This document shows, piece after piece, positions 1-64,000 of a stretch of DNA of 64,000 bases. This DNA is from Microcoleus sp. AS-A8 (GTDB lineage: Bacteria > Cyanobacteriota > Cyanobacteriia > Cyanobacteriales > Coleofasciculaceae): contig JAMPKV010000032.1 of assembly GCA_039962225.1 (NCBI GenBank), positions 1-64,000 on the forward strand, written 5' to 3'. Each line of letters opens with the position of its first letter. The first letter of the stretch is position 1. The notes under the pieces were generated by a model. That model searched no databases. It was not told the DNA's origin and saw only the letters and a program-made list of their open reading frames with translations. Both the position numbers and the translations under genes were made by a program.

Positions 1-378
1 GAAGTGTCCCACAGGCGTATCGTCTTGTCATTACTGCCACTGATAATAGTTTTGCCATCTGGGCTAATGGCGACTGAGGTGACCGAATCCTCATGCCCTT
101 TTAAGGGTAGACTGATGGGCTTGCCAGAAGTGTCCCACAGGCGTATCGTCTTGTCATTACTGCCACTGATAATAGTTTTGCCATCTGGGCTAATGGCGAC
201 TGAGGTGACCGAATCCTCATGCCCTTTTAAGGGTGAACCGATGGGCTTGCCCGAAGTGTCCCACAGGCGTATCGTCTTGTCATTACTGCCACTGATAATA
301 GTTTTGCCATCTGGGCTAATGGCGACTGAGGTGACCGAATCCTCATGCCCTTTAAGTACATTGCGTTCTCTGGCATCC
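1..378 (-). repeat. 126-bp tandem WD40-coding repeats
   Basis: The motif GAAGTGTCCCACAGGCG starts at 1, 127 and 253, giving a 126-bp (42-codon) period. The copies are nearly identical at the base level, including synonymous sites, which indicates very recent duplication or gene conversion of propeller blades. Confidence 0.9.
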
Positions 379-2594
379 TCGATCGCATCATTTAAACTAG
401 ACTGCACTTGGGAAAAACTCTGCTCACGAACCTCTGGTGATGAGGATTGACTCTCACCCGTTGCCTTGATTGCCAAAACTAGCCCTTCAACAGATGGCAA
501 ATTCTGCACGCGGGCGGCATTTTCACGTAGTGTCGCAATTTGGGTTTGCGTTTTAGCAATTTGGGTTTGCGTTTTAGCAATTTGGGTTTGCGTTTTGGCT
601 TGGAGCCAGAGCATTGTGGAGACAATCGCGGCTGTCGTCACTACCCCCATCACCGAGACTACTGCCCCCGTCAATAACAAACGGTTTTTGCGCTTGTTCC
701 CACCACTTTGGGCAATATACGCTTTCTGCAAATCCGTTGCGGCGGGTTGTTTCTTTTGCGCTTGAGTATCTTTCAACCAAGCCTCAGCCACCGCCAACTC
801 ACTCCCCCGCAATAGCAAATCAGCGTTCTTCCCTTTCTCCTGCCATTCGAGCGCCCTCTGCAACCATTTGCTATGACTGTGGACATGTTCTCTGTCCGTA
901 TCGAGAGTTCTCATCAACTGGTTGAAATTCGTATTAAAATCTCGCTCATTGTGATTAAAATCAATCCACTGTACTTTGGCTAATTCCGGATGCAAGTCGC
1001 TGGGATTTACCTCCCGATGCAGCACCGTCACAAAGCGCTTATTCAACGAAGCCGCATACTCCACTTCATCCGCACAGAAGGGCGAATTTACCGATTGCGG
1101 TGAGAGAATAAATAAAAAGTTGTCACACGCTTTAATTCCCCGATAAATCTCCTGCTGAAAGTCACTCCCCGATGCAATGCTTTCCTGGTCAAACCAAGTC
1201 GTCTTGCCCTGAATTTGTAGGGTATCGTTGAGCTTTCTGACAAAATCTGCGTCACCACGGGAATAGGAAACAAACACATCCAGCGAACTGGCAGGCGGTT
1301 GTCGCAGACTTTCAGCAATAAATTCTTCCTGCAATGATGTGGGTGGATGCTGTGTTCTTTTTTGCGATACTTTCAACCAAGACTGGGCACTACGCAAGTT
1401 ATACCCTCGCAGCAGAATGCTGGGATTGGAGTGCTGCCGCTTCCACTTGAGCGCTTTAGTCAACAGAATTTTATGCTCGTTGTAGTAAGCCGCATCTTCA
1501 TGAAAAATCTTCAACAATTGACTTTCATCGAGCAAGTAATCATCTTCCAACACATTGTCAGTGAGGTCGATATACTGCAAAGAACGCAGCGCACTCGGCA
1601 CCTGCATCAAGTCAGTTGAGCGCACCAGCACAGGAATAATTCGCTTGTGCAGTGACATAGCCAAGTCTAATTCTTGCTGACAATATGTGGAGTTTATCGA
1701 GTCAGGAGAAAGCAGATAGACCATATTATCCGCTTGTTCAATCCCTCGGTTAATCGCTTCCTCGAACGCTTCACCCGTTTGAATATCAGTTTTATTTGTC
1801 CAAACCGTAATGCTTTCTCGCCTCAAACTGTTGCGAATCTTCTCCATCGTCACCCTCTCCTCATCGGCATAGGAGAGGAAGACCTGAGTCATCAAGTTGT
1901 TAGCATTCTTGATACTTTCGGTAATGTATTCGCAGTGCAAATCTGTGGGAGTGCAAGGCGGTTGCTCATGTTTAAACCGTATCTTCAACCAAGATTCGGC
2001 CTGTTGCTTCTCTTCCCCGACTAATAGGTAGTTAGTTTGTTTTTGATGCCTCTCCCACTCCAATGCTTTGGTTAAAAATCGGGTATGCTGTTGAACATAA
2101 TCAGCATGGGAACGGAGCAAATTAATCAAGCCTGTAAAAGATGTCTCATCATCATCTATTCCTTCTCGAAAATACACCCAATTAATCTTTCCAAGTGCCG
2201 GGTGCATATTGGAAAAGCTCGAATGTAACCCCTTGGCCTTGTAATCTTCCCACTCTTGGGGCGTCCCTTTAGGAAATCTCTGCTGCCAAGTTTCCCAACT
2301 AATTTGCTCGACATGCAAAAGGGGAATGATGCGTTTATGGCGCTTCAGGGCTAGTTCAATTTCTTTGCCACAATAGGACGAATTAATGGAATGAGGTGCA
2401 ATGATAAATAGAAAGTTATGTGCCTTCTCAATGCCATCATCAATTTGGTTCTGAAAGTCTACGCCCAGAGGAATATCATTTTGGTCAAACCAGACTTTCA
2501 ACCCTCGTTCTAGCAGTCGAGCATAAAGTTTTGTAGCAAAAGCTTTACTATCTGCTCGTCCATAGGAAATGAAGGCATCAAACAAATTATTCAT
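1..2594 (-). CDS. Triple-TIR, membrane-anchored WD40 protein (3' end outside window)
   Basis: One open frame runs from ATG at 2594 off the left edge (864 codons seen, no stop). The N-terminus starts MNNLFDAFISYGRADSK, a TIR domain. Two more follow, beginning near VFLSYADEERV and LDVFVSYSRGDADF. Each keeps a C-x-x-E motif (SSYCGKE, STYCQQE, SPFCADE), where the NADase glutamate of TIR enzymes lies. Next come a hydrophobic helix (RLLLTGAVVSVMGVVTTAAI), three copies of the heptad KTQTQIA, and WD40 repeats with GHEDSVTSVAISPDGKTI and IRLWDTSG motifs. Family knowledge: TIR domains signal or degrade NAD in immunity, and WD40 propellers bind ligands or partners. Inference: a membrane-tethered sensor-effector. 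Three TIRs in one chain is uncommon. The 62798-64000 piece could be its C-terminus. Confidence 0.85.
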   Translation of the reverse strand, partial: MNNLFDAFISYGRADSKAFATKLYARLLERGLKVWFDQNDIPLGVDFQNQIDDGIEKAHNFLFIIAPHSINSSYCGKEIELALKRHKRIIPLLHVEQISWETWQQRFPKGTPQEWEDYKAKGLHSSFSNMHPALGKINWVYFREGIDDDETSFTGLINLLRSHADYVQQHTRFLTKALEWERHQKQTNYLLVGEEKQQAESWLKIRFKHEQPPCTPTDLHCEYITESIKNANNLMTQVFLSYADEERVTMEKIRNSLRRESITVWTNKTDIQTGEAFEEAINRGIEQADNMVYLLSPDSINSTYCQQELDLAMSLHKRIIPVLVRSTDLMQVPSALRSLQYIDLTDNVLEDDYLLDESQLLKIFHEDAAYYNEHKILLTKALKWKRQHSNPSILLRGYNLRSAQSWLKVSQKRTQHPPTSLQEEFIAESLRQPPASSLDVFVSYSRGDADFVRKLNDTLQIQGKTTWFDQESIASGSDFQQEIYRGIKACDNFLFILSPQSVNSPFCADEVEYAASLNKRFVTVLHREVNPSDLHPELAKVQWIDFNHNERDFNTNFNQLMRTLDTDREHVHSHSKWLQRALEWQEKGKNADLLLRGSELAVAEAWLKDTQAQKKQPAATDLQKAYIAQSGGNKRKNRLLLTGAVVSVMGVVTTAAIVSTMLWLQAKTQTQIAKTQTQIAKTQTQIATLRENAARVQNLPSVEGLVLAIKATGESQSSSPEVREQSFSQVQSSLNDAIEDARERNVLKGHEDSVTSVAISPDGKTIISGSNDKTIRLWDTSGKPIGSPLKGHEDSVTSVAISPDGKTIISGSNDKTIRLWDTSGKPISLPLKGHEDSVTSVAISPDGKTIISGSNDKTIRLWDT
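535..597 (-). repeat. 21-bp x3 tandem repeat coding KTQTQIA
   Basis: Three 21-bp units (535-555, 556-576, 577-597) encode a seven-residue KTQTQIA repeat directly after the predicted membrane helix of the TIR-WD40 protein. This looks like a variable-length coiled stalk that could change by slippage. Confidence 0.85.
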
Positions 2595-2745
2595 TTTCAG
2601 GCAGTTGCACAAAACAAAGGACAGAACGCCTCAGTACTGGCTAGAGTTCTCAGACTAACCTAGCCTCGGATAGATGACATGGCAATGTTTAAATAAAAAT
2701 AGCTGGGAATTCTAACCAAGATGGCGGCGCGACTCCACAGCTCAT

Positions 2746-3072
2746 CTAGGGGTGGCGTCCCTTGGATTGCGCCCCCAGTAAACTATAGATAAGCGTGTAG
2801 CAGCCCTTTGATCCCGGTACCCTTTCAAAGCGCCCTTCCTGCTTCCCCTCGAAAAGCCCTCTGCTTACAGCCGCCCTGACTCGAATCTTTTGGCTCTGTG
2901 GAACCGAGCCAAACACGAAGGCGATGAAGTCATCTATGGAATAGATTTTTCCTGGATGACATTCTATGATTGAAGCCACTGCGGCTTTAACCGACTGCCC
3001 CCGGTACGCTGGCAGCATCAGGGAAGAAAGATTAATTCTTGAACTTTTTCTCTTGCGTTGTGACTCTCCCAC
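2746..3072 (-). CDS. Small winged-helix-like protein
   Basis: A 108-aa protein with a GTG start at 3072. It has a basic N-terminus (SQRKRKSSRINL) and a domain from LPAYRGQS to GCYTLIY. That domain lines up with the C-terminal ~85 residues of the 386-aa gene just upstream: the pattern LP-Y-G, a helix ending in L or I, 30-odd residues with a central F, then R-V or RV near W or F, and finally GCYTL. It starts 28 bp after that gene and is probably in the same operon. The predicted fold resembles small winged-helix domains found in plasmid and restriction-linked proteins. Function is unknown. A trimmed paralogue of its neighbour's DNA-binding module is the best reading. Confidence 0.6.
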   Translation of the reverse strand: MGESQRKRKSSRINLSSLMLPAYRGQSVKAAVASIIECHPGKIYSIDDFIAFVFGSVPQSQKIRVRAAVSRGLFEGKQEGRFERVPGSKGCYTLIYSLLGAQSKGRHP

Positions 3073-3100
3073 CAGAACCCGACCGAGACGCTGGTGGGGA

Positions 3101-4261
3101 TTACTCTGGTTCTATCAACTTCAAATCAAGAGTATAACAACCAGGTTCGTCAGTTACTCTCGCCCACAAATTCTGCTCTACCCCCTGCGTCAAGCTACTC
3201 GTCACGCGGGTCTTGATAACTTTGAACAGTGAGGGTTCTAATTCCCCGTAAAGAGAATGCACAATAAAGCCAAGGTGTAACACCGTGCCGGAGTGTTCTG
3301 TTAACAGGAGCGAGAGTGCCTCCATTCGCTCCATCCCCTGATAAGGGGGAAGCATTTCGACATGTTGCACCCCATCTATTGAACTAATTAAGTTGCGCTC
3401 ACCATTGACGAGTGTGTTGGTAGTGGTTGGTGGTTGAGGTGGCATCAAAAACTGTTTTTCATCACTTTCTTTGGGTGTCAGTACCGATTGGGGGACAATG
3501 GCCAACCAGGAGCGGTCATTGTTTGTCAGTTGGGTATAAGCCACCCCATTGACTTCAACTACCTTATCCACCTTTGATGAAAGTTGAGCTAAATCTTCTT
3601 TTGACCAAGACAACCCCTTATGGTCGAAAGGATTTTTAGCCATTGAAATCACAACAATGCTGTTTGAACTAACGAACTGATTCCACTTGAAAACCAAACG
3701 CGGTAACTTCGACTTGAGACGGCGAAACACGGCGTCGTTGGGACACTCCAAGGATAAAGTCTTACCACCACCAATGGTGTCAGTTAGTTCAATTCCCCTT
3801 GAGTCAACACAGAAACTCAGCAGGGTACGGGTGGAGGTATCGAGAGTATCAATGAAGCGCTCTAACAATGTTGGAAAAAACGGTTCTTCTATTGCAGTGC
3901 GGGAGGATGCGCCATTCTCCTGATGAGGAGGAACCGCATTCTCTTTGACGGCACCACTGGCATTACCCTTGCCTCCCATGAGGGAACTCTCGAAGTCTCG
4001 GACATCACCGACTTCACTCTCCACGTTTTCTGGGATAGCCGTGCTAGATGCTGTCGGGAATTGAGAACGTGGGTTTTGGTGTGGTAGTTCTTCAACGCTT
4101 GACCATCCTTCCAACAGGGCTTCGACATGGGCCAACTTATCCTTAGCTAATGACAGCTTTTGTAAATACTCCTCTATCTGCTGCACGTAGTGGTCTTTTA
4201 GCTTTACCAAGGGCGTGCGTAAGTTGTCGGGAGGGGGTTGGAGTTGGAAATGTTGGCTCAT
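3101..4261 (-). CDS. Coiled-coil protein with C-terminal winged-helix-like domain
   Basis: A 386-aa protein. Residues ~20-50 ([20 protein letters not shown]) look like a coiled coil. A Ser/Asn-rich linker follows, then a mixed alpha/beta middle ([17 protein letters not shown] to WLAIVPQS). A C-terminal module ([17 protein letters not shown] to CYTLDLKL) is shared with the 108-aa gene downstream. I do not recognise the middle domain. The gene is divergent from the zinc-ribbon gene at 4384. Inference: a two-gene unit in which the second product carries only the DNA-binding-like module, perhaps as a competitor or regulator. Confidence 0.6.
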
Positions 4262-4383
4262 TGGGTAGGAGCATTCTCCGTCGCTTGGTATTTAATCAAA
4301 GGCTATCTTCTTCTAGCCTAGTAAAAACCCACTCATTAATAGTGGCTGGCTGTTTTTACATCATCGAATTGTGTGTTCATGCA

Positions 4384-4875
4384 ATGGCTAGTAAGTACGT
4401 TTTTGTTCGAGAGTACACTGTACAAGCTCATTCGAGACTCATTCACGCCCGCATCTTCAAGTTCATCTGCAAACAATGCTCTGCGCCCACAGTGCGGGAA
4501 ACTTTCGGCTCTAGACCGTTGTACTGCGAACAGTGCCGCCCTCCAAAAGCTAAGACGATTAAAGCCACAACTAATCCAAAAAAGTCTCAACCCAAAGAGC
4601 CAAAGCCTTCCTCTTCTCCTCCCTCCCAAAAAGTCGGGAACAAAGGCTTCACCCAAGAAACACCCAGTAGCTTCAATCCGACACACAGCCTAGTGGCAAC
4701 CGCTTCAGGAGAAAAAATACCTGTGGCTTTGGTGCCAACACAGACACCTTCACTGTTCAGTGTGCATACAGCTTCGACTTGGGGGAGTCACTCACCCATT
4801 GAGTACGACACTAAACGCGGATTGTTGTCGCAGGGTCAGCCACTGGTTAACTCCACCCTAGAAGTTGGGGTGTGA
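4384..4875 (+). CDS. Small zinc-ribbon protein with Ser/Pro-rich tail
   Basis: I start the gene at ATG 4384 ([16 protein letters not shown]), because the longer frame back to 4150 overlaps the divergent gene and has no coding character. The 163-aa product has C-x-x-C ... C-x-x-C (FICKQCSAP and YCEQCRPPK) about 20 residues apart, a likely zinc-binding ribbon. A low-complexity K/P/S tail with GNKGF and no other known domain follows. Possible role: nucleic-acid binding or protein contacts. The function is not recognised. Confidence 0.55.
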
Positions 4876-4936
4876 GTAGCCAACGATACTGGTGACGCAA
4901 GTGTGGCTGTTCTACATTCGTCAACAGTATCAGCTT

Positions 4937-5029
4937 GCTACTTCCCCAGCAACATTGCTACTGTTCTACAGGCGGTGGATTACCTATCTGCACGCTTATA
5001 GTAGGGAATGAAGAAGCTGGGGAAGTAGC
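4937..5029. repeat. 93-bp element bounded by 14-bp inverted repeats
   Basis: GCTACTTCCCCAGC at 4937-4950 recurs as its exact reverse complement at 5016-5029, with 65 bp between. It lies between convergent genes (4875 end, 5089 end) and has no T-run next to the stem. It could be a small non-autonomous element or an mRNA 3'-end structure for both genes. Confidence 0.5.
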
Positions 5030-5088
5030 TGTTCAGGGGCAGTTGTTCTGATGTGTTTATACTGGGGCACCGAGTATCAAGATTTGCT

Positions 5089-5676
5089 TCAAGCTGACAA
5101 AATCTGCTGTGCTGTCAGGGTTAACTCAGGGAAGGTCTGAGAAATAATCCGTTCCCCACCTCTGAACTCAGTTTTCTTGTAGTGGCTATCCACCAGCAGT
5201 AGAACTGAAACCTTGGGATTACGGAGGTCTACGATCCAATACTCAGGAATTCTTATAGCTCTATACTCCGCCTCCTTGCTGCCATAGTCTGTTTTCTTGG
5301 AACCGGGGCTGACTATTTCAACAGCCAGGAGAGGCGGGGTTCTCAGCACAGCCGACGATTTTTTATCGACCTTCAGCTCTTGCCATTGTGCTTTCGTCAT
5401 TACTGAGACATCCGGAGTGCGAGACTGGTCTTTCCCTGTAACCGGATTTGTGCGCGTGTACACCCCTACATCGCGCTTGACGATCCAGGGGTGTACAAGC
5501 CAATGGATTTCTGCCCTGAACGCATCAGATAATAAATCAATGACATCGGAGTGGTCAGCGGTTGGTAGTGGAACCATCGTTAATACTCCATTGACCAACT
5601 CGTAGCGGTTGTCCGTGTCGTCATCGTAGGCAAGATATTCCTCGAAAGTCAGGTTCTTAACAGGTGTTTGAGTCAT
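5089..5676 (-). CDS. Uma2 family (DUF820) endonuclease-fold protein
   Basis: A 195-aa protein beginning TPVKNLTFEEYLAYDDDTDNRYELVNG, the standard Uma2 opening, with PTADHSDVI, a catalytic-like TPDVSVM strand, then VEIVSPGSKKTDYGSKEAEY and the closing IPEYWIVD. Length is normal for the family. Uma2 proteins have the PD-(D/E)xK nuclease fold and are expanded in cyanobacteria. Cellular role is largely unknown. It is a monocistronic gene with no sign of a partner. Confidence 0.85.
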   Translation of the reverse strand: MTQTPVKNLTFEEYLAYDDDTDNRYELVNGVLTMVPLPTADHSDVIDLLSDAFRAEIHWLVHPWIVKRDVGVYTRTNPVTGKDQSRTPDVSVMTKAQWQELKVDKKSSAVLRTPPLLAVEIVSPGSKKTDYGSKEAEYRAIRIPEYWIVDLRNPKVSVLLLVDSHYKKTEFRGGERIISQTFPELTLTAQQILSA

Positions 5677-6170
5677 GGCGATCGCTCCGCGAGAAAACTA
5701 CTTCGTCTAGTAGCGCTGTTACTCTTCTAACGCATTGGATAATAGCTTGGAAGCTGCCCTTTGAAGATCGGCGCGATTGTCTCTCGGAATGTAAAGAGTC
5801 TGCGATCGTAAAATTCCTCGCTTGTAGTTTGGTCAAACTGGGAAAGAAGCGTAACGCCATCCCACAAGAATGCAGAAGTTTTTTGCTAGCACCATTGTTT
5901 TTATTGCCGCAGGCTCTTTAGGTCTGTCTGCCTTTGCCCTGCCAACACAGGCAAAAAGCAAACAGACGAGAAAATCCTGTGAAACAGCTATTGCCGATGG
6001 CAGGAGTCGCATCGAAAAGGCGAGGGATGTTAGTGTAACAACTGATATCGCAGATCACAGCGAATTTTATCCCAACCACCCCAAAGGCCGTCCTCTGTTC
6101 GTCACAATCATTGTTGATGGTAATGCGGCGGGAGCATCCCAATTTTGCAAGAAGACAAGAGAAAGGGAAC

Positions 6171-6199
6171 TTTATTCGCGAGTTATCATCGCGAATAAA
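6171..6199. repeat. Element hairpin, copy 1
   Basis: TTTATTCGCGA, 7-nt spacer, TCGCGAATAAA: an 11-bp perfect stem 41 bp inside the left end of the element. A matching hairpin sits at the right end and a shorter one in the middle. Confidence 0.85.
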
Positions 6200-6256
6200 G
6201 TCGGGATTATGTGGATGTTGTAATAATGGGGACAATGATTGTAGTTAGGGAGCATC

Positions 6257-7045
6257 TTGATGACAATGACGCCGGAAGACAAAAAACTTTTAGCTGACCA
6301 TATTAAGGCGATAGCCAAAATTCTCTATAAAAATACTCCACCTGATAAAATTGAGACCTTGGAGGGTATTGAAACAGCGGTGCGCGACCAAGTTCTAGAA
6401 CATGTCAGTCCCAAAATCACCTTTTTTTTATCGGAGAAAAGACAGGAACAGAATCGGGACGCATCCGAACGATAAGAAGTTGTGTTGGAAGAATAAAAAT
6501 AACCCAAAAACAAGCGTCACGCTTAGGAATTGAGCCGTATCGGCGATTAAGTCCTCTTCTGGAAAAGTGCTGCTTATTACTTGCAGCAAATGAGTCATTT
6601 CAAGATGCCGAGAATGATCTTAAAGTCTTGACGGGGATAGAAGTAGGTCACAGTACTCATCATCGCCAAGTTCAGAAAGTAGAGCTATCTCCACCAAATA
6701 TTAAACAAAAAAATTCAGGCATCAAAAAAGTTTTTAGAACAAATCGAAGCCGATTTGTGGCAAGGAGTCGGAGAAGAAGCGATTGGCAAACTCCAGAAAA
6801 CTAAGTATTTGGGCGTGACAAACTTTATAAGTTATCTACGTAAACATAGGCATCGCTTGGTTAATTATATGTACTTCCAAGCCGAGCAACTAAGTTCGAT
6901 TGGTTCTGGAGCCGTCGAGTCTGCCGTCAAGCAAATAGACAAGCGACTACAAATAGTCGGCGCTCAATGGAAGTCCCAAAATTTACCGCAAATGCTGCAA
7001 TTGCGCTGCGCTTATCTCAATCGACAACTTGCTCCAAGTGCTTAA
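6257..7045 (+). pseudogene. ISKra4-family transposase, frameshifted and internally deleted
   Basis: Three pieces remain. 6257-6475 encodes the N-terminus (TPEDKKLLADHIKAIAKILY, VLEHVSPKITFFL). Around 6484-6720, in another frame, lies VGRIKITQKQASRLGIEP, then LSPLLEKCCLLLAANESF and DLKVLTGIEVGHSTHHRQ. 6755-7045 carries the C-terminus (IGSGAVESAVKQIDKRLQI). A full enzyme is normally around 300-450 aa, so much of the catalytic middle between the second and third pieces is missing. Not functional in this copy. Confidence 0.8.
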
Positions 7046-7084
7046 ACGTCAAAAAATAGTGTGAAAAGAAGCGCTCGGCTTTAC

Positions 7085-7105
7085 TTCGCGAGTTATAATC
7101 GCGAA
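7085..7105. repeat. Element hairpin, copy 2 (short)
   Basis: TTCGCGA, 7-nt spacer, TCGCGAA, directly between the transposase remnant and the passenger ORF. The spacer (GTTATAA) is close to that of copy 1 (GTTATCA). Confidence 0.75.
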
Positions 7106-7123
7106 TAATTGGAGTTGGTTTTT

Positions 7124-7534
7124 ATGGCTCGAAGGGCTTCAAAGGATATTGAGCAAGATAAATTCGCTCGATTTGACCGTATTAAAAAGGCGATAGCAGC
7201 GTTAGAAAAACAACAAAGACAAATATTAAAACAGGGTGAGCTGGCTCCAGGAGGCGCTTGGGTAGCGCGTTATCAAGTTCGGCAAAATAATAAGAAATAT
7301 TGGTACTACAAATTACAAGTGCCGACTCCATACTTCCCATGCGCGACCTCCGAAGAGTTGAGTAAATACAAGCATCTGGGGAAAGGTGGTACTACTGACC
7401 ATATAGATGCTGTCATGTCTGTTTTTAGGCGTTCTGTTATCGATGAGATACAGAAGATCATCCGTTCCCTAGATGATTGCTTGCTGGATATTACTTCTGG
7501 AGCCGAGCAGGAGGAAGAAAAACCACAAAATTGA
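7124..7534 (+). CDS. Passenger protein within the ISKra4-like element
   Basis: ATG 7124 (MARRASKDIEQDKF) is preferred over the TTG at 7109 in the same frame. The 136-aa product is basic at the N-terminus and has a heptad-like stretch (RIKKAIAALEKQQRQILKQ). It continues with GGAWVARYQVRQNNKKYWYYKLQ and a C-terminal helix RSVIDEIQKIIRSLDDCL. The A-R-Y-x-V-x-(8)-Y-x-Y-Y-K-L pattern resembles small DNA-binding or regulator proteins carried by cyanobacterial transposable elements, but I cannot name it. It lies between two of the element's Cys-independent hairpins (7085-7105 and 7545-7573), so it belongs to the element rather than to the host gene. Confidence 0.6.
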   Translation: MARRASKDIEQDKFARFDRIKKAIAALEKQQRQILKQGELAPGGAWVARYQVRQNNKKYWYYKLQVPTPYFPCATSEELSKYKHLGKGGTTDHIDAVMSVFRRSVIDEIQKIIRSLDDCLLDITSGAEQEEEKPQN

Positions 7535-7544
7535 ATCATCCCCC

Positions 7545-7573
7545 TTTATTCGCGAGACAACTTCGCGAATAAA
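7545..7573. repeat. Element hairpin, copy 3
   Basis: TTTATTCGCGA, 7-nt spacer, TCGCGAATAAA, identical stem to copy 1 and 37 bp inside the right end of the element. It could end passenger transcription and could also be a transposase or replication recognition structure. Confidence 0.85.
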
Positions 7574-7883
7574 AGCGATACCTTTATTTTTGCACAATTG
7601 GGATGCTCCCAATGCGGCTGACTCGGTGATGTCATCGCCAGTGTTTCAAAAAACTATCGCCTCCGAAATTATAAAATCTTGTGGCTCTGTTGGAGCTGTC
7701 ACGTTTGGCAGACGGGAAACTGATTGGTCTATTACATTTGGGATAATGTCGGGCGGCACAATCGAAAGCTTTAAATGCATAGATTTCGATCCAGAAGGGA
7801 ATAATCCCCCTTGGGGAGAACAAGTGTGCCTATGAAGCTACGGCATTGCAGTGTAGTCAAACCCTTGAATAAGTAATTTAGGT

Positions 7884-8954
7884 TCAAAGTAAATCTCCCA
7901 ACAAATCAGTAGCTTGCCCTTGAAGGCGCTGTCTATTGTCGTCATATTTTCGCAGGATATCAGCAGAGCTGTGGCGCGAGAAACTTTGAGCTTGGCGTGT
8001 ATTCCCGTTGTTCGCATCCAGCAGGGCAGTGATCGCACTATGCCTGATTCGGTGTGGGGAGATTCGTTTAGTAATGCCAGCCGCTTCGGCACACTGGCGA
8101 ACAACCTCATAGATGCTTTTCCCAGTCAGCGCGTGCCCATGCTGCCATTGACTTAGACTGATAAACAATGGTGCGGATGCATCCAACTCTTTTCTGTGTC
8201 TCAGCCAGTCGAGCAAGGCTTCCGTCGTTGGTCTGTTTAAGTCAATAGACTCCTTCTGACTCCCTCGACCTTTTCCCAGAATCCACAGGCGTTGGTCATG
8301 GGGGTCAAAGTCTTTAATCGTCGCCTGTGACGCTTCTGAACGCCGCAAGCCATTACTCCAAAGCAGTAGCAATAAACTATAGTCTCGCTTCCCCTTGAGT
8401 GTAGCCCTGTCGGGGACTGCCAGTATCTTCTTGATGGTCTGTGGATCGACGCCCGTCGTATCGCGATAGCTTTTGACTCTTTCGCCTTCAACGTCTTCCA
8501 GGGTAAAGTCACACTTCCCAAGGCGTCTGGCAAACTTAACCAAGCTCTTGAGAGCCGCCAATCTTCGGTTTACGCTTGCTTCTGATAGTTTGCGTTCAAT
8601 CAAGCTTGCTTTGTACTTCACCACGAGAGCGATCGCGTTAAATCTATCAAGTCTCAGGAACTGGCTAACCAACTCCGGTGTCGGTTCTGAATTGGCAATG
8701 GTCAAGAAGAAATCTTTTAGGTCGCGTGCATAGGCGCGGCGGGTATTGACTGATCTCTTGTCATTAAGCAACTGCTGGATTAAGTCAGGTTCGACGGCTT
8801 GAGAGAGCCAACTGGTATTGGTTTGATTCAGGGAGGAATCGCCCATAAGGAAAGGGGTGAAACAGGATGAATCCGAGGTGCGATAATTCGCTTTTACGCA
8901 CGTCTCCACTGAAGGGTTCCCTTCCCCAAAATTATTCGTTGGTAACATAGACAT
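7884..8954 (-). CDS. Tyrosine recombinase/integrase
   Basis: A 356-aa protein. Residues ~50-150 are the SAM-like core-binding domain (SVNTRRAYARDLKDFFL, SEASVNRRLAALKSLVKFA). The catalytic domain has Arg in SNGLRRSEA, Lys in ILGKGRGSQKE, HRIRH, His in FSRHSSAD and the Tyr nucleophile in LRKYDDNR, so all active residues are present. The N-terminal ~45 residues are atypical and may not be translated; M37 (MGDSSLNQ) is a possible later start. Likely acts in plasmid dimer resolution, element integration or site-specific inversion. No paired att site is evident beside it. Confidence 0.9.
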   Translation of the reverse strand: MSMLPTNNFGEGNPSVETCVKANYRTSDSSCFTPFLMGDSSLNQTNTSWLSQAVEPDLIQQLLNDKRSVNTRRAYARDLKDFFLTIANSEPTPELVSQFLRLDRFNAIALVVKYKASLIERKLSEASVNRRLAALKSLVKFARRLGKCDFTLEDVEGERVKSYRDTTGVDPQTIKKILAVPDRATLKGKRDYSLLLLLWSNGLRRSEASQATIKDFDPHDQRLWILGKGRGSQKESIDLNRPTTEALLDWLRHRKELDASAPLFISLSQWQHGHALTGKSIYEVVRQCAEAAGITKRISPHRIRHSAITALLDANNGNTRQAQSFSRHSSADILRKYDDNRQRLQGQATDLLGDLL

Positions 8955-9678
8955 AGATATAGAGTGAAATCTTTTTCACAAAGCCAAGGCGTGTCACCTT
9001 CAACAGATAACACGCCTATTCATTTTGTGGTTATCCGTCCTCTTTGTTAAGGGGACACGGAATTCATTAGACAGGCTTGATTGAAGCAAGAGCGTTGCGA
9101 GAACGGCTTAGGGCAGCACTGGGAGTGGGGAAGCAATCGCTTCCATATAAGAGGGTAAAGGTGCTGTTAGACAAACTTTATCGCTCACCCATTGAGCCAA
9201 CTTCTGCTCCAAGCAATCGAGCAACGAGACCCCCGTTATGTTTCATTGAGAAGTAAAAAAACGTTGCTAAAGCGAATGTGAGCTGTATTCCGATGTGCTC
9301 TCCGGAAAGCACCACGGGAAGCGTTAGGCAAAACTCGCGCTCACTGTTGAGAAGGACGAGTGGACTATATTGCTCTCTCAAGCGCACCTTAAGCTCCTTC
9401 ATGTTGGCGGTATGCACCTCTGACGATCCAGTACCTCCGGGCGGGCTTGGTGTTGGACGAGTTAAACGTCTGTTTCTTTCTTAATGAAGCCTGGTTTGTC
9501 CAGGTGACTCACGATAAGCATCGGTATTGGATGGAAGTGATTCCTCACGAGGCATTATCTCCAGTACCGCCATCACAGTTATCGGTAGATGATGGTGAAG
9601 ACGATTTAGACATCCCGTTCTAGTTGATATGGACTAAACTTTGGGAGGTTCTCAGTAACTCTTGCTCGACATAAAAGC
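8955..9678 (+). other. Intergenic stretch with decayed gene pieces
   Basis: No convincing intact gene. Two plus-strand open stretches look like remnants. 9077-9256 reads LIEARALRERLRAALG, then SLPYKRVKVLLDKLY. 9393-9623 reads YLRAGLVLDELNVCFFLNE, then HDKHRYWMEVIPHE and an acidic C-terminal tail. They may be parts of one gene broken in the middle. A 79-aa minus ORF at 9178-9417 overlaps both and lacks support. Confidence 0.35.
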
Positions 9679-10524
9679 TCAACCACACTGCCAGAAAAAA
9701 GCTACTTGCTCGTGATGCTTTGGACACTGCACGATATAGCCTGAGCCAACATCGCCCCAATGTATAGGAATATTGTCATTCGATTCAAGCTGAGCAATCA
9801 GTTGGTTCATCCTTGCACCGCAGATATGGCAGTTAGGGCAATCTTCAGTTCCCTGCTGCCAATGAGGATAGCCTGCAAGTTTATCTCTAAACGGAGCGTG
9901 TAACCCCGCTTCCTTCATGAAAGCATTTACAGCACTACACCAATCCCAATATGTGCGGAAGATAGCGCTAGGTAGAAGCGTGACTAATTGTTGGTGTTCA
10001 CCGTCAGTCAGGGTAACTCCATAACTTTCTACATCTCTCCAATCTGGATAATCTTGTATCTCCTCCCATCCAACAATTAATTTGGCAGGCAACAGACCTT
10101 CAATTTGTTTGGAAAGACATTCACCTTCGATTACAGGAACTTCAAACTCGGCAGGTTCTCCTTCAGGCTGAATAACTCTGGCGATTTGTATCGGAGAAAA
10201 TGCTGCCCATCCTTCGTAGTCAACATCGCAATCATCTTGAAAGCAATAGAATAACTGAAAAAGCCCCTTACCAAATCTCTCATTAACAGCTTCAGGAAGT
10301 TTCTCTAAATTAAGTTGGAGAATAAACTCCATTGGGTTTTCGCAATTTGGGCAAGTCGGATAGGATTCACCAGCACTTAACCAAGGTTTACCTGCGAATT
10401 TAGAGGCTTTCAAGTCTCCATCCCCTTCTCTCACGACTGGCTGCCATGCTAAACATTCGAGATGTGCAAGTTTGTGCTTAATGAATTGCGCTGCTTTATG
10501 GGGGAGGAGAGTTTCATCAGGCAT
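9679..10524 (-). CDS. DUF1963 (YwqG-like) protein
   Basis: A 281-aa protein with the DUF1963 layout: GKPWLSAGESYPTCPNCENPM near residue 45, FILQLNLEKLPEAV, GLFQLFYCFQDDCD, FSPIQIARVI, then AGYPHWQQGTEDCPNCHICG and a C-terminal HWGDVGSGYIVQCPKH...FFWQC. Several C-x-x-C pairs suggest bound zinc. It starts 75 bp after the NACHT gene on the same strand and may be co-transcribed. DUF1963 proteins have no established reaction. The pairing with a NACHT protein could mean an accessory or self-protection role; that is inference. Confidence 0.8.
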   Translation of the reverse strand: MPDETLLPHKAAQFIKHKLAHLECLAWQPVVREGDGDLKASKFAGKPWLSAGESYPTCPNCENPMEFILQLNLEKLPEAVNERFGKGLFQLFYCFQDDCDVDYEGWAAFSPIQIARVIQPEGEPAEFEVPVIEGECLSKQIEGLLPAKLIVGWEEIQDYPDWRDVESYGVTLTDGEHQQLVTLLPSAIFRTYWDWCSAVNAFMKEAGLHAPFRDKLAGYPHWQQGTEDCPNCHICGARMNQLIAQLESNDNIPIHWGDVGSGYIVQCPKHHEQVAFFWQCG

Positions 10525-10598
10525 AATTGCTCTGATAATATCAGCTCTATCTAAATTCGTTTATGTTAAATTTGCCAGAGAATAGACTCAATATAATT

Positions 10599-13500
10599 CT
10601 ATACAATTTCATCAATCCAGCTTTGAATCTTGCTCATCAGCTTTGGTGAGTCAGGTTGAATAGGCTTCAAGGGTTGCTCAAGAGACTGGTTGGTAATCCA
10701 AGCAATGTAAATCCCTAAGTCTGGATCGGCAAGTTTTTGACAGAATGCGATCGCTTCTTCTGTTGGCTCGTGAAAACCGTTAGCGTCTTTGATGTACAAA
10801 ACCAAAGCTAGGTTTTTGCGCTGCAACTTTTCTTGAATCTCGAAGAGGTGTTGTTGGAGTTCAGCATCACTCTTGACTGTGGGTGGTTTCCCTGAAATTT
10901 TGACAGCCTGATGCTTGTAGATTTTGGTGCAGACTTTTTGCGCTATCGCTGCTTGTTCTGTCTCTTCTTTTAAGGATAGTATATTGATTGCTAAAGGATA
11001 AGTATAGTCAGTGGGTTGCAGTTGGTTAAAATCGAGTTTTTGAGCTTCACCAGAAAGGGTAGAATCTTTGTTGCTGTACCACGCTTGATAAAACTTCTGG
11101 TAGGGTAAATTTTGCGAGCAGTACAAAATAACTGCCTTACATTTCTGATAAAGATGAAAGTCCTTTTCATAGACTTCATCTTGAACGTTGCTTTTTAAGC
11201 TTTTAACTACCTTAACTAAAAATTCTTCCTGTCGGATTTTCTTCAACCCTTCCGCAGCCTTGGAACGGAGCTGATGGTTCTGACTGGTAAGTAGAATTTG
11301 AATCAGTGTCTCGATAGCATTTTGATTACCAATACCAAGTTTCCTAAGGCTATTCACGATAAACTGGTCTTGAAACCACCCCCACTGATGGTTATACAGT
11401 AGTTTTATCAATGCTTCGATAGCAATTGGGTGATCGGGGCTAATTTCTCCTAAATATTCTGCGGCATCCCAACATATGCCCTCTTTTTGAGTGGTGCCTA
11501 TAATTTTGATTAGCTTGTCAATAGCAGTTTGATTGCCAGTATCGATTTTTCCTAAGATTTTTGCAACTCGCACACAGTCCAACTCATTTTTCTCGGTACG
11601 CAGGAATTGAATCAGTGTTTCGATGACTGTTTTATTGTTAGTGCCGATTGCGTACAAAATTTTAGCTGCTTCTCTTTCAATCTCCTCAACATCTGAATCC
11701 ATACACGCAATTCTTATCAGCGTCTCTATGGCTATCAGATCCCTGGGGTTGATTTTCCCTAAGCTCTCGGCAGCACTCAAACAGAGGTTTTCATTTTTAG
11801 AAGCACACAGTTCTCTGAGTGTCTTAATTGCACTTCGGTTGCCATGATTGATTTCCCACAGAGTGGTAGCAGTGGAGCAAAGGAGCCACTGATCCTTAAC
11901 AATGTGCAGCAGTTCTGTAAGCGCCGCAATAGCTGTGGTGTTACCAGGATCGATTTTTCCTAAGCTCTTAGCAGCTTCTCTGCGAATGTAATCATCTTGA
12001 TTAGTGTGCAGAATTTCTTGCAATGCCTTAATAGCCGTTATATTGTCAGTACCGACTTTGCCTAAACTCTCGACGCTTATTCTGCGAGTTTCCTCATTGT
12101 GAGTGAGTTTAAAGACTTCAATTAAAGTTTCAATTACTTTATGATTGCCACTTTTAACTTCACCCAAACTTCTAGATACTATTTTACGAGTTTCTTCATT
12201 ACGAGTAGTAGTTAAAACTTCAACTAAGGTTTCAATACCCCTACAATCACTAGCACTAATTTCTTCTAAAATCCAGCTAGCTTTCTGAATAATCCATTCA
12301 TAATTGCTAGTGAACAGAAGCTTTTTAAGAATCTCGATAGCTATGCAGTCCCCAGGATGTATTTTCCACAACATTTCGGCATTTATTGCACGAGATTCGT
12401 CATCTCGTATAGTTTCAATAACTTCTTGCAGCCCCTTAATAGCAGTTGGATTGCCGATACCAATTTTCCCTAAACAATCGAGAACTGGTTTACGAATATC
12501 CTGAAGCACCCAACGTAAATCATTTAGATTTTCAATTTTCGGATCATCAAACGCTAGAGTTTTATAAAAGTTATCAACAGATGTTTCGATTTTGTTGGTA
12601 TAGTGCAATGTATCAATCAGCACCTCAATAGCATTCTGGCTAACAACACCAACTTCTGCCAGTCCCCACACAGCGATCGAAAAAATCCCTCCCCTCTTAG
12701 AATTGAGTAATTTATGAGTATTTAGTATTTTGATTATAATTAGAGTTAAATTTAATGCCACCAAAGGATTGCCAATGCCAATCTTGGCTAGATAATCAGC
12801 AATCTGTTTTCTAATCTTCTCATTATCAACAGACCACAGTAGTTCCAGTAGTTTCACCAACGCTAATTGCCTTTTTATCTCTTTAAGAGATTCTTTAGCT
12901 GCTTGTGACAACCAATATGGGAATTCAATATCATCATCCTTAAAAAAGCACCAATCAATCAATTTGATTGCAATTTTTTCAGCTTCTACCGACCTCCCAA
13001 ACTCTCCAACTCCAGAGGCTGCTATAAAATAAGCTCTATAGATAAAAAAATCATGTCCTGTTCCATCATCAAAGTTTATTAACGCTTTTAGCAAACATTC
13101 CTTTTTCTTATCTGATATTTTTTCCTTCGGTTGCCCCATCCACAGTAAAAAAACTTCTTTCCACTGCAATTCAAAAATTTTGTAGCGATTGTATTGTGCT
13201 GGATGAGCTTTATCTTCTACTGGTCTATCTATGTGATTACGAGGTAGGAAAAAGTCCCCATCTGGAATTGCACAAGCTGCAAAATATTCCTGAAACGTGG
13301 GATGAAAGAAAGCATAGACCTTTTCATCAGAGTCTTTCTCCTCTACCATTGGTAAGCCTACTTGATTTAGCCATCCCAATTTCCGTGCTATCCAAAACAG
13401 AGAACTCTCTTGTTCAGGATGACCCAATAAATTCTTAATAAAGCTTTCCCGTAGCCGAAACCGAGAATGTTTACCGTCAATGGATTGTAGTGCCAACTCT

Positions 13501-15119
13501 CCTAATTTTCGATTCAGTTCGTCTTGTTGCTCTAGGGAAATCTCGAATTCTGGATTATCGTCCTTTAATTGGTAGAGTCCTTTCACCAAGCGTTGATAAA
13601 GCCCTGCTTTGGTATCAGGTAATTTACCTCCTACTTCCCAGGTACGGCACAACAGCATTAACCGCAGAGGATTTTTGATTAAGTTCTTAATCCGTTCTTC
13701 TGCTTTATTCAACTGAGCTTTCAGGTTGCCCCGTGACTGCTGTTCAGATTCCTTAGCCAACCATTTATCAATAAACTCCTCCACCTGTTCTGGATAACTA
13801 AAATCCAGATTGCGATAGACATCAAAATTAACGTCTAGAGCATTTCTGTCTGCATCCCAAACATTTTGGCGACAAGTCAGCACTAATCGTGCTTCAGAAA
13901 TCCAACCTCCTCTGATTTGCCGAGAAACCCACGTTAAAGGATTGCCGAATTCTGCTGCTATTTCATCCGCACCATCAAGTAGCAGCCAAACTCGACCCTG
14001 ATAAAATTCCTGTTTGAAAGCCTCTTTTACCTCCTGCGTGACTTCCAGCGGCGGTGATACTGCATCTAGTAAATGTTTTCGGATATAAGGCAGTGCTTCT
14101 TCAAGCCATTTATTTACTAAATAGTCCTTTAGATTTTCTTCTTGCTTTAGATCTGGGTCTGCCAAGTCTACCCAAATTGGTATACCATCAACTTCTGAAG
14201 CAATCTTTTGTAGCAGGGTTGTTTTTCCCGCACCCGGTTCACCAATAATGGCAATGCACCTGCCGTTACTTTTGGGACTAATCCCCAGTTTGAGGACTTG
14301 CTCAAAAAAATCCTTATGCTCTATTGGCGTGATTTTTTCCTGGTAAAACTCTGACCCTTGCTCTGGAGAAATGTTACGTTCTGGTCTAGATGGTTGTTTG
14401 CGCTCCACTAGTCCCAAAGGAACATACATATCTTTAACTCGCCGATTTCCAGAGGCTAGAGCATGGGTTGTTAGCCATTGGTTTTGGTTTTCCAGTATGG
14501 CACTACAAACCTCACTCCAAGGAATATTCCATTCTTTTAGTAAACTCGCACTATCGGTTTCATTAGTGCTGTCTGGATAGATAATTTGAATCCATCCAAC
14601 TAATAAATTGTCAAAATCTTCTCTCGATATTCTAGAACCTTTCGTTGAATAAATAGATAGCTCCGTTGTTAAAGCATTAACTAACAGCTCTCTTACTTGC
14701 GAGGTAGTTTTTATGATATTCTTTGATTCAAGGTACTTAGCGAGTTTATGAGCAGCTTGTTCAATTAGTGATAATAAATTAAGAACATGAGGCTTTGGTA
14801 TCGAGACTTTACCGTGTAATCCTGTACTAGCTACATCTTTATTACAGGGACCAATTAGGGTCAGTTCATACTCTTGAGCCTCAATAGATTTTTCCAATTC
14901 CTCAGCCCAAGCTTTTACCATTCCCCAATTGATTTGGTTTTGGGAGTGCTTAACTTGTACTACCTTGGTGCGCTCAGGATAATACCAGATTACGTCTACC
15001 TTGTCAGAAGCTATATTTGGTTCGATGCTCAAAAAATGCCATTCTCGATCTTCTAACGAATCTAGAACGCCAATTAAAGTCTGAACAATATATCCCCTAG
15101 CACCAGCTTGTCCACTCAT
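10599..15119 (-). CDS. Nuclease-like NACHT STAND NTPase with HEAT-like repeats
   Basis: 1506 aa. Residues 1-130 (SGQAGARGYIVQTLIGVL, KVDVIWYYPERTKVVQVKH) carry a D-x(n)-QxK arrangement like the PD-(D/E)xK or DUF4297-type nuclease modules of bacterial NLRs. A NACHT follows: Walker A GEPGAGKTT near 292, Walker B WLLLDGADE near 378, and the downstream RLVLTCRQNVWD and winged-helix-like regions. About a dozen HEAT-like repeats of ~37 residues cover ~780-1300 (GN-x-x-AIETL ... AAESLGKI). A C-terminal alpha/beta domain (LALVLYIKDANGF, LGIYIAWITNQ) resembles those ending other cyanobacterial NACHT proteins. Family knowledge: bacterial NACHT proteins are phage sensors whose repeats detect a trigger and whose N-terminus kills or degrades DNA. 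The specific trigger is unknown. Confidence 0.88.
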   Translation of the reverse strand: MSGQAGARGYIVQTLIGVLDSLEDREWHFLSIEPNIASDKVDVIWYYPERTKVVQVKHSQNQINWGMVKAWAEELEKSIEAQEYELTLIGPCNKDVASTGLHGKVSIPKPHVLNLLSLIEQAAHKLAKYLESKNIIKTTSQVRELLVNALTTELSIYSTKGSRISREDFDNLLVGWIQIIYPDSTNETDSASLLKEWNIPWSEVCSAILENQNQWLTTHALASGNRRVKDMYVPLGLVERKQPSRPERNISPEQGSEFYQEKITPIEHKDFFEQVLKLGISPKSNGRCIAIIGEPGAGKTTLLQKIASEVDGIPIWVDLADPDLKQEENLKDYLVNKWLEEALPYIRKHLLDAVSPPLEVTQEVKEAFKQEFYQGRVWLLLDGADEIAAEFGNPLTWVSRQIRGGWISEARLVLTCRQNVWDADRNALDVNFDVYRNLDFSYPEQVEEFIDKWLAKESEQQSRGNLKAQLNKAEERIKNLIKNPLRLMLLCRTWEVGGKLPDTKAGLYQRLVKGLYQLKDDNPEFEISLEQQDELNRKLGELALQSIDGKHSRFRLRESFIKNLLGHPEQESSLFWIARKLGWLNQVGLPMVEEKDSDEKVYAFFHPTFQEYFAACAIPDGDFFLPRNHIDRPVEDKAHPAQYNRYKIFELQWKEVFLLWMGQPKEKISDKKKECLLKALINFDDGTGHDFFIYRAYFIAASGVGEFGRSVEAEKIAIKLIDWCFFKDDDIEFPYWLSQAAKESLKEIKRQLALVKLLELLWSVDNEKIRKQIADYLAKIGIGNPLVALNLTLIIIKILNTHKLLNSKRGGIFSIAVWGLAEVGVVSQNAIEVLIDTLHYTNKIETSVDNFYKTLAFDDPKIENLNDLRWVLQDIRKPVLDCLGKIGIGNPTAIKGLQEVIETIRDDESRAINAEMLWKIHPGDCIAIEILKKLLFTSNYEWIIQKASWILEEISASDCRGIETLVEVLTTTRNEETRKIVSRSLGEVKSGNHKVIETLIEVFKLTHNEETRRISVESLGKVGTDNITAIKALQEILHTNQDDYIRREAAKSLGKIDPGNTTAIAALTELLHIVKDQWLLCSTATTLWEINHGNRSAIKTLRELCASKNENLCLSAAESLGKINPRDLIAIETLIRIACMDSDVEEIEREAAKILYAIGTNNKTVIETLIQFLRTEKNELDCVRVAKILGKIDTGNQTAIDKLIKIIGTTQKEGICWDAAEYLGEISPDHPIAIEALIKLLYNHQWGWFQDQFIVNSLRKLGIGNQNAIETLIQILLTSQNHQLRSKAAEGLKKIRQEEFLVKVVKSLKSNVQDEVYEKDFHLYQKCKAVILYCSQNLPYQKFYQAWYSNKDSTLSGEAQKLDFNQLQPTDYTYPLAINILSLKEETEQAAIAQKVCTKIYKHQAVKISGKPPTVKSDAELQQHLFEIQEKLQRKNLALVLYIKDANGFHEPTEEAIAFCQKLADPDLGIYIAWITNQSLEQPLKPIQPDSPKLMSKIQSWIDEIV

Positions 15120-15183
15120 ACTAATCTTTTTTAGTTAAATGTCTGCATATTAGGAAGAAATCGCGCTAAAGAGCGATCGCGTT

Positions 15184-15414
15184 TTAACAGGATGAGAGGA
15201 TGCGATCGGCGAGAGCGGGTGTTCTTATGCAATCGCGCACCACAAATACTACTGTAGCCAAAGCGGTTTCATAATGTTTGAGCCGATATTGAGGTAATGC
15301 CTGTATCTGAATCCTATTCGCTGCCTCCTGGAGTGGATTGTGCATCACCAGAAGGAGTAAGTTACCTGGCTCATCCTGCGCTTCGTAAAGGGATGGCAGC
15401 GATTGTTTAACCAT
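15184..15414 (-). CDS. Possible small hypothetical protein or remnant
   Basis: A 76-aa frame (VKQSLPSLYEAQDEPGN, LLLLVMHNPLQEAANRI, LKHYETALATVVFVV). The composition is protein-like but I recognise no family, and the ORF lies among decayed genes. It is more likely a fragment than a complete gene. Confidence 0.25.
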   Translation of the reverse strand: MVKQSLPSLYEAQDEPGNLLLLVMHNPLQEAANRIQIQALPQYRLKHYETALATVVFVVRDCIRTPALADRILSSC

Positions 15415-15433
15415 CTATCTAAAAGCTGCTACC

Positions 15434-15465
15434 GCTCATCCATGTATTGGAGTACATGGATGAGC
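15434..15465. repeat. 13-bp inverted repeat
   Basis: GCTCATCCATGTA (15434-15446), 6-nt loop, TACATGGATGAGC (15453-15465). It has no T-run. It sits just in front of the broken esterase gene and may be an old transcript end or an operator. Confidence 0.5.
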
Positions 15466-15823
15466 TTAGGAGAGAAGCCTTTTAGAGAGGCAGTCACACA
15501 AGGACGTTTGCTAGCGCGTCCGACCCAACCAACTGGAACAGCACCCGGAGGACTGCAACCCTTGGGCCTTTCTGGGGAACGCGACGGTCTTCTCTACATA
15601 CCCGTAGGCTATCGGGTGGATAGACCAGCCCCTCTGGGTACTGATGTTACACGGCGCTGGTAATAATGCAAGTAATGGACTGATTTCCTTCCGGCACCTA
15701 ACTGATACAAGAGGACTCATTCTCTTAGCACCTGCCTCTCGCCGACAAACTTGGCATGTAATCCGTAATGACTACGGACTCGATGTCGCCTTCATCGACC
15801 AAGCGTTAGCACAGACGTTCTAG
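15460..15823 (+). pseudogene. Alpha/beta-hydrolase (esterase-type), frameshifted and truncated
   Basis: The first part (GEKPFREAVTQGRLLARPTQ, then SGERDGLLYIPVGYRVDR) is in one frame. The second (LMLHGAGNNASNGL, TDTRGLILLAPASRRQTW, DVAFIDQALAQTF) is in the next, with the shift near 15635 in CCTCTGGGTACTG, where one G looks extra. The LHGAGN oxyanion-type motif is that of small esterases or PHB-depolymerase-like hydrolases. The catalytic Ser, Asp and His regions are missing because the frame stops at 15823, before the usual GFSDGA stretch. A clear gene relic. Confidence 0.75.
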
Positions 15824-16005
15824 TGTTAGTGTTCCCAGAACATCCCTGTTAGGTCACATGAGAAAGCGATCACACCAAAAAATCTTGAGGGGGTTGATTT
15901 TATCGGCGAAGTTCCTAGCATTACCCTTAGCTACAGGTTTAAGCAGTTAGTGCAATCTGCGCTTTGCTGCTCCGCACCATGCTTACGCAAACGCAGCAGC
16001 GCAAC

Positions 16006-16061
16006 GCGATCGCCTTTCCCGCCGTCTCCGCTTCAAATCCTCAGCTAGCCGAATATCCACA
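16006..16061. repeat. Dispersed repeat copy A
   Basis: About 56 bp beginning GCGATCGCCTTTCCCGCCGT, matched with few changes at 21875-21930. Read on the minus strand both could encode an Arg-rich peptide (LAEDL(K/L)RRRRERRS), so they may be remnants of one gene rather than mobile repeats. Confidence 0.6.
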
Positions 16062-16105
16062 AGTTCCCCCTCCTCCCACGCTTCGCCGTTTAGTTTTACC
16101 AGCCG

Positions 16106-16573
16106 TTGAGCGAGTTTTTGGAGTTCGATGTCAGAGGTGGGATTGACTTAGACCCGGCTAGCGCCTCCAAGCCCCAAGAGTGGATAAAGGCTGGAACTTA
16201 CTATACTGCCTTAGAGGACGGCATGGAGCAACCTTGGTTTGGGCGGGTATGGTGCAATCCTCCCTACGGGAAAGAGCAGCCCAAAGGCAGGAAGGCACCA
16301 GATTGGCTAGAGAAGGCACTCTCCTGCTACGAGAACGGAGAAATAGAAGCGGCGATACTCCTACTCAACCGCACTGGGGCTGCTTGGTATAAGCAACAGT
16401 TGCGGCGGGTAACGGCTATTTGTGAAGTGCATAAACGAATACACTTCATCGATGCCACCGGAAAGCAGCAACCTTCCCCGCGCTACTACAACGATTTGCT
16501 GTATCTGGGCAAGGAAGTCAAAAAATTTAAGGCAATTTTTCAAACGAAGGGAGAAGCTCGCAATTTAGTTTAA
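16106..16573 (+). CDS. Dam-like (phage N6-adenine) methyltransferase, probably N-terminally truncated
   Basis: 155 aa from a TTG start. It carries GGIDLDPASASKPQEWIKAG, GRVWCNPPYGKEQPK (catalytic NPPY), AAILLLNRTGAAWYK and YYNDLLYLG, the pattern of phage-type N6-adenine methyltransferases. The family normally has ~25-40 residues before GGIDLDPAS (a TPPEI-like opening). Here only MSEFLEFDVR precedes it, and the DNA upstream is a repeat (16006-16061). It may therefore be a 5'-deleted relic or a chimera. Active residues remain, so weak activity is not excluded. Confidence 0.65.
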   Translation: MSEFLEFDVRGGIDLDPASASKPQEWIKAGTYYTALEDGMEQPWFGRVWCNPPYGKEQPKGRKAPDWLEKALSCYENGEIEAAILLLNRTGAAWYKQQLRRVTAICEVHKRIHFIDATGKQQPSPRYYNDLLYLGKEVKKFKAIFQTKGEARNLV

Positions 16574-16696
16574 TTCATTTGATATCACTAAATATCCCCT
16601 GCTCGACATTTGCATCTGATGACACCGCACTCTACTAATGCATTCAGTAGTAGATTGTCGCGAATTGTGCAAAATGTCGGAGATCGTAAGCACTGG

Positions 16697-18061
16697 TTAA
16701 TTGTGCTTTTCTCGCCAAACGCCTACCAGGACACCTAGTATCTGTACTTGGCTAATAGAAACTTCAATAGGAGTGTACTTAGAATTGGCAGGTTCTAGTT
16801 TAACTCGATCATCCGTGCGGTAGAAACGGCGTATTGTTGTACCCCGTCCTTCTAATCGTGCTGCCACAATCAGTGCATTCTTCAATTGATTGGGGTCAGG
16901 GGCAGGCCGCATAATCACTACATCACCCTCAGCAATCAGATATTCCTTCATGCTGTCCCCAGTTACCCGCAGTGCAAAATTACCGGGTTTATGGAACAAG
17001 CTTGATAAATCTAGGTATTCGGCTACATTGGTAAAAGACTCAACAAGACCATTACTGACCACCCCCAATATGGGTACTCCTCCAGTGGAATCGCCCAGAA
17101 TCTCAATCGTGCGAGCTTTCCCCTCTGTCCAGTCGATATATCCCTTAGCTCGCAACTGTTCTAAGCGACTCTGAATCGGCGCTGGAGTTCTTAGGTTCAT
17201 AGCTCTCATCATTTGTCTAATTGAAGGAGCCTGTTGTGAGATGCGAATATATTCCACAAGCCAGTTGTAGAGTTGTTGTTGCGCTTCTGTTAGCGGTTCC
17301 CTACCTGGTGGGCGGTAAACACTGGAAGTTTGTTCTTTCAGAGTCTTTTTACTGAAAACATTGCGAGGTTCTGAAGGAATATCTAAACTTACTCCAGCAA
17401 TTTCTACTTGGTTCTCTTGTTCCTGTAACTTTCTAAATTGAACGGTTGCACCTTCTAAATCACCTCGAACACAACTGCTCATGCCACGACTGTAAATTAG
17501 TAAAGGCTCAAATCCTGCCTCAAGTAGTGGTTCTGCAAAAGTTTCTACTAACGACGCAAGGCGAAACACCTCTGCCATATCCTCCTGCTTGACCCTTGTC
17601 CTTAGCCTCTCTGCTAATTCCCACGCCACATCATCAGGTCTGGTGTACGATAGCGCTGTCCATTCCTGAGCCTCTCGCAAATTCTGTGTATCCGAATCGT
17701 CGCCAGTAAGCTGCTGTGCTACATAATCCATCAAAAACCCAGCCAGTTCGTCCAATCGCTCCCCCCCAAACTGCTCCTTCAGTTCTTTGAGCAACAGATT
17801 ACGAACCGCAATATCCATCTCATACATCTCATAGCCCACCTGCCGACACAGACGCGACAGCAGCACCCGCGCCACCGCAGTCCAAGGTGCTTGTGGGGCA
17901 AAGTGCGCCCAAATTTTGTAGAGCAAATCAGGGGTAAGTACCAGGGGAAACGCTGCATGACAAGCCAGATTCAGGTGTGCCTCATCAAATTGCTTGGCAA
18001 ACCCGACAATCCTATCCACAGCTGCTCGCATTGTCCGTTCTTGGTTCGAGGGAGCTATCAT
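16697..18061 (-). CDS. Cyanobacterial EAD-type module fused to LexA/S24 repressor
   Basis: I start at ATG 18061, which overlaps the vWA stop as ATGA; the frame is open further up to 18088. Residues 1-~200 (ERTMRAAVDRIVGFAKQFDE, LACHAAFPLVLTPDLLYKIW, YEMYEMDIAVRNLLLKELKE, LASLVETFAEPLLEAG) are the domain that precedes FGE-sulfatase or WD40 modules in cyanobacterial vWA-MoxR conflict genes. The rest is LexA-like: a winged helix (REPLTEAQQQLYNWLVEYI ... RAKGYIDW) and an S24 domain with TGDSMKEYL. The cleavage-site position reads Asn-Gly (VVSNGLV) where LexA has Ala-Gly, and the catalytic Lys position reads Arg (TTIRRFYR). Self-cleavage is thus doubtful. Likely role: transcriptional output or autorepressor of the operon. 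Confidence 0.75.
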   Translation of the reverse strand: MIAPSNQERTMRAAVDRIVGFAKQFDEAHLNLACHAAFPLVLTPDLLYKIWAHFAPQAPWTAVARVLLSRLCRQVGYEMYEMDIAVRNLLLKELKEQFGGERLDELAGFLMDYVAQQLTGDDSDTQNLREAQEWTALSYTRPDDVAWELAERLRTRVKQEDMAEVFRLASLVETFAEPLLEAGFEPLLIYSRGMSSCVRGDLEGATVQFRKLQEQENQVEIAGVSLDIPSEPRNVFSKKTLKEQTSSVYRPPGREPLTEAQQQLYNWLVEYIRISQQAPSIRQMMRAMNLRTPAPIQSRLEQLRAKGYIDWTEGKARTIEILGDSTGGVPILGVVSNGLVESFTNVAEYLDLSSLFHKPGNFALRVTGDSMKEYLIAEGDVVIMRPAPDPNQLKNALIVAARLEGRGTTIRRFYRTDDRVKLEPANSKYTPIEVSISQVQILGVLVGVWREKHN

Positions 18062-19194
18062 ATCAGCCATGAATACATCTTCTCCCAAGACACATATCGA
18101 CCTCGCAACACATTAATCGCCTCATTCATCCCCTGACGGCTCATCTCAAACATCGGCACAAAACGGGCTATTTCCCCCGCCGTCGTATGCAGCCAACTTT
18201 CATTTGGCATTGGGTTCAGCCAAGCTGTGTAACGCACCGACTGCTGCAACCGTTCAATCCATTCCTGAGTCCACTTCACCCGTTCCAAGTCAAAATTCCC
18301 CCGTGCTGCACCCGCATCGCTGACAATCAACACCACTGCCCGTTCTCCCATCTCCGCCAACACCTCATCAATCGGCTGGGCATTCAGCAGCGTCGGATGA
18401 CGATACAAGTACTCATCAGCGTAATCGTGAAAGTAAAAAACACGGGTTTGTCTCAGCCGTCCACCCCGTTCAGCCGTTTCTACTAACTGCCGCGACAGCG
18501 AGTGAAACGGCACCATCGAGCCTTCCTGGTCAATCATTAGCACCAAATCAGTCCGATTAGTACGGGGTGGCAGCAGCACAGGTTCGAGCAAAAAGCCCTC
18601 ACGCCCCATCTTTTTCACTGTTGCCTCGACATCTAACTCCCTTGCCGCCCCTTCCCGCATCGGACGACGTAAGTAACGCCAACTTTGCTTCATCTGTCGC
18701 TTGGTAACGGGGAAATACTCACTCCGGAGGCTATAGCGGGGGCGTTTGAGTTCGCTGTCCCTACGGCTGTGCCGCACCGCCTGAACTACCTGCACGGGTT
18801 CATCCATCTCCAACGTCAGACTTGGGGGTTCCTCTAGTTCAGAGGAAGAAGTGGATTCTGAGGAGTGGTCACTTTTGGTGCTAATAATTACATCAACATC
18901 TGTGATTGGATGAATTGCCGTCTCACGGCGGTAGCTACCTTGCAGAAAATGACTCGGTGTTGCATCTATTTGCTTCCACATCTGCTCGAACAGCCGTCGA
19001 ATCAGGCGACTCTCATCATTAGACTTGGCCCACAACGTACAGCACAACTGTTCTAATTCCTGACGACTCTCCACCCCAAAGCCAGCTTGGAGCGCTCGCA
19101 CCACCGCCAGATACTCATCAACCCCCAACGGCAAACCATGCCGCTGACGCAAGCTGTTAAAATTCTCTAGCAGTGGCAGTTCCTCAGGCTTCAT
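18058..19194 (-). CDS. vWA-domain protein of a vWA-MoxR conflict operon
   Basis: 378 aa. An N-terminal helical region (HGLPLGVDEYLAVVRALQ, QLCCTLWAKSNDESRLIRRL) precedes an RYSLRSEYFPVTKRQMKQSW linker. Then comes a vWA domain: LVLMIDQEGSMVPFHSLSR (a modified MIDAS D-x-E-x-S), YFHDYADEYLY, VLIVSDAGAARG. It overlaps the MoxR stop by 4 bp (ATGA) and the LexA-fusion gene. Similar cyanobacterial proteins are annotated SAV_2336 N-terminal-related. Family knowledge: MoxR ATPases remodel vWA partners. Inference: the pair transmits a signal to the EAD-LexA protein next in line. Confidence 0.8.
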   Translation of the reverse strand: MKPEELPLLENFNSLRQRHGLPLGVDEYLAVVRALQAGFGVESRQELEQLCCTLWAKSNDESRLIRRLFEQMWKQIDATPSHFLQGSYRRETAIHPITDVDVIISTKSDHSSESTSSSELEEPPSLTLEMDEPVQVVQAVRHSRRDSELKRPRYSLRSEYFPVTKRQMKQSWRYLRRPMREGAARELDVEATVKKMGREGFLLEPVLLPPRTNRTDLVLMIDQEGSMVPFHSLSRQLVETAERGGRLRQTRVFYFHDYADEYLYRHPTLLNAQPIDEVLAEMGERAVVLIVSDAGAARGNFDLERVKWTQEWIERLQQSVRYTAWLNPMPNESWLHTTAGEIARFVPMFEMSRQGMNEAINVLRGRYVSWEKMYSWLI

Positions 19195-20102
19195 GCTTTA
19201 AGATACCGCAGATGATCTTCCCATTTTTTCAGCAATACCTCTGGGAAGGGGAGTTCTCCCTGAAGTTGCTTTAACACCTCATCTTGAGGAAATTGCCGCA
19301 GCACCGCAAACCAATCGAGTAACTCACTGGTACTGGGTTTCTTGCCTGATTTGTTTTTTTCCATTTGCGATCGCAATTCTGCAAATCGCTCCACTGCTGC
19401 CTCAAACAAATCGGTTGGCGATGCCGGAAAGTGAGCATTAACAATATCAATTAACTGTTTATACGAGGGAAATTCAATGTAATGAAACAGACAACGACGC
19501 AGAAAAGCATCCGGTAAATCTTTCTCATCATTGCTAGTAACAAACACGATTGGTGGGTATTTCGCCTTTACTTCCTCTCCCGTTTCATCAATCGTAAATC
19601 TCTGTTCGTCAAGCTCCCGCAACAAATCGTTAGGAAAATCAATATCAGCCTTATCAATTTCATCAATTAGCACCACCGTGCGCTGTTCATTTTTAAAAGC
19701 ACGCCCCAACGCACCCATTTTGATGTAATTGTCTAAATTATCAACTTGAGATTTGCTCTGTTTACCCGTCCGAGTCAGTTGAGCATCGTGTAGGCGACGA
19801 ACGGCATCATAGGAGTAAAGACCGTCTTTTGCCCGTGTTGTAGATTTGATATACCAAGGCTCATAAGGCAAACCTAGCTCATGAGCGACAGCTTGAGCTA
19901 ACCGCGTTTTACCGCATCCAGGCTCACCCTTAAGCAACAAAGGGCGTTTCTCCAAAAAGATAGCTAGGTTGACTGCATTAACCAGTTCTTTCGATGGCAA
20001 ATAAGGAGCAAGTCCGTCCTTTTCACACTCTTTCTGCGAGATTGGCTTGCCAGTGTAGAACTGCTTGCCACTGGCAGCAAGTGGGGTTGCTAAATTAACC
20101 AT
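19191..20102 (-). CDS. MoxR-type AAA+ ATPase
   Basis: Start ATG 20102 (MVNLATPLAASGKQF), inside the end of the HTH-iSTAND gene; the longer frame reaches 20123. It has Walker A LLKGEPGCGKTRLAQ near residue 58, Walker B VVLIDEIDKADIDFPNDLLREL, and sensor 1 VFVTSNDEKDLPDAFLRR with an arginine finger. The C-terminal lid is helical (TSELLDWFAVLRQF). Family knowledge: MoxR proteins act as chaperone-like motors with vWA proteins, as in the gene immediately downstream. All catalytic motifs are intact. Its position between iSTAND and vWA genes matches vWA-MoxR ternary conflict systems. Confidence 0.85.
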   Translation of the reverse strand: MVNLATPLAASGKQFYTGKPISQKECEKDGLAPYLPSKELVNAVNLAIFLEKRPLLLKGEPGCGKTRLAQAVAHELGLPYEPWYIKSTTRAKDGLYSYDAVRRLHDAQLTRTGKQSKSQVDNLDNYIKMGALGRAFKNEQRTVVLIDEIDKADIDFPNDLLRELDEQRFTIDETGEEVKAKYPPIVFVTSNDEKDLPDAFLRRCLFHYIEFPSYKQLIDIVNAHFPASPTDLFEAAVERFAELRSQMEKNKSGKKPSTSELLDWFAVLRQFPQDEVLKQLQGELPFPEVLLKKWEDHLRYLKA

Positions 20103-21205
20103 TTTGCCAATCCTCCTTCCCAACTAAGACCGCAATGCCTGCAAATTTCTTCATAGACATATTGGGGAACACCGTTACTTGACCTTTCTAACAGGATTCG
20201 GGAAGTCAACCCAGCAGGTATCTGAACTTGACTCGATATACTCAGATTGTCTATCCACTCATCGAGTGCATCCAGTGGAAACGGACTAGCTGGCGGCAAG
20301 CGCAGGGGTAGGCGGGGATACTCCGAATGTTCGCATTGTTCTGCTAACCTGACATTTGATTGACAAACGCTGCCGCAATTATCAACCAGAAACATCAACA
20401 GATGCGTTTCGCATTTGGGCATATTTTCTGTTGCCCTTGCCATAAGCGGTTCCCAGAACTCCTGAAGCCATGCCGAAAGCATTCCAGGCAGCATATAGTC
20501 CACCGTGTAAAAAATAAAAATGACATCCTGAGTCTGCCAGCGATCGCAAACCCGATCCATAATCTCGCTTGGTCTAGCATCTCTCGGCAGACTAAACCAA
20601 GGCGTGAGTTCTCGCCATAAGTTAGGAATACTCCTTCCCACGCCGCTATAGCTCACATCAATTTTGATTGGAGACTGATTCTGCCACCCCTGCTTTAATC
20701 GCAATAGCCGATTAACCAAAAATTGCTGTCCACAGCAAGGCTCACCGTGAATCAGAAACCCTGCGGTTCGATGTGATTGAATAACTTGTTTGAATAGCCG
20801 AGACTGCTCTCTAAAGTCAATCTGGAGAATTTGCTCAAAAAGAAAAGGAGATGTTTGGACTGGTAAAGATTCCACCTCCACCTCATCAGAAGTGAACTGA
20901 GTGTCAGAGAGTCCTGCATAACCAAACAGTCGCTCTTGGAGAGAATTAACCCCAGCAGATGGCTCTGAACTCTCGCTCTCTTGAGTCCCAAAATCGGCAA
21001 TTTCTTCCAGGTTCAGCCCTAGTTTCTCGCAAATTTCCAAAAAATTCAGGTATTTAACAGGTTTTCCATTGAGAAATCTGTTGAGGGTATCTCTGGATAT
21101 TCCCAAGCGTTCAGCCAAGTCTTGCTGCCGTCCAAAGCGATTGCGCGGAAGGGCTGATTTCACTTTTTCAATGTAGTGTGAGGCAACCCTAAGCGAGCGC
21201 GGCAT
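20090..21205 (-). CDS. HTH-iSTAND protein
   Basis: 371 aa, first gene of the operon. Residues ~10-75 are an XRE-type HTH (QQDLAERLGISRDTLNRFLN, FLEICEKLGLN). The rest follows the inactive-STAND pattern: FREQSRLFKQVIQSHRTAGF, then LIHGEPCCGQQFLVNRLL, a P-loop lookalike with Gln instead of the GKT lysine, and RWQTQDVIFIFYTVDYM in place of a working Walker B. Family knowledge: iSTAND domains sit upstream of MoxR-vWA pairs. Inference: it binds DNA and a partner but does not hydrolyse ATP, and may sense or repress. A small membrane protein is divergently transcribed at 21346. Confidence 0.78.
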   Translation of the reverse strand: MPRSLRVASHYIEKVKSALPRNRFGRQQDLAERLGISRDTLNRFLNGKPVKYLNFLEICEKLGLNLEEIADFGTQESESSEPSAGVNSLQERLFGYAGLSDTQFTSDEVEVESLPVQTSPFLFEQILQIDFREQSRLFKQVIQSHRTAGFLIHGEPCCGQQFLVNRLLRLKQGWQNQSPIKIDVSYSGVGRSIPNLWRELTPWFSLPRDARPSEIMDRVCDRWQTQDVIFIFYTVDYMLPGMLSAWLQEFWEPLMARATENMPKCETHLLMFLVDNCGSVCQSNVRLAEQCEHSEYPRLPLRLPPASPFPLDALDEWIDNLSISSQVQIPAGLTSRILLERSSNGVPQYVYEEICRHCGLSWEGGLAKWLI

Positions 21206-21345
21206 AACTCATTTTCTGACAGTCACTCTCCTCGTGTCGGATTTTTGTCGGGCTTTTGTAGGAAGAAACATCAGACATAGATCTGACACCTGCTCAGACA
21301 GCCTCTTTAGAAGATGAAATTGTCGAATTCACAAGGAAGTCAATC

Positions 21346-21615
21346 ATGGAAACCCTAGAGGCAATCAAAACAATCCTGGAAATCATCGCGATTTTTATTA
21401 CCTTTCCCCAGTATGCCCCAGTGCTAGCAGTAGTGGTTGCTTTAGGAGCTGTGTACTATCTAATCGAGGACGAAGACGACAACAACCAAGAAGACCAGCC
21501 AGACACAAATATATTTGAGGCAACAGAGCAATTCCCTGATGTCAAAGAACATCCCTCAATCGCAACTCCGCCTGAAACCAAGCTATTGGATAACAAATCA
21601 CGCCTTCTTGATTAA
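21346..21615 (+). CDS. Small single-pass membrane protein
   Basis: 89 aa: METLEAIKTILEIIAIFI, a hydrophobic segment through TFPQYAPVLAVVVALGAVYYL, then an acidic tail (EDEDDNNQEDQPDTN). AGGAAG lies 5 bp before the ATG. Divergent from the iSTAND operon, 140 bp away. One or two membrane spans with the acidic tail outside or inside. Possible membrane effector or sensor for the neighbouring conflict operon, or unrelated. Not recognised as a family. Confidence 0.55.
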   Translation: METLEAIKTILEIIAIFITFPQYAPVLAVVVALGAVYYLIEDEDDNNQEDQPDTNIFEATEQFPDVKEHPSIATPPETKLLDNKSRLLD

Positions 21616-21874
21616 CTAGGGAGGTGTGCTTTCCGTAGTTGAGATGATCGCATCCGCTCGACTCAGGGCACTCCTGACGGTTAGTGCAATTTTGTACTAA
21701 CCGTGATCTCCTGAAAAATCCCTTACAAGATCTCTGTCCTGAGTTGAACAAATCTCTGGTTACAACAAAGTGTAGTGCGAACGCAAGCGATAGTTATCCG
21801 AGAAGGGGGCAGTTTACAAAAACTAACCGGATGCAATCACTGAGGGAAAATAGGCAAGTCTTCGGGTCATTTTG

Positions 21875-21930
21875 GCGATCGCCTTTCCCGCCGTCTCCGC
21901 AACAAATCCTCAGCCAGCCTTTATATCCAC
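21875..21930. repeat. Dispersed repeat copy B
   Basis: Second copy of the ~56-bp sequence at 16006-16061, same orientation. It contains a HIP1 octamer, and part lies just before the terminator-like hairpin. Confidence 0.6.
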
Positions 21931-21950
21931 CAATTCCTCCAACTGGAACA

Positions 21951-21991
21951 AAAACAAAGCCCCTGGAACCAACACCAAGGGCTTTGTTTTT
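21951..21991 (+). terminator. Strong intrinsic terminator
   Basis: AAAACAAAGCCC (21951-21962), 16-nt loop, GGGCTTTGTTTT (21979-21990), then further T. A 12-bp perfect stem with flanking A and T runs, so it can work on both strands. It would end transcription from 21346 on plus and of anything arriving on minus. The minus operon ending at 22196 lies just beyond. Confidence 0.8.
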
Positions 21992-22195
21992 GGGGTGTGC
22001 GATGTACAAACAGCCTAAGAGGCTTGCGTTAGAGAGTAACCCTCAAGGAGTTAAGTGAGTGAAGCTCAATAAAATCTCAATAACTTAACAGCTAACTAGA
22101 GATTTTTAAAGACAAAACTGACTGCTCTCACAATAAAAAAAGATTGGCTAGCGTAAATTCAGGCTGGAGATTTACTTTTTGGCAACTTTACCTTA

Positions 22196-22504
22196 TCAGT
22201 CTCGCTTGAGTGGACACAGTAAGTTTCTAAGTTCAAGTGGAATCTCGTCAAAATGTTCCAACATGAAATCCATTATCGCCAGGTGACGCAAATCGTCTTT
22301 GGCAGGACGGCGATACTTGTCTCCTCTCGCAAACCATAAGCTGACAGTCTTAGTGGAGCGCTCACAAATAAAGGCAATCTGTTCGTATGTCACTGGCCAT
22401 TTGGTACGAAATTTCTGCGGACTCATTCCTAGGGAGCAGTAGCCATATAACTCGATCAGTTCTAACTCTCGTTCGCTTAGAGTTAGAGGACGATTATTTA
22501 CCAT
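22196..22504 (-). CDS. HTH-domain protein, last gene of ORFan operon
   Basis: 102 aa. The sequence ERELELIELYGYCSLGMSP, then TYEQIAFICERSTKTVSLWF and ARGDKYRRPAKDDLRHLAI fits a helix-turn-helix with an unusual extended wing. Similar proteins are frequent in cyanobacterial genomes. It overlaps the 185-aa upstream gene by 11 bp. Probably a DNA-binding regulator, possibly of the operon. Downstream 1-2 hundred bases hold no gene on this strand. Confidence 0.6.
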   Translation of the reverse strand: MVNNRPLTLSERELELIELYGYCSLGMSPQKFRTKWPVTYEQIAFICERSTKTVSLWFARGDKYRRPAKDDLRHLAIMDFMLEHFDEIPLELRNLLCPLKRD

Positions 22505-23051
22505 TATTCACCTCCACTAGGTCATTTTCCCAAGCGACATCCGCAACACACCACTCCTCACTGGGTGAATTTTTATCCAACAGGACAACGTATTTCCAAG
22601 CCCAGCAGCAACGATGCGGAGCATAAGCATAGAATCGTCCAAGAATAATTCCCCAATCTGAGTTTTCGATCGCGGAGAACCACCGAACCGTTTTTCCTTC
22701 CGAGTAATGAGGCATTTCTACATCGGGAAAATTATTTGGCAACCCTGAATCGGGTAATTGAATTTCTTGGCTCATGGAATCTGACAATATCTCAGAATTC
22801 CCATGACGAATAGCATTTAAAAATCCACCTAGCAGTTTTCCGTTGAGGCTATTGCTCCAATGCTGGATGAGGATTGTTGTTAAAGTTTCTACCTCTTCCG
22901 GCTCTAAATTCATCTGTTCTGCATCAAAATCAGCATCCGAATAATTGGTAATTTTCTCCAATAATTCCTCAAAACCAAAATCCGATAATGCTTGCTGATA
23001 AGCTTTTTGTTCAATCAAATTTTTGTCTATTGAGTGGACAACATTCAACAT
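22494..23051 (-). CDS. Hypothetical protein, ORFan operon
   Basis: I start at M28 of the longest frame (ATG 23051, LNVVHSIDKNLIEQKAYQQ), preceded by a basic AGGA-like region; the frame is open to 23132. The 185-aa product is acidic, with Ser/Gln-rich parts and GKTVRWFSAIENSDWGIILG followed by YAYAPHRCCWAWKYVVLLD and EEWCVADVAWENDLV. No known domain. Co-transcribed with the 676-aa ATPase (stop 23137, 86 bp upstream) and overlapping the HTH gene. Confidence 0.5.
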   Translation of the reverse strand: MLNVVHSIDKNLIEQKAYQQALSDFGFEELLEKITNYSDADFDAEQMNLEPEEVETLTTILIQHWSNSLNGKLLGGFLNAIRHGNSEILSDSMSQEIQLPDSGLPNNFPDVEMPHYSEGKTVRWFSAIENSDWGIILGRFYAYAPHRCCWAWKYVVLLDKNSPSEEWCVADVAWENDLVEVNNGK

Positions 23052-23136
23052 GGTTTTAGATTTCCTCGAAAAGGATACAAAAAATACATGGTTAAGTTTT
23101 AGAAAAACTTGGGAACCGGATAAAATTCTCAATGGC

Positions 23137-25167
23137 TCAGGATTCTGATTCTTTGGCTACTCCCCAGTTGTTTTCTTCCTTAAAGCCAAGCTCTGATAAT
23201 TCTCCAATCATCGCGTCTAGCAATTGGGAAGCTAATTTGTATTTGTCATGGCTTCTGCCGCCAGATTTCAATCCCCATGCCAGTAGAATTGTCTTTTCTT
23301 TGCCCAAATTTTTCACCAATAACAGCCGGAGCATGAGAAGCTTCCCGTCTCGCTCTAAGCCGTCGAACAGGGGTATGGAAGCAGAGGAGGAAGCTTCCGA
23401 AGAGGCTGACTCGATTCGGGCTAAAAAGGTTTCCATCAAGATTCCATCAGCCTTCCAGCCTTCTTCCGCATCCTCAGGGGGAGCCTTCCGCACCGCTTGG
23501 GTGGCTTCCTCGGAAGGAGGAGTGGAAGGGTTAGTTTCTATTAGTTTGGTTGAAAAAGTTTCGTCATAATCACTATCGCTTACGTTACGCTTCCAATCTG
23601 TTAAGTCTGGCATTTGTGCTGGAAACTTCCCCACCATGCAACAAGGAATCGATTTACCTTCACGAGTGCGTTGTTGGTTTTGCCGTTCTAGTTCGCTTAA
23701 AACGGCTGTCCAGTACTCGTAATCGTCACTATCCTTGCGGCACTGATTCCGGAGTGATTTAGCATAATTAATGGCAAACTCTCCTAACCTAATATCGGTA
23801 AAACATTCCTCCAAATCCGACTCGCCTTCAAACCCCCATGACGCTACATTTTCACCTTGCGCTAACGCAATAAGTCTTAACGCCGATTCACGGGCGACAG
23901 TGATGATATCCTTCATCATTGCCTTAGCAGAAGGAGCGATTTCAATAGTTTGTTTCGTCTCTGGATCGCGTTCCTTAATCGCCTTGACGTTAGTGTTAAT
24001 CAGTCTCCATTCGTCTACTACAAAATTGGTAATTTCAAACGTCTGACCCGCTGCCATTAGGGGATAACGTCGATACATCTCGGCGTGAATCCATCGCAGT
24101 TTGGCGCGAATCGTTGCGTAATCAAACCATAATCCGTAAACTTTTAACCCGACCCAGTTCCAGGACTTCTTCTTGGGAGTAATAACAAAGCGATCGCCGC
24201 CTAAAGTATCTAGTAGCCAGTCAACGAACGTGGTCTTTCCTACCCCCGTGCCCCCAATGAGGCGAAGGTGAGCAAACTTATCAGGTTCGGTGCGTAGCCG
24301 CGTAAAGTCAAAAAAATTAACAGTGATGTTTTGAGCTTTAACTTCCACCGCTGGCGTTTCTCCGGCGAGAGTCTCCGTTTCCCGCTCTTCGTTAAAGTTA
24401 ACGGTTCTCGTTTGAGGTAACGTAGCAATCGGGGTTTGGGGAAGTTCAGCAACGGGCGTTGGCGGTATTCCTAGACAAGAGCGTTGTGGGGTTTGTGCTT
24501 CACGAATAGCTTCGACGATACGGGAATCTATACGCGGGTCTGGGGTTACGTGCGTAAGGTGTGACGTTAACTGTTCACGGCTGGGGAAAGTCCCTTTGAG
24601 ATTAACGAACCAGTCATAGAGCCAACGGTACGCATAAAATCTTTTTCCTGACTCTACTTGCGTAAGGTACTCGCTCAATACGTGGGCGTGTTCCTTCAAC
24701 ATGCACAACTCGTAGCGCTCAAAGGGGTCAAGGTGAAACATTAAGTCCACCAGTTCGTTAGAGTTCCCAAACCATTCCTCTCTCGCGTTTGAGTCCCCCA
24801 TCGCTGAAAGGAACTCAACGAAATTACCCCTAACGAAAGGTACGGGGGCAAACTGATGAGAATCGTTAAGGTCTTGAGCCACCGCCCACACATACCCCAC
24901 ACCTGCAATCAACGCCCCGATGGGAGCAAGGGGTGAAGTGGCGTAACAGATGGTTCCCACAGCGCCTCCCGCTAACGTTAAAAGTTTGGCGAGATTCATA
25001 CCCGTGCGTTCGTCCTTAGCCCTCACAAGTAACTGTTCCTGCCTCTCGACTAACCAAGCCGCTACGTTACCTGCTTCCAGGTGCTCAATTGAGGGGTAAT
25101 CACTGCGTAAGCGTTGAGTTTCGGATGTCGTTAACGTTGGGATTAAAATGTTGCCTTCTGCGTTCAT
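23137..25167 (-). CDS. Membrane-anchored FtsK/HerA-like P-loop ATPase
   Basis: 676 aa. Residues ~60-95 (LAKLLTLAGGAVGTICYATS, PIGALIAGVGYVWAVAQDL) form two membrane spans. A Pro/Thr-rich linker (PQTPIATLPQ) precedes the motor: Walker A RLIGGTGVGKTTFVDWLL near 305, TPKKKSWNW, and Walker B FVVDEWRL near 381. Then come ARESALRLIALAQGENVASWG and a C-terminal tail rich in Ser/Glu. The arrangement of two TMs, linker and RecA-like motor resembles DNA-pumping or coupling ATPases of plasmids. I cannot name a subfamily. It heads the lower half of a long ORFan operon with two further membrane proteins. Conjugation-like transfer or an undescribed membrane system are both possible. Confidence 0.65.
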   Translation of the reverse strand: MNAEGNILIPTLTTSETQRLRSDYPSIEHLEAGNVAAWLVERQEQLLVRAKDERTGMNLAKLLTLAGGAVGTICYATSPLAPIGALIAGVGYVWAVAQDLNDSHQFAPVPFVRGNFVEFLSAMGDSNAREEWFGNSNELVDLMFHLDPFERYELCMLKEHAHVLSEYLTQVESGKRFYAYRWLYDWFVNLKGTFPSREQLTSHLTHVTPDPRIDSRIVEAIREAQTPQRSCLGIPPTPVAELPQTPIATLPQTRTVNFNEERETETLAGETPAVEVKAQNITVNFFDFTRLRTEPDKFAHLRLIGGTGVGKTTFVDWLLDTLGGDRFVITPKKKSWNWVGLKVYGLWFDYATIRAKLRWIHAEMYRRYPLMAAGQTFEITNFVVDEWRLINTNVKAIKERDPETKQTIEIAPSAKAMMKDIITVARESALRLIALAQGENVASWGFEGESDLEECFTDIRLGEFAINYAKSLRNQCRKDSDDYEYWTAVLSELERQNQQRTREGKSIPCCMVGKFPAQMPDLTDWKRNVSDSDYDETFSTKLIETNPSTPPSEEATQAVRKAPPEDAEEGWKADGILMETFLARIESASSEASSSASIPLFDGLERDGKLLMLRLLLVKNLGKEKTILLAWGLKSGGRSHDKYKLASQLLDAMIGELSELGFKEENNWGVAKESES

Positions 25168-25242
25168 AACTTCTCCTTTTAAAACCCCTGCGTAGTGATA
25201 CGGCAGGGGTAAAAAATTAGCGTTTAGAACCCCTAATTCGGG

Positions 25243-25962
25243 TTATTCTTTCGAGTGCTTCCAGATGTGGTAGCCCATTTCGCCAGCTACCATAGTCCCT
25301 ACGTTATACACAAAACACGCGAGGATCATAGCGGGATTCGTATACTTGAAAGGCCATCGGCTAACAAACGTTGTGACGATATCAAACCCCCAGAAAAACA
25401 ACGCCATTAGTCCACCTGAATTACGTTCTCTCATCCCGGCGCGTTTGTATTGACCCCATAGCGCTCGTGTTAAGTCAATGGTGTTTTTGGGCTTCTCAGG
25501 TAACGTGTACTGTTTGGCGTCTTCAAACTCCTTTTTCGCCTCTGACGGGGGTTTACCTCTTAACGTTTTCGCCTCTTGGGTTTGGATTAGGGCGCTAATA
25601 GCTAAGGAAATCCAAAATAGGGGGTTTAACGGAAGAATTAACCACCCCGTCCAGCCTATCCAATTCGCCTCAAGCCAAGGGAACAAGGGAACGCCTTGGA
25701 AGAACGTTTGCCATATCCCATCGGTACTCAGTAAGGTTCCAATCCAAAAACCCAATGCGCCTAAAACCTTTCGTCCTGACCCTGTGCGGTCGAGGAACTG
25801 AAACAGAAACGCGGCGATAAACGATACGGGAATAGCGATTAAATCCACAACCCAACGGGCTAAGATTTCTGCACCGTCACTCCACGATTTGTGTTGGTAT
25901 TCGGGCGTTTCTTCGCCTTGATTTGTGGTTGACTTTGGATTAGGGCTAACTTTTGAATCCAT
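25243..25962 (-). CDS. Polytopic membrane protein, ORFan operon
   Basis: 239 aa with several likely spans: ILARWVVDLIAIPVSFIAAF, VLGALGFWIGTLLS, WTGWLILPLNPLFWISLAIS, GLMALFFWGFDIVTTFV and NPAMILACFVYNVGTMVAG. The polar N-terminus is rich in Ser/Gln. No family is recognised. It lies directly upstream of the ATPase and downstream of a single-span protein, so the three may form one membrane complex. Confidence 0.6.
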   Translation of the reverse strand: MDSKVSPNPKSTTNQGEETPEYQHKSWSDGAEILARWVVDLIAIPVSFIAAFLFQFLDRTGSGRKVLGALGFWIGTLLSTDGIWQTFFQGVPLFPWLEANWIGWTGWLILPLNPLFWISLAISALIQTQEAKTLRGKPPSEAKKEFEDAKQYTLPEKPKNTIDLTRALWGQYKRAGMRERNSGGLMALFFWGFDIVTTFVSRWPFKYTNPAMILACFVYNVGTMVAGEMGYHIWKHSKE

Positions 25963-25980
25963 GTGTTGAGAGTCCTCTCG

Positions 25981-26424
25981 TTACTGTACTGGAGCGTTAA
26001 CGCAGACGTTGGCGTAAAAGTGTTTCCAAAGCCACTTACGGTTTTGAATTTTGCCGATACATGCGCCTGCCGAATCGTAAACGTAAATGATTTCGTCTGC
26101 TAAGAAACCTGTTACGTTGGGTTTGGGATTCCACTTCGAGTTATCGTAGTAGTCGCGGATTTTTAGTTTGTCCCCAGAAGGCAATACGCCTGTTTCTTTG
26201 AGTTTGTCCGCCGTCTCCTTTCGTTGAGCGATTCGGGTACGTTCAAGCTCCTCACTTTGCGCTACTTGAGCAATACTTAAAGCCGTTTCGTTTTCGAGTT
26301 GAGTTGATGCGGAAAACGAAGCGAACTGAAAAGGAAGTTTAAGGAAAAACGGGGAGGCGACAAATAGTAAACCTACGATTCCAAGGGTGGCTTGCTTTTG
26401 GTATTTGTTGGGACGAGTGGTCAT
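25981..26424 (-). CDS. Single-span membrane protein, ORFan operon
   Basis: Start ATG 26424 (TTRPNKYQKQATLGIVGLLF), preceded by AAAGGAC at good spacing; the frame is open to 26454. 147 aa: one N-terminal span (LGIVGLLFVASPFFLKLPF), a charged helix (ALSIAQVAQSEELERTRIAQ), and a C-terminal domain (LADEIIYVYDSAGACIGKI, KHFYANVCVNAPVQ). Anchored in the membrane with most of the protein on one side. Function unknown. Confidence 0.6.
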   Translation of the reverse strand: MTTRPNKYQKQATLGIVGLLFVASPFFLKLPFQFASFSASTQLENETALSIAQVAQSEELERTRIAQRKETADKLKETGVLPSGDKLKIRDYYDNSKWNPKPNVTGFLADEIIYVYDSAGACIGKIQNRKWLWKHFYANVCVNAPVQ

Positions 26425-26474
26425 CGTTAAAAGTCCTTTCGATGCCCCCAGCAACGCCAGGGGCGAAGGTAGCG

Positions 26475-26765
26475 TTATTCGCTTTCAATGCACCAATAAC
26501 CCATTTCGCATAGGCGATCGTAAACTTCAAACGCCTGTTGCCTTAGGAGGTTGTCCAAGTCGTCGCTGATTAAGTCGAAACGGTTCTCCCCAAACGCCAA
26601 GATATTTGCGATATCGGCGTCGAGTCCTAGTGCTAGGAACTGACCAAATGCTAAGGCGTATTCGTGTTCGTCAATGGCGTTGTGGGTGGCTAAAAACTCA
26701 TGTCCAGAGTACGGGGGGTAAAGTTCGTCAGAGTCCTCTGAAACGCGGTAATCGTATTCGAGCAT
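26475..26765 (-). CDS. ORFan operon small acidic protein 1
   Basis: 96 aa: LEYDYRVSEDSDELYPPYS, FLATHNAIDEHEYALAFGQF, ENRFDLISDDLDNLLRQQ and a C-terminal CEMGYWCIESE. Acidic and probably mainly helical. Immediately abuts the next gene (26766). No known family. The tight packing argues that it is expressed. Confidence 0.5.
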   Translation of the reverse strand: MLEYDYRVSEDSDELYPPYSGHEFLATHNAIDEHEYALAFGQFLALGLDADIANILAFGENRFDLISDDLDNLLRQQAFEVYDRLCEMGYWCIESE

Positions 26766-27011
26766 CTACGCTACCTCCCACTCGTTATCGTCGGGGCACG
26801 AGATGGAACCTCCTAACGCTTCGTAGTTTTTGGCTAACGCCTGCCAGTGAGGGTCTTGACGGCACTGGTTTAACGCTTCGGAGCAAAGGTCTAAGGTGGT
26901 ACCCCCATCCATGAACGAAAATAGTTCAGCCGAAAACTCGTCTTCGAGGTACTCTGCGATTGCGGCGATCGCACGGTGTAGCGTAGAGGCTGGGACGTTA
27001 ACTCTGGACAT
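26766..27011 (-). CDS. ORFan operon small protein 2
   Basis: 81 aa: SRVNVPASTLHRAIAAIAEY, LEDEFSAELFSFMDGGTTL, LNQCRQDPHWQALAKNYEAL. Mostly helical and acidic, with a possible short DNA- or protein-contact helix near the N-terminus. Its stop is adjacent to the start of protein 1, and its start abuts the stop of protein 3. Confidence 0.5.
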   Translation of the reverse strand: MSRVNVPASTLHRAIAAIAEYLEDEFSAELFSFMDGGTTLDLCSEALNQCRQDPHWQALAKNYEALGGSISCPDDNEWEVA

Positions 27012-27356
27012 TTAACGTACCTCCTTGGAGTAGCGGATTTGAGCCACGAGCGCTTCGCATAACCCCAAGAGGCTATCCCGTTGAAGGTTGTCGATTGAGG
27101 CTAACGTGTGGAGTAGTTCGTTAGCGATGGGGGCGGAGGGTAGTTCGTTGTACGTGTCATTGAGGCTCCACTCCTCTCCCGTTTCGTCAGTATCGTGAAA
27201 CGCGAGGTTAGTAGCGATCGAAGCTAGGAGGATGAGTTTATCGTGGGGGGCTAAGGCTTCGAGTCTTGAGCCAAACTTGTCCACAAGTTCCTCCAAGGGA
27301 GGTTCTCCATCGGCGTAGAAAGGTAAAGGTTTGGCGGATGAGCTAAAAGTTGTCAT
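27012..27356 (-). CDS. ORFan operon small protein 3
   Basis: 114 aa, helical: EELVDKFGSRLEALAPHDK, LILLASIATNLAFHDTD, ANELLHTLASIDNLQRDSL, LGLCEALVAQIRY. The alternating Leu/Ala pattern suggests a compact helical bundle. Contiguous with neighbours on both sides. Function unknown. Confidence 0.5.
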   Translation of the reverse strand: MTTFSSSAKPLPFYADGEPPLEELVDKFGSRLEALAPHDKLILLASIATNLAFHDTDETGEEWSLNDTYNELPSAPIANELLHTLASIDNLQRDSLLGLCEALVAQIRYSKEVR

Positions 27357-27379
27357 GATTGATTAGTCCTTGGATTCGT

Positions 27380-27595
27380 TTAGGGTCTTAGGTTCAGGCC
27401 AGCGCTGGGATTCTCCATTTCGTCGGCGCTGGCTTCTGGCATTCCTCGATATCCGGGGTCGTCGGCGCATTCCCCCCAACCACAGGTGTTGAGGAGGCTG
27501 CGTTCCATTAGGGTTCCGAGTACGTCAAAGACGTTAGGTTTTACCTCCGAAACGTCAATAACTTGTTGGGTCGCCTCGTGTTTGAAAATCGTCAT
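27380..27595 (-). CDS. ORFan operon small protein 4
   Basis: 71 aa: TIFKHEATQQVIDVSEVKPN, VFDVLGTLMERSLLNTCG, then a Gly/Asp/Pro-rich tail. Possible strand-helix unit. The spacing of a few bases to neighbours supports co-translation. Confidence 0.45.
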   Translation of the reverse strand: MTIFKHEATQQVIDVSEVKPNVFDVLGTLMERSLLNTCGWGECADDPGYRGMPEASADEMENPSAGLNLRP

Positions 27596-27598
27596 CGT

Positions 27599-27784
27599 TT
27601 ACCCCTTTAACCCTGCGTCGTGGGCGTTAACGATCCGTAACGCTACTACGTCGCCCGTTGAAGCGCACTCACGGCACGCCGCTTCGGACTTAAAGGGAAA
27701 GTACCAGGGTTGTCGGGGGTACGGTGGTGAATCCCCTTGGGCGTCAGTTCGCCAGTTCTTTTGAGATAAGCGTTGGTCGGTCAT
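27599..27784 (-). CDS. ORFan operon small protein 5
   Basis: 61 aa: TDQRLSQKNWRTDAQGDSP, PYPRQPWYFPFKSEAACREC and VVALRIVNAHDAGLKG. One CREC pair may bind metal. It overlaps the next gene upstream (27781) by 4 bp (ATGA-type), consistent with coupling. Confidence 0.45.
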   Translation of the reverse strand: MTDQRLSQKNWRTDAQGDSPPYPRQPWYFPFKSEAACRECASTGDVVALRIVNAHDAGLKG

Positions 27785-28029
27785 TCGATCTCCTTTAAGT
27801 AAGGGGTTATAAATTTAAGGTTCGCGTCAGTCCAAAGACCTCCTTGCATGAAGTTGGCCCAATCCGCCAAACTATCGCGTATTCCGTCGTTGCGGCGGAG
27901 GTACTCCTGCTCGGTTTCGTCCCAATCACGTTGTTGGTCAATCACTGCCCCCCAGATGCCTCGCTCAAATTCAGGCGTTGAAGTGGGGAGGTAAAGGATA
28001 GGAAGTACGTCGTCTGTGGTTTGGGTCAT
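27781..28029 (-). CDS. ORFan operon small protein 6
   Basis: 82 aa: TQTTDDVLPILYLPTSTPEF, IWGAVIDQQRDWDETEQEY, NFMQGGLWTDANLKFITPYL. Acidic. Overlaps its upstream neighbour by 4 bp (28026-28029). Not recognised. Confidence 0.45.
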   Translation of the reverse strand: MTQTTDDVLPILYLPTSTPEFERGIWGAVIDQQRDWDETEQEYLRRNDGIRDSLADWANFMQGGLWTDANLKFITPYLKEIE

Positions 28030-28337
28030 GAGTCCTCCGTTTCGGGGGCGTTGCAGGTAATGTGGTCGTACACTTCGTCCCAGTACCCCTTAGCGATCGC
28101 CTGAACCGCTAACGCCTCAAGTTGCGTCAAAAAGCCTTCGTGTTCCTGCCGTAGCGCTTCCACCTGTTCGGGTGTGAGTTCTGGCTCAGGCGGATTTTCC
28201 TTGAGTCGCTGCGACCAATTGTTTTGGTCAACATCGTCTGACGTTAAACAGTCGCCCGTAACGCCGTTGAGGGCAATGATTTCAAAGTTGTCGTTAAAGT
28301 CTAGGGTCATCGTTAAGTACCTGATGATTGCATCCAT
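28026..28337 (-). CDS. ORFan operon small protein 7 (first of the packed set)
   Basis: 103 aa, with a possible later start at 28310 (TLDFNDNFEIIALNGVTGD). The middle is acidic and coiled-coil-like (PEPELTPEQVEALRQEHEGF). Ends with a Cys near DHITCNAPETEDS. The 122-bp gap upstream separates it from the segregation pair and is the likeliest place for an internal promoter. Confidence 0.45.
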   Translation of the reverse strand: MDAIIRYLTMTLDFNDNFEIIALNGVTGDCLTSDDVDQNNWSQRLKENPPEPELTPEQVEALRQEHEGFLTQLEALAVQAIAKGYWDEVYDHITCNAPETEDS

Positions 28338-28459
28338 GCAATGCCGTAGTTCCCGGTGGGGGAATAGGCGATCGCTATTAGACTTCTCCGGAAATTAAGT
28401 TTCAGCTACTGTGCCGCAAGGATTTCAGGTTAATTATCGGAGATGTCTATTGAGTTTTC
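28338..28459 (-). other. Short intergenic gap within the long minus-strand series
   Basis: No gene. Contains a HIP1 octamer and an A/T-rich part. It could hold the promoter of the packed small-ORF set, but no clear sigma-70 boxes are evident by eye. Confidence 0.3.
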
Positions 28460-28738
28460 TTAGAGTCCGCCCATTGGTCTGAATTGCTTAGGCTGTGCGG
28501 TCTGTGATGGTTGAATGCTTGGTAACTGCTTAGGCTGTGTAGGTTGCTGTAATGGCATCACCACTGGTGGCGGCGGTGCTATTGGAGTAGCTTTGAGTGC
28601 GCTAACCAAGTGGTCGCCATAATTGACGAGGAGAATGCTAAATAACTGAGAAAAGGTTTTGATACCTGTTAATTCAAGGATTTGTTCGGCTTTGGGGCGT
28701 TCTGTTTCATCCAGGACAACCCGTGTTTGATTAGCCAT
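28460..28738 (-). CDS. Small partner of the actin-like segregation protein (ParR/StbB-like)
   Basis: 92 aa. The N-terminal half, ANQTRVVLDETERPKAEQIL and GIKTFSQLFSILLVNY, fits a small ribbon-helix-helix or StbB-like DNA-binding unit. The C-terminal half is Pro/Gln-rich (PIAPPPPVVMPLQQPTQPKQ). It overlaps the actin-like gene by 8 bp. Family knowledge: ParM/StbA-type actins pair with a small DNA-binding adaptor encoded next to them. The Pro/Gln tail is a plausible actin-contact segment; that is inference. Confidence 0.65.
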   Translation of the reverse strand: MANQTRVVLDETERPKAEQILELTGIKTFSQLFSILLVNYGDHLVSALKATPIAPPPPVVMPLQQPTQPKQLPSIQPSQTAQPKQFRPMGGL

Positions 28739-29786
28739 TGGTCTTGCCTGCTAAATTTGCCATTGCCACGAGGTTGAACAGTTGGGGTTCAGGTGCAATC
28801 CGGAAGCGATCGCCTGATGCTTCACAAATGGGTGCAGCCAGGTTTGCACTGCCGCCAACCACCAAAACCTCGCCTAACTGGGGTAAATGTTGTGTCCACT
28901 TGGAACGGATTTCAGCCCGTGCTGCCTCCACCCACTTCTCGCAAGCGTTTTGATAGATGCCAAAAAAGTCGAGTCGGTCAGTTCCGTAGACACAATCGCC
29001 CTTTTGAATGGCGTCCATGATGTCTGCTAGGTTGGGGCTGAAATCGAGGTTAAACACCTCTTTCATCTCAACGGCTACCTGCTGGGCTAATGCCTTGGTT
29101 CCGGGGAGAATCACTTCTGCATCATGAATCAGGGTGCCATTGGGAAGGTAAATTCTGGCGATCGCTGTTCCACCCCCGATGTCCCAAACGGCATTTTTCA
29201 CATCTGGGAAGCTGAAGAATCCTTGGCTTTGACCGTAGAGAAACGCAGGTAGTGTCTCGTCTAAGGGTTCAACTGTTGCAACGGTGTAACAGATGTCCTG
29301 ATTGTTGCGCTTGAACTCTTTGGTCAAAGGGTAGTTCTCCAGCCGTTTGACCGCTGCCACATCGTCATCGTTGAGGCTGTTTGGCAGTGCGATCGCCAAT
29401 TTTGAGATGTGGACTGTGTTGGAATCTGGATTCGGCTCAATTGCGACTAGGGCGAGAATCGAAGCCAGTTCACATTTGTCTTTTTGAAAAGTAGGTTCAC
29501 CACCTAAGTCTTGTGCCAGCTTACCAACAACGTAACGTTTGCCATCAACCTCTAAAAGCACTGTTTCAGGGTCGGGACGTAACCGCTTCCATTGATATTC
29601 GGACACTTCCTTGATACACGAAGGGATGATTTTGACCTGGTTTTCTGGGTCGATCCACTTGATGAAGCGGTTTCCACCATCAAAAACCACGTATGGTCGT
29701 ATCTGGGAGTTTTGAGGATACATGTAGCCGTAGCTTGAAGGGTACGCCTGTCCGTTTAGCGTCTCTAAGTGTTCTTGCATTTTCAT
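28731..29786 (-). CDS. Actin-like plasmid segregation protein (ParM/Alp/StbA type)
   Basis: 351 aa with the actin ATPase signatures: phosphate 1 FDGGNRFIKWIDPE near 37, phosphate 2 AVWDIGGGTAIARIYL near 200, and adenosine motif VLVVGGSANLAAPI near 310. Length is normal for plasmid actins. It starts next to a 263-bp intergenic region holding GTTCAACAC-type repeats and a divergent RHH gene. Role: filament-based partitioning of low-copy plasmids. This is among the best evidence that the window is plasmid DNA. Confidence 0.85.
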   Translation of the reverse strand: MKMQEHLETLNGQAYPSSYGYMYPQNSQIRPYVVFDGGNRFIKWIDPENQVKIIPSCIKEVSEYQWKRLRPDPETVLLEVDGKRYVVGKLAQDLGGEPTFQKDKCELASILALVAIEPNPDSNTVHISKLAIALPNSLNDDDVAAVKRLENYPLTKEFKRNNQDICYTVATVEPLDETLPAFLYGQSQGFFSFPDVKNAVWDIGGGTAIARIYLPNGTLIHDAEVILPGTKALAQQVAVEMKEVFNLDFSPNLADIMDAIQKGDCVYGTDRLDFFGIYQNACEKWVEAARAEIRSKWTQHLPQLGEVLVVGGSANLAAPICEASGDRFRIAPEPQLFNLVAMANLAGKTNG

Positions 29787-29933
29787 GGTTCAAATTGGCT
29801 AGATGCCTTGCAGTTTCTGGGCTTAGGGCGCGTTGGGAACGATTTGCAACCATTTAGTACTGGTGTCCGCTTGTGTGCGTTTTACGCTTGCCTCTGTCCT
29901 TTGTGCGTCTATGTTTGTTATAGTAGCGATTAA

Positions 29934-30041
29934 GTTCAACACCGTCAATAACTTTGTTGAATAGTTCAACACCAGACCTATTCAATCGCTTAGTGTGCGA
30001 CGGTTCTACGGTTTACTTAAACTAGAGACACAGTGTTGAAC
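29934..30041. promoter_or_regulatory. Repeat cluster between the actin-like and RHH genes (operator or centromere candidate)
   Basis: GTTCAACACC occurs at 29934-29943 and 29964-29973, and inverted (GTGTTGAAC) at 30033-30041. GTTGAA-TAG-TTCAAC at 29956-29970 is a perfect 6-bp-arm palindrome overlapping the second copy. The cluster lies between the divergent segregation and RHH genes. It could be a shared operator, or a small parC-like site for the adaptor. Confidence 0.65.
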
Positions 30042-30049
30042 CTATATAA

Positions 30050-30274
30050 ATGCCTACCAACAAAAACAGAGTGATGTTTTTATGTGACGACGAAGCAAAA
30101 AATGATTTACAGCAATGGGCTGAGCAGGAAAGGCGGAGTGTAAGCAACTTAGTAGAGAAGATTGTCTTGGAAGCGATCGCAGCCTGGAAGCAGCAACAAC
30201 CATCGGCACCAGAAAGCCCACCCCTCGAACCTGGGAGCAAAAGTAGGGGGAAGAAGACAGGAGGCGGGGAATGA
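30050..30274 (+). CDS. Ribbon-helix-helix (CopG-like) DNA-binding protein
   Basis: 74 aa: PTNKNRVMFLCDDEAKNDLQ, QWAEQERRSVSNLVEKIVLE, then a Pro/Lys-rich tail. The strand-helix-helix layout is that of RHH repressors of plasmid copy control or toxin-antitoxin loci. It starts just after the GTGTTGAAC half-site, so autoregulation is likely. A 57-aa ORF overlaps its stop by 4 bp. Confidence 0.75.
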   Translation: MPTNKNRVMFLCDDEAKNDLQQWAEQERRSVSNLVEKIVLEAIAAWKQQQPSAPESPPLEPGSKSRGKKTGGGE

Positions 30275-30444
30275 CAGAGACACCAGGTGTTTACAGAGTG
30301 ACTCCCAAGCCCAGCTTTGAAACCCAGCTTCAGGCTTTACCGCCTGACGTGCGGTCTGTGGCTGAGTCTCTTGCATTGCGTGACCCTGAATCAGCGCATC
30401 GGTATGTGGCCTTATACCTTTCAGGTAATCGGGGGAAGTCGTGA
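30271..30444 (+). CDS. Small protein coupled to the RHH gene
   Basis: 57 aa beginning TETPGVYRVTPKPSFETQLQ, with RSVAESLALRDPESAHRYVA and ending GNRGKS. Its ATG overlaps the RHH stop (ATGA). Probably co-translated. Not recognised; a partner of the RHH protein is possible. Confidence 0.5.
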   Translation: MTETPGVYRVTPKPSFETQLQALPPDVRSVAESLALRDPESAHRYVALYLSGNRGKS

Positions 30445-30822
30445 TGCACTCAATTAACCCAGTGCGATCGCATCCCTCCCCTTTCCTACAAAATTGATTG
30501 GCGCTCAAGCTATCAGCTAATTCTCCCCTATCTTATTGTCAAATCGCGTCTAAGTTGAATATTAAATTTAGACAAAATTGATATAACGTCGGCGATCGCG
30601 CCAATACCATTAGCGCAGATTATAGGAGCAGAAAATGTGCGATCACGTCACTCAAATTTCAGATATAATGCGATCGCCGTCACAGATTTCAGAAATCTCC
30701 CAGTGTTAAATATTTAAAATTGATGGCATGGCGATCGCGGCAAAACTATTCCCTTGTTTCTTGCTACATGAAAAATATTTATTGAAGTAAGGAACAACCA
30801 ACAGATTTAGTAGGAGATTCCA
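30445..30822 (+). other. Gene-free region with palindromic repeat copy A
   Basis: No coding region. Contains several HIP1-type GCGATCGC sites and the first copy of a 26-bp palindromic sequence (30548-30573). Confidence 0.5.
30519..30573. repeat. Palindromic 26-bp element, copy A
   Basis: AATTCTCCCCTATCTTATTG (30519-30538), then a 26-bp near-palindrome starting GTCTAAGTT and ending TTTAGAC (30548-30573). The same combination occurs at 36556-36616. The two copies bracket the DUF3987 gene and its repeats. Confidence 0.75.
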
Positions 30823-31800
30823 ATGGAAATTGAAATGGCAAAAATAGGCGATCACGGAATACGCTTTAATCTCTGGATTGATTTTTCACAATTAAATGCC
30901 ATCTTTAGTGATACGGATGGCAATTTACAGCCAGTTGCCAGAAAAGACTGCGGTAACACACACATTGTGTTGGCTCCGCTTCAAGATCAATTGTTGCGCG
31001 GTCGCTGCAAAATTAAAGGCTGGATATTCTGGACTCCAGTGGTTAATAATGCCCCTGAAGCCTCGGACAGAGAAAGAATAGCCAAATTTATTTCTGAGTT
31101 ACCCAATGCAAATTTTATTCAAGATCTCACCCAACTCGATCAGATCTACCGTTGGGCGGAGTGGAAAAACGAGTGTATCTGGATAGCCAAGTGCTTCATG
31201 GCCGGACGCGGCTCAGTGGATAATCCGCTCCTCAGGCCATTAGAAGAGGGGGAAATTGACCAGTATTATCACGATTCTTGCTGGCTAACCGTAGATTTCT
31301 ACGAAAACCTGTGGAAATTAATCCACCTTAAGGATCGACGCATCAAGGCAGCATTCAACAAGCTGGAGTGGTCTTTCGAGTCGCCCCGCCAATTACTGGA
31401 AGAGATTATCGCAAGTGAAATCAATGGTGAATTTTCCAATATCCTGAAGCCTCGCTATGAGCACCACGTCAAGGAGCTTAAAAAACTGGCGAAGCTAGCA
31501 CATCGCAGTTACAAAGGTTTCCTTAGCCAAAAAGACAGAACAGAGCTGGCCAGACTCAAAGAAAAACACTCGCAACCTAATACCTGGCTTACGCGATTGA
31601 TTGATGTATCTCGCGGACTTGCAGAAACAGACGAGTTCTTCCAAGTCCGGGTGGCGATACATGACGAAATCATGAGAGGGATTTGCAAACTACAGCAAGA
31701 CGCAGCTTGCAAACCAGAATTGAGGCGACAAGGACAGATCAGTGAAATTTGGATCGATGGAGCTAAAAGGATCGGAATCAATAACGGCTGGCGAGCTTAA
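30823..31800 (+). CDS. Hypothetical protein beside the replication-type gene
   Basis: 325 aa with AGGAGA upstream of ATG 30823. Starts EIEMAKIGDHGIRFNLWIDF, and contains RAEWKNECIWIAK-like and DRRIKAAFNKLEWSF stretches. A Lys-rich helical segment (HVKELKKLAKLAHRSYKGFL) and an HDEIMRGICKLQQD helix follow. No known domain is recognised. Same strand as the DUF3987 gene and 318 bp before it. A plasmid-encoded factor of unknown role. Confidence 0.5.
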   Translation: MEIEMAKIGDHGIRFNLWIDFSQLNAIFSDTDGNLQPVARKDCGNTHIVLAPLQDQLLRGRCKIKGWIFWTPVVNNAPEASDRERIAKFISELPNANFIQDLTQLDQIYRWAEWKNECIWIAKCFMAGRGSVDNPLLRPLEEGEIDQYYHDSCWLTVDFYENLWKLIHLKDRRIKAAFNKLEWSFESPRQLLEEIIASEINGEFSNILKPRYEHHVKELKKLAKLAHRSYKGFLSQKDRTELARLKEKHSQPNTWLTRLIDVSRGLAETDEFFQVRVAIHDEIMRGICKLQQDAACKPELRRQGQISEIWIDGAKRIGINNGWRA

Positions 31801-32118
31801 CAAAACTTTGCACTTAGACGTTATGGACTGAAAAGCTTTTTAGCCTCATCCTAAAAACAGTCAAGGACACACCAGAGGAAGCTTAACGGCAATTATGTTC
31901 CTGAAGCGATCGCCTTAAGCCGCCCCTTAAACCGCAAAAAAACGGTTGCCCCTGCTGCCCATGCCTGAAAACCTGCTGCTTCAACAGCACGGCAAAAGAC
32001 ACCGGACAACCGGAGTCATATTAAATGATATTTCAACGTTAGCCTATTAAGGCTGACTTTGGAAAGCAAAAAAAGCAGCAGGGCTTCCCCCCGTCACCCA
32101 ACTAGGAGAAGCTCTACA

Positions 32119-35049
32119 ATGAAAGAAATCTTCAACTGTGATAATGGTATCACGAATCAAGCGACAGTTACAACGTTTGAACCGAGACCCTGCCTCTGGG
32201 TGTCCGAGCCGATCGCCGCGAGGTGTTTGTCAGAATGCTTTTATGTTGCAAACCATGTGTCTGATGTGAAGCCCGGTGAGCACTTTATCGCGCTAAAAAA
32301 TGAGCTTGAAATTCGCAAATTGGCTCAAAAGCTAATTTCTGTTGGGGCTGAAATCAAGGTTTACCAGCTCGAAAGTGCGATCGAAAATTTACTCGCAGGG
32401 GTTGGAATTAGCGCAGCACCAATGTTTATGCTGGGCGCGCTTCCCTATAGGGATTGGCTTAAATCCAGAAAGGAAGTGCCTTTAGATCTGGAAGACGCAG
32501 TTGCGATCGCCGAACACACAATCAAGTCGGAGCCGGATTCACCAGAGCGTATGATTGCCTTAGATATTTTGGGCAGAAGAGCTGGAATGAATGATTATAG
32601 GTGGCACAAAGATTATTTGAATGGTATCCGAGCAAAGCTGGAAGAGGCTTTAGCCTTACCCGATGGTAAGATTGCGGGTTCCCCCAGTTCTGGGGAACTT
32701 ACCCTTGAGCAGGTGACGGAAAAAATCGACGAACTGATAGCCCTTGGTGCGACCGGCTCTTATTTGACAGGGCAGCTTAATCGTCTCGCCGCTGTAAGCC
32801 AATACTACATCGGCGAACTCCGGAAGTTTTATTACGAAAGGTTGGGCGAAGCCGATCTAGAGGAATCTCGCACCGAGCGTAAAGCAGAAGTTGAAAACCT
32901 GTTGAAAATCGGGAAGTCTCAACTTGAGCTGCAAGACTATCTCGATTCAGCAGTTGCTTGCCCACTAGAGCGGGTAGCAGGATGGATGGGCACAACTCCA
33001 GTTGCCATGCTCACCACTCTTTATCCGGTAATCGGCTCCTTGTTGGAGGTTGGCACTCGCCTAGAGTTAATAAAAGCCACCGATCATTATGCTTTACCCG
33101 TTATCTACGCAGGCCTTGTGTGTGAGTCTGGCGGAGGAAAAACCCCTGCACAGAAAACTGTACTCAAACCGCTATTCGCGCTACAAGCTGAAGCAGAAAT
33201 TGAGTACAAAGAGCGGCTCTCGCAGTACCAGCAAGAGCTATCTGAGTGGAAAAAGGTCAAGGACAATGATCAGCCAGCACCAGAGCAGCCTGTGCCCCAT
33301 GAATACTACACCACGGATGCCACCAGTGAGGCGATCGCATTAATTCAAAGTCAGCAGCCTAACAGGGGGTTCTTGGGGTGGTTTGATGAATTACCCGCCT
33401 TGTTCAAGTCTCAAGGGCAATACAAGAGCGGACGGGGCGCGGACGGGGAGAAAATTCTCTCAGGACGGGATGGCACAGGTTTTAAAGTGAACCGCGCCTC
33501 TGGGAAGCGGTTGGTAGTTGACCAATCAGCCTACAGCATCACTGGCTCCTTGCAGCCTTTAATCCTGCGTCAAATGATGGGCGACTTTACCGACGCTAAC
33601 GGGCAATGGGCGCGTTTCCTTTGGACAGTAATGCAAGTTCAGCCGGCTCCTTATCCCGATGACGCCATTCCTTTTGATGTCACTGGCCTACTCAAAGGTA
33701 TTTACAAGCGTCTCAAGAATCTTCCGGCTACCACTTACACTCTCTCGCCGCCAGCTAAGAAAGTCTATCGCAGATGGTACAACGAACTCGACCAATTGAA
33801 AATGAGTGAGTCTCGCCAGGGTATGAGAGCAGTTTTCGCCAAGATGAAAGGTGATACCGGAGTTTTGGCGTTATTGCTGCACTGTTTTAATGGCTGCGTC
33901 CATGAAGGCTCTACTCCCGATTCAGAGATTGACGAACAGACAATGGTGGCAGCGATCAAGTTGGCCAAACATCACATCGGGCAAGTAAAACTCATTCACT
34001 CAGAAGGTGATGCAGCCAATGGAGAGATCGCTGCCATTCATACAAAAATCATCCAACTGTCTGAACGTAAGGGCTGGCTCAAGGCAGCAGACATGCGCGA
34101 TATAGATCGCCAAATCAAAAAACAATTCACCGCTGATGACATTCGCAGGCACTTCCGAGAATTAGAAGCTTCCGGCTTTGGTCAGACCAGGGGTGAGGGT
34201 ACAAAACTGATGTGGTCGATCTATCAAGACAATGATTCGCCACCAGTGTACAAACTCAGGACAAACTCAGGACAAACTCAGGACAACCCCCCAAATACGA
34301 CAAGTGCCTCCAGTCTTTGTGTTCAGTCTTTTGTTGTAAATTACTCAGGACAAACTCAGGGCAACTCAGGACAAACTCAGGACACCCTAAAAAGCACTGG
34401 AAGTGCTTCCAGTCTTTGTGTTCAGCAATCATCGGTAGAAACTCAGGACACTCAGGACAGTTTTGCTGTTGCACAAAGAAATCTGGTAGATGTCCACACA
34501 ACTGGAAATGAAATAAAGGATGCTGCCCCGAATTTTGATGTCCTGAGTTGTCCTGAGTTCGTAAGCGAGTCTCGTAACTCAACAACAGTGTGCATTCCAG
34601 CTCAGGACAAGACTCAGGACAACTGCCCTGGGACTGTCCTGAGTTGTCCTGAGTTGCTGGAATCGGAGGAAGCTATCGCAGACCTAGCGGAAATACTGGA
34701 ATTTTGTAGCAGCAAAGAAATGCTTGCCGAACTCAGGAGTACAAATGGCTTCACACCCTCCGTGATGAGCAAGGCTAGCAAGCGGCTATCGGCGGACAAA
34801 CACAATCAAATAAAAGAATGGGTGCTTCAATTGAATAATCAGGATCAACAGCAGCAGCCCCATAAAACAGAAGGGAAAGTAGGAAAGCGAATCCGGTACA
34901 GCGGCGAGTACTCTGGTGAGTTATCTGCCATCTCAAAGAATGGCGAATTTTTTGTTACGTGGGATGTGTCGAGTCAAAGGCAGGCGCAAAGGCGCAACCG
35001 TGAGCTGCCACTAGTGCTAAAGGCTGGTGATTTTGAGGTGACGCCATGA
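32119..35049 (+). CDS. DUF3987 (primase/helicase-like replication) protein
   Basis: Start ATG 32119 (KEIFNCDNGITNQATV), AGGAGAAG upstream; the frame is open to 32059. 976 aa. The N-terminal ~280 residues are helical. A DUF3987 core begins near CPLERVAGWMGTTPVAMLTT. Walker A is LVCESGGGKTPAQK near 336, and GWFDELPALFKSQGQ follows near 420. Later come RKVYRRWYNELDQ and a winged-helix-like region (DDIRRHFRELEASGFG). After residue ~715 the protein becomes low-complexity Ser/Gln/Thr/Asp encoded by 11-bp DNA repeats, then ends with a basic SH3-like part (KRIRYSGEYSGELSAI). Family knowledge: DUF3987 proteins lie on plasmids and phages and act like primase-helicases. Likely the replication initiator or helper. 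Confidence 0.7.
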   Translation: MKEIFNCDNGITNQATVTTFEPRPCLWVSEPIAARCLSECFYVANHVSDVKPGEHFIALKNELEIRKLAQKLISVGAEIKVYQLESAIENLLAGVGISAAPMFMLGALPYRDWLKSRKEVPLDLEDAVAIAEHTIKSEPDSPERMIALDILGRRAGMNDYRWHKDYLNGIRAKLEEALALPDGKIAGSPSSGELTLEQVTEKIDELIALGATGSYLTGQLNRLAAVSQYYIGELRKFYYERLGEADLEESRTERKAEVENLLKIGKSQLELQDYLDSAVACPLERVAGWMGTTPVAMLTTLYPVIGSLLEVGTRLELIKATDHYALPVIYAGLVCESGGGKTPAQKTVLKPLFALQAEAEIEYKERLSQYQQELSEWKKVKDNDQPAPEQPVPHEYYTTDATSEAIALIQSQQPNRGFLGWFDELPALFKSQGQYKSGRGADGEKILSGRDGTGFKVNRASGKRLVVDQSAYSITGSLQPLILRQMMGDFTDANGQWARFLWTVMQVQPAPYPDDAIPFDVTGLLKGIYKRLKNLPATTYTLSPPAKKVYRRWYNELDQLKMSESRQGMRAVFAKMKGDTGVLALLLHCFNGCVHEGSTPDSEIDEQTMVAAIKLAKHHIGQVKLIHSEGDAANGEIAAIHTKIIQLSERKGWLKAADMRDIDRQIKKQFTADDIRRHFRELEASGFGQTRGEGTKLMWSIYQDNDSPPVYKLRTNSGQTQDNPPNTTSASSLCVQSFVVNYSGQTQGNSGQTQDTLKSTGSASSLCVQQSSVETQDTQDSFAVAQRNLVDVHTTGNEIKDAAPNFDVLSCPEFVSESRNSTTVCIPAQDKTQDNCPGTVLSCPELLESEEAIADLAEILEFCSSKEMLAELRSTNGFTPSVMSKASKRLSADKHNQIKEWVLQLNNQDQQQQPHKTEGKVGKRIRYSGEYSGELSAISKNGEFFVTWDVSSQRQAQRRNRELPLVLKAGDFEVTP
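34254..34655. repeat. Dense CTCAGGACA repeats (iteron-like) inside the DUF3987 gene
   Basis: ACTCAGGACAA is perfectly tandem three times at 34254-34286. Four near-copies occupy 34343-34385, two lie at 34441-34459 and two at ~34601-34621. Inverted copies (TGTCCTGAGT) lie at ~34539-34558 and ~34636-34655. I count 11 forward and 4 inverted copies. The last four form two direct copies facing two inverted ones. A ~25-bp sequence (GTGC-TCCAGTCTTTGTG) is also duplicated near 34300 and 34400. The 11-bp spacing is one DNA turn, as expected of protein-binding iterons. Confidence 0.8.
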
Positions 35050-35847
35050 TGCGATCATTCTCCTTTGGCTGAATGGCGTTGATGAATTGGTGTAAAACCA
35101 GGGTCATTTGTAAAAATAGTCAGTTTGCGGAGTAGGGTGAGGACGTTAGAGCGGATTAATGACCGAGGGGTATGAACCTCCCCTCAGTCATCTGGGGTAC
35201 GCAATAGAGTAGGGAGTTCTTTGGTGCATCTACCAAAAAGCCTATGGATGTTGAAGAACTCCTTGGTGAGTCGTGGCATCCTCCTTCTCGGACAGTGCAT
35301 GACCATGAACGCGATCGCTTGTTCAGGGTTCACGGCATTCGTGTTGTCGAGCATTATGATGCGATCTGCTGTTTTCAACATCCAGACGAAGTGGTGCGGG
35401 AGTTCCTGGAGATTTTAAGGCAGGCATGACAACATAAATCGCCACTTATCCTTGACGGGTGAGCGGAACTTACTACTATTGTGCAGTGAGGGAATATGGA
35501 AAACAAAAAGCCCTCACCTGGCGGCGAAGGCAGTCATCAGGGTGCATCTACTTCTTCTGTTATTCGCAGTTAGGGAATCTATCTCCGGAAGAAATAATGT
35601 GTGGCTCTTGGCGTTGCTAAACTGCTGAGCAGAGGGGATAGGGGTACCTATGAGGGTACTTTTTGAAGAAGTTTTGGGATTTAGGGGAAAATCGGCGGTA
35701 GCTAGAATTATCGAACTTACCCACCACCCCTTGCTGGAAGAGTATCGAGTGCTTGATACTCTTGCGTAAATTTCAGAGCTCAGGTGGATAAGTAGATACA
35801 GCGAACTAAAAGCTGAACTTCTACAAAAATTGACAATCCCGAAAGAG
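35050..35847 (+). other. Fragment-rich gap
   Basis: Holds several short open stretches but no secure gene. 35244-35429 is a nuclease-like fragment. 35496-35573 is a 25-aa ORF with a good Shine-Dalgarno (GAGGGA). 35650-35769 is a 39-aa ORF (RVLFEEVLGFRGKSAVARI). A short imperfect hairpin near 35159-35190 could be an mRNA end for the DUF3987 gene. Confidence 0.4.
35244..35429 (+). pseudogene. C-terminal fragment of a VSR/DUF559-like nuclease
   Basis: 61 codons: WHPPSRTVHDHERDRLFRVH, GIRVVEHYDAICCFQHPDEV, VREFLEIL. The spacing of ERDRLF, GIRVV and a closing EVVREFLEIL helix matches the C-terminal half of VSR/DUF559-type endonucleases. The upstream half with the catalytic Asp and Glu is absent, so this is a relic or a very short protein. 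Confidence 0.45.
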
Positions 35848-36108
35848 ATGAATCCTGAGGTAATTCGCGCTTGTACCCCGTTATTTTTAGCAACTATTGG
35901 TGGACTGTTTGGTGTAATTGTTTTGATGCAACCCACTAAACTGAGTGAGAGTCAGTCGGCAGCTGGTCTTGGACTAGCAGGAACAGCGATCGCCGGTGCG
36001 GCGGGTCTAGCCCAGACGACCAAAACCGAATCTACTGTTACTGGGCAAAATGCAAAGGTTCAAATTGGTGACGCTTCGCAGACACCAAACGAAAACATTA
36101 AGGTTTGA
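35848..36108 (+). CDS. Small two-span membrane protein
   Basis: Start M7 of the frame (ATG 35848, NPEVIRACTPLFLATIGG) with GAAAGAG before it. 86 aa: span 1 ACTPLFLATIGGLFGVIVLM, span 2 GLGLAGTAIAGAAGLA, then a polar tail (KTESTVTGQNAKVQIGDAS). Similar two-span proteins are common in cyanobacteria and their roles are unclear. Holin-like or membrane-sensor roles are possible. Confidence 0.55.
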   Translation: MNPEVIRACTPLFLATIGGLFGVIVLMQPTKLSESQSAAGLGLAGTAIAGAAGLAQTTKTESTVTGQNAKVQIGDASQTPNENIKV

Positions 36109-36372
36109 TTGTTTCCGCCTTCAGAGGGCGATCGCGTGCCCGTAACATCTGGCGCGTACTTCACAGGCTACTACGCTACTGAGCTACGGCGGATGAGAGC
36201 AGAAATCATGATGATTGTCGATCCAAATTTTGTGGATGATGATGAAGCTACACCGCAGCATCAGCAGTTGAGTTTGTCACTGTAGCAGACGGCGTTTGAT
36301 GTGGATCGTCGGTTGATGGCGGGGCAGGAGATTAGGATCTATGTGCGATCGCCTTTCCTCAGTCGCGCCTAA
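36109..36372 (+). pseudogene. Decayed coding remnant with in-frame TAG
   Basis: In the same phase as the two-span gene, the DNA stays open past its TGA (36106-36108) to TAG at 36283-36285 and TAA at 36370-36372. It reads VPVTSGAYFTGYYATELRRM, IVDPNFVDDDEATPQHQQ and, past TAG, QTAFDVDRRLMAGQEIRI. It looks like a protein but no family is recognised. Probably a separate degraded gene. Confidence 0.35.
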
Positions 36373-36460
36373 AAACGCGCAGCAAAAGTGCCTAGCGAAA
36401 CTCGTCTCGCCGGAATTGCTTAGTTTTAGGTGAGCTACGTCTGTTTGTCAAACCATCAAA

Positions 36461-36504
36461 AAACCGATCAGAAACCCATCAGAAACCCATCAGAAACCCA
36501 TCAG
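36461..36504. repeat. 11-bp tandem repeats
   Basis: AAACCCATCAG at 36472-36482, 36483-36493 and 36494-36504, preceded by a degenerate copy (AAACCGATCAG, 36461-36471). Non-coding and one helical turn apart: iteron-like, independent of the CTCAGGACA set. Confidence 0.8.
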
Positions 36505-36555
36505 AAAATCAAGGGTGTAAGGGGGGTGCGATCAAGGCGATCGACCCAAAAATAT

Positions 36556-36616
36556 AATTCTCCCCTATGTTAAAGTCAATGACAACAAATGTCTAAGTTT
36601 AATATTCAACTTAGAC
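36556..36616. repeat. Palindromic 26-bp element, copy B
   Basis: AATTCTCCCCTATGTTA (36556-36572) followed by the second 26-bp near-palindrome (36591-36616), nearly the reverse complement of copy A. Since the first part is in the same orientation at both places, the two copies are direct repeats about 6.0 kb apart. Confidence 0.75.
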
Positions 36617-36827
36617 GATTCGGGGGCGTTTTTTGGGATAGCCGACTCTCCCTCTCGCTTGCGATCGTTCGAGGGCGTGAAGTGTGAACCTATTCCCAGT
36701 AAATAGGGTTTGTGCCTTTCAAGATTGTGTAACGGTAAGTATAAGGCTGCTTGTTGTAACAGAACTCTCCCGCTGTAGAGCCTATTGAACATTGATTGAA
36801 ATCTACTTCTTGCCTAAACAACAAGCA

Positions 36828-38102
36828 TCAGGCTGCTGAAATTGGTTCTGACGGAATAACATACATCAACTTCGCTTCATCTGGTTTTGGCTCTGAAGGA
36901 GTTAGTTGAAGCCATTCATGGAAGCTGATTCCGAGTTGTGCGATCGCTTGCAGTTCCCATTGATAGGATTCCAAACGTCTGTGAGTTTCAATCATAGACT
37001 CCATTGCTGCCATAACTCTGGGGAGTCGCGAAAAAATCTGTGGTTTTGGATCATCCCAGAAGGCTTTGCCTACCCAGTCTACTTGAGCATCCCAAATTGA
37101 TGCTGGTAGCGATTCTATCCACTTACCTGGGTCTTGCACCAGCTTGACTAAGCTCTCGCGATGCATCTCAAACACAGCGTTTTCATCCAGAGTGGGTTCA
37201 ATCCATTGGTGAACCTGGGTTAATCGGCGCAAGTCAATCTGACCTTTGAATTGAGGTTGTAGGTAAGCTGCTGGATTAGAAGTGAGAAGAAGTTCGACGT
37301 ATTTTTTAGTAAGAGAACCAATGACTCTTTCTGCTTCTTGAAGGCGACAAAGTGCTGTATCAATCTCATTCAACTCTAAATGGCAGCGTACCTCAGCCAT
37401 ATAAGCTAGCGATAGTGTTAGAAGGTACTCATCAGCAAGCTGACTGCCTTGTTTTAGTTCTTTATTTGCATAGTCACTGTAAATATGCTCAGCTTCTAGG
37501 AAGCGATTGATGGCTTGAGTTGCCATATTGTCTCGATTCTCGCGCTTGCTCATTGTGAAGGCATTTGTAGCCAAACCCAGCGCTGCTTTAAAGTTAGCGT
37601 AGTGAGCTAAGTCAATTTTCTTGTCGATTTTATTAAGGAGCTCCTCTGTTTTTGCTAGGCGTTTTTCTAGTTCGTCAAGACGCTGGTTTATCACAGCAAA
37701 ACCCATCACTGACACACCAAGATTCAACGCACTAACAGCAGAAGTTACTTGCAAAACTCCTTTAACCTCCTGCACACTGCGCTCAACTGCTTCTATCTGT
37801 TTTCCGAGTGCGGATAGGCGTGTCTTTACGTCACCAAATCCCTTCAGTAAAACTCCCGTATTTAAACTTTGAACAACTAAATTAAGCGCACCAGTAACCG
37901 GATCAGATGGCAAAGGAAGCCCTGAGAATCCTAGAAGACCAGGAAAACTCGGAAGATTACTTGTGCCAGTCTCTCGCAACCAAGAAACAACTTGTTTTGT
38001 TCCCGCTTCTCGAATGACACCACCGACTCTCTCATAAGCTCCGGTTGCTAACCCCTGAGCAATCCACGCAGGCAAGGTAAACGTTGTTGTTACCGTGTTC
38101 AT
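36828..38102 (-). CDS. Coil-hydrophobic-coil protein, possible helical pore former
   Basis: Start ATG 38102 (NTVTTTFTLPAWIAQGLATG) is preferred; the longer frame needs TTG 38129 with no spacing to its Shine-Dalgarno. 424 aa. Helical segment VKTRLSALGKQIEAVERSVQ, then a hydrophobic stretch (LQVTSAVSALNLGVSVMGFA), then coiled coil VINQRLDELEKRLAKTEELL. The C-terminal half is helical and TPR-like. The coil, membrane stretch, coil order recalls alpha-helical pore-forming toxins, but the match is structural guesswork. Divergent from three small glycine-zipper genes. No known family. Confidence 0.5.
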   Translation of the reverse strand: MNTVTTTFTLPAWIAQGLATGAYERVGGVIREAGTKQVVSWLRETGTSNLPSFPGLLGFSGLPLPSDPVTGALNLVVQSLNTGVLLKGFGDVKTRLSALGKQIEAVERSVQEVKGVLQVTSAVSALNLGVSVMGFAVINQRLDELEKRLAKTEELLNKIDKKIDLAHYANFKAALGLATNAFTMSKRENRDNMATQAINRFLEAEHIYSDYANKELKQGSQLADEYLLTLSLAYMAEVRCHLELNEIDTALCRLQEAERVIGSLTKKYVELLLTSNPAAYLQPQFKGQIDLRRLTQVHQWIEPTLDENAVFEMHRESLVKLVQDPGKWIESLPASIWDAQVDWVGKAFWDDPKPQIFSRLPRVMAAMESMIETHRRLESYQWELQAIAQLGISFHEWLQLTPSEPKPDEAKLMYVIPSEPISAA

Positions 38103-38379
38103 AGGTTTTGGCAAAAATACGCCAATCAACCTTTCCGAATAAAACTCGGCTATCAGGGTAATCAGCTAAACAATTCCCAATCTTTGTCAAAACCTTACAT
38201 TTAGGGCATTTGATGCATTTTGATTACCCCTGCAAGCATCTGCATGGCATCCGTCATCTAGCGCAAAGCTTTTGCTGCTATTGCAGAACCGGTGTGGGCT
38301 GTAGATGCGATCACAAACTCTTCATACAATTTCGTACTTTTACAAACCTACTTTACATTCCAGTAGGGGAGGATAATAA

Positions 38380-38451
38380 GTGACACACAAACCTCAGCCA
38401 GACCGCACTACATACTTTGAGGTTCTGGGGATGAAGCTACCAGCAAAGTAA
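38380..38451 (+). CDS. Possible 23-aa leader or small peptide
   Basis: GTG 38380 follows a strong Shine-Dalgarno (GGGGAGG). It encodes THKPQPDRTTYFEVLGMKLP plus AK and stops 19 bp before the first glycine-zipper gene. It could be a leader peptide or a fragment. Confidence 0.3.
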   Translation: MTHKPQPDRTTYFEVLGMKLPAK

Positions 38452-38470
38452 TTTTCACAAAAGGATAACC

Positions 38471-38707
38471 ATGTCAGAGGATGACGCAAAGGCTTTAGTG
38501 GCTATTGTAGGCACGGCTTCAGCCGCAGGTACAGGCTCAGTAACAGTAGCTACAATTACCTCTACGGCTCCCGGAATCCTGGGCGTACTGGGGTTTACTA
38601 CAACAACTACCGTCGCATTACCAGTTGCAGGTCTTGTGGCTGCTGGCGGTTTGCTTGGCTTTGGATTCTGCAAAGCTTGGGAGTGTTTCAATAGTCCACA
38701 AAATTAA
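38471..38707 (+). CDS. Gly/Ala/Thr-rich hydrophobic small protein 1
   Basis: 78 aa with AAGGAT upstream. Sequence SEDDAKALVAIVGTASAAGT, SVTVATITSTAPGILGVLGF, VALPVAGLVAAGGLLGFGF, CKAWECFNSPQN. Small-residue spacing suggests membrane-packing glycine-zipper helices. Two cysteines lie near the C-terminus (FCKAWECFN). First of three tandem genes. Similar in size and composition to bacteriocin-like peptides, but no leader or modification genes are nearby. Function unknown. Confidence 0.6.
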   Translation: MSEDDAKALVAIVGTASAAGTGSVTVATITSTAPGILGVLGFTTTTTVALPVAGLVAAGGLLGFGFCKAWECFNSPQN

Positions 38708-38742
38708 GTCCAATTACTTTTGCAAAGGTAGGAAATAAGAAC

Positions 38743-39018
38743 ATGAAACCAGAAGAAGTCTTAGCGGCTGGAACAGGTATTGTTAGTGGTACTGTCGCAG
38801 GCAGCGCAGCAGCTCTTGGAGCGGTTTCCGCTGCTGGAAGTGTAGCTGGTTTGAGTGCAGCGGGAATGACTTCCGGCTTAGCTGCAATTGGCTCGGTAGT
38901 TGGTGGTGGCATGGCGGCGGGAATCGCTATGACAGCAGCAGCGCCTGTCGCAGGAGCAGTAGCTGGTGGTGTTGCTGTTTACCATGCATGGAACTGGTTG
39001 ACGGGCGGTAATAAGTAA
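38743..39018 (+). CDS. Gly/Ala-rich hydrophobic small protein 2
   Basis: 91 aa with TAGGAA upstream. KPEEVLAAGTGIVSGTVAGS, AAALGAVSAAGSVAGLSAAG, MTSGLAAIGSVVGGGMAAGI, then GAVAGGVAVYHAWNWLTGG. Strong GxxxG-type glycine-zipper runs. It shares the SAAG-(M/I)TS-(G/A)-LAAIGSV core with protein 3, so the two are paralogues. Likely inserts in a membrane as helical hairpins or oligomers. Confidence 0.65.
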   Translation: MKPEEVLAAGTGIVSGTVAGSAAALGAVSAAGSVAGLSAAGMTSGLAAIGSVVGGGMAAGIAMTAAAPVAGAVAGGVAVYHAWNWLTGGNK

Positions 39019-39130
39019 TTAGTTAATCGATCATGATTGCGATCGCAATCAACAGTAAACCTAAGTATTTTACTGCTTAGTAAAAGCTAGCTGCTGAATA
39101 CAAATTGAACTGGAAATCTGAAAGGTTGGC

Positions 39131-39349
39131 GTGGATATGATTTTAGAGATTGCAGGATTAGGTTTGGTAAGTATCGCAGTTGTGACTGGTGTTGGTACAG
39201 TAATTAATCTACTTGGAGTTGCTGGAATAAGCGCTGCTGGTATCACCTCTGCACTAGCAGCAATTGGTTCTGTCATTGGCATGGGGATGCTGGCTGGCGT
39301 TTGCCTAATTGCTGTAGGCGGCGTAGTTGTTGGCAAGGTTCTTCTGTAG
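39131..39349 (+). CDS. Gly-rich hydrophobic small protein 3
   Basis: 72 aa (GTG 39131, or ATG 39137), GAAAGG upstream. DMILEIAGLGLVSIAVVTGV, GTVINLLGVAGISAAGITSA, LAAIGSVIGMGMLAGVCLIA, VGGVVVGKVLL. Paralogue of protein 2 over the central SAAGITS-LAAIGSVIG region. Two or three membrane helices. The tandem set faces the 424-aa coil protein. Confidence 0.65.
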   Translation: MDMILEIAGLGLVSIAVVTGVGTVINLLGVAGISAAGITSALAAIGSVIGMGMLAGVCLIAVGGVVVGKVLL

Positions 39350-39722
39350 TGCAGATAGCTCTAACACCTTTTGTCTGTCCTAATTAAGGGAACTGGGGTT
39401 TTCAGCCAAAAAGGGTTAGCCAAGAGCTAGGTGGAGACAGTATCCAAAAAAGGTTGTTAAAAAGACACACGAGAACGGCAACTGTGAAGCGACTGGGGCG
39501 ATCGCACACTCACACCTTCATCAACACTTCAAAATATGGGGTGAAACCCCTCATTGCTAAGCGTAATAATAAGGTTAATAGATGCACCCTGATGATCGAG
39601 AGAGTAACTGCAAGTGGCTCTCTATTTTTTTGGCAAAGTTTGAAAGATCAGTGAATTTACCCTATCGTTGCCGTGCTTCCTTAGTTAAGCTCAACAAAGA
39701 TGATTAAGAAGGCATTCTCGCC
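39350..39722 (+). other. Gap before the defence island
   Basis: No supported gene. A 66-aa ORF (39454-39654) has no protein character. A 16-bp phrase near 39580 matches, inverted, the area around 35535 (TCATCAGGGTGCATC), another small dispersed repeat. Confidence 0.4.
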
Positions 39723-40145
39723 ATGCCCCTAGCTGAATCACTATCAACCGCTGTCTTCGTGAAGGAACTCCGGAAGCGCCTGGGACTGACTCAATTACAG
39801 TTTGCCCAATCGTTGGGAGTGTCGTTTCAATCAGTGAACCGCTGGGAACGCGGAAAGACGAAGCCTTTGCCGATAGTTCTCAAGCTTCTTGAGATGATAG
39901 TGAAGGAGATGGGCGATCGATCGAACCGCCTTCGGCGATCGCGGTTCCGATTTACTGAAGCAATATTTTGCACAATAGCAGCCAAGGGTGGGAGAAAAAG
40001 GGTAAAGCATGGCGAACCTGTTAGCTGGCACAGAAGTTCAAGCGCGGAGACTGCGGTGGGAAGTTGTTACATCAACTCAACTGGGACCGCAAACTCTCTA
40101 CCGTTTGCGCTGTTTGGAAGGAGAACTGCGAGGGACAGAACTTGA
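39723..40145 (+). CDS. XRE-family regulator, C-terminus shifted by a 22-bp insertion
   Basis: The HTH is clear: STAVFVKELRKRLGLTQLQF, QSLGVSFQSVNRWERGKTKP, LPIVLKLLEMIVKEMGDR. After MGDR the frame changes and the ORF runs on to 40145, overlapping the DrmD-like start. If the extra 22 bp at 39920-39941 are removed, the frame reads MGDRGSDLLKQYFAQ-stop (TAG 39976-39978), the ordinary end of such regulators. The HTH itself is intact, so DNA binding may survive. Likely controls the island. Confidence 0.75.
   Translation: MPLAESLSTAVFVKELRKRLGLTQLQFAQSLGVSFQSVNRWERGKTKPLPIVLKLLEMIVKEMGDRSNRLRRSRFRFTEAIFCTIAAKGGRKRVKHGEPVSWHRSSSAETAVGSCYINSTGTANSLPFALFGRRTARDRT
39912..39941. repeat. 22-bp small dispersed-repeat insertion at a HIP1-type site
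   Basis: GGCGATCG at 39912-39919 and again at 39934-39941 are separated by 14 bp. The net extra length is 22 bp, not a multiple of three. This matches the very small mobile repeats known from cyanobacteria, which tend to sit at HIP1 sites. Confidence 0.7.
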
Positions 40146-43100
40146 CATCCTTCATCCTTTTGAGCCAGTGGAGCCAGTAATTCGCGATCTGCGTCCAGAC
40201 CGAGCGGCTCCCTTACCGAATTGGCTAGTTTACCACCAAGCTTTTTTGTTGGAGCAAGCGATTGGTACTGATGCTTTGCTTGCCGTGCAGCCGGGACGAC
40301 TGCGGTTAGAACCCTATCAATTGGTTCCCGTACTGCGAGCGATTCGGATGAGTCGAGTGCGGCTACTGCTGGCAGACGGAGTTGGATTGGGGAAGACGAT
40401 TCAGGCGGGGCTAATCCTGACTGAGTTGATGGCGCGGCGAGTAGCCCACCGGATTCTAATTGTTTGCCCAGCAGGACCGCTCCTGGAGCAGTGGAAGCTG
40501 GAGATGTCCGAGCGTTTTGGTTTGCGCTTGGATGAGGTGAATCGGGGACGCTTAGAAGAAATTCGCCGTAGTACCGAACTGGGAGCCAACCCCTTTGACC
40601 ACATCCCATTGGGAATTGCCTCAATTGACTTTCTCAAACAGGAGCGAGTCCTCGATTTATTGGAGAGGGCGAGTTATGACGTAGTGGTGCTGGATGAAGC
40701 GCATCACTGTATGGATTTAGGTTCAATCCAAGAGCGAGAAGATTCACAGCGTCGCCGATTGGCAGAAGTATTGACACGTCAATGTGACTCGTTATTGCTG
40801 CTTACGGCTACCCCCCATGATGGGAATGACCGCTCGTTCGCCTCCCTATGCGAATTACTCGACCCATCACTGGTAGATGGGAGAGGGGTGTTGCGAAGCG
40901 ATCGCTATCGTCCTTATGTGGTTCGCCGCCTGAAACACCATATCATTGACCCGGTTACTGGAAAACAACGCTTCAAAACACGCATTGTTGAGCCGCGACC
41001 CGTTACCGCTTCTGTTGCGGAACATCCTGATTATGTGGCTCTACAGCAGGGGTTATTGGAGTTACTGGCACCGGAGTTGCGTCGAGCGTTCCGAACTCGG
41101 CGCTACAGCGATGTCTTGGCATTTATTGCTTTGCTCAAGCGCAGTGTTTCAACTGTAGAGGCATTTAAATCCACTTTGACGGTGGTGGCAGAGCGGTTTC
41201 AGCAATTGATTACTCAGAAGTCAGAAACCCAAGAGAGTCGGCGGCAGCGGTTGCGGACTCTGCGAGATTATAATCGCAAGCTGGAGCGTTTTGGGACGAT
41301 TAGCTTTGAGGAGGAACAAGAACAGTCGGCACTGGAAGCGGAAGAGTTAGCCCAGAAACTCGCAGAACTGGAACGGGAAGTGAAGTCGGATTCGCGATCG
41401 CTAGCTAAAGTATCCACCTTTGTCGAAGCCCTGGATAACTTGGTGGATTTGGCAGATGCAGCTACCTCCCAAGACCCGAAGTTACAACAGTTGGTTAGAG
41501 AAATTCAAGGCATTCGCGCTCAAATTCCCAACACCAACGTTCTGGTTTACACCGAGTACACCACCAGTCAGCGTGCAGCAGCCAAAGCGCTACGGGATGC
41601 TGGGGTGGGGGAAGTGCTGACGATGAGCGGGGATGACAGTGGAAAAGTGCGGTTGGAGATTACCGATCGCTTTCGGTCTGAGAGCGGTTTGGTCTTAGTC
41701 AGTACGGACACCGCTGCTGAGGGGCTTAACTTGCAACAACGCTGCCATCATCTCATTCACCTGGAGTTACCCTTTAATCCCAATCGCTTAGAGCAGCGCA
41801 ATGGGCGCATTGACCGCTTCGGTCAGGAATACGAGCCAGTGGTGCGTTATTTGTACCTGCGTAGGACGTTTGAGGAGCGGATTTTGCTGCGGTTGATTGC
41901 CAAGTACGAGAAGCAGCGGGAAACTCTGAATTTTGTCCCCAATACGCTGGGATTGACGACCTCGACCGATGCCTCAGCGCAGCGGTTACTCAAGGGGTTA
42001 ATGGAAGAAGACCAGAAGCTATTTCACGATGAAACTCCCTTGTTGGTGAACTTCTCGACCGCTGATGAGAATGAAGGGGCTGATGTGGCTACCCGTGAAC
42101 TATTAGAAGAGATAGACCGTTCGCTCAAGGGCTTTCAACAGGCGGCGCGGACGAATACTTGGTTGGCAGATACGGGAGTAAATGCGGAGAGTCGTCTTTT
42201 AACGGAAGCTGACAAAGCACTGGACTTGGGCGATCGCATTAGTAAAGTAGATTTAGTCAGCTTTGTTCGGGATGCCGTCTTCTTAGATGGCGGCAACTTT
42301 ACTGAAACAGAGCAAGCGGACATTTTTGAAGTGCAACTTCCCTCGGTTTGGAGTTATGGGCTGGATGAACTACCGGGGTATGATGCCGATACGCGCTGCC
42401 TGCGGTTAACCAGTAATCTGGATATCACCCGCGATGCCAAGAACCGACCCGTAGGATTTTTGGGTCGCGCCCATCCCTTGGTGCGACGGGCATTAGACCG
42501 GGTGCGTAACCTGTCGTTTGGCGGTGCTGACCAGAGAAGTCAAGACTCCCGTGCCAGTGTCGTTAAAGCGGATGTCCCAACGCCCACTTTACTGTTTACC
42601 TTCTTGGGGCGAGTATCCAGTGGGGCGGGACCGGAATTTGAACGGGTGCTGGCAGTTAAAGTTATGAATACAGGAGTCGCTAAGTTTTATGACCAGGCTG
42701 AGCAATGGCTGTTCCTGGCAGACCGGAAACAGGCGATTCGCACTACGGATGTTTGGAAGAATTACTTTGAAAGTTGGTGGAATACTGCCCAACAGCAGGC
42801 GCAACAGGTAGCTCAGACGGGGGCGCAGTCTTTGGTAGAGGAATTTGTCAAAACTCGCACCCGTGACTTGAGAGCAGAGCGATCGCGCCAAATCGAATGG
42901 CTGGAACAACGAACGAAAGAAATTACGGGGGAGCCAGTTGAGGTTGAAACAGCCGTTCAGATGAGTTTGTTTGATACGCCTGTGCAGGGAACGGCGGTGC
43001 AGACAGCGCCCCAGTCGGGCTGGATGACGATGACTGACTCCGTTGAGCGGTTGGCAGCGTTTGCTACGGATACCAATCAACCCGTCCGCGTTCGCAGCGA

Positions 43101-43221
43101 AGCAGATGGGGTGTTACGAATCTATCGTCAGCGATTGGCATTGTTAGAGTCGAGGTTAGCACTTCAATCCCCGGAAACTCTGCCACTGGGGGTACTGATG
43201 TTGGTTCCGGAGAAAAATTAA
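40009..43221 (+). CDS. drmD: DrmD-like SNF2 helicase
   Basis: 1070 aa. ANLLAGTEVQARRLRWEVV opening, Walker A LLADGVGLGKTIQAGLIL near 124, DEAH box VVLDEAHHCMD near 227, TATPHDGNDRSF, and C-terminal helicase motifs LVSTDTAAEGLNLQQRC and NRLEQRNGRIDRFGQEYEPV. The layout and length match the SNF2 helicase of class 1 DISARM. Next gene 2 bp on is an adenine methylase, as in that system. Family knowledge: DISARM restricts phage through methylation plus helicase modules. The specific subtype is tentative, since DrmA/B/C-like genes are replaced downstream. Confidence 0.8.
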   Translation: MANLLAGTEVQARRLRWEVVTSTQLGPQTLYRLRCLEGELRGTELDILHPFEPVEPVIRDLRPDRAAPLPNWLVYHQAFLLEQAIGTDALLAVQPGRLRLEPYQLVPVLRAIRMSRVRLLLADGVGLGKTIQAGLILTELMARRVAHRILIVCPAGPLLEQWKLEMSERFGLRLDEVNRGRLEEIRRSTELGANPFDHIPLGIASIDFLKQERVLDLLERASYDVVVLDEAHHCMDLGSIQEREDSQRRRLAEVLTRQCDSLLLLTATPHDGNDRSFASLCELLDPSLVDGRGVLRSDRYRPYVVRRLKHHIIDPVTGKQRFKTRIVEPRPVTASVAEHPDYVALQQGLLELLAPELRRAFRTRRYSDVLAFIALLKRSVSTVEAFKSTLTVVAERFQQLITQKSETQESRRQRLRTLRDYNRKLERFGTISFEEEQEQSALEAEELAQKLAELEREVKSDSRSLAKVSTFVEALDNLVDLADAATSQDPKLQQLVREIQGIRAQIPNTNVLVYTEYTTSQRAAAKALRDAGVGEVLTMSGDDSGKVRLEITDRFRSESGLVLVSTDTAAEGLNLQQRCHHLIHLELPFNPNRLEQRNGRIDRFGQEYEPVVRYLYLRRTFEERILLRLIAKYEKQRETLNFVPNTLGLTTSTDASAQRLLKGLMEEDQKLFHDETPLLVNFSTADENEGADVATRELLEEIDRSLKGFQQAARTNTWLADTGVNAESRLLTEADKALDLGDRISKVDLVSFVRDAVFLDGGNFTETEQADIFEVQLPSVWSYGLDELPGYDADTRCLRLTSNLDITRDAKNRPVGFLGRAHPLVRRALDRVRNLSFGGADQRSQDSRASVVKADVPTPTLLFTFLGRVSSGAGPEFERVLAVKVMNTGVAKFYDQAEQWLFLADRKQAIRTTDVWKNYFESWWNTAQQQAQQVAQTGAQSLVEEFVKTRTRDLRAERSRQIEWLEQRTKEITGEPVEVETAVQMSLFDTPVQGTAVQTAPQSGWMTMTDSVERLAAFATDTNQPVRVRSEADGVLRIYRQRLALLESRLALQSPETLPLGVLMLVPEKN

Positions 43222-43223
43222 TT

Positions 43224-46200
43224 ATGGCGCTTGAACTACTGCAACAGTGTACCTTCACCGGACCAGCACTCCCAGAACCATTTGTTCAGTTTGAGCTGGA
43301 AAAGGAACTTAGTAAAGAAAAACTATTGTCCAAGACAATGGGACAGGAGGGCAAAGAACTCCAGGTGTCTTGGGAGAGCTATCGGCGCAAGCTGCGGGAA
43401 CTGGCAGTCCGGGGTGGTGCGTTGCGCGTCCAGAACCATGTTATTGAGCCACTGGTGGAGCGGTTGGGGTATGCTCGATTGGAATCTGCACCAAAGGTGG
43501 AAACCCGCGAAGGACAGGAAGATGGGGGTTACTTATTCCTTACGGCAGACAATCAGAGTAAGCTGCGGGTTTGGTGTACGGAGTTTGAAACTGACCTAGA
43601 TGCCCCTGTCCGTCGCGGCGCGGCTTACCGTTACAGTCACTTGCGGATTGCTCAACGGGTGTTGCTTACCTGTGGGGAACGGTTGGGACTGCTGACGAAT
43701 GGGGTGGAACTGCGGCTATTGATTTCCGATCCGGCGCGACCGGATTCCCAAGTTACCATCACCATCGACCCTTACTGGAAGCGATCACGGAACATCCCCG
43801 ACTCCTATCTCCTGCTGCTGGCACTCGCCTCGCCAGAAGGAGTGAAGAAGCTGCCGAACCTGGTTGAGAAGGCGCGATTGCAGCAAGCCAGGGTAACGAA
43901 GGAACTGCGGGTGCAGGCGCGTCAAGCGGTGGAGCGGTTTATTCACGAGATTCTGGAACACCCGGATAATCGGGAGATGTTGAAAGACCTAACCCCCCAA
44001 CCCCATCGGGAGCAAGGGTCGGGGGAGAGGTTAGCGAAGCAGTTATGGAAAGAAGGGCTGATTGTTGTTTATCGCTTGCTGTTTGTCCTGAAGCTGGAAG
44101 CGAGTGACGACCCCGCACGGGCGTTCAGTTTTGCCTCAACGAGTCTCTGGCGCAATACCTTCTCTCCGACAATCACATTAGCCGAGTATGCGCGAAAAGT
44201 GCTGGACGAGGGGATGGAAACGGGGAGTTTCCTAGAGTCGGGGCTGAGATCGCTGTTTCGGATGTTTGCTGAAGGAATATCATGTACTGAGCTAAATGTC
44301 AAGCCTTTGGGCGGTGCGTTGTTTGGGGCGGGTGCGACTCCAGTGTTGTCCAAGTTGCAGTGGGGAGAACGGGCAGTCGCGCATTTGTTGGATCAGTTGC
44401 TCTGGACGGCACCGAAGCGGGGAGCGAGTAATCGGCAACGGGTGCATTATGGCTCGCTGGATGTGGAGGATTTGGGGCGGGTTTATGAGGCATTGCTGGA
44501 ACTGGAGCCGGGGATTTCAACCGAGCGGATGTGTCGGTTGCGGCGGCAGAAGCTAGAGGTGGTGGTGCCTGTGGTGCAGGGGGAGAAGTATCGTCCGGCA
44601 GTGCCGCAGGCGATCGATCCGGTTGCTCTGGAAGAGGAACTGGAGGAGGCAGAGGAAGATGAGGAAGACGAGGCTCCGAAGAAGGGCAAGAAAACGAAAG
44701 TCGAGTGGATTGAAGAGATTCCGCCTAATCGCTTCTATTTACGGGTGGGGTTGGGACGGAAAGCGTCGGGATCATACTATACGCCCCATTCCTTTGTGCG
44801 GTTTTTGGTGCAGGAGACGTTGGGACCGCAGGTGGAGGAGCGCAGTCCGAAGGATGACCCGAACCCAATGGCGATTTTGAAGTTGAAGGTGCTTGACCCG
44901 GCGATGGGAAGTGGGCATTTTTTGGTGGAAGCCTGTCGGTTTTTGGGGGATAAGCTCTACGAAGCCTGTCGGCTGTGTGATGAGTTGGCGACGAAGGCGG
45001 AGGGACGGGTCGAGAAGGCGAAGACTCCAGAGGAGAAGGATGCAGCACTGGCGGAGGCGCAGAAGTTTTGGCAGCGGGTGATTGATTTGCCCGATCCGGA
45101 TGACAAGCTGATGAAGTATCTGCCCAGTTCGGCTCCGGAGAGGAAGGAGTCGGGGTTTTCGCAACAGGAAGCGATCGCTCTTTGTCGTCGTTTAGTCGCC
45201 GTGCATTGTTTGTATGGGGTGGATAAGAATCCGCTGGCGGTGGAGTTAGCGAAGTTATCCTTGTGGTTGGAGTCTCATGCGGAGGGGTTGCCGCTGACAT
45301 TTTTGGATCACCGTCTGGTGTTAGGGGATTCGCTGACGGGGGCGTTTTTTGAGCATCTGTTGAAGGAGCCTGCCAGTGGGGATGATGTGCAAAAGCTGGT
45401 GTGGCAGAACGTGAATGATCAGTTCCGCCATGCGTTGGCGGATGCGCTGCGGTATGTGCGCGATCTGGAAGCGTCGATTGGCACGGATATTTCAGACATT
45501 GAGGCGAAGGAAATTGCTAAGCAAAACCTTGATCGCGCTCTGGCTCCGTTCAAGATTTTGGCAGCTGCTTGGTCGGGTGGAGTGATGTTGGGAGATGAAA
45601 GTGGCGATACGGATTATGCCAGTCTGTTTAGCACCATTGCTCAGACGGGAGATTTGCCGGAGGACTTATCGGATAAACCGAAACTTCTGGCGATGATTGC
45701 CAAAGGGTTAGGGGCTGAGGCAGTTCCGGGTGAGCGATCGGGGTTGCTGGAGGTGTTGGCAAGTAAGAAGTACGTTCCAGCATTTACATATGATCTGACA
45801 TTTGCAGAGGTATTTTATCCAGATGGGAATTTAACAAATCGTCAGGGATTTGATGCTGTACTGGGAAACCCTCCGTGGGAAAAGCTAAGAGTAGAACGTC
45901 GAGATGTTGTTGCAGCAATTGATCCACGGTTTCTCTCCGGCAAAGAAGTTGCTGGTATAGGCGATGAACATGAGTTAATTAAATATATTTTTGAATCTAA
46001 TTCTGAAGCAAAGGTATATGAGCTTGAAATCAATCAAACTAGATCCTTTACACAAAGAACTATTATTGAACCAGCCACGTCAAGAGGTTACGATTTTCCC
46101 ATAGGAAACTTAGATACATATCATCTCTTTATTGCCAAATTTCAAAAGACCTTATCTATGAGCGGGGGGCTTGGATTAGTTCTTGGTGGTGGATTTGCGA

Positions 46201-47582
46201 AAAGCCCTACAGAATCAGGCTTGCGTAGACTAATTTTTGAACAAATCCAGGTACGAATTTTTGCCCATTTTTTTAATTTAAATCAGCTTTTTGTAGGTGC
46301 ATCATCTCGTATCTCTTTTGTCCTTATAGTTGCTGATCACAATCCTCGCTTACAGCAGATACTTACAGGCTTCGATTTAAAAGAATTTACAGATCTCCCA
46401 CTAAAAAATATAGAAGGAAAGTTAGTACCATTGAATAGGAAAAGACTTATCGGAGAATTTTCTTCAAACGATAATTCTGTGAATGATGATACAACTTCAC
46501 ATTTTAATGTTAACGGCATAAATGCCAAGAAAATTTTATCGAATTGGAGAATATCCGTCAGCGAAGGACTACACAGAACAGAAAATAAGAAATACATTGA
46601 GAGCCTTGAAGATGTCCTGCCAGGGTGTACAGATGCTAGATTGCCTCAAGTCCAAAATGAGCTAATTGCTAGAAATGTCTTATGTTTATACGCAGGAAGA
46701 AGCATTGACTTATTTAATCCACTGCCAGAAGAAAAATCTGGTAAATGGACTCCACAAATAGACTTAGTCGTTTCTTTAAGATGCTCAAAACTTTTGAGCC
46801 AAATTAATAATCTAAGCTTCTATCGATTAGCTTGGCGCGAAACATGTGGGCATATAGCAACGAATCAAAGGAGCGCTCGTGCATGTATTCTACCTCCTGC
46901 TACTGCGGCTTCTAACTCACTAATAGTAGAAACTTCTTCTAGAGAACGACCAACAAATAAGGTATTAGCCGCTTGTTCAATAATCAATTCGTTTTCCTTT
47001 GATTTTCAAGTTAGGAGGCTAGTACAAACCCACTTTAATAAAGGTATTTTGTCAAAAACTGTTTTTCCAAAAGAAATACAATTGGCTGATTTTGTTTTTT
47101 TGTCTCATTCTGCTCTTCGCTTGAATTGTGTACATCATGGCTACGAACCTCTCTGGCGCGAACAACTGGGCGACGAGTGGCGCGAACCTAACAAAGACCC
47201 CTTTACTTTCCCCGTTCTCGCTACAGAAGATGATCGCTGGTCAGTCCGTGCCGCCATTGATGGCATCGTTGCTCAAGCCTATGGACTTGAGCGCGACCAA
47301 TATGCTCACGTCCTTTCTACCTTCAGCCACAAAAGCTATCCCAAAGCCCCCCAACTCTGCCTCGATCGCTTTGATGAACTGGAGGCGATCGGACTGGAGG
47401 CTTTCACCAAAAAATACGACCCCTACTGGGACATCCCCCTCAACGAGAACTTGCCCCAACCCGTCATCGACTTGCCTATTCCTGAAAGCCTCACCCCTGA
47501 ATATCAGCAAGGTAGCCTGGATTTAGCATCTGTCACCGAAAAGCCCAAGCGCCAACGGAGGAAGAAAAACGTTACATCATGA
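43224..47582 (+). CDS. drmMI: DrmMI-like N6-adenine DNA methyltransferase
   Basis: 1452 aa. Motif I LKVLDPAMGSGHFLVEACRF near 557, GVDKNPLAVELAKLSLWLES, and catalytic NPPW (VLGNPPWEKLRVERRD) near 881. SGSYYTPHSFVRFLVQETLG precedes the methylase core. Opens with a helical DrmMI-type domain and ends with a basic tail. Family: large class 1 DISARM methylases. The DNA from about 45,770 to 47,115 (including NPPW and the putative recognition region) is clearly richer in A/T than the flanks. ATG-overlap with the DUF6883 gene (47579). Likely marks host DNA. Confidence 0.8.
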   Translation: MALELLQQCTFTGPALPEPFVQFELEKELSKEKLLSKTMGQEGKELQVSWESYRRKLRELAVRGGALRVQNHVIEPLVERLGYARLESAPKVETREGQEDGGYLFLTADNQSKLRVWCTEFETDLDAPVRRGAAYRYSHLRIAQRVLLTCGERLGLLTNGVELRLLISDPARPDSQVTITIDPYWKRSRNIPDSYLLLLALASPEGVKKLPNLVEKARLQQARVTKELRVQARQAVERFIHEILEHPDNREMLKDLTPQPHREQGSGERLAKQLWKEGLIVVYRLLFVLKLEASDDPARAFSFASTSLWRNTFSPTITLAEYARKVLDEGMETGSFLESGLRSLFRMFAEGISCTELNVKPLGGALFGAGATPVLSKLQWGERAVAHLLDQLLWTAPKRGASNRQRVHYGSLDVEDLGRVYEALLELEPGISTERMCRLRRQKLEVVVPVVQGEKYRPAVPQAIDPVALEEELEEAEEDEEDEAPKKGKKTKVEWIEEIPPNRFYLRVGLGRKASGSYYTPHSFVRFLVQETLGPQVEERSPKDDPNPMAILKLKVLDPAMGSGHFLVEACRFLGDKLYEACRLCDELATKAEGRVEKAKTPEEKDAALAEAQKFWQRVIDLPDPDDKLMKYLPSSAPERKESGFSQQEAIALCRRLVAVHCLYGVDKNPLAVELAKLSLWLESHAEGLPLTFLDHRLVLGDSLTGAFFEHLLKEPASGDDVQKLVWQNVNDQFRHALADALRYVRDLEASIGTDISDIEAKEIAKQNLDRALAPFKILAAAWSGGVMLGDESGDTDYASLFSTIAQTGDLPEDLSDKPKLLAMIAKGLGAEAVPGERSGLLEVLASKKYVPAFTYDLTFAEVFYPDGNLTNRQGFDAVLGNPPWEKLRVERRDVVAAIDPRFLSGKEVAGIGDEHELIKYIFESNSEAKVYELEINQTRSFTQRTIIEPATSRGYDFPIGNLDTYHLFIAKFQKTLSMSGGLGLVLGGGFAKSPTESGLRRLIFEQIQVRIFAHFFNLNQLFVGASSRISFVLIVADHNPRLQQILTGFDLKEFTDLPLKNIEGKLVPLNRKRLIGEFSSNDNSVNDDTTSHFNVNGINAKKILSNWRISVSEGLHRTENKKYIESLEDVLPGCTDARLPQVQNELIARNVLCLYAGRSIDLFNPLPEEKSGKWTPQIDLVVSLRCSKLLSQINNLSFYRLAWRETCGHIATNQRSARACILPPATAASNSLIVETSSRERPTNKVLAACSIINSFSFDFQVRRLVQTHFNKGILSKTVFPKEIQLADFVFLSHSALRLNCVHHGYEPLWREQLGDEWREPNKDPFTFPVLATEDDRWSVRAAIDGIVAQAYGLERDQYAHVLSTFSHKSYPKAPQLCLDRFDELEAIGLEAFTKKYDPYWDIPLNENLPQPVIDLPIPESLTPEYQQGSLDLASVTEKPKRQRRKKNVTS

Positions 47583-47920
47583 CTATTGATCGTATGGAAT
47601 TCCCGCTTGCTAAAGCTGAGTACCTATTCAACCATGCAACGGCTTCCGGAGAAGGAGGTGACAAACAAAAATTTTGGCGTACAGTTTTAGGATTTGAGAG
47701 TCCAGAAACGATTCGAGAAGCAATTCTGGCAAAAGTGACGATCGATGGACTAGAACCCAGAGGAGCAAACAATTATGGAGAAAAATATCAAGCAACCGTA
47801 TTGATTGAAGGACCATCAGGAGTCGCTTGGCGAATCAGAACTGGCTGGATTGTGTTAACCGGAGAAGATGTCGCTAGATTTGTCACCGCAGTTCCAGAAA
47901 GATTTGGGAGACAGCAATGA
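47579..47920 (+). CDS. DUF6883 protein
   Basis: 113 aa: TIDRMEFPLAKAEYLFNHAT, ASGEGGDKQKFWRTVLGF, ETIREAILAKVTIDGLEPRG, GVAWRIRTGWIVL. The pattern is that of small DUF6883 proteins, some of which occur as toxin-like modules. Its start overlaps the methylase stop (ATGA) and its stop overlaps the DUF4926 start. Inference: a coupled pair dropped into the island, or an accessory of it. Confidence 0.65.
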   Translation: MTIDRMEFPLAKAEYLFNHATASGEGGDKQKFWRTVLGFESPETIREAILAKVTIDGLEPRGANNYGEKYQATVLIEGPSGVAWRIRTGWIVLTGEDVARFVTAVPERFGRQQ

Positions 47921-48321
47921 GCCAATTTCAACTGTTTGACTCTATCAAACTCAAAGAACCCATTCCCCTGGACGAAGGAGGCACAGCCCCTGAAGGCACA
48001 CCAGGCGCGATCGTGGAAGTCTTCAAAAACGGTGAAGCCTACATGGTGGAATTGTTTGGAGGATGGGTAAAGGCAGACGTTAATGGAGATTTTATCCCTG
48101 GCGATCGCGAAGACCCAGACTCTTTCATAGAAACCATTGGAGTAGAAACAGTTTATCCCCACCAGATGAGTTTAGTCAAACCCGCAAAAGAGACAGTAGG
48201 AGTACGGGCGCAGTTGCTAGCCTTGCTAGACGAGCTATCTGAAAATTCACTAGAAGAAGTAAAAGACTTTGCTGAATTCTTACGAGAAAAACAACGCAAA
48301 GTGATGCAGAGTTCTTCATAA
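47917..48321 (+). CDS. DUF4926 protein
   Basis: 134 aa. The N-terminal ~70 residues (LFDSIKLKEPIPLDEGGT, GTPGAIVEVFKNGEAYMVEL) fit the DUF4926 SH3-like fold, which often stands beside DUF6883. The C-terminal part (LLALLDELSENSLEEVKDFA, EFLREKQRKV) is like antitoxin-type tails. Translationally coupled to the previous gene. Possibly the protective partner of a DUF6883 module. Confidence 0.65.
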   Translation: MSQFQLFDSIKLKEPIPLDEGGTAPEGTPGAIVEVFKNGEAYMVELFGGWVKADVNGDFIPGDREDPDSFIETIGVETVYPHQMSLVKPAKETVGVRAQLLALLDELSENSLEEVKDFAEFLREKQRKVMQSSS

Positions 48322-48597
48322 TCCCGCCAGAGGTTAAAACCCTGACTCATCGCTGGAATACCGTTAAAACGGACTAGAAAAGCTGATTTTAGTCGTTTCA
48401 GATAGGGTGTTCCTTGGAGAGTAATAGAATACGCGATCGCTGGTACATCAGCAGTGATTATAATCACAAATTTTTTAGGGAAGGAATTGTGAGATACGAG
48501 AGAAAAATGGGAACACTATAAATATAGGGGTTCAATAATGCCTTGATTCAGTCACACCAACTGACGTAATCACAATTTTCTTACCTAGTTACGAGAG

Positions 48598-48627
48598 TTT
48601 TGCAGTTCTTGCGAACTGCAAAATTTT
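48598..48627 (+). terminator. Intrinsic terminator after the DrmD/DrmMI/DUF6883/DUF4926 block
   Basis: TTTTGCAGTTC (48598-48608), TTGC loop, GAACTGCAAAA (48613-48623), then TTTT. An 11-bp perfect stem. It would separate the first four genes from the rest of the island. 277 bp past the DUF4926 stop. Confidence 0.7.
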
Positions 48628-48699
48628 GGATAGGGGTAAGTTGATTATGGAGGTAATGGACAGATTATGAGACCTGGATAGCAACACTAAATACAAGGA

Positions 48700-49389
48700 A
48701 TGACGATGCTGAAAAAATTAACGGCTTGGTTTATCGCAACAGTTTTCATCGTACAAACGTTAGTACAGGTAAATCCTGCACAAGCCGCCCCTATATCTCC
48801 ATTGAATTCAACACTATTAGCTGCTCCTTATATTGATGGTGAAGCTTACAAATTAGTATTTTCAGATACAAACGGATTTTATCAAGAGTTAGCTGATGCT
48901 CTGAAGTCTAATAAAGAAGTCAAAATTAGCACAAACTACAAAAGCTATGCTGATTTACCCCCTAGATTGAAGAATATTTTTAAACTTGATTCATCTGAAG
49001 TAAATTTTTCTGAAAAGAAAGATACCAGTTGCCCTCCCTTTGCTGCTTGCGCCCCAATCCACTACGCTCCAATTTCTCCAGATTCATCAATCCACTACGC
49101 TCCTATGACTCCGAGCGTACCACAGCTTACAGAAGCGCCTGCAACCATAAACTATAAGGCAATCTTTTTCCTGGGAAGCATAGCTATTGGAGCTACAGCA
49201 GGAGCAGGAATTGGAACATTTTTTGGAGGAATTGGAGCAGCTCCAGGAGCTGTAGTTGGTGGTGTTTTTGGTTTAGTTTCTGGTGTTGTTGCAGAAGCTT
49301 TTACTAATCAGGATCATATAGCAACCATCAAAATTAACGCCAACGGAGAGTTAATTATCAGCATTGAGCCTGCCCAGTCCTTAGCCTAA
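48700..49389 (+). CDS. Exported protein with C-terminal glycine zipper
   Basis: 229 aa (or from M3 at 48706). N-terminal signal peptide LKKLTAWFIATVFIVQTLV, then AxA-type site near PAQAA. A middle part is rich in Ser/Pro with repeated IHYAPISPDSS-like and IHYAPMTP motifs. A glycine-zipper membrane region near the C-terminus (FFLGSIAIGATAGAGIGTFF, GGIGAAPGAVVGGVFGLVSG) is followed by a short tail. A secreted membrane-active protein in a DNA-defence island is unusual. It may form a pore or sense the envelope; neither is shown. Confidence 0.6.
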   Translation: MTMLKKLTAWFIATVFIVQTLVQVNPAQAAPISPLNSTLLAAPYIDGEAYKLVFSDTNGFYQELADALKSNKEVKISTNYKSYADLPPRLKNIFKLDSSEVNFSEKKDTSCPPFAACAPIHYAPISPDSSIHYAPMTPSVPQLTEAPATINYKAIFFLGSIAIGATAGAGIGTFFGGIGAAPGAVVGGVFGLVSGVVAEAFTNQDHIATIKINANGELIISIEPAQSLA

Positions 49390-49434
49390 CGGCATCACAA
49401 ATATCAGCATTAAATAGTGAAGCTGAAGAAAATT

Positions 49435-52400
49435 ATGGAAACAGAACAGACATGGAACCCTAATATCCCCGATCAAGAAGTTCGACTAAGGAACAACCCT
49501 GGTCGTCGGGGACTTACTACGGGAACAACAAAAGAATCTGGTGGTCGTTTGTTGGTTCTTATTAATTTTGGTCCTAATGAAAAAACTTACAAGCGTTACG
49601 AACAACTAGAACTTTGTAATCAACCGGAAGGAATCAAAGATTTAATAGAAGCAGGGCGATTTGGGACTCCTGACGATTTGCGACGCATTTTGACTTTTGA
49701 AAAAGTCAAAGGGCACTTGACAAATGTATTCTACAGCATGGAGTCAAGTAATACTGATTTCTATGCTTATCAATTCAAACCTGTCCTGAAATTTCTCGAT
49801 TCTCCAGTTGGACGCTTACTAATTGCCGATGAAGTTGGTCTTGGTAAAACTGTAGAATCCGTTTATATTTGGAAAGAGCTCCAGGCACGAGAAGATGCCA
49901 GACGATTACTAATCGTCTGCCCTGCAATGTTAAGAGATAAATGGAAAAACGATTTATTGTCTCGTTTTAATATCTCTGCTGAAGTTGCTGATACAAGGAA
50001 ATTACTAGAAAAAGTACACCTTTGCCTAAATAATAGAAACTCTCAAGCACTCTCATTTATCCAGATTCTCAGTCTTGAAAGCTTGCGTCCTCCCAAAAAT
50101 TGGGAAGATTTGGATGAAGAAGATGTCAAAGACCCCAAAGCAGAACTCGCTTGGTTACTTAATCAAAACAAAGCAACAGATGAGTTTGGCATTTTTGATT
50201 TAGTCATTATTGATGAAGCTCATTACCTCCGAAATCCAGAGACAGCTAGCCATAAACTAGGAAATATTTTACGAGAGGCGGCACGTCATCTCCTATTACT
50301 AACAGCAACTCCAATCCAAATTCATAGTGATAATCTATTCCAGCTCCTTAAACTCATCAGTCCTGAAGACTTTTTTGACCCATCAGTCTTTGAAAAAATG
50401 CTGAATGCTAATAAGCCAGTGATTGAAGCGCAAAAACTGATTTGGCGAAATCCACCTGACCTAGATGGTACAAAAGAAGCAATCGAGCAAGCAATTCAAT
50501 CTGACTATTTCTCAAATAACTTGAGACTTCAGCAGGCATATGCAGAACTAAAGGACGTTGAAATCCTAGAACTTGAAACACAAGTGCGACTGCGTCAGGT
50601 TTTAGAAAGCTCGTCTCTGTTTGGTCAGTTCATGACCAGAAGTCGGAAACGAGATGTTATGGAAGACCGAGTCAAACGTTCTCCCCAACCCTTAACAGTG
50701 GATTTCTCACCATTAGAGAAACAGGTATATGACTATGTAACCCACCAGATTCGCCAACAAGCTCGCGGGCAGCAAGGAGTAGCTCTGTTCAGGCTAATTG
50801 CACGCCAGCGACAAATGGCAAGCTGTATGGTAGCAGCGCTACAGGCTTGGAAAAACAAAGGTGTATTAGATGAGCTATTACAGGAAGAAAACAATTTACT
50901 TTGGGAAGATTTGGGTATTTGGGAAGACGATGAATTTGAACTTCCAGAATGGCCTTTTATAGAAGTAGATGTTGACTTTGATGAACTCAAAAAAATAGAT
51001 ACAAAATATAACGAATTAATTATTTTTCTTCGAGCTGAACTTGAGAAGAACTCCATAGAGAAATTTGTTTTATTTGCTTATTTCCGGGGAACTCTTGATT
51101 ACCTACAAGAACGACTAGAAGCCGATGGGATTCAGACTTGTCTTATTAGAGGTGGGATGGGTCAAGAAAAACAAGCTGTTCTCCAAAAATTTCGAGACGG
51201 TCAGCCATCTGTTCTGCTGTCATCTGAAGTCGGGAGTGAGGGAATTGACCTCCAGTTCTGCCGTTTCATAATTAACTACGACTTGCCTTGGAATCCCATG
51301 CGAGTTGAACAACGGATTGGACGGTTAGATCGGATAGGGCAAAAGTCGGACAGAATTTCAATCGTTCACTTCAGTATTAAAAACACGATTGAAGAATATA
51401 TTCTGTCTAGGCTATACGAAAGAATCAATATTTTTGAGGAGAGTATTGGCGATTTAGAAGAGATTCTTGGAGAAGAAACTGAACAATTAATCAGTGAATT
51501 TTTTAATTCCAGTCTTACTGAAGAAGAGATAAAACAGCGTACTGACGATACAATTATCGCAATTGCTAATAAAAAGGCGGAACAAGAAGATTTAGAGAGT
51601 GAAGCCATCAATATGATGGCATTCTCTGACTATATTCTCAGTACCATTAATAAAAGTCGGGAACAAGGCAGGTGGTTAAAGCCGGAAGAATTGAAAGCTT
51701 TTGTAGAAGATTTCTTTAAACTTCAGTATCCAGGTACAGTAATTGTCCCAAAATCTAACCAAGTCTTTGAAATTAGTCTATCAGAGCAAGCTAAGGTTAA
51801 TTTGAGGTTGTTCTGCGAACAGCGCCGCTTTTCAACGCCCACTCGTTTATATCACCCTGGTCAGCAGCCCATTCCCTGCTTTTTTGAGTCTAAGATGGCT
51901 GGAACGATGGGTAAGGAAAATCATGAACTTCTCGATCCAACCCATCCATTCATCCAGTGGATTCAGCATAAATATGAGCCAGAATCAAAAAATGAAACAG
52001 GCTCTCAAACTTTTCATCGAGTTTCAGCTTCTCAGCTAAGCAGTGAGGAGTTAGGTATCCCTCAGGGTATCTATGTTTATGTCATTCATCGCTGGCAATT
52101 TGAAGGACTACGAAAAGAAAATCGCCTAGTTTACAAAGTTATTCGACTGGAAGATAGTCAAGAACTGCCCGATGATACAGCAGAGACTCTGATTTCTACG
52201 ATTTCGTTACGAGCTGACCAAAGACCCAATGTTGTTAACTTGGTTGATGTAAATTTAGTACTAAATGCTTACGAACAGAGTGAAGACTGCTTACAAGAAG
52301 CTTTCTTTGAGGCAGAAGAAGCCTTCAGGATTGAAAATACCGATTGGTGCAATGTTCAGGAGCGTAGTGCCATAGCCTACGCGGAACGGAAACGACAAGA

Positions 52401-52587
52401 ACTTGAAGAGCGAATTGCAAACTTCAGAGCAGAAAACAAGCTACGAACTATTCCGTTAGAAGAGGGCAGGCTCAGAAAAGTTGAGCAAGATCTGAGAACT
52501 ACCTTGAGCAAGATAGCTCAAAAACGTGAAGAAATTTCATCCTCTAACCCAGCTTTAGCTGCTGGGGTCATTTTCGTTAAAGATTAA
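49435..52587 (+). CDS. Second SNF2-type helicase
   Basis: I use ATG 49435 (ETEQTWNPNIPDQEVRLR); the frame is open from GTG 49417. 1050 aa. Walker A LLIADEVGLGKTVESVYIWK near 133, DEAH box LVIIDEAHYLRN near 260, TATPIQIHSDNLF, FRGTLDYLQERL, and motif VI RIGRLDRIGQKSDRIS. Similar overall to DrmD but A/T-richer and differently arranged, with long C-terminal helical parts. Followed after 4 bp by an Hsp70/actin-like gene, which suggests a tight functional pair. Confidence 0.75.
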   Translation: METEQTWNPNIPDQEVRLRNNPGRRGLTTGTTKESGGRLLVLINFGPNEKTYKRYEQLELCNQPEGIKDLIEAGRFGTPDDLRRILTFEKVKGHLTNVFYSMESSNTDFYAYQFKPVLKFLDSPVGRLLIADEVGLGKTVESVYIWKELQAREDARRLLIVCPAMLRDKWKNDLLSRFNISAEVADTRKLLEKVHLCLNNRNSQALSFIQILSLESLRPPKNWEDLDEEDVKDPKAELAWLLNQNKATDEFGIFDLVIIDEAHYLRNPETASHKLGNILREAARHLLLLTATPIQIHSDNLFQLLKLISPEDFFDPSVFEKMLNANKPVIEAQKLIWRNPPDLDGTKEAIEQAIQSDYFSNNLRLQQAYAELKDVEILELETQVRLRQVLESSSLFGQFMTRSRKRDVMEDRVKRSPQPLTVDFSPLEKQVYDYVTHQIRQQARGQQGVALFRLIARQRQMASCMVAALQAWKNKGVLDELLQEENNLLWEDLGIWEDDEFELPEWPFIEVDVDFDELKKIDTKYNELIIFLRAELEKNSIEKFVLFAYFRGTLDYLQERLEADGIQTCLIRGGMGQEKQAVLQKFRDGQPSVLLSSEVGSEGIDLQFCRFIINYDLPWNPMRVEQRIGRLDRIGQKSDRISIVHFSIKNTIEEYILSRLYERINIFEESIGDLEEILGEETEQLISEFFNSSLTEEEIKQRTDDTIIAIANKKAEQEDLESEAINMMAFSDYILSTINKSREQGRWLKPEELKAFVEDFFKLQYPGTVIVPKSNQVFEISLSEQAKVNLRLFCEQRRFSTPTRLYHPGQQPIPCFFESKMAGTMGKENHELLDPTHPFIQWIQHKYEPESKNETGSQTFHRVSASQLSSEELGIPQGIYVYVIHRWQFEGLRKENRLVYKVIRLEDSQELPDDTAETLISTISLRADQRPNVVNLVDVNLVLNAYEQSEDCLQEAFFEAEEAFRIENTDWCNVQERSAIAYAERKRQELEERIANFRAENKLRTIPLEEGRLRKVEQDLRTTLSKIAQKREEISSSNPALAAGVIFVKD

Positions 52588-52591
52588 TCAG

Positions 52592-54106
52592 ATGACTAAA
52601 ATTTATCTCAACTTAGGCATTGATTTTGGAACTAGCTTCACCAAGGTTTGCGTTCGGGATACAGACCGCGATCGCTCCTGGGTTGTTACATTCAGCAATG
52701 GCAAACCAGCGCTTACGCAAGCACTGCTACCAACAAAGCTGGGTATATCAAGTGAAGGAAAAATATTGGCTGGTCTAACTCCATTAGAGTGGAGCAAGCA
52801 TTTAGAGGGAAGTTATACCTCTATTGATTTTATCAAGATGCGATTAGCCAATCTTTATATCCATCAAGAGTTAGAAGGATGGCAGTTTGAATACCTATCG
52901 GCGCTTAAGATATCAGGACTCGATTTGGAAGACCCCGATACAATTGAAAACCTGTGTGCCTACTATCTTAGTAGTGTAATTTCCAAGGCAAAGGCTTGGG
53001 TTCTGGATAACAATGCAGATTTAGTGAAGAATCAGCAAATTGAATGGAGTGCAAATATAGGGGTTCCCGTTAAGTACTGTGATTCCAAGGCAATCGATGG
53101 ATTTGGGAAAGTTTTATCTCTAGCTTGGTTGCTCAGTGAGTCTCACCCTGAATCTACAACGGTTAATGAGTTGAAGCAGCAACTTAAGTTACTCAGGCTA
53201 GAAATTCGCGATCGCGATGATATTCCCTGTTACGCGATCGCAGAAGTGGCAGCAGCGATTCATTCTTACACAGCCTCGCGGCAAGCAACAGAAGGAGTTT
53301 ATGTCTTCTTCGATGTAGGAAGCGGAACGCTTGAAGGTGCATCTTTTCGTTTCTGGCGGAAAGATGAGATGCCAAGGGTTGATTTTTACTCAGGAGAAGT
53401 AGAACCTTTGGGGGTCAATGCCTTAACTAAATGTGTAGCTAACGGTTCTCAAGAAGAAGAAATAGAAATTGAAGATTGTATAACTCGCGATTGCGAATCA
53501 CTTTGTCAAGCTATCGAGTCTTTATCAACACGCTTAGCTAAGATTAATCCAATCCGGAGCGGTGAGTATATTGCCAATAAACTAAAACTTTCAAACGAAG
53601 CCACTGAAAATGCTCTCAAACAAACCCAGTTGAGCCAGGAGCGCAGATTACTTCACCTAATTTTGGGACAACGGTTAATTCATCGGCAAGTAGCAAAAGT
53701 GGTAATGATTACCAAGGAAAAAAATCCTAACTATTATAGTGAATCTAGTACATTGCCGATTTTTATTGCAGGCGGTGGTGGAATCGTCAAATTCTATCGA
53801 GACACCATTGAGTCTACTTACCTAGCCTTTGGGCATCAGTATGCAGGTGTACCTGCTTATGCTGTGAAAGAGCTTCCACCTCCATTAGGTGATTTTTCCC
53901 TAAGTGGCATTCAACCAAGCCACTTTCATCGCTTTGCTGTTGCTTATGGCTTATCAATCCCGGAAGCTGAAGCTCCCGAAGTGCAACTTCCGCGCCTGTT
54001 TCCGATTCTGCTAAAGCAAGAGGTGAGGGCATACAGTCATGTAAGACCCGGAGAAGGAAGGCAGGCAATCGACTCGGAATATTTTGAATGTGAACTTGTT
54101 GGTTAA
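52592..54106 (+). CDS. Hsp70/actin-like ATPase
   Basis: 504 aa with actin-fold signatures: YLNLGIDFGTSFTKVCVRD near 9-25, GVYVFFDVGSGTLEGASFRF near 240, and LPIFIAGGGGIVKFYRDTI near 391. It lacks a clear substrate-binding domain, so it is not a standard DnaK. Such proteins occur near large helicases in bacterial conflict loci. It may couple ATP hydrolysis to assembly of the preceding helicase. Confidence 0.7.
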   Translation: MTKIYLNLGIDFGTSFTKVCVRDTDRDRSWVVTFSNGKPALTQALLPTKLGISSEGKILAGLTPLEWSKHLEGSYTSIDFIKMRLANLYIHQELEGWQFEYLSALKISGLDLEDPDTIENLCAYYLSSVISKAKAWVLDNNADLVKNQQIEWSANIGVPVKYCDSKAIDGFGKVLSLAWLLSESHPESTTVNELKQQLKLLRLEIRDRDDIPCYAIAEVAAAIHSYTASRQATEGVYVFFDVGSGTLEGASFRFWRKDEMPRVDFYSGEVEPLGVNALTKCVANGSQEEEIEIEDCITRDCESLCQAIESLSTRLAKINPIRSGEYIANKLKLSNEATENALKQTQLSQERRLLHLILGQRLIHRQVAKVVMITKEKNPNYYSESSTLPIFIAGGGGIVKFYRDTIESTYLAFGHQYAGVPAYAVKELPPPLGDFSLSGIQPSHFHRFAVAYGLSIPEAEAPEVQLPRLFPILLKQEVRAYSHVRPGEGRQAIDSEYFECELVG

Positions 54107-54210
54107 GGAATCAGGATGTACCCCACGCCTAACATCTTGAAGACTGAAAGAGTGAAACGAGCATCAACCATCAACTGAAGTTATTTTGATTCAAACTACA
54201 GCCATCCCTC

Positions 54211-56355
54211 ATGACAGCTTGGACAGCTTCCCCCACTCAAACCTTCCTTAACGAACTGCTGAACCTACCTCGAAAAGTCAGCAAACTCGTGCCTAAAAAA
54301 ATTGCCCTTCTAGAAAAAGACCCCACCTCTGCCAAAGGCGACGCCAAAAAGCTCAAAGACTACGATAACGTCTACCGCGTCCGCATTAACGACTATCGAC
54401 TGTTCTACACCTTCGGTCAAGGCTGGATTAAACTCCTCAGTATCCGCAAACGAGACGAACGCACCTACACCCTAGAACTACCAGAATTTGAAACCCCGGA
54501 AACCTCACCGAATGCCGCTATTCTCCAACCTCAAACAGCAACAGTTGGAGTGTCGAGTAGCGGATATCAGGTGTCAGGAAAAACCGAATCAGAGACAACA
54601 ACCTCCCAACCCCAAGTCGCAAATCCAAAATCTACACTCCCCAACAGTGGCATCACCACAGCCCTACCCTACAAACTCACAAAAGACCTACTACAAAAAT
54701 GGCAAATCCCTTCCGAATACTGGACAGACTTGCTGAACGTCTCTAACTCCGAAGCCATCCTTGAACTCGATATTTCTCATAAATATATCAATCGAATTCT
54801 CGATAACCTCTACCCCCGTCCTCTTGAAGACATTGAAACCCAACCCCAATATCTCCTCAAAGACCTCGAAGACCTAGACCGCTTTGTCGAAGGCACTCTT
54901 CCCGACTTCCTACTCAAACTCAACCCCGAACAAGAGAAACTCCTCAACTTTAGTGGCAGCGGTCCCATCTTAGTAAAAGGTGGTCCCGGTACAGGCAAAT
55001 CCACTCTCGCCCTCTACCGAGTGCAAAAAATGCGAGACTTGGGTTACCAGTCCATTCTCTTCACCACCTATACCAACGCCCTTGTCACCTACTCGGAACA
55101 ACTGCTCTCCCAACTGTTAGGAGAATCCCCTGCCCAAGCTGGGGTCAAAGTTGCCACCGTCGATTCCTTAATCTATCGCCGCTACGCCCAAACCTACGGC
55201 AAGCCCAAGTTTGCTGAATCCGACCGGTGTTTAGCTTACCTGGAAACAGCACTCCAAACCACCGAACTCCCTGCCAAAAATACCTTCGATCGCCAAGTGC
55301 GTCGGCAGGCTCTAGAACGCTTGGGGAGTGTTTACATCCTGCAAGAAATTTTGAGTGTCATTGAAGCCTGGGGAGTCTCCACTTTAGAAGAATACCAAGA
55401 ACTGGCACGACGGGGACGCGGCTACCCCTTGAAAGCCAACATTCGGGAAGCACTTTGGGCAGTCTATCAAACCTGGGAGGGGTTGATGGCAAAAGAGGGC
55501 TGCATCACTTGGGAACAACTGCGACGCAAAGCGCTAGACGCGGCACTCCAATCCTCAGACAAACCTTACCAAGCCGTCATTATCGATGAAGCCCAAGACC
55601 TGTCTCCCGTTGCCCTGCGCTTCTTACTCGCCCTCACCCCAAACCTAGAAGGCATTTACCTGACTGCCGATGCCTCCCAATCTCTCTATCAACGAGGCTT
55701 CAGTTGGAAACAAATCCACACCGACCTGAAAGTAAGCGGGCGATCGCTCCTATTAAAGCGCAATTACCGCAACACTCAGCAAATTGCCGCTGCCTGCACC
55801 ACTATTCTCCAGGATACAGAAGCGGGAGATACTGAGTGTCTGTACCAACAGCCCTCTCCCTACACGGGGAACTGGCCTACCCTACTCCTCGTCGATGACC
55901 CCGACCGAGAAGCACGAGCTATCAAAGACTTCTTAATCACTGCTGCCAAACAGTTTCGCTTACCCCTGCACGCCGGAGCGATTTTGTGTCCCCACCAACA
56001 GAGCGCTCGTCGCATCGCCAAACAGCTCGCTAACGTAGGATTAAAGGCTCAATTTGTCAGTGGCAAAACGATAGATATCAACAGTCCCCACATCAATGTC
56101 TTAACCCTCCACTCCGCCAAGGGGCTGGAATTCCCCTTTGTTGTGGTTATGGGCTTACAGGAAGGAAGTTTACCCCAACTCGAACCTGACCTCCCCTCTG
56201 AAGAAGTGTCAACCGTCTTGTCGGAGCAGCGGCGTCTGTTTTATGTGGGTTGCTCCCGTGCCATGCGATCGCTAATGGTTTGTGGCTCTCCCTCCCATCC
56301 CTCCCAATTTCTGAATTCTCTCACCGAACCCTACTGGCAAAAGCAGGCAATCTAA
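54211..56355 (+). CDS. RelE-like toxin domain fused to UvrD-family helicase
   Basis: 714 aa. Residues 1-~95 (FLNELLNLPRKVSKLVPKKI, KLKDYDNVYRVRINDYRLFY, IKLLSIRKRDERTY) have the RelE/ParE fold pattern. After a linker, UvrD motifs: Walker A ILVKGGPGTGKSTLALYR near 254, DEAQ-type VIIDEAQDLSPVALRFLLAL near 456, LLKRNYRNTQQIAAACTT, and LTLHSAKGLEFPFVVVMGLQ followed by EQRRLFYVGCSRAMRS. A RelE-helicase fusion hints at mRNA or DNA damage on activation. Ends with TAATG overlap to the next gene. Confidence 0.75.
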   Translation: MTAWTASPTQTFLNELLNLPRKVSKLVPKKIALLEKDPTSAKGDAKKLKDYDNVYRVRINDYRLFYTFGQGWIKLLSIRKRDERTYTLELPEFETPETSPNAAILQPQTATVGVSSSGYQVSGKTESETTTSQPQVANPKSTLPNSGITTALPYKLTKDLLQKWQIPSEYWTDLLNVSNSEAILELDISHKYINRILDNLYPRPLEDIETQPQYLLKDLEDLDRFVEGTLPDFLLKLNPEQEKLLNFSGSGPILVKGGPGTGKSTLALYRVQKMRDLGYQSILFTTYTNALVTYSEQLLSQLLGESPAQAGVKVATVDSLIYRRYAQTYGKPKFAESDRCLAYLETALQTTELPAKNTFDRQVRRQALERLGSVYILQEILSVIEAWGVSTLEEYQELARRGRGYPLKANIREALWAVYQTWEGLMAKEGCITWEQLRRKALDAALQSSDKPYQAVIIDEAQDLSPVALRFLLALTPNLEGIYLTADASQSLYQRGFSWKQIHTDLKVSGRSLLLKRNYRNTQQIAAACTTILQDTEAGDTECLYQQPSPYTGNWPTLLLVDDPDREARAIKDFLITAAKQFRLPLHAGAILCPHQQSARRIAKQLANVGLKAQFVSGKTIDINSPHINVLTLHSAKGLEFPFVVVMGLQEGSLPQLEPDLPSEEVSTVLSEQRRLFYVGCSRAMRSLMVCGSPSHPSQFLNSLTEPYWQKQAI

Positions 56356-59300
56356 TGAAACCCACCTTCAAGCTTAAAGATTTAGTTCAGCAAGGAGAAG
56401 CTGCGATCGCGGCGATTAGTCCAGTTTTAGGACAAGGCTTAGCCCATATTGACTGTAGCGAAGTCGAAACCCTCACCCCAGAACAATTCACCGCCTTATT
56501 TTCCGGCATTCCTGAAACATGGGACTTTGTAGAACTCGCAGAGAAAGAAGTCTTTTTAGTTGAAACCCTCACCGAGAGCTTTGCCGAACAGCTCAGCCAG
56601 TGGGTTAACCAACACCAAGGACGCCAACCCACCTCTCCCCCTGCTCCTCCTGCTCCCCCTGCTCCTCCTGTTCCCCCTGCTCCCCCTGCTCGCTCATCTC
56701 CTGTTCCCCTCCATCCGATCAAAGCTCTTGATCGCCTGATTGGAGAATATAAGCATTACCTGCTCACCGAATTTCGTGCTAAAGACCCCCAACTGAAAGC
56801 CGCTTTAGAGGAAGCCCTAGACCAGCCTTTATTTTTAGCGCAAGAACCTTTTTATCAAGCACATCGACCCTTTAAAACGGGTCAGCGCTGGCGGGACTTA
56901 CCCATCGACTCCCAACTCGCCAGGGTGATGGAAGATCGATCGCGCAGTGAGTTTGCTTACTTGCACCAAAGTGAAGCGATCGCCCACTTATTAGGGGAAA
57001 TTGCCTCGCCCCTAGTCGTCACCACCGGGACGGGGAGCGGTAAAACCGAGTCGTTCCTGCTGCCAGTCATCCAGAATGCCATTGAGGATGCCATCCAATT
57101 CAAGCAGTCCGGACTCACGGCAATTCTGGTTTATCCCATGAACGCCCTTGCCAACGACCAGCTACAGCGGATCGAATCTTACCTGGAATCGTCTGGATGG
57201 GCAGGTGCAGTCTCCGTTGCTCAATACGACCGAGGCACTAAACAGAAAGAACGGCAGGCTTTACGTCAAAATCCTCCTCACATCCTTCTTACCAACTATA
57301 TGATGCTGGAGTACCTCTTGGTACGCCCAGCAGACCGAGAGGACATCTTTGCCAATCATCGCTGTCGCTTCCTAGTCCTCGATGAAGTTCACACCTATCG
57401 CGGTACTCTCGGTAGCAACATCGCCCTACTGATGCGACGAGTCAGAACGCACTTAGCCAATGCCAGACAAGACTGGTTGAGTAACGTTACCCCGGATAAA
57501 CAAGCACGGCGCTATCCCGAACTCATCCCCATTGGCACCTCCGCCACGATCAAAAGTATCGCTGAAGGAGAATACAGCCGCGAAGAGAGAATTCAGCTCA
57601 GGGATAAAGCCGTGCAGGAATTCTTCAGCAAAATCTCAGGTGCTCCAGAATCTACCATTCGGGTACTGGGTGAAGAACTCGAAGATATTCAGATTCCAAC
57701 AGAAGCTGCATATCCTTCCGAACCCGTGTCACAGACTAACATTGATGTAGCTAACCCAGAAGCCGTCAGGCAAACCCTCGGCGCTTTGGGGGGGCAACCC
57801 GCAGATACCCCATTTGAAACCGCAGCGCGTCATGCTCGCCTGCTATGGGATTTGAACCGTTGGCTGACTCGCTCTCCTTTGTCTATATCACAGATAGTAG
57901 AAAAAGTCAAAAGCGAAGTAAAAGAACGAACAAGCTTAAGCGACACTCAACTGCAAGACGAGGTAAAAACCGCCCTGCTTGTGGGTGCAGCCTTGCCAGA
58001 AGGCACGCCGGGAGCTTTACAACTCCGTGCCCATCGCCTGATTCGAGGCGGTTGGCAATTCCACCGCTGCGTTAACCCCGACTGCGGTAAGCTTTATCCA
58101 ATGGGTGAAGAACGCTGTCAGTGTGGCTACAAAACCGCCCCGCTCTACCTCTGTCGCAACTGCGGTGCAGACTACCTACGCTTTGTGGGAGACGCCACAT
58201 CTGCCCCCCTGCAACCCAGTGGCGTGCCAGGAGACGAACCCGAATGGATGCTTTACAATCCCAGTCGGTTCGAGACAAACATAGACGATGAAGACATCGA
58301 CGAAACAGAAACCGATACGCCAAACCGCCGCCGTCAAGGTAGCCAGAAACAACCGAAACAGATGAAGAAACGACCCATCCTGCACGGGTCATTCGACATT
58401 TCCACCCTTTCCTTCAGTACTATCCCTACCGATTATCCTTGGCGCGTTACCCTAGCCCCCGCCCGCAACCGTTGTCTGTGTTGTGGTGGTACGGCAGGCA
58501 GCCGCAATGTCGTTACACCTGTAGCGTTGGGAACCTCAGCCGCCGTCAAGGTACTAAGTGAAGGGTTGGTCGAAGCTTTAGCTGAAGCCAACCAAGCTCA
58601 ACCTGAATATGATGGCAAAGAACGGTTATTGGTTTTCAGTGACAGCCGCCAAGATGCGGCTCACCAAGCGAGATTTATCGTATTTGCCAGTCGCTACGAC
58701 CGGATGCGGCGACGGGTTGTGCAACTCTTAAACGAACGGGGTGTTCTCTCCCTTCAACGAATTGTAGAGCTGTTGGGGGAAAACGCCGTGCGCGAACGGG
58801 ATAATAAGTATGCGCCCGATGACACCAACACTTGGCTCACTGATGAAGCCCAAGCACGCATTCGCGCCTGGGAAGAAGCCCCACTGCTTGATGAAATTGC
58901 GGTGAATGCCGGGTATCGCGCCACTCTAATGAATCTGGGTTTAGTCCAAATTCAGTACCACCGCTTAGGTGAATACGTCCAAACTCAGGGGGCAACCATC
59001 GCCCGACAACTGGGTGTCTCGTCGGAGGAACTAGACTATATCTGCCGTTGCTTGCTCGATGAAATTCGCACCCGTGGTTGTCTGAATCGCGAACTGCTAT
59101 GCTATCATCCCGCTTACCCCAGTTCTCCCAGCTATACGAGAGCCGCTGAGTGGGAACGACGAATCAAGCAACCCCAAGGGTATGCTCTCTCAAACGGACG
59201 CCCCATCGCTTACCTGGATCGTGCCAACGTACCCTATGGCATTAAACTGCACAACCCCTGGCGCAAACCTAAAGCGGGGGGGAGAGGTCCCAGTTTAGAG

Positions 59301-62006
59301 CGTATTTTGAAGCACCTGCTGTCTCGATGGGGCGGAACTGAGCCGACTGAGGAACACCTGGTAGAAGTTCTGGAGTGGCTGTTGAAAGGCAGTTTCTTAG
59401 TGGCGGCACAGTTGTATGGGCGTCGAGAGAAAACTAGCCTGTTGCAGGTCAATGCTGAGGTGGTACGTTTGAAATTAGCTGCCCCACAGGAGCGTTACCG
59501 CTGCGAGGTTTGTTCCACTCCCCTGTTAGGGGGGCGAGAAAAATTCCCCTGTCCTGAGTGTCACGGTAACTTGAAACATTGGGTAGAGTCCGATGTAATG
59601 GACAACCGAAACGTTCAGCGGATTCTTTCTCCCGAATTTATTCCCCTAGTCGCGGGGGAACATACCGCCCAAATTCCCCATGATGTCCGAGTTGACTTAG
59701 AAAACAAATTCAAAGCTAAGGCATCAGAGTCAAAAGTCAATTTATTAGCTTGTTCTCCCACATTAGAAATGGGTATTGATGTCGGGGGGTTGGATGCAGT
59801 GGTTCTACGTAACATCCCGCCGCGTCCGGATAATTACGCTCAGCGGGGAGGACGAGCTGGGCGTCGTACCCGCATCGGCTTAGTAGTAGGTTACGCTCGC
59901 AGTACGCCCCACGACCAGTATTTTTACGATAAACCTGAGGAAATGATTGCCGGGGAGGTGCCTGCACCCGCACTGGCTTTGGGCAACCGGGACGTGATTT
60001 TTCGGCACTTGAATGCGATCGCTTTTGGTGCGGCAGAACCGGGATTAGCTGGCAAAATGGTAGAGTACGTCTCCTCTCAAGGGGAAATTCAGCAAGAAGC
60101 CGTGGATGCCCTGATTGCTGGAGTAAGAGCGCAGTCTGAAAGAGCGCTCGTAATGGCGCGTGAAGCGTGGGAAGGCACAGTTTTGCCGGATGCCCAACTG
60201 GATGAAACCGCACTGCGATCGCATCTAGAAAGCTTGCCAGCGCGTATTCAAGACGTAATCAACCGAACAGCGCGGCAAGTCAAAGAACTGCGAAAAGCAC
60301 TAGACATTTACTACCAAGACCTTCAAGGCGAACGAGCTGGCACCCGTGCGGGTCAACTGATTGCTCGCATTCTAGGCATCCAGACGGATAAACAACGCGC
60401 TCGCACCGAAGCAGATGACCGTTCTTCTGGTTATCCCTTACGGCGGTTTGCGGAATTTGGTATCCTTCCTGGCTATGAATTTCCCACCCTACCCGCAGCA
60501 CTGCGACTGCTCGGCGATGAACGCGAGGAAGAGCCAATAAGCATAGCGCGTCGCTTGGGAATTGGTCAATTCCAACCGGATGCTCAAGTCTTTGCTCGTA
60601 CCAAACGCTGGAAAGTCATCGGTTTGGATAACGCCTCCCTCTGGAATCCGAGAAGCGAAAGCGCTACTTGGCTATATCGCAACTGTCAAACGTGCCAGTT
60701 GCGATTCGATGCTTCAGAACCGTCCTGCCCCCGATGCGGCAACGAGCAACCCGGACAGGCATTACCTGCTGGTGAATTTGCAGGCTTTTTAGCGCGACGG
60801 GATGAAAGTCCAATTTTGGACGAAGAAGAACGCTACGCTACCCGCAATCTCGTTAAAACTCACCCGCAATGGAATGGACAGGTTGTGGGACGTTGGACAG
60901 TCGCGACAGCATGGGGACTACGATTGAGCCGGGATGAGGAAGTGCGCTGGATTAATGAAGGCTTGCCCCCCACAGAGAAAGATAATAAAGACACGGACAT
61001 CCGCCCACTGCACAATGAAGCTAAAGGTTACCTGCTCTGTAGCGACTGCGGTCGGATACTAGAAAACCCCGATCTACTCCAGAGCGCGACTCAGGGACGG
61101 CGGAAAGCACGTAAATCCAATCAAGACGACCCCTTCGGTCATGCTGAAAACTGTCCTCAAATCGGGCAATCGCCAAAACCCTTGGCACTCGTCACGGCGG
61201 GCAAAGCAGAAGTTTTGCGGCTAATGTTACCTGTACCGAATTCTATTGAGAAACAAGAGTTGCAGTCTTGGGGGCTATCTCTGGGCTATGCACTCAAAGC
61301 AGGAATGCAACATCTCTATATGCTCGATAACTCAGAAATTGATTTTGAGTTTGAGGGTCCGTGGGCAGGTCGTACTGATGGCAAGCGTTACAGTTGGATA
61401 TCTCTAACGTTTATCGACCCCAGCTTGGGGGGAAGTGGCTACCTGCGTCGCATTGCGACTGAGTTCGATACGGTAGCCAAACACGCGATCGCACATTTGG
61501 CTCATCCCGGATGTGAGACGGCTTGTTACCGTTGCCTCAAGTCATACCAGAATCAGCGCTACCACGAGCTGCTCAACTGGCCGCAAGTGATTCCAGCACT
61601 GAAAGAACTGTCGAAAACCCCACCCATCAGCCGTCGAGAACAACTTGGCGATATGGACGACCCTCGCCCTTGGTTAGAAGCTTATGAGACTGGTGTAGGT
61701 TCACCTCTAGAACTCAAGTTTCTGCGACTGTTCGAGCAGCACGGGTTCCATCCCCAAAAACAAGTGCCAGTTCCCCTCGACAACCCGATTTCTGTAGCGG
61801 ATTTCGCCATGCCAGAACAGCATCTGGCAATTTATGTTGATGGCGCGGCATTTCACAAGGGTGGCAATCGACGACGCGATCGCGCCCTTCGAGACCGGCT
61901 CCGTAATGGTAATCCGCCCTGGCGAATTGTGGAACTTCAAGCAGCGGACTTAGTGCAAGGGTCTGCTTTGGTAGAGCATCTGAAAAGAGTTGCTACCAAA
62001 AAATAA
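56355..62006 (+). CDS. DUF1998 helicase with C-terminal nuclease fold (DruE / DrmA-B-like)
   Basis: 1883 aa from ATG 56355 (KPTFKLKDLVQQGEAAIAAI), whose A is the last base of the preceding stop. A Pro-rich run (SPPAPPAPPAPP) lies near 95-115. Walker A TGTGSGKTESFLLPV near 225, DEVH box FLVLDEVHTYRG near 339. Zinc-type Cys clusters near 571-608 (NPDCGKLY, ERCQCG, CRNCGADY), near 705 and near 1050. FSDSRQDAAHQARF and SPTLEMGIDVGGLDAVVLRN, ending PRPDNYAQRGGRAGRR. DUF1998 core CETACYRCLKSYQNQRYHEL near 1720. Last ~100 residues (SPLELKFLRLFEQHGFHPQK, VADFAMPEQHLAIYVDGAA, F-H) look like a DUF559/VSR nuclease. Resembles DruE and fused DrmA-DrmB. Confidence 0.75.
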   Translation: MKPTFKLKDLVQQGEAAIAAISPVLGQGLAHIDCSEVETLTPEQFTALFSGIPETWDFVELAEKEVFLVETLTESFAEQLSQWVNQHQGRQPTSPPAPPAPPAPPVPPAPPARSSPVPLHPIKALDRLIGEYKHYLLTEFRAKDPQLKAALEEALDQPLFLAQEPFYQAHRPFKTGQRWRDLPIDSQLARVMEDRSRSEFAYLHQSEAIAHLLGEIASPLVVTTGTGSGKTESFLLPVIQNAIEDAIQFKQSGLTAILVYPMNALANDQLQRIESYLESSGWAGAVSVAQYDRGTKQKERQALRQNPPHILLTNYMMLEYLLVRPADREDIFANHRCRFLVLDEVHTYRGTLGSNIALLMRRVRTHLANARQDWLSNVTPDKQARRYPELIPIGTSATIKSIAEGEYSREERIQLRDKAVQEFFSKISGAPESTIRVLGEELEDIQIPTEAAYPSEPVSQTNIDVANPEAVRQTLGALGGQPADTPFETAARHARLLWDLNRWLTRSPLSISQIVEKVKSEVKERTSLSDTQLQDEVKTALLVGAALPEGTPGALQLRAHRLIRGGWQFHRCVNPDCGKLYPMGEERCQCGYKTAPLYLCRNCGADYLRFVGDATSAPLQPSGVPGDEPEWMLYNPSRFETNIDDEDIDETETDTPNRRRQGSQKQPKQMKKRPILHGSFDISTLSFSTIPTDYPWRVTLAPARNRCLCCGGTAGSRNVVTPVALGTSAAVKVLSEGLVEALAEANQAQPEYDGKERLLVFSDSRQDAAHQARFIVFASRYDRMRRRVVQLLNERGVLSLQRIVELLGENAVRERDNKYAPDDTNTWLTDEAQARIRAWEEAPLLDEIAVNAGYRATLMNLGLVQIQYHRLGEYVQTQGATIARQLGVSSEELDYICRCLLDEIRTRGCLNRELLCYHPAYPSSPSYTRAAEWERRIKQPQGYALSNGRPIAYLDRANVPYGIKLHNPWRKPKAGGRGPSLERILKHLLSRWGGTEPTEEHLVEVLEWLLKGSFLVAAQLYGRREKTSLLQVNAEVVRLKLAAPQERYRCEVCSTPLLGGREKFPCPECHGNLKHWVESDVMDNRNVQRILSPEFIPLVAGEHTAQIPHDVRVDLENKFKAKASESKVNLLACSPTLEMGIDVGGLDAVVLRNIPPRPDNYAQRGGRAGRRTRIGLVVGYARSTPHDQYFYDKPEEMIAGEVPAPALALGNRDVIFRHLNAIAFGAAEPGLAGKMVEYVSSQGEIQQEAVDALIAGVRAQSERALVMAREAWEGTVLPDAQLDETALRSHLESLPARIQDVINRTARQVKELRKALDIYYQDLQGERAGTRAGQLIARILGIQTDKQRARTEADDRSSGYPLRRFAEFGILPGYEFPTLPAALRLLGDEREEEPISIARRLGIGQFQPDAQVFARTKRWKVIGLDNASLWNPRSESATWLYRNCQTCQLRFDASEPSCPRCGNEQPGQALPAGEFAGFLARRDESPILDEEERYATRNLVKTHPQWNGQVVGRWTVATAWGLRLSRDEEVRWINEGLPPTEKDNKDTDIRPLHNEAKGYLLCSDCGRILENPDLLQSATQGRRKARKSNQDDPFGHAENCPQIGQSPKPLALVTAGKAEVLRLMLPVPNSIEKQELQSWGLSLGYALKAGMQHLYMLDNSEIDFEFEGPWAGRTDGKRYSWISLTFIDPSLGGSGYLRRIATEFDTVAKHAIAHLAHPGCETACYRCLKSYQNQRYHELLNWPQVIPALKELSKTPPISRREQLGDMDDPRPWLEAYETGVGSPLELKFLRLFEQHGFHPQKQVPVPLDNPISVADFAMPEQHLAIYVDGAAFHKGGNRRRDRALRDRLRNGNPPWRIVELQAADLVQGSALVEHLKRVATKK

Positions 62007-62797
62007 AAGCTCAATCCAATACGGCAACAACCCATAGAAGTAAAATTCATCAAGTTGTAAGGAGTACATGAGCTTTAAAGGAGTCAACTTAGGGAGCGCA
62101 TCCCTCGGAGTTTTTTAATGGCACAAAAAGCTTAGATTCTGTTAGCCTTTACCACGCCTTCGCAAAAAAGAGTGGAATAGATGTCGTGAATCCGCACATT
62201 TCCGACAGGGTGGCACCCTCTTACGCGATCACGTGAGCCTCTCCGAATAGTTGTAAACATAACGTGCGTTGTGTTTACAGTTTTTTTGTGGTGGGTGGAA
62301 AGTTGGGATGTGCGATCGCGTTGCGAGAAGAGCTAAATCGCAGATCGCATCCTCAATTCGTTAAACTTGGGCAATCAAGCACCGGGGTACAAAGCAGCAC
62401 GGAAGGCGTTAGATGAATTCATCAGGGAAGCGTCTTATGACTGACGACTCATCAAATTTGGAGAGAGCGAAAGCCTGGATTGAATGCATTGTACTGGGAA
62501 CTGCTTCAGCTAAGCAGTTGGCTGACTTCATAAGTAAAAATGCTTAAGTGACCCTAATAAACCTATTTATCTCCTAAATATGTCTTAATTAGACCCCAGT
62601 AGCTGATGCGTAAAAGACACGTTTAGACCCCAAATGTGACTCATTTAGGGCATGGACATAGAATCATGCCTACGTGATCTGGAAATGCGATCGCCACTCT
62701 AACCAATGAATTCTCAAGGGTTCCCGGTTTTGTTCCACCAAAGCCGCCTTAAGTGTAATGGAATTGAACACTCCTACTTACAAAAAGTAACCCACTA
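62007..62797 (+). other. Post-island gap with gene remnants
   Basis: A weak hairpin (AGGGA-GCGCA-TCCCT, 62091-62105) followed by TTTTTT could end the island transcript. ORF pieces: around 62335-62440 reads LNLGNQAPGYKAARKALDEF; 62413-62547 encodes 44 aa (LERAKAWIECIVLGTASAKQ). No intact gene. Confidence 0.4.
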
Positions 62798-64000
62798 TCA
62801 CCCCTTCAACTTCTCAATCTCCTCCGGCGTGAAAGGATTTTTACCCGCCTTAAGAGTATTAATCAAGCCAAGCCGTTCTTTTTTCCCCTCATCCCAGCTA
62901 GTCCACTTTATATATGCCTGAAAATCCTCAATAGCTCCTTGCTTATTCCCCATCAGCGCCCTAGCAATCCCGCGACTATCGCGAAACTCTCCATTTTTTG
63001 GCGCTTGCGCCACAGCGTTTTCACAAGCTTGCATCACCTCAGCCGCCTGCCCGTGCAGACTACCGAACCGACAGAGGGTGTTCCAAGACTCAGCATAAAG
63101 TTTCCAGGTTGGCTTTAACTGTTGTGCCTCAGAGTAAGCAGCAAGCGCTTCCTTCACCTTACCCTCCTTGACCAGCTTCTCACCCTTCTCAACCAAACCA
63201 CCTGCCGCCCACCATCCAACTTCTGCCTCCGTCGGAACCTGGATGCTGGGAGACAATTTCCGGGCGTCTTGGAACGTCCTCATCGCACCGTCGAAATCTC
63301 CTCGTTGCCCTATTGCTCGACCTTGATTTACTAGAAGATGAGCCTTCTGGGCTAGATTCCATGCTAAATTTTCACAAGTTTCGCTAGCCCCTTTCGCCAC
63401 CTTAATCATTTCAGAGTCCTCGGCAAGCGTCGTTTTTGGATCGACCAACATAGGATGGTTGATCAACCGATTACACCCTACCTTCAGCCAATCGAGCCAA
63501 TTGCCACCACGCCACAAGCGTATCGTGCTGTCAAGACTGCCACTGACGATGGTTTTGCCGTCCGGGCTAAATGCCACTGAGGTGACCCATCCCTCATGCC
63601 CTTTGAATGGTGAACTGAGGGGCTTGCCAGAGGTGTTCCACAGGCGTATCGTGCTGTCACTACTGCCACTGACGATGGTTTTGCCGTCCGGGCTAAATGC
63701 CACTGAGGTGACCCCATCCTCATGCCCTTTGAAGGGTAGACCGAGGGGATTGCCAGAAGTGTCCCACAGGCGTATCGTCTTGTCCCAACTGCCACTGACA
63801 ATGGTTTTGCTGTCTGGGCTAAATGCCACTGAGGTGACCGAAGACTCGTGCCCTTTGAAGGGTAGACTGATGGGTTTGCCAGAAGTATTCCACAGGCGTA
63901 TCGTCCTGTCAAGACTGCCACTGACGATGGTTTTGCCGTCCCGGCTAAATGCCACTGAGTAGACCGAAGACTTATGGCCTTTGGAGGGTAGACCGATGGG
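62798..64000 (-). CDS. WD40-TPR protein (5' end outside window)
   Basis: The frame enters from the right edge and stops at 62798-62800. It reads WD40 repeats (SVTSVAFSPDGKTIVSGS, TIRLWNTSGKPLSSPF, last blade near 63530), then a conserved cyanobacterial linker (RGGNWLDWLKVGCNRLINH). A helical, TPR-like region follows: AWNLAQKAHLLVNQGRAIG, GKVKEALAAYSEAQQLKPTW, ALMGNKQGAIEDFQAYIKW, closing with PFTPEEIEKLKG. The ORF that begins ATG 63955 is not a real start, because the frame stays open to 64000. Very likely the C-terminal part of a TIR-WD40-type protein. Blade sequence and 126-bp period match the left-edge gene. Confidence 0.8.
   Translation of the reverse strand, partial: PIGLPSKGHKSSVYSVAFSRDGKTIVSGSLDRTIRLWNTSGKPISLPFKGHESSVTSVAFSPDSKTIVSGSWDKTIRLWDTSGNPLGLPFKGHEDGVTSVAFSPDGKTIVSGSSDSTIRLWNTSGKPLSSPFKGHEGWVTSVAFSPDGKTIVSGSLDSTIRLWRGGNWLDWLKVGCNRLINHPMLVDPKTTLAEDSEMIKVAKGASETCENLAWNLAQKAHLLVNQGRAIGQRGDFDGAMRTFQDARKLSPSIQVPTEAEVGWWAAGGLVEKGEKLVKEGKVKEALAAYSEAQQLKPTWKLYAESWNTLCRFGSLHGQAAEVMQACENAVAQAPKNGEFRDSRGIARALMGNKQGAIEDFQAYIKWTSWDEGKKERLGLINTLKAGKNPFTPEEIEKLKG
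63500..64000 (-). repeat. 126-bp WD40-coding repeats at right edge
   Basis: The phrase CACAGGCGTATCGT repeats near 63640, 63766 and 63892, again a 126-bp period. Sequence and reading direction match the repeats at 1-378, but these copies have diverged more from one another. Confidence 0.85.

Follow-up and report, generated by a model that had tools for sequence, protein, structure and literature searches.

ARMADA genes in the Microcoleus locus

ARMADA is a phage-defence system reported by Bell et al. (bioRxiv 2025; PMC12458937). As described in the available text of that preprint, it consists of ArmA, a RapA/BrxHII-like SNF2 protein; ArmB, a PglX-like methylase with an NPPW motif; ArmC, a YprA/DUF1998 helicase with a Vsr-like tail; and ArmD, a RelE-UvrD fusion. 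All four genes were required for anti-phage activity, a result reported there for the E. coli Type II system only. A second point of reference is CnuD of Type III CoCoNuT systems, which in the available text of its description combines Hsp70-like nucleotide-binding and substrate-binding domains (NBD and SBD) with HEAT-like parts, is predicted to be a very weak ATPase and has McrBC-type partners (PMC11090510).

The analysed window comprises 64,000 nucleotides from the cyanobacterium Microcoleus sp. AS-A8 (contig JAMPKV010000032.1, positions 1–64,000). The locus at 39723–62006 is interpreted as an ARMADA operon with the gene order ArmA-ArmB-insert-ArmD-ArmC, in which the insert is chiefly a two-gene SNF2-Hsp70L cassette (rough probability 0.7). 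The ORF list and the PADLOC and Pfam scans confirmed the genes of an earlier, sequence-only reading, all on the forward strand. That reading knew of no named system with this content; the outer gene set is that of ARMADA, named in September 2025 (PMC12458937).

ArmA (40009–43221) is a BrxHII/RapA-like SNF2 ATPase (DrmD 394 bits, BrxHII 255 bits) with Walker A at 124 and DEAH at 229, and is 68% identical over 1075 aa to ArmA of Pseudanabaena ABRG5-3. ArmB (43224–47582), a PglX/DrmMI-like DNA methyltransferase (DrmMI 309 bits, Eco57I E=2.6e-14), carries a SAM motif at 558 and NPPW at 882, and is 58% identical to its ABRG5-3 counterpart. ArmD (54211–56355) joins a RelE/ParE-like domain to a GajB-like UvrD helicase (UvrD_C E=1.7e-21, GajB 98 bits) and is 63% and 62% identical to the ArmD proteins of ABRG5-3 and P. 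galeata; the RelE-UvrD fusion proposed earlier is thus upheld, with an N-terminal ParE_toxin match (E=1.4e-4, 22.8 bits) slightly below the cut-off of 23. ArmC (56355–62006, 1883 aa), whose start overlaps the ArmD stop by one base, is a YprA-family DEAD/DUF1998 helicase (DEAD E=2.9e-22, MZB E=3.9e-9), 63% identical to its ABRG5-3 counterpart. The invariant E and D positions are kept in its putative Vsr/PD-(D/E)xK-like C-terminal tail, for which a mobile-intron protein and Vsr nucleases are the best PDB matches, at weak similarity (E about 0.008). Counterparts of all four ARMADA proteins described in the available text (PMC12458937) are found in the window, including the ArmA-ArmB gene pair, the DEAD and DUF1998/MZB domains of ArmC and the RelE-GajB/UvrD fusion. 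The motifs mutated in E. coli ARMADA also have counterparts here (Walker A, DEAH/DEVH/DEAQ, NPPW and the SAM motif). Upstream, an ORF for an Xre/MqsA-type HTH protein (39723–40145; HTH_3 E=9e-13, aa 13–57) extends 137 bp into ArmA in a different frame and is a candidate regulator; annotated HTH genes also lie upstream of ArmA in two Chroococcidiopsis plasmids.

The ABRG5-3 locus (L119) contains the same four Arm genes in the same order, 58–68% identical, without the SNF2-Hsp70L pair. The A-B-x-D-C order recurs in P. galeata (L120) and in genome G093 (L124), likewise without the cassette. Because these three keep the Arm genes without the pair, comparison of gene content shows that the four Arm genes belong together as one system and that the pair is an insert. 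The sequence-only reading had allowed for one system or two nested ones, divided between the DrmD/DrmMI-like genes and 49435–62006. The locus is indeed composite, with two systems nested, but the boundary was misplaced: relatives hold 54211–62006 beside ArmA-ArmB and lack 49435–54106. The tight spacing noted earlier holds for most gaps, but is broken by 378 bp (48322–48699) and 104 bp (54107–54210).

The order in the window and ABRG5-3, with ArmD before ArmC, differs from the A-B-C-D order of Type II, as found in E. coli pLAO8. In an ArmC tree with long branches, the window and ABRG5-3 group as a third branch, separate from the 12 Type I-like and three Type II rows, types being assigned here from gene order and content rather than from the tree of the ARMADA preprint. 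The window ArmC is thus a third lineage on its sequence, separate from Type I-like and Type II in this sample, although not firmly placed relative to Druantia (support 85/68, long branches). Three loci whose ArmC belongs to the Type I-like clade (P. galeata, G093 and G116) also have an ArmD. Close ArmC relatives for comparison are few, since none was found at E <= 1e-100 in the other 291 sampled cyanobacterial genomes; a scan of a phage collection gave three partial matches and no more.

The suggested kinship to DISARM and Druantia is supported by PADLOC matches to DrmD, DrmMI and DruE. A DrmD-like SNF2 gene and a DrmMI-like methylase gene form the 5' pair, as in class 1 DISARM. As had been noticed, DrmA, DrmB and DrmC do not follow: neither DrmB nor DrmC is among the matches listed for the 13 ORFs scanned, and ArmC meets DrmA weakly (58 bits). 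Both SNF2 genes of the window fall below the NCBI DrmD cut-off (485 and 422 vs 610 bits), and DISARM was rejected as the host system on these grounds. The 'DrmA' model PDLC02572 does score on both SNF2 genes (270 and 137 bits); since its match to the genuine DrmD of genome G027 runs end to end, it is apparently a model for SNF2 proteins. In Druantia, DruE is accompanied by DruA-D or DruH. PADLOC names ArmC best as DruE1 (411 bits) and DruE3 (403 bits), DruE being one of two likenesses noted earlier for it. ArmC proteins of both ARMADA types also score as DruE, and no other Dru protein is among the matches listed for the 13 ORFs.

The ArmB-ArmD junction and the two cassette proteins

In all 12 cyanobacterial loci examined, the window included, genes lie between ArmB and ArmD/ArmC, and these are largely different ones. 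In two proteobacteria, this gap is filled by LeoBC/LeoA and PDC-S02. Many of the inserted genes belong to defence or toxin-antitoxin systems in their own right. In the window, the gene for a DUF6883 protein (47579–47920; DUF6883 E=1.7e-12, no NCBIfam match) overlaps ArmB by 4 bp and is itself overlapped by 4 bp by the gene for a DUF4926/DUF2281-like protein (47917–48321; DUF2281 E=1.7e-5 and DUF4926 E=5.5e-4, both below cut-off). The two products are probable partners in a putative toxin-antitoxin-like pair. ORF229 (48700–49389; DUF6861 E=4e-7) has a signal-like N-terminus followed by a glycine-rich segment. It is nearly an orphan: a search of 145 other cyanobacterial genomes gave fragmentary matches only, in three of them. 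It was rejected on this basis as a system part and probably lies outside both systems.

The first cassette gene, SNF2b (49435–52587), most likely starts at ATG 49435 rather than GTG 49417, since its homologues align from about there. PADLOC labels it 'DrmD' (PDLC02623, 1091 bits, with the ORF taken as 49417–52587). The protein is a RapA-like SNF2 ATPase: RapA is the top PDB match by sequence profile (E 5.5e-41) and the top Foldseek match (E 2.2e-35), with 17–20% identity in fold alignments, and SNF2-motor structures are among the Foldseek matches. RapA is a bacterial SNF2 protein that recycles RNA polymerase; in contrast to this closest solved structure, SNF2b is paired with an Hsp70-like gene. 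A long C-terminal helical hairpin spans residues 939–1032, and no nuclease or methylase domain was recognised. The GC3 of SNF2b is 0.32, compared with 0.49–0.54 in the Arm genes.

The second gene, Hsp70L (52592–54106, 504 aa), had been labelled Hsp70-like, and rightly so, because a profile of its family hits Hsp70 NBDs (E 3.9e-5) and its AF2 model is confident (pLDDT 91.6) and Hsp70-NBD-like. The best Foldseek match is an Hsp70 (E 2.9e-11, TM about 0.4–0.6), and D11, K18, K82, E218 and D241 are invariant across 66 homologues. Pfam, NCBIfam and PADLOC gave no convincing family match. Hsp70L shares the nucleotide-binding domain of Hsp70 chaperones, but is predicted to lack their substrate-binding domain, the model being confident to about residue 470 and ending in a low-confidence tail. 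It resembles CnuD as an Hsp70-like domain in a defence locus, and differs from CnuD, as the available text describes the latter, in having the NBD only, conserved ATPase positions and SNF2b as its partner (PMC11090510).

Inheritance and genomic contexts of the cassette

A first contig scan with Hsp70L alone as the query gave no matches; when only the SNF2b N-terminus was used, 80 of 89 relatives were retained, in loci spanning several phyla. Hsp70L adjoins SNF2b in 75 of these 80 loci, and 66 of 72 gene pairs overlap or are at most 50 bp apart. Tree distances of the two proteins are correlated at 0.95 over 71 loci (vs 0.13 or less in 1000 permutations), and along the SNF2b tree there is a single switch in gene order. 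In the close pairs tested, NG86 dN/dS values of 0.05–0.21 indicate purifying selection on both genes.

Two pseudomonad copies (L098 and L105) are 90.8% identical in DNA over a stretch that begins 1 bp ahead of the SNF2b start and ends 16 bp beyond the Hsp70L stop; their contexts differ, with one copy preceding ARMADA and the other a DUF499 system. The comparison of L048 vs L065, L028 and L050 gives a similar picture. In a control pair with a shared context (L046/L051), 90% identity is maintained over 13.3 kb. Cassette and host operon are unlike in GC content in G027 and in the window; L077 and L098/L105 show little or no such difference. A scan of IMG/VR for viral carriage returned a single partial match, 27% identical. 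Adjacency in 75 of 80 loci, the varied operons and the end of L098/L105 identity at the gene ends show by sequence comparison that the pair is a separately inherited unit, which keeps both genes together and enters unrelated defence operons.

The operons that contain or adjoin a cassette are of DISARM, BREX, Hma, ARMADA and methylase-bearing kinds; solitary cassettes occur as well. G027 carries the cassette within a class 1 DISARM-type operon (DrmD-cassette-DrmMI-DrmA-DrmB); ARMADA was rejected as the host there, since PADLOC shows DISARM proteins. DrmA-DrmB-helicase-cassette is found in L075, L097 and L104. BREX genes enclose it in L077 (BrxC-cassette-PglX) and L063 (PglX-cassette, with PglZ further on), and HmaB-HmaC precede it in L046 and L051. 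ARMADA Type II genes follow the cassette in L090 and L098, and ArmC-ArmA-ArmB in L103. Type I restriction genes (HsdS/M/R) were considered as neighbours in L095 and L100 and rejected, Pfam showing a PLD-like match (below cut-off) and an SNF2 protein in L095. The cassette thus recurrently nests in methylation-based defence operons as judged by gene order, this being a raw tally rather than one set against the expected nesting rate of defence genes.

Proposed function and alternative explanations

In the ARMADA part, by analogy with the Type II system tested in E. coli and as far as the available text goes, ArmB would mark self DNA, and the ArmA, ArmC and ArmD motors and the ArmC nuclease tail would attack unmarked phage DNA, with survival of the cell (PMC12458937). 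The SNF2-Hsp70L pair is no part of the system as described there, and its function is inferred. SNF2b is most likely a RapA-type double-stranded-DNA translocase, and Hsp70L most likely an ATP-driven switch that would dock on it, perhaps at the 939–1032 hairpin, and set when SNF2b runs. Together they would most likely reshape nucleoprotein complexes on incoming DNA or clear them away. The cassette would then be an add-on to any methylation-guarded system in which it resides, making that system stronger, and might also work alone.

The proposal that all genes at 39723–62006 form one obligate system of seven to ten genes, as first suggested, is highly improbable: the common strand and mostly short gaps are in its favour, as is the presence of the pair beside ARMADA-type genes in L068, L090, L098 and L103, but it is contradicted by the three loci that keep the Arm genes without the pair, by the differing GC3 of the insert and by most of the 80 cassette loci, which contain no Arm gene within the flanking DNA examined. 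A chaperone role for Hsp70L, in folding or assembling large defence proteins, would suit its Hsp70 NBD fold and conserved catalytic positions; it is improbable given a model that lacks a substrate-binding domain and a gene tied to SNF2b and to no other large protein.

A sizeable, though less than even, chance is given to the pair being a complete, independent defence system that shares promoters or islands, its nesting being functionally meaningless. Stand-alone copies exist on a Leptolyngbya BL0902 plasmid and in Fischerella (L029), and at least 12 changes of context are counted over the 31 rows of the SNF2b tree that bear context labels, a count that leaves out G027 and uses 'solo' labels set by hand, four of which (L035, L041, L042 and L045) belong to loci with small operonic neighbours. 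Among 40 loci for which 5 kb is available on either side, 10 have no other gene of at least 150 aa in the same-strand run that holds the pair (L090, followed by ARMADA Type II genes, and L056, without Hsp70L, are not counted); an independent system and an add-on would both account for this. Weighing against independence, the pair lies repeatedly inside, not merely beside, methylation-based operons (G027, L077, L063 and the window), and neither of its proteins has a recognised nuclease or other effector domain. It is also possible, if rather doubtful, that the ArmB-ArmD junction is a tolerant slot, with toxin-antitoxin, nuclease and cassette passengers as addiction or selfish cargo from which ARMADA gains nothing. 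The differing junction genes in all 12 cyanobacterial loci and the LeoBC/LeoA and PDC-S02 insertions agree with this; the defence or toxin-antitoxin nature of many passengers and purifying selection on the cassette in other hosts argue against it.

The ARMADA core was already known (named 2025); the SNF2-Hsp70L pairing appears to be new, no description having been found in the literature searched, which covered titles, abstract starts and passages, with supplements, non-PMC preprints and most subscription papers outside its scope. A cassette present in several phyla is easily overlooked when SNF2b is labelled 'DrmD' and Hsp70L has no convincing family match. Tentatively, SNF2b-Hsp70L may be a mobile immune module of two genes, so far undescribed, that inserts into many classes of methylation-guarded operon (ARMADA, DISARM, BREX, Hma and restriction-modification). 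Within the module, an actin/Hsp70-fold ATPase would control an SNF2 motor. In SWI/SNF and INO80, the SNF2 motor is paired with actin-related proteins; the likeness, an SNF2 motor with an actin/Hsp70-fold ATPase, is an analogy only. If the module is real, it would in principle be the bacterial equivalent of the module of actin-related proteins by which SWI/SNF remodellers are controlled. Two further features of the locus are its ArmC, from a third lineage, and the gap between ArmB and ArmC, where other defence genes accumulate. Since the cassette travels between different defence systems as an almost exact two-gene unit, the modular build-up of bacterial immunity becomes observable and testable.

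Gene content of the island and assignment of its outer genes

The region 39723–62006 contains ten open reading frames (ORFs), all on the forward strand. Profile searches identify, in order, an HTH protein; ArmA (40009–43221), a SNF2 ATPase of the BrxHII/RapA/DrmD type; ArmB (43224–47582), a PglX/DrmMI-type methylase; two small proteins (DUF6883 and DUF2281/4926-like); and an orphan of 229 aa. The orphan directly precedes a second SNF2 ATPase (SNF2b, 49435–52587; the start is most likely 49435, about where its homologues begin), followed by Hsp70L (52592–54106), a protein of 504 aa without a Pfam match. ArmD (54211–56355), a RelE/ParE-UvrD fusion, lies directly before ArmC (56355–62006), a DEAD/DUF1998 helicase of 1883 aa whose start overlaps the preceding stop by one base. 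The opposite strand carries a 433-aa ORF (36828–38129) with a weak JukB match (E 2.4e-7) and, beyond ArmC, a WD40-repeat gene (62798–63955; the contig ends at 64990).

In excerpts of a preprint (PMC12458937), ARMADA is described as comprising ArmA, a helicase resembling BrxHII and RapA, ArmB, a methylase of the PglX kind, and ArmC, a YprA-like helicase bearing a Vsr tail, to which Type II adds ArmD, a RelE-GajB fusion; anti-phage activity is reported there for an E. coli Type II system. All four Arm genes are in the window with their motifs in place, and these outer four genes are identified by sequence as ARMADA. The closest relative, on plasmid ABRG53a of Pseudanabaena ABRG5-3 (ArmA 68%, ArmB 58%, ArmD 63% and ArmC 63% versus the window), keeps the A-B-D-C order but lacks the SNF2-Hsp70 pair, and an A-B-x-D-C order is also found in P. 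galeata and genome G093. The sequence-only reading had held that 49435–62006 would be independent of the DrmD/DrmMI-like genes if relatives kept them far apart. The outcome is divided, because relatives keep ArmD-ArmC beside ArmA-ArmB but without the pair: the proposed boundary does not hold for ArmD-ArmC, and the pair in between is separable.

DISARM is not complete in the window: neither DrmB nor DrmC is among the up to 25 matches listed per protein, and ArmC scores only 58 bits against DrmA. Model PDLC02572, named DrmA, matches both SNF2 genes (270 and 137 bits); it is taken here for a SNF2 model and not DrmA, because it covers the DrmD of genome G027 end to end (637 bits). As in the window, PADLOC scores ArmC as DruE in each of five further ARMADA loci, and "DruE-like" is therefore no evidence for Druantia. 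In the ABRG5-3 locus, a dense multi-system island, a DruE-like YprA helicase of 2082 aa (L119, 23786–30034) stands tail-to-tail with ArmC with an 11-bp overlap, and a DUF2357 gene lies ahead of ArmA.

In an ArmC tree with 12 Type I-like and 3 Type II sequences (types assigned here from gene order and content), the window groups with ABRG5-3 on a third branch, with support of 100/100 for this pairing and 99–100/99 for the 12-row clade; its placement relative to Druantia is loose because the branches are long. Three members of the 12-row Type I-like set, those of P. galeata, G093 and G116, have an ArmD as well. The best local match of the window ArmD to P. galeata is 62%, and ArmA, ArmB and ArmC match it at 26–28%; the window operon is, as judged by sequence, a mosaic. 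ArmC of the window's kind is rare among the sampled cyanobacteria, being found at E ≤ 1e-100 in one of 292 genomes, the window's own; ArmD at 1e-60 occurs in nine of the 292. Genome G002 encodes a RelE-UvrD protein with 52% identity to ArmD (L123, 8627–10774), with no other Arm match within 19.5 kb.

ArmB is separated from ArmD or ArmC by one or more genes in all 12 cyanobacterial loci examined (the window, L119 of ABRG5-3, L120 of P. galeata, L121, L124 of G093 and L135–L141, where ArmA and ArmB were identified by product names alone; the other Planktothrix hits, H6, H7 and H10, were left out, as was L122 of G116, which starts inside the operon). This gap gathers various genes, including toxin-antitoxin genes and Rpn/Uma2 nucleases. 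The genes seen there in cyanobacteria include VapC, PIN, DUF3368, Rpn, Uma2 and radical SAM; ABRG5-3 has a single endonuclease-domain gene, on the opposite strand. LeoBC- and LeoA-like genes occupy the gap in Stutzerimonas (L155) and a PDC-S02 gene in Accumulibacter (L154); in Natrinema and E. coli pLAO8 it is empty, with a 1-base overlap.

The SNF2b–Hsp70L pair as a unit

The two inserted genes form a separate unit. Relatives of SNF2b were sought with its N-terminal 294 aa, a query that is hence blind to the neighbouring gene, across 84,980 species, each represented by a single genome, and 80 of 89 were retained. Hsp70L is adjacent in 75 of these 80 loci. The other five comprise three that reach a contig end (L069, L071 and L091), one with only 179 bp upstream (L101) and one with a truncated SNF2b (L056); a six-frame profile search found no Hsp70L in them. 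The two genes overlap or are at most 50 bp apart in 66 of 72 loci, and clustering, with flanks cut in many loci, placed no third family in more than seven of the 80. The commonest third neighbour (7/80) is a RecD-like helicase of 1255–1284 aa (PADLOC PDC-S68; L048, 14792–18559, and relatives).

For 71 loci, the correlation between SNF2b and Hsp70L tree distances is 0.95, compared with a maximum of 0.13 in 1000 permutations. The SNF2b tree shows a single inversion of gene order, and the rows with Hsp70L first are cyanobacterial. Most Hsp70L proteins of those rows (L036, L042, L027 at 14040–16274, and others) have an extended N-terminal region, which is SMC-like and coiled-coil-like by profile in L036, the one protein tested. 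Eight of the 292 cyanobacterial genomes have an Hsp70L match: the window's own, four with adjacent SNF2b, two where the nearby SNF2b matches are short and diverged, and one with a small fragment near a contig end and no SNF2b in the stretch fetched. The short SNF2b-like matches close to Hsp70L-like ORFs in G187 and G109 (L020–L023) look like decayed or very diverged cassettes. Plasmids of Cyanobacterium HL-69 (whose record is one of the eight genomes with an Hsp70L match), Leptolyngbya BL0902 and Shinella also carry the pair.

Edges, composition and host contexts of the pair

Stutzerimonas L098, with the pair before ARMADA, and Pseudomonas L105, with the pair before a DUF499 system, are 90.8% identical at the DNA level (246–5188 and 9985–14924, respectively) from 1 bp ahead of the SNF2b start to 16 bp past the Hsp70L stop. 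Except for one 61-bp match elsewhere there is no further alignment, L098 having only 246 bp upstream. L048 matches L065, L028 and L050 at 89.5–95.6% identity; the 5' edges range from 102 bp ahead of the predicted SNF2b start to 30 bp past it, and the 3' edges from 4 bp short of the Hsp70L stop to 3 bp beyond it. Similarity extends beyond the pair where neighbours are shared, in L046/L051 (90% over 13.3 kb), L048/L049 (99.6% throughout) and L033/L037 (into the next gene); L038/L043 and L097/L104 have flanks in common as well.

The dN/dS ratios (NG86) are 0.05–0.20 for SNF2b (six pairs) and 0.15–0.21 for Hsp70L (five pairs); dN is higher for Hsp70L than for SNF2b in all five, with a peak near the Hsp70L N-terminus in four. 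GC3 in the window is 0.32 and 0.36 for the pair versus 0.49–0.54 for the four Arm genes. G027 has the same contrast between pair and host in total GC, and L077, L098 and L105 have little or none.

Host contexts were called by PADLOC and Pfam on neighbours of the pair. DISARM-type loci are arranged DrmD-pair-DrmMI-DrmA-DrmB (G027) or DrmA-DrmB-helicase-pair (L075, with L097 and L104 by similarity), and BREX-type genes BrxC-pair-PglX (L077) or PglX-pair-...-PglZ (L063). Other hosts are Hma (HmaB-HmaC-pair in L046, and L051 by similarity), a Type III methylase (L099), DUF499 (L105) and an Eco57I methylase with ResIII (L064). ARMADA Type II lies downstream of the pair in L090 and L098, and ArmC-ArmA-ArmB in L103. 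Among the 40 loci flanked by 5 kb or more on each side, a labelled gene is in the same run in 14, or in 16 with L064 and L090 added on inspection; this is a raw count with some loose labels (L037, L058) and near copies (L046/L051, L048/L049) included, and the independent number is smaller. Twelve of the 40 have no other gene of at least 150 aa in the run; these include L090, wrongly, and L056, which has no Hsp70L, leaving 10 stand-alone pairs, one with a truncated SNF2b (L061). The remaining loci have other genes in the run. On the SNF2b tree, 31 rows bear one of seven context labels, with 12 or more changes between labels. Downstream of the cassette, L033 and L037 have GNAT, RNase III-like and RelE-UvrD genes; L033 also has a DpdF-UvrD fusion there and L037 a DrmA-like gene, and this set may be a further system without a name.

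The two proteins and their proposed action

The best PDB match of SNF2b is RapA, by both sequence profile and fold (about 1090 alignment columns, 17–20% identity). Its model (pLDDT 81.6) contains a long C-terminal helical hairpin at residues 939–1032, and no nuclease domain is among its Pfam matches. The Hsp70L model, built from 66 sequences (pLDDT 91.6), resembles Hsp70/DnaK with a Foldseek E of 2.9e-11 and a TM of only about 0.4–0.6; the profile comparison gives E 3.9e-5. Residues D11, K18, K82, E218 and D241 are kept in all rows, and the substrate-binding domain is absent. For the window protein, Pfam and NCBIfam give no match and PADLOC gives only two weak ones (E 1.8e-4 and 3.5e-4); the L098 homologue meets the NCBI DnaK model at E 3.8e-4.

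No SNF2-Hsp70 pair is described in the literature titles and abstract beginnings searched, though an unlabelled mention may exist elsewhere. Excerpts of PMC11090510, PMC7159879, PMC3710099, PMC12839542 and PMC13192584 treat other Hsp70 or SNF2 contexts. The ARMADA share of the mechanism is taken over from the preprint excerpts (PMC12458937).

Because its anatomy combines a RapA-type translocase with an Hsp70-fold ATPase and no recognised effector, the pair would remodel or strip protein-DNA complexes, with the Hsp70-fold ATPase as ATP switch. SWI/SNF motors with actin-related proteins would be an analogue of SNF2b-Hsp70L. Given the stand-alone copies, the pair may work by itself; its repeated presence in methylase-guarded systems suggests that it would serve as an add-on to the host system.
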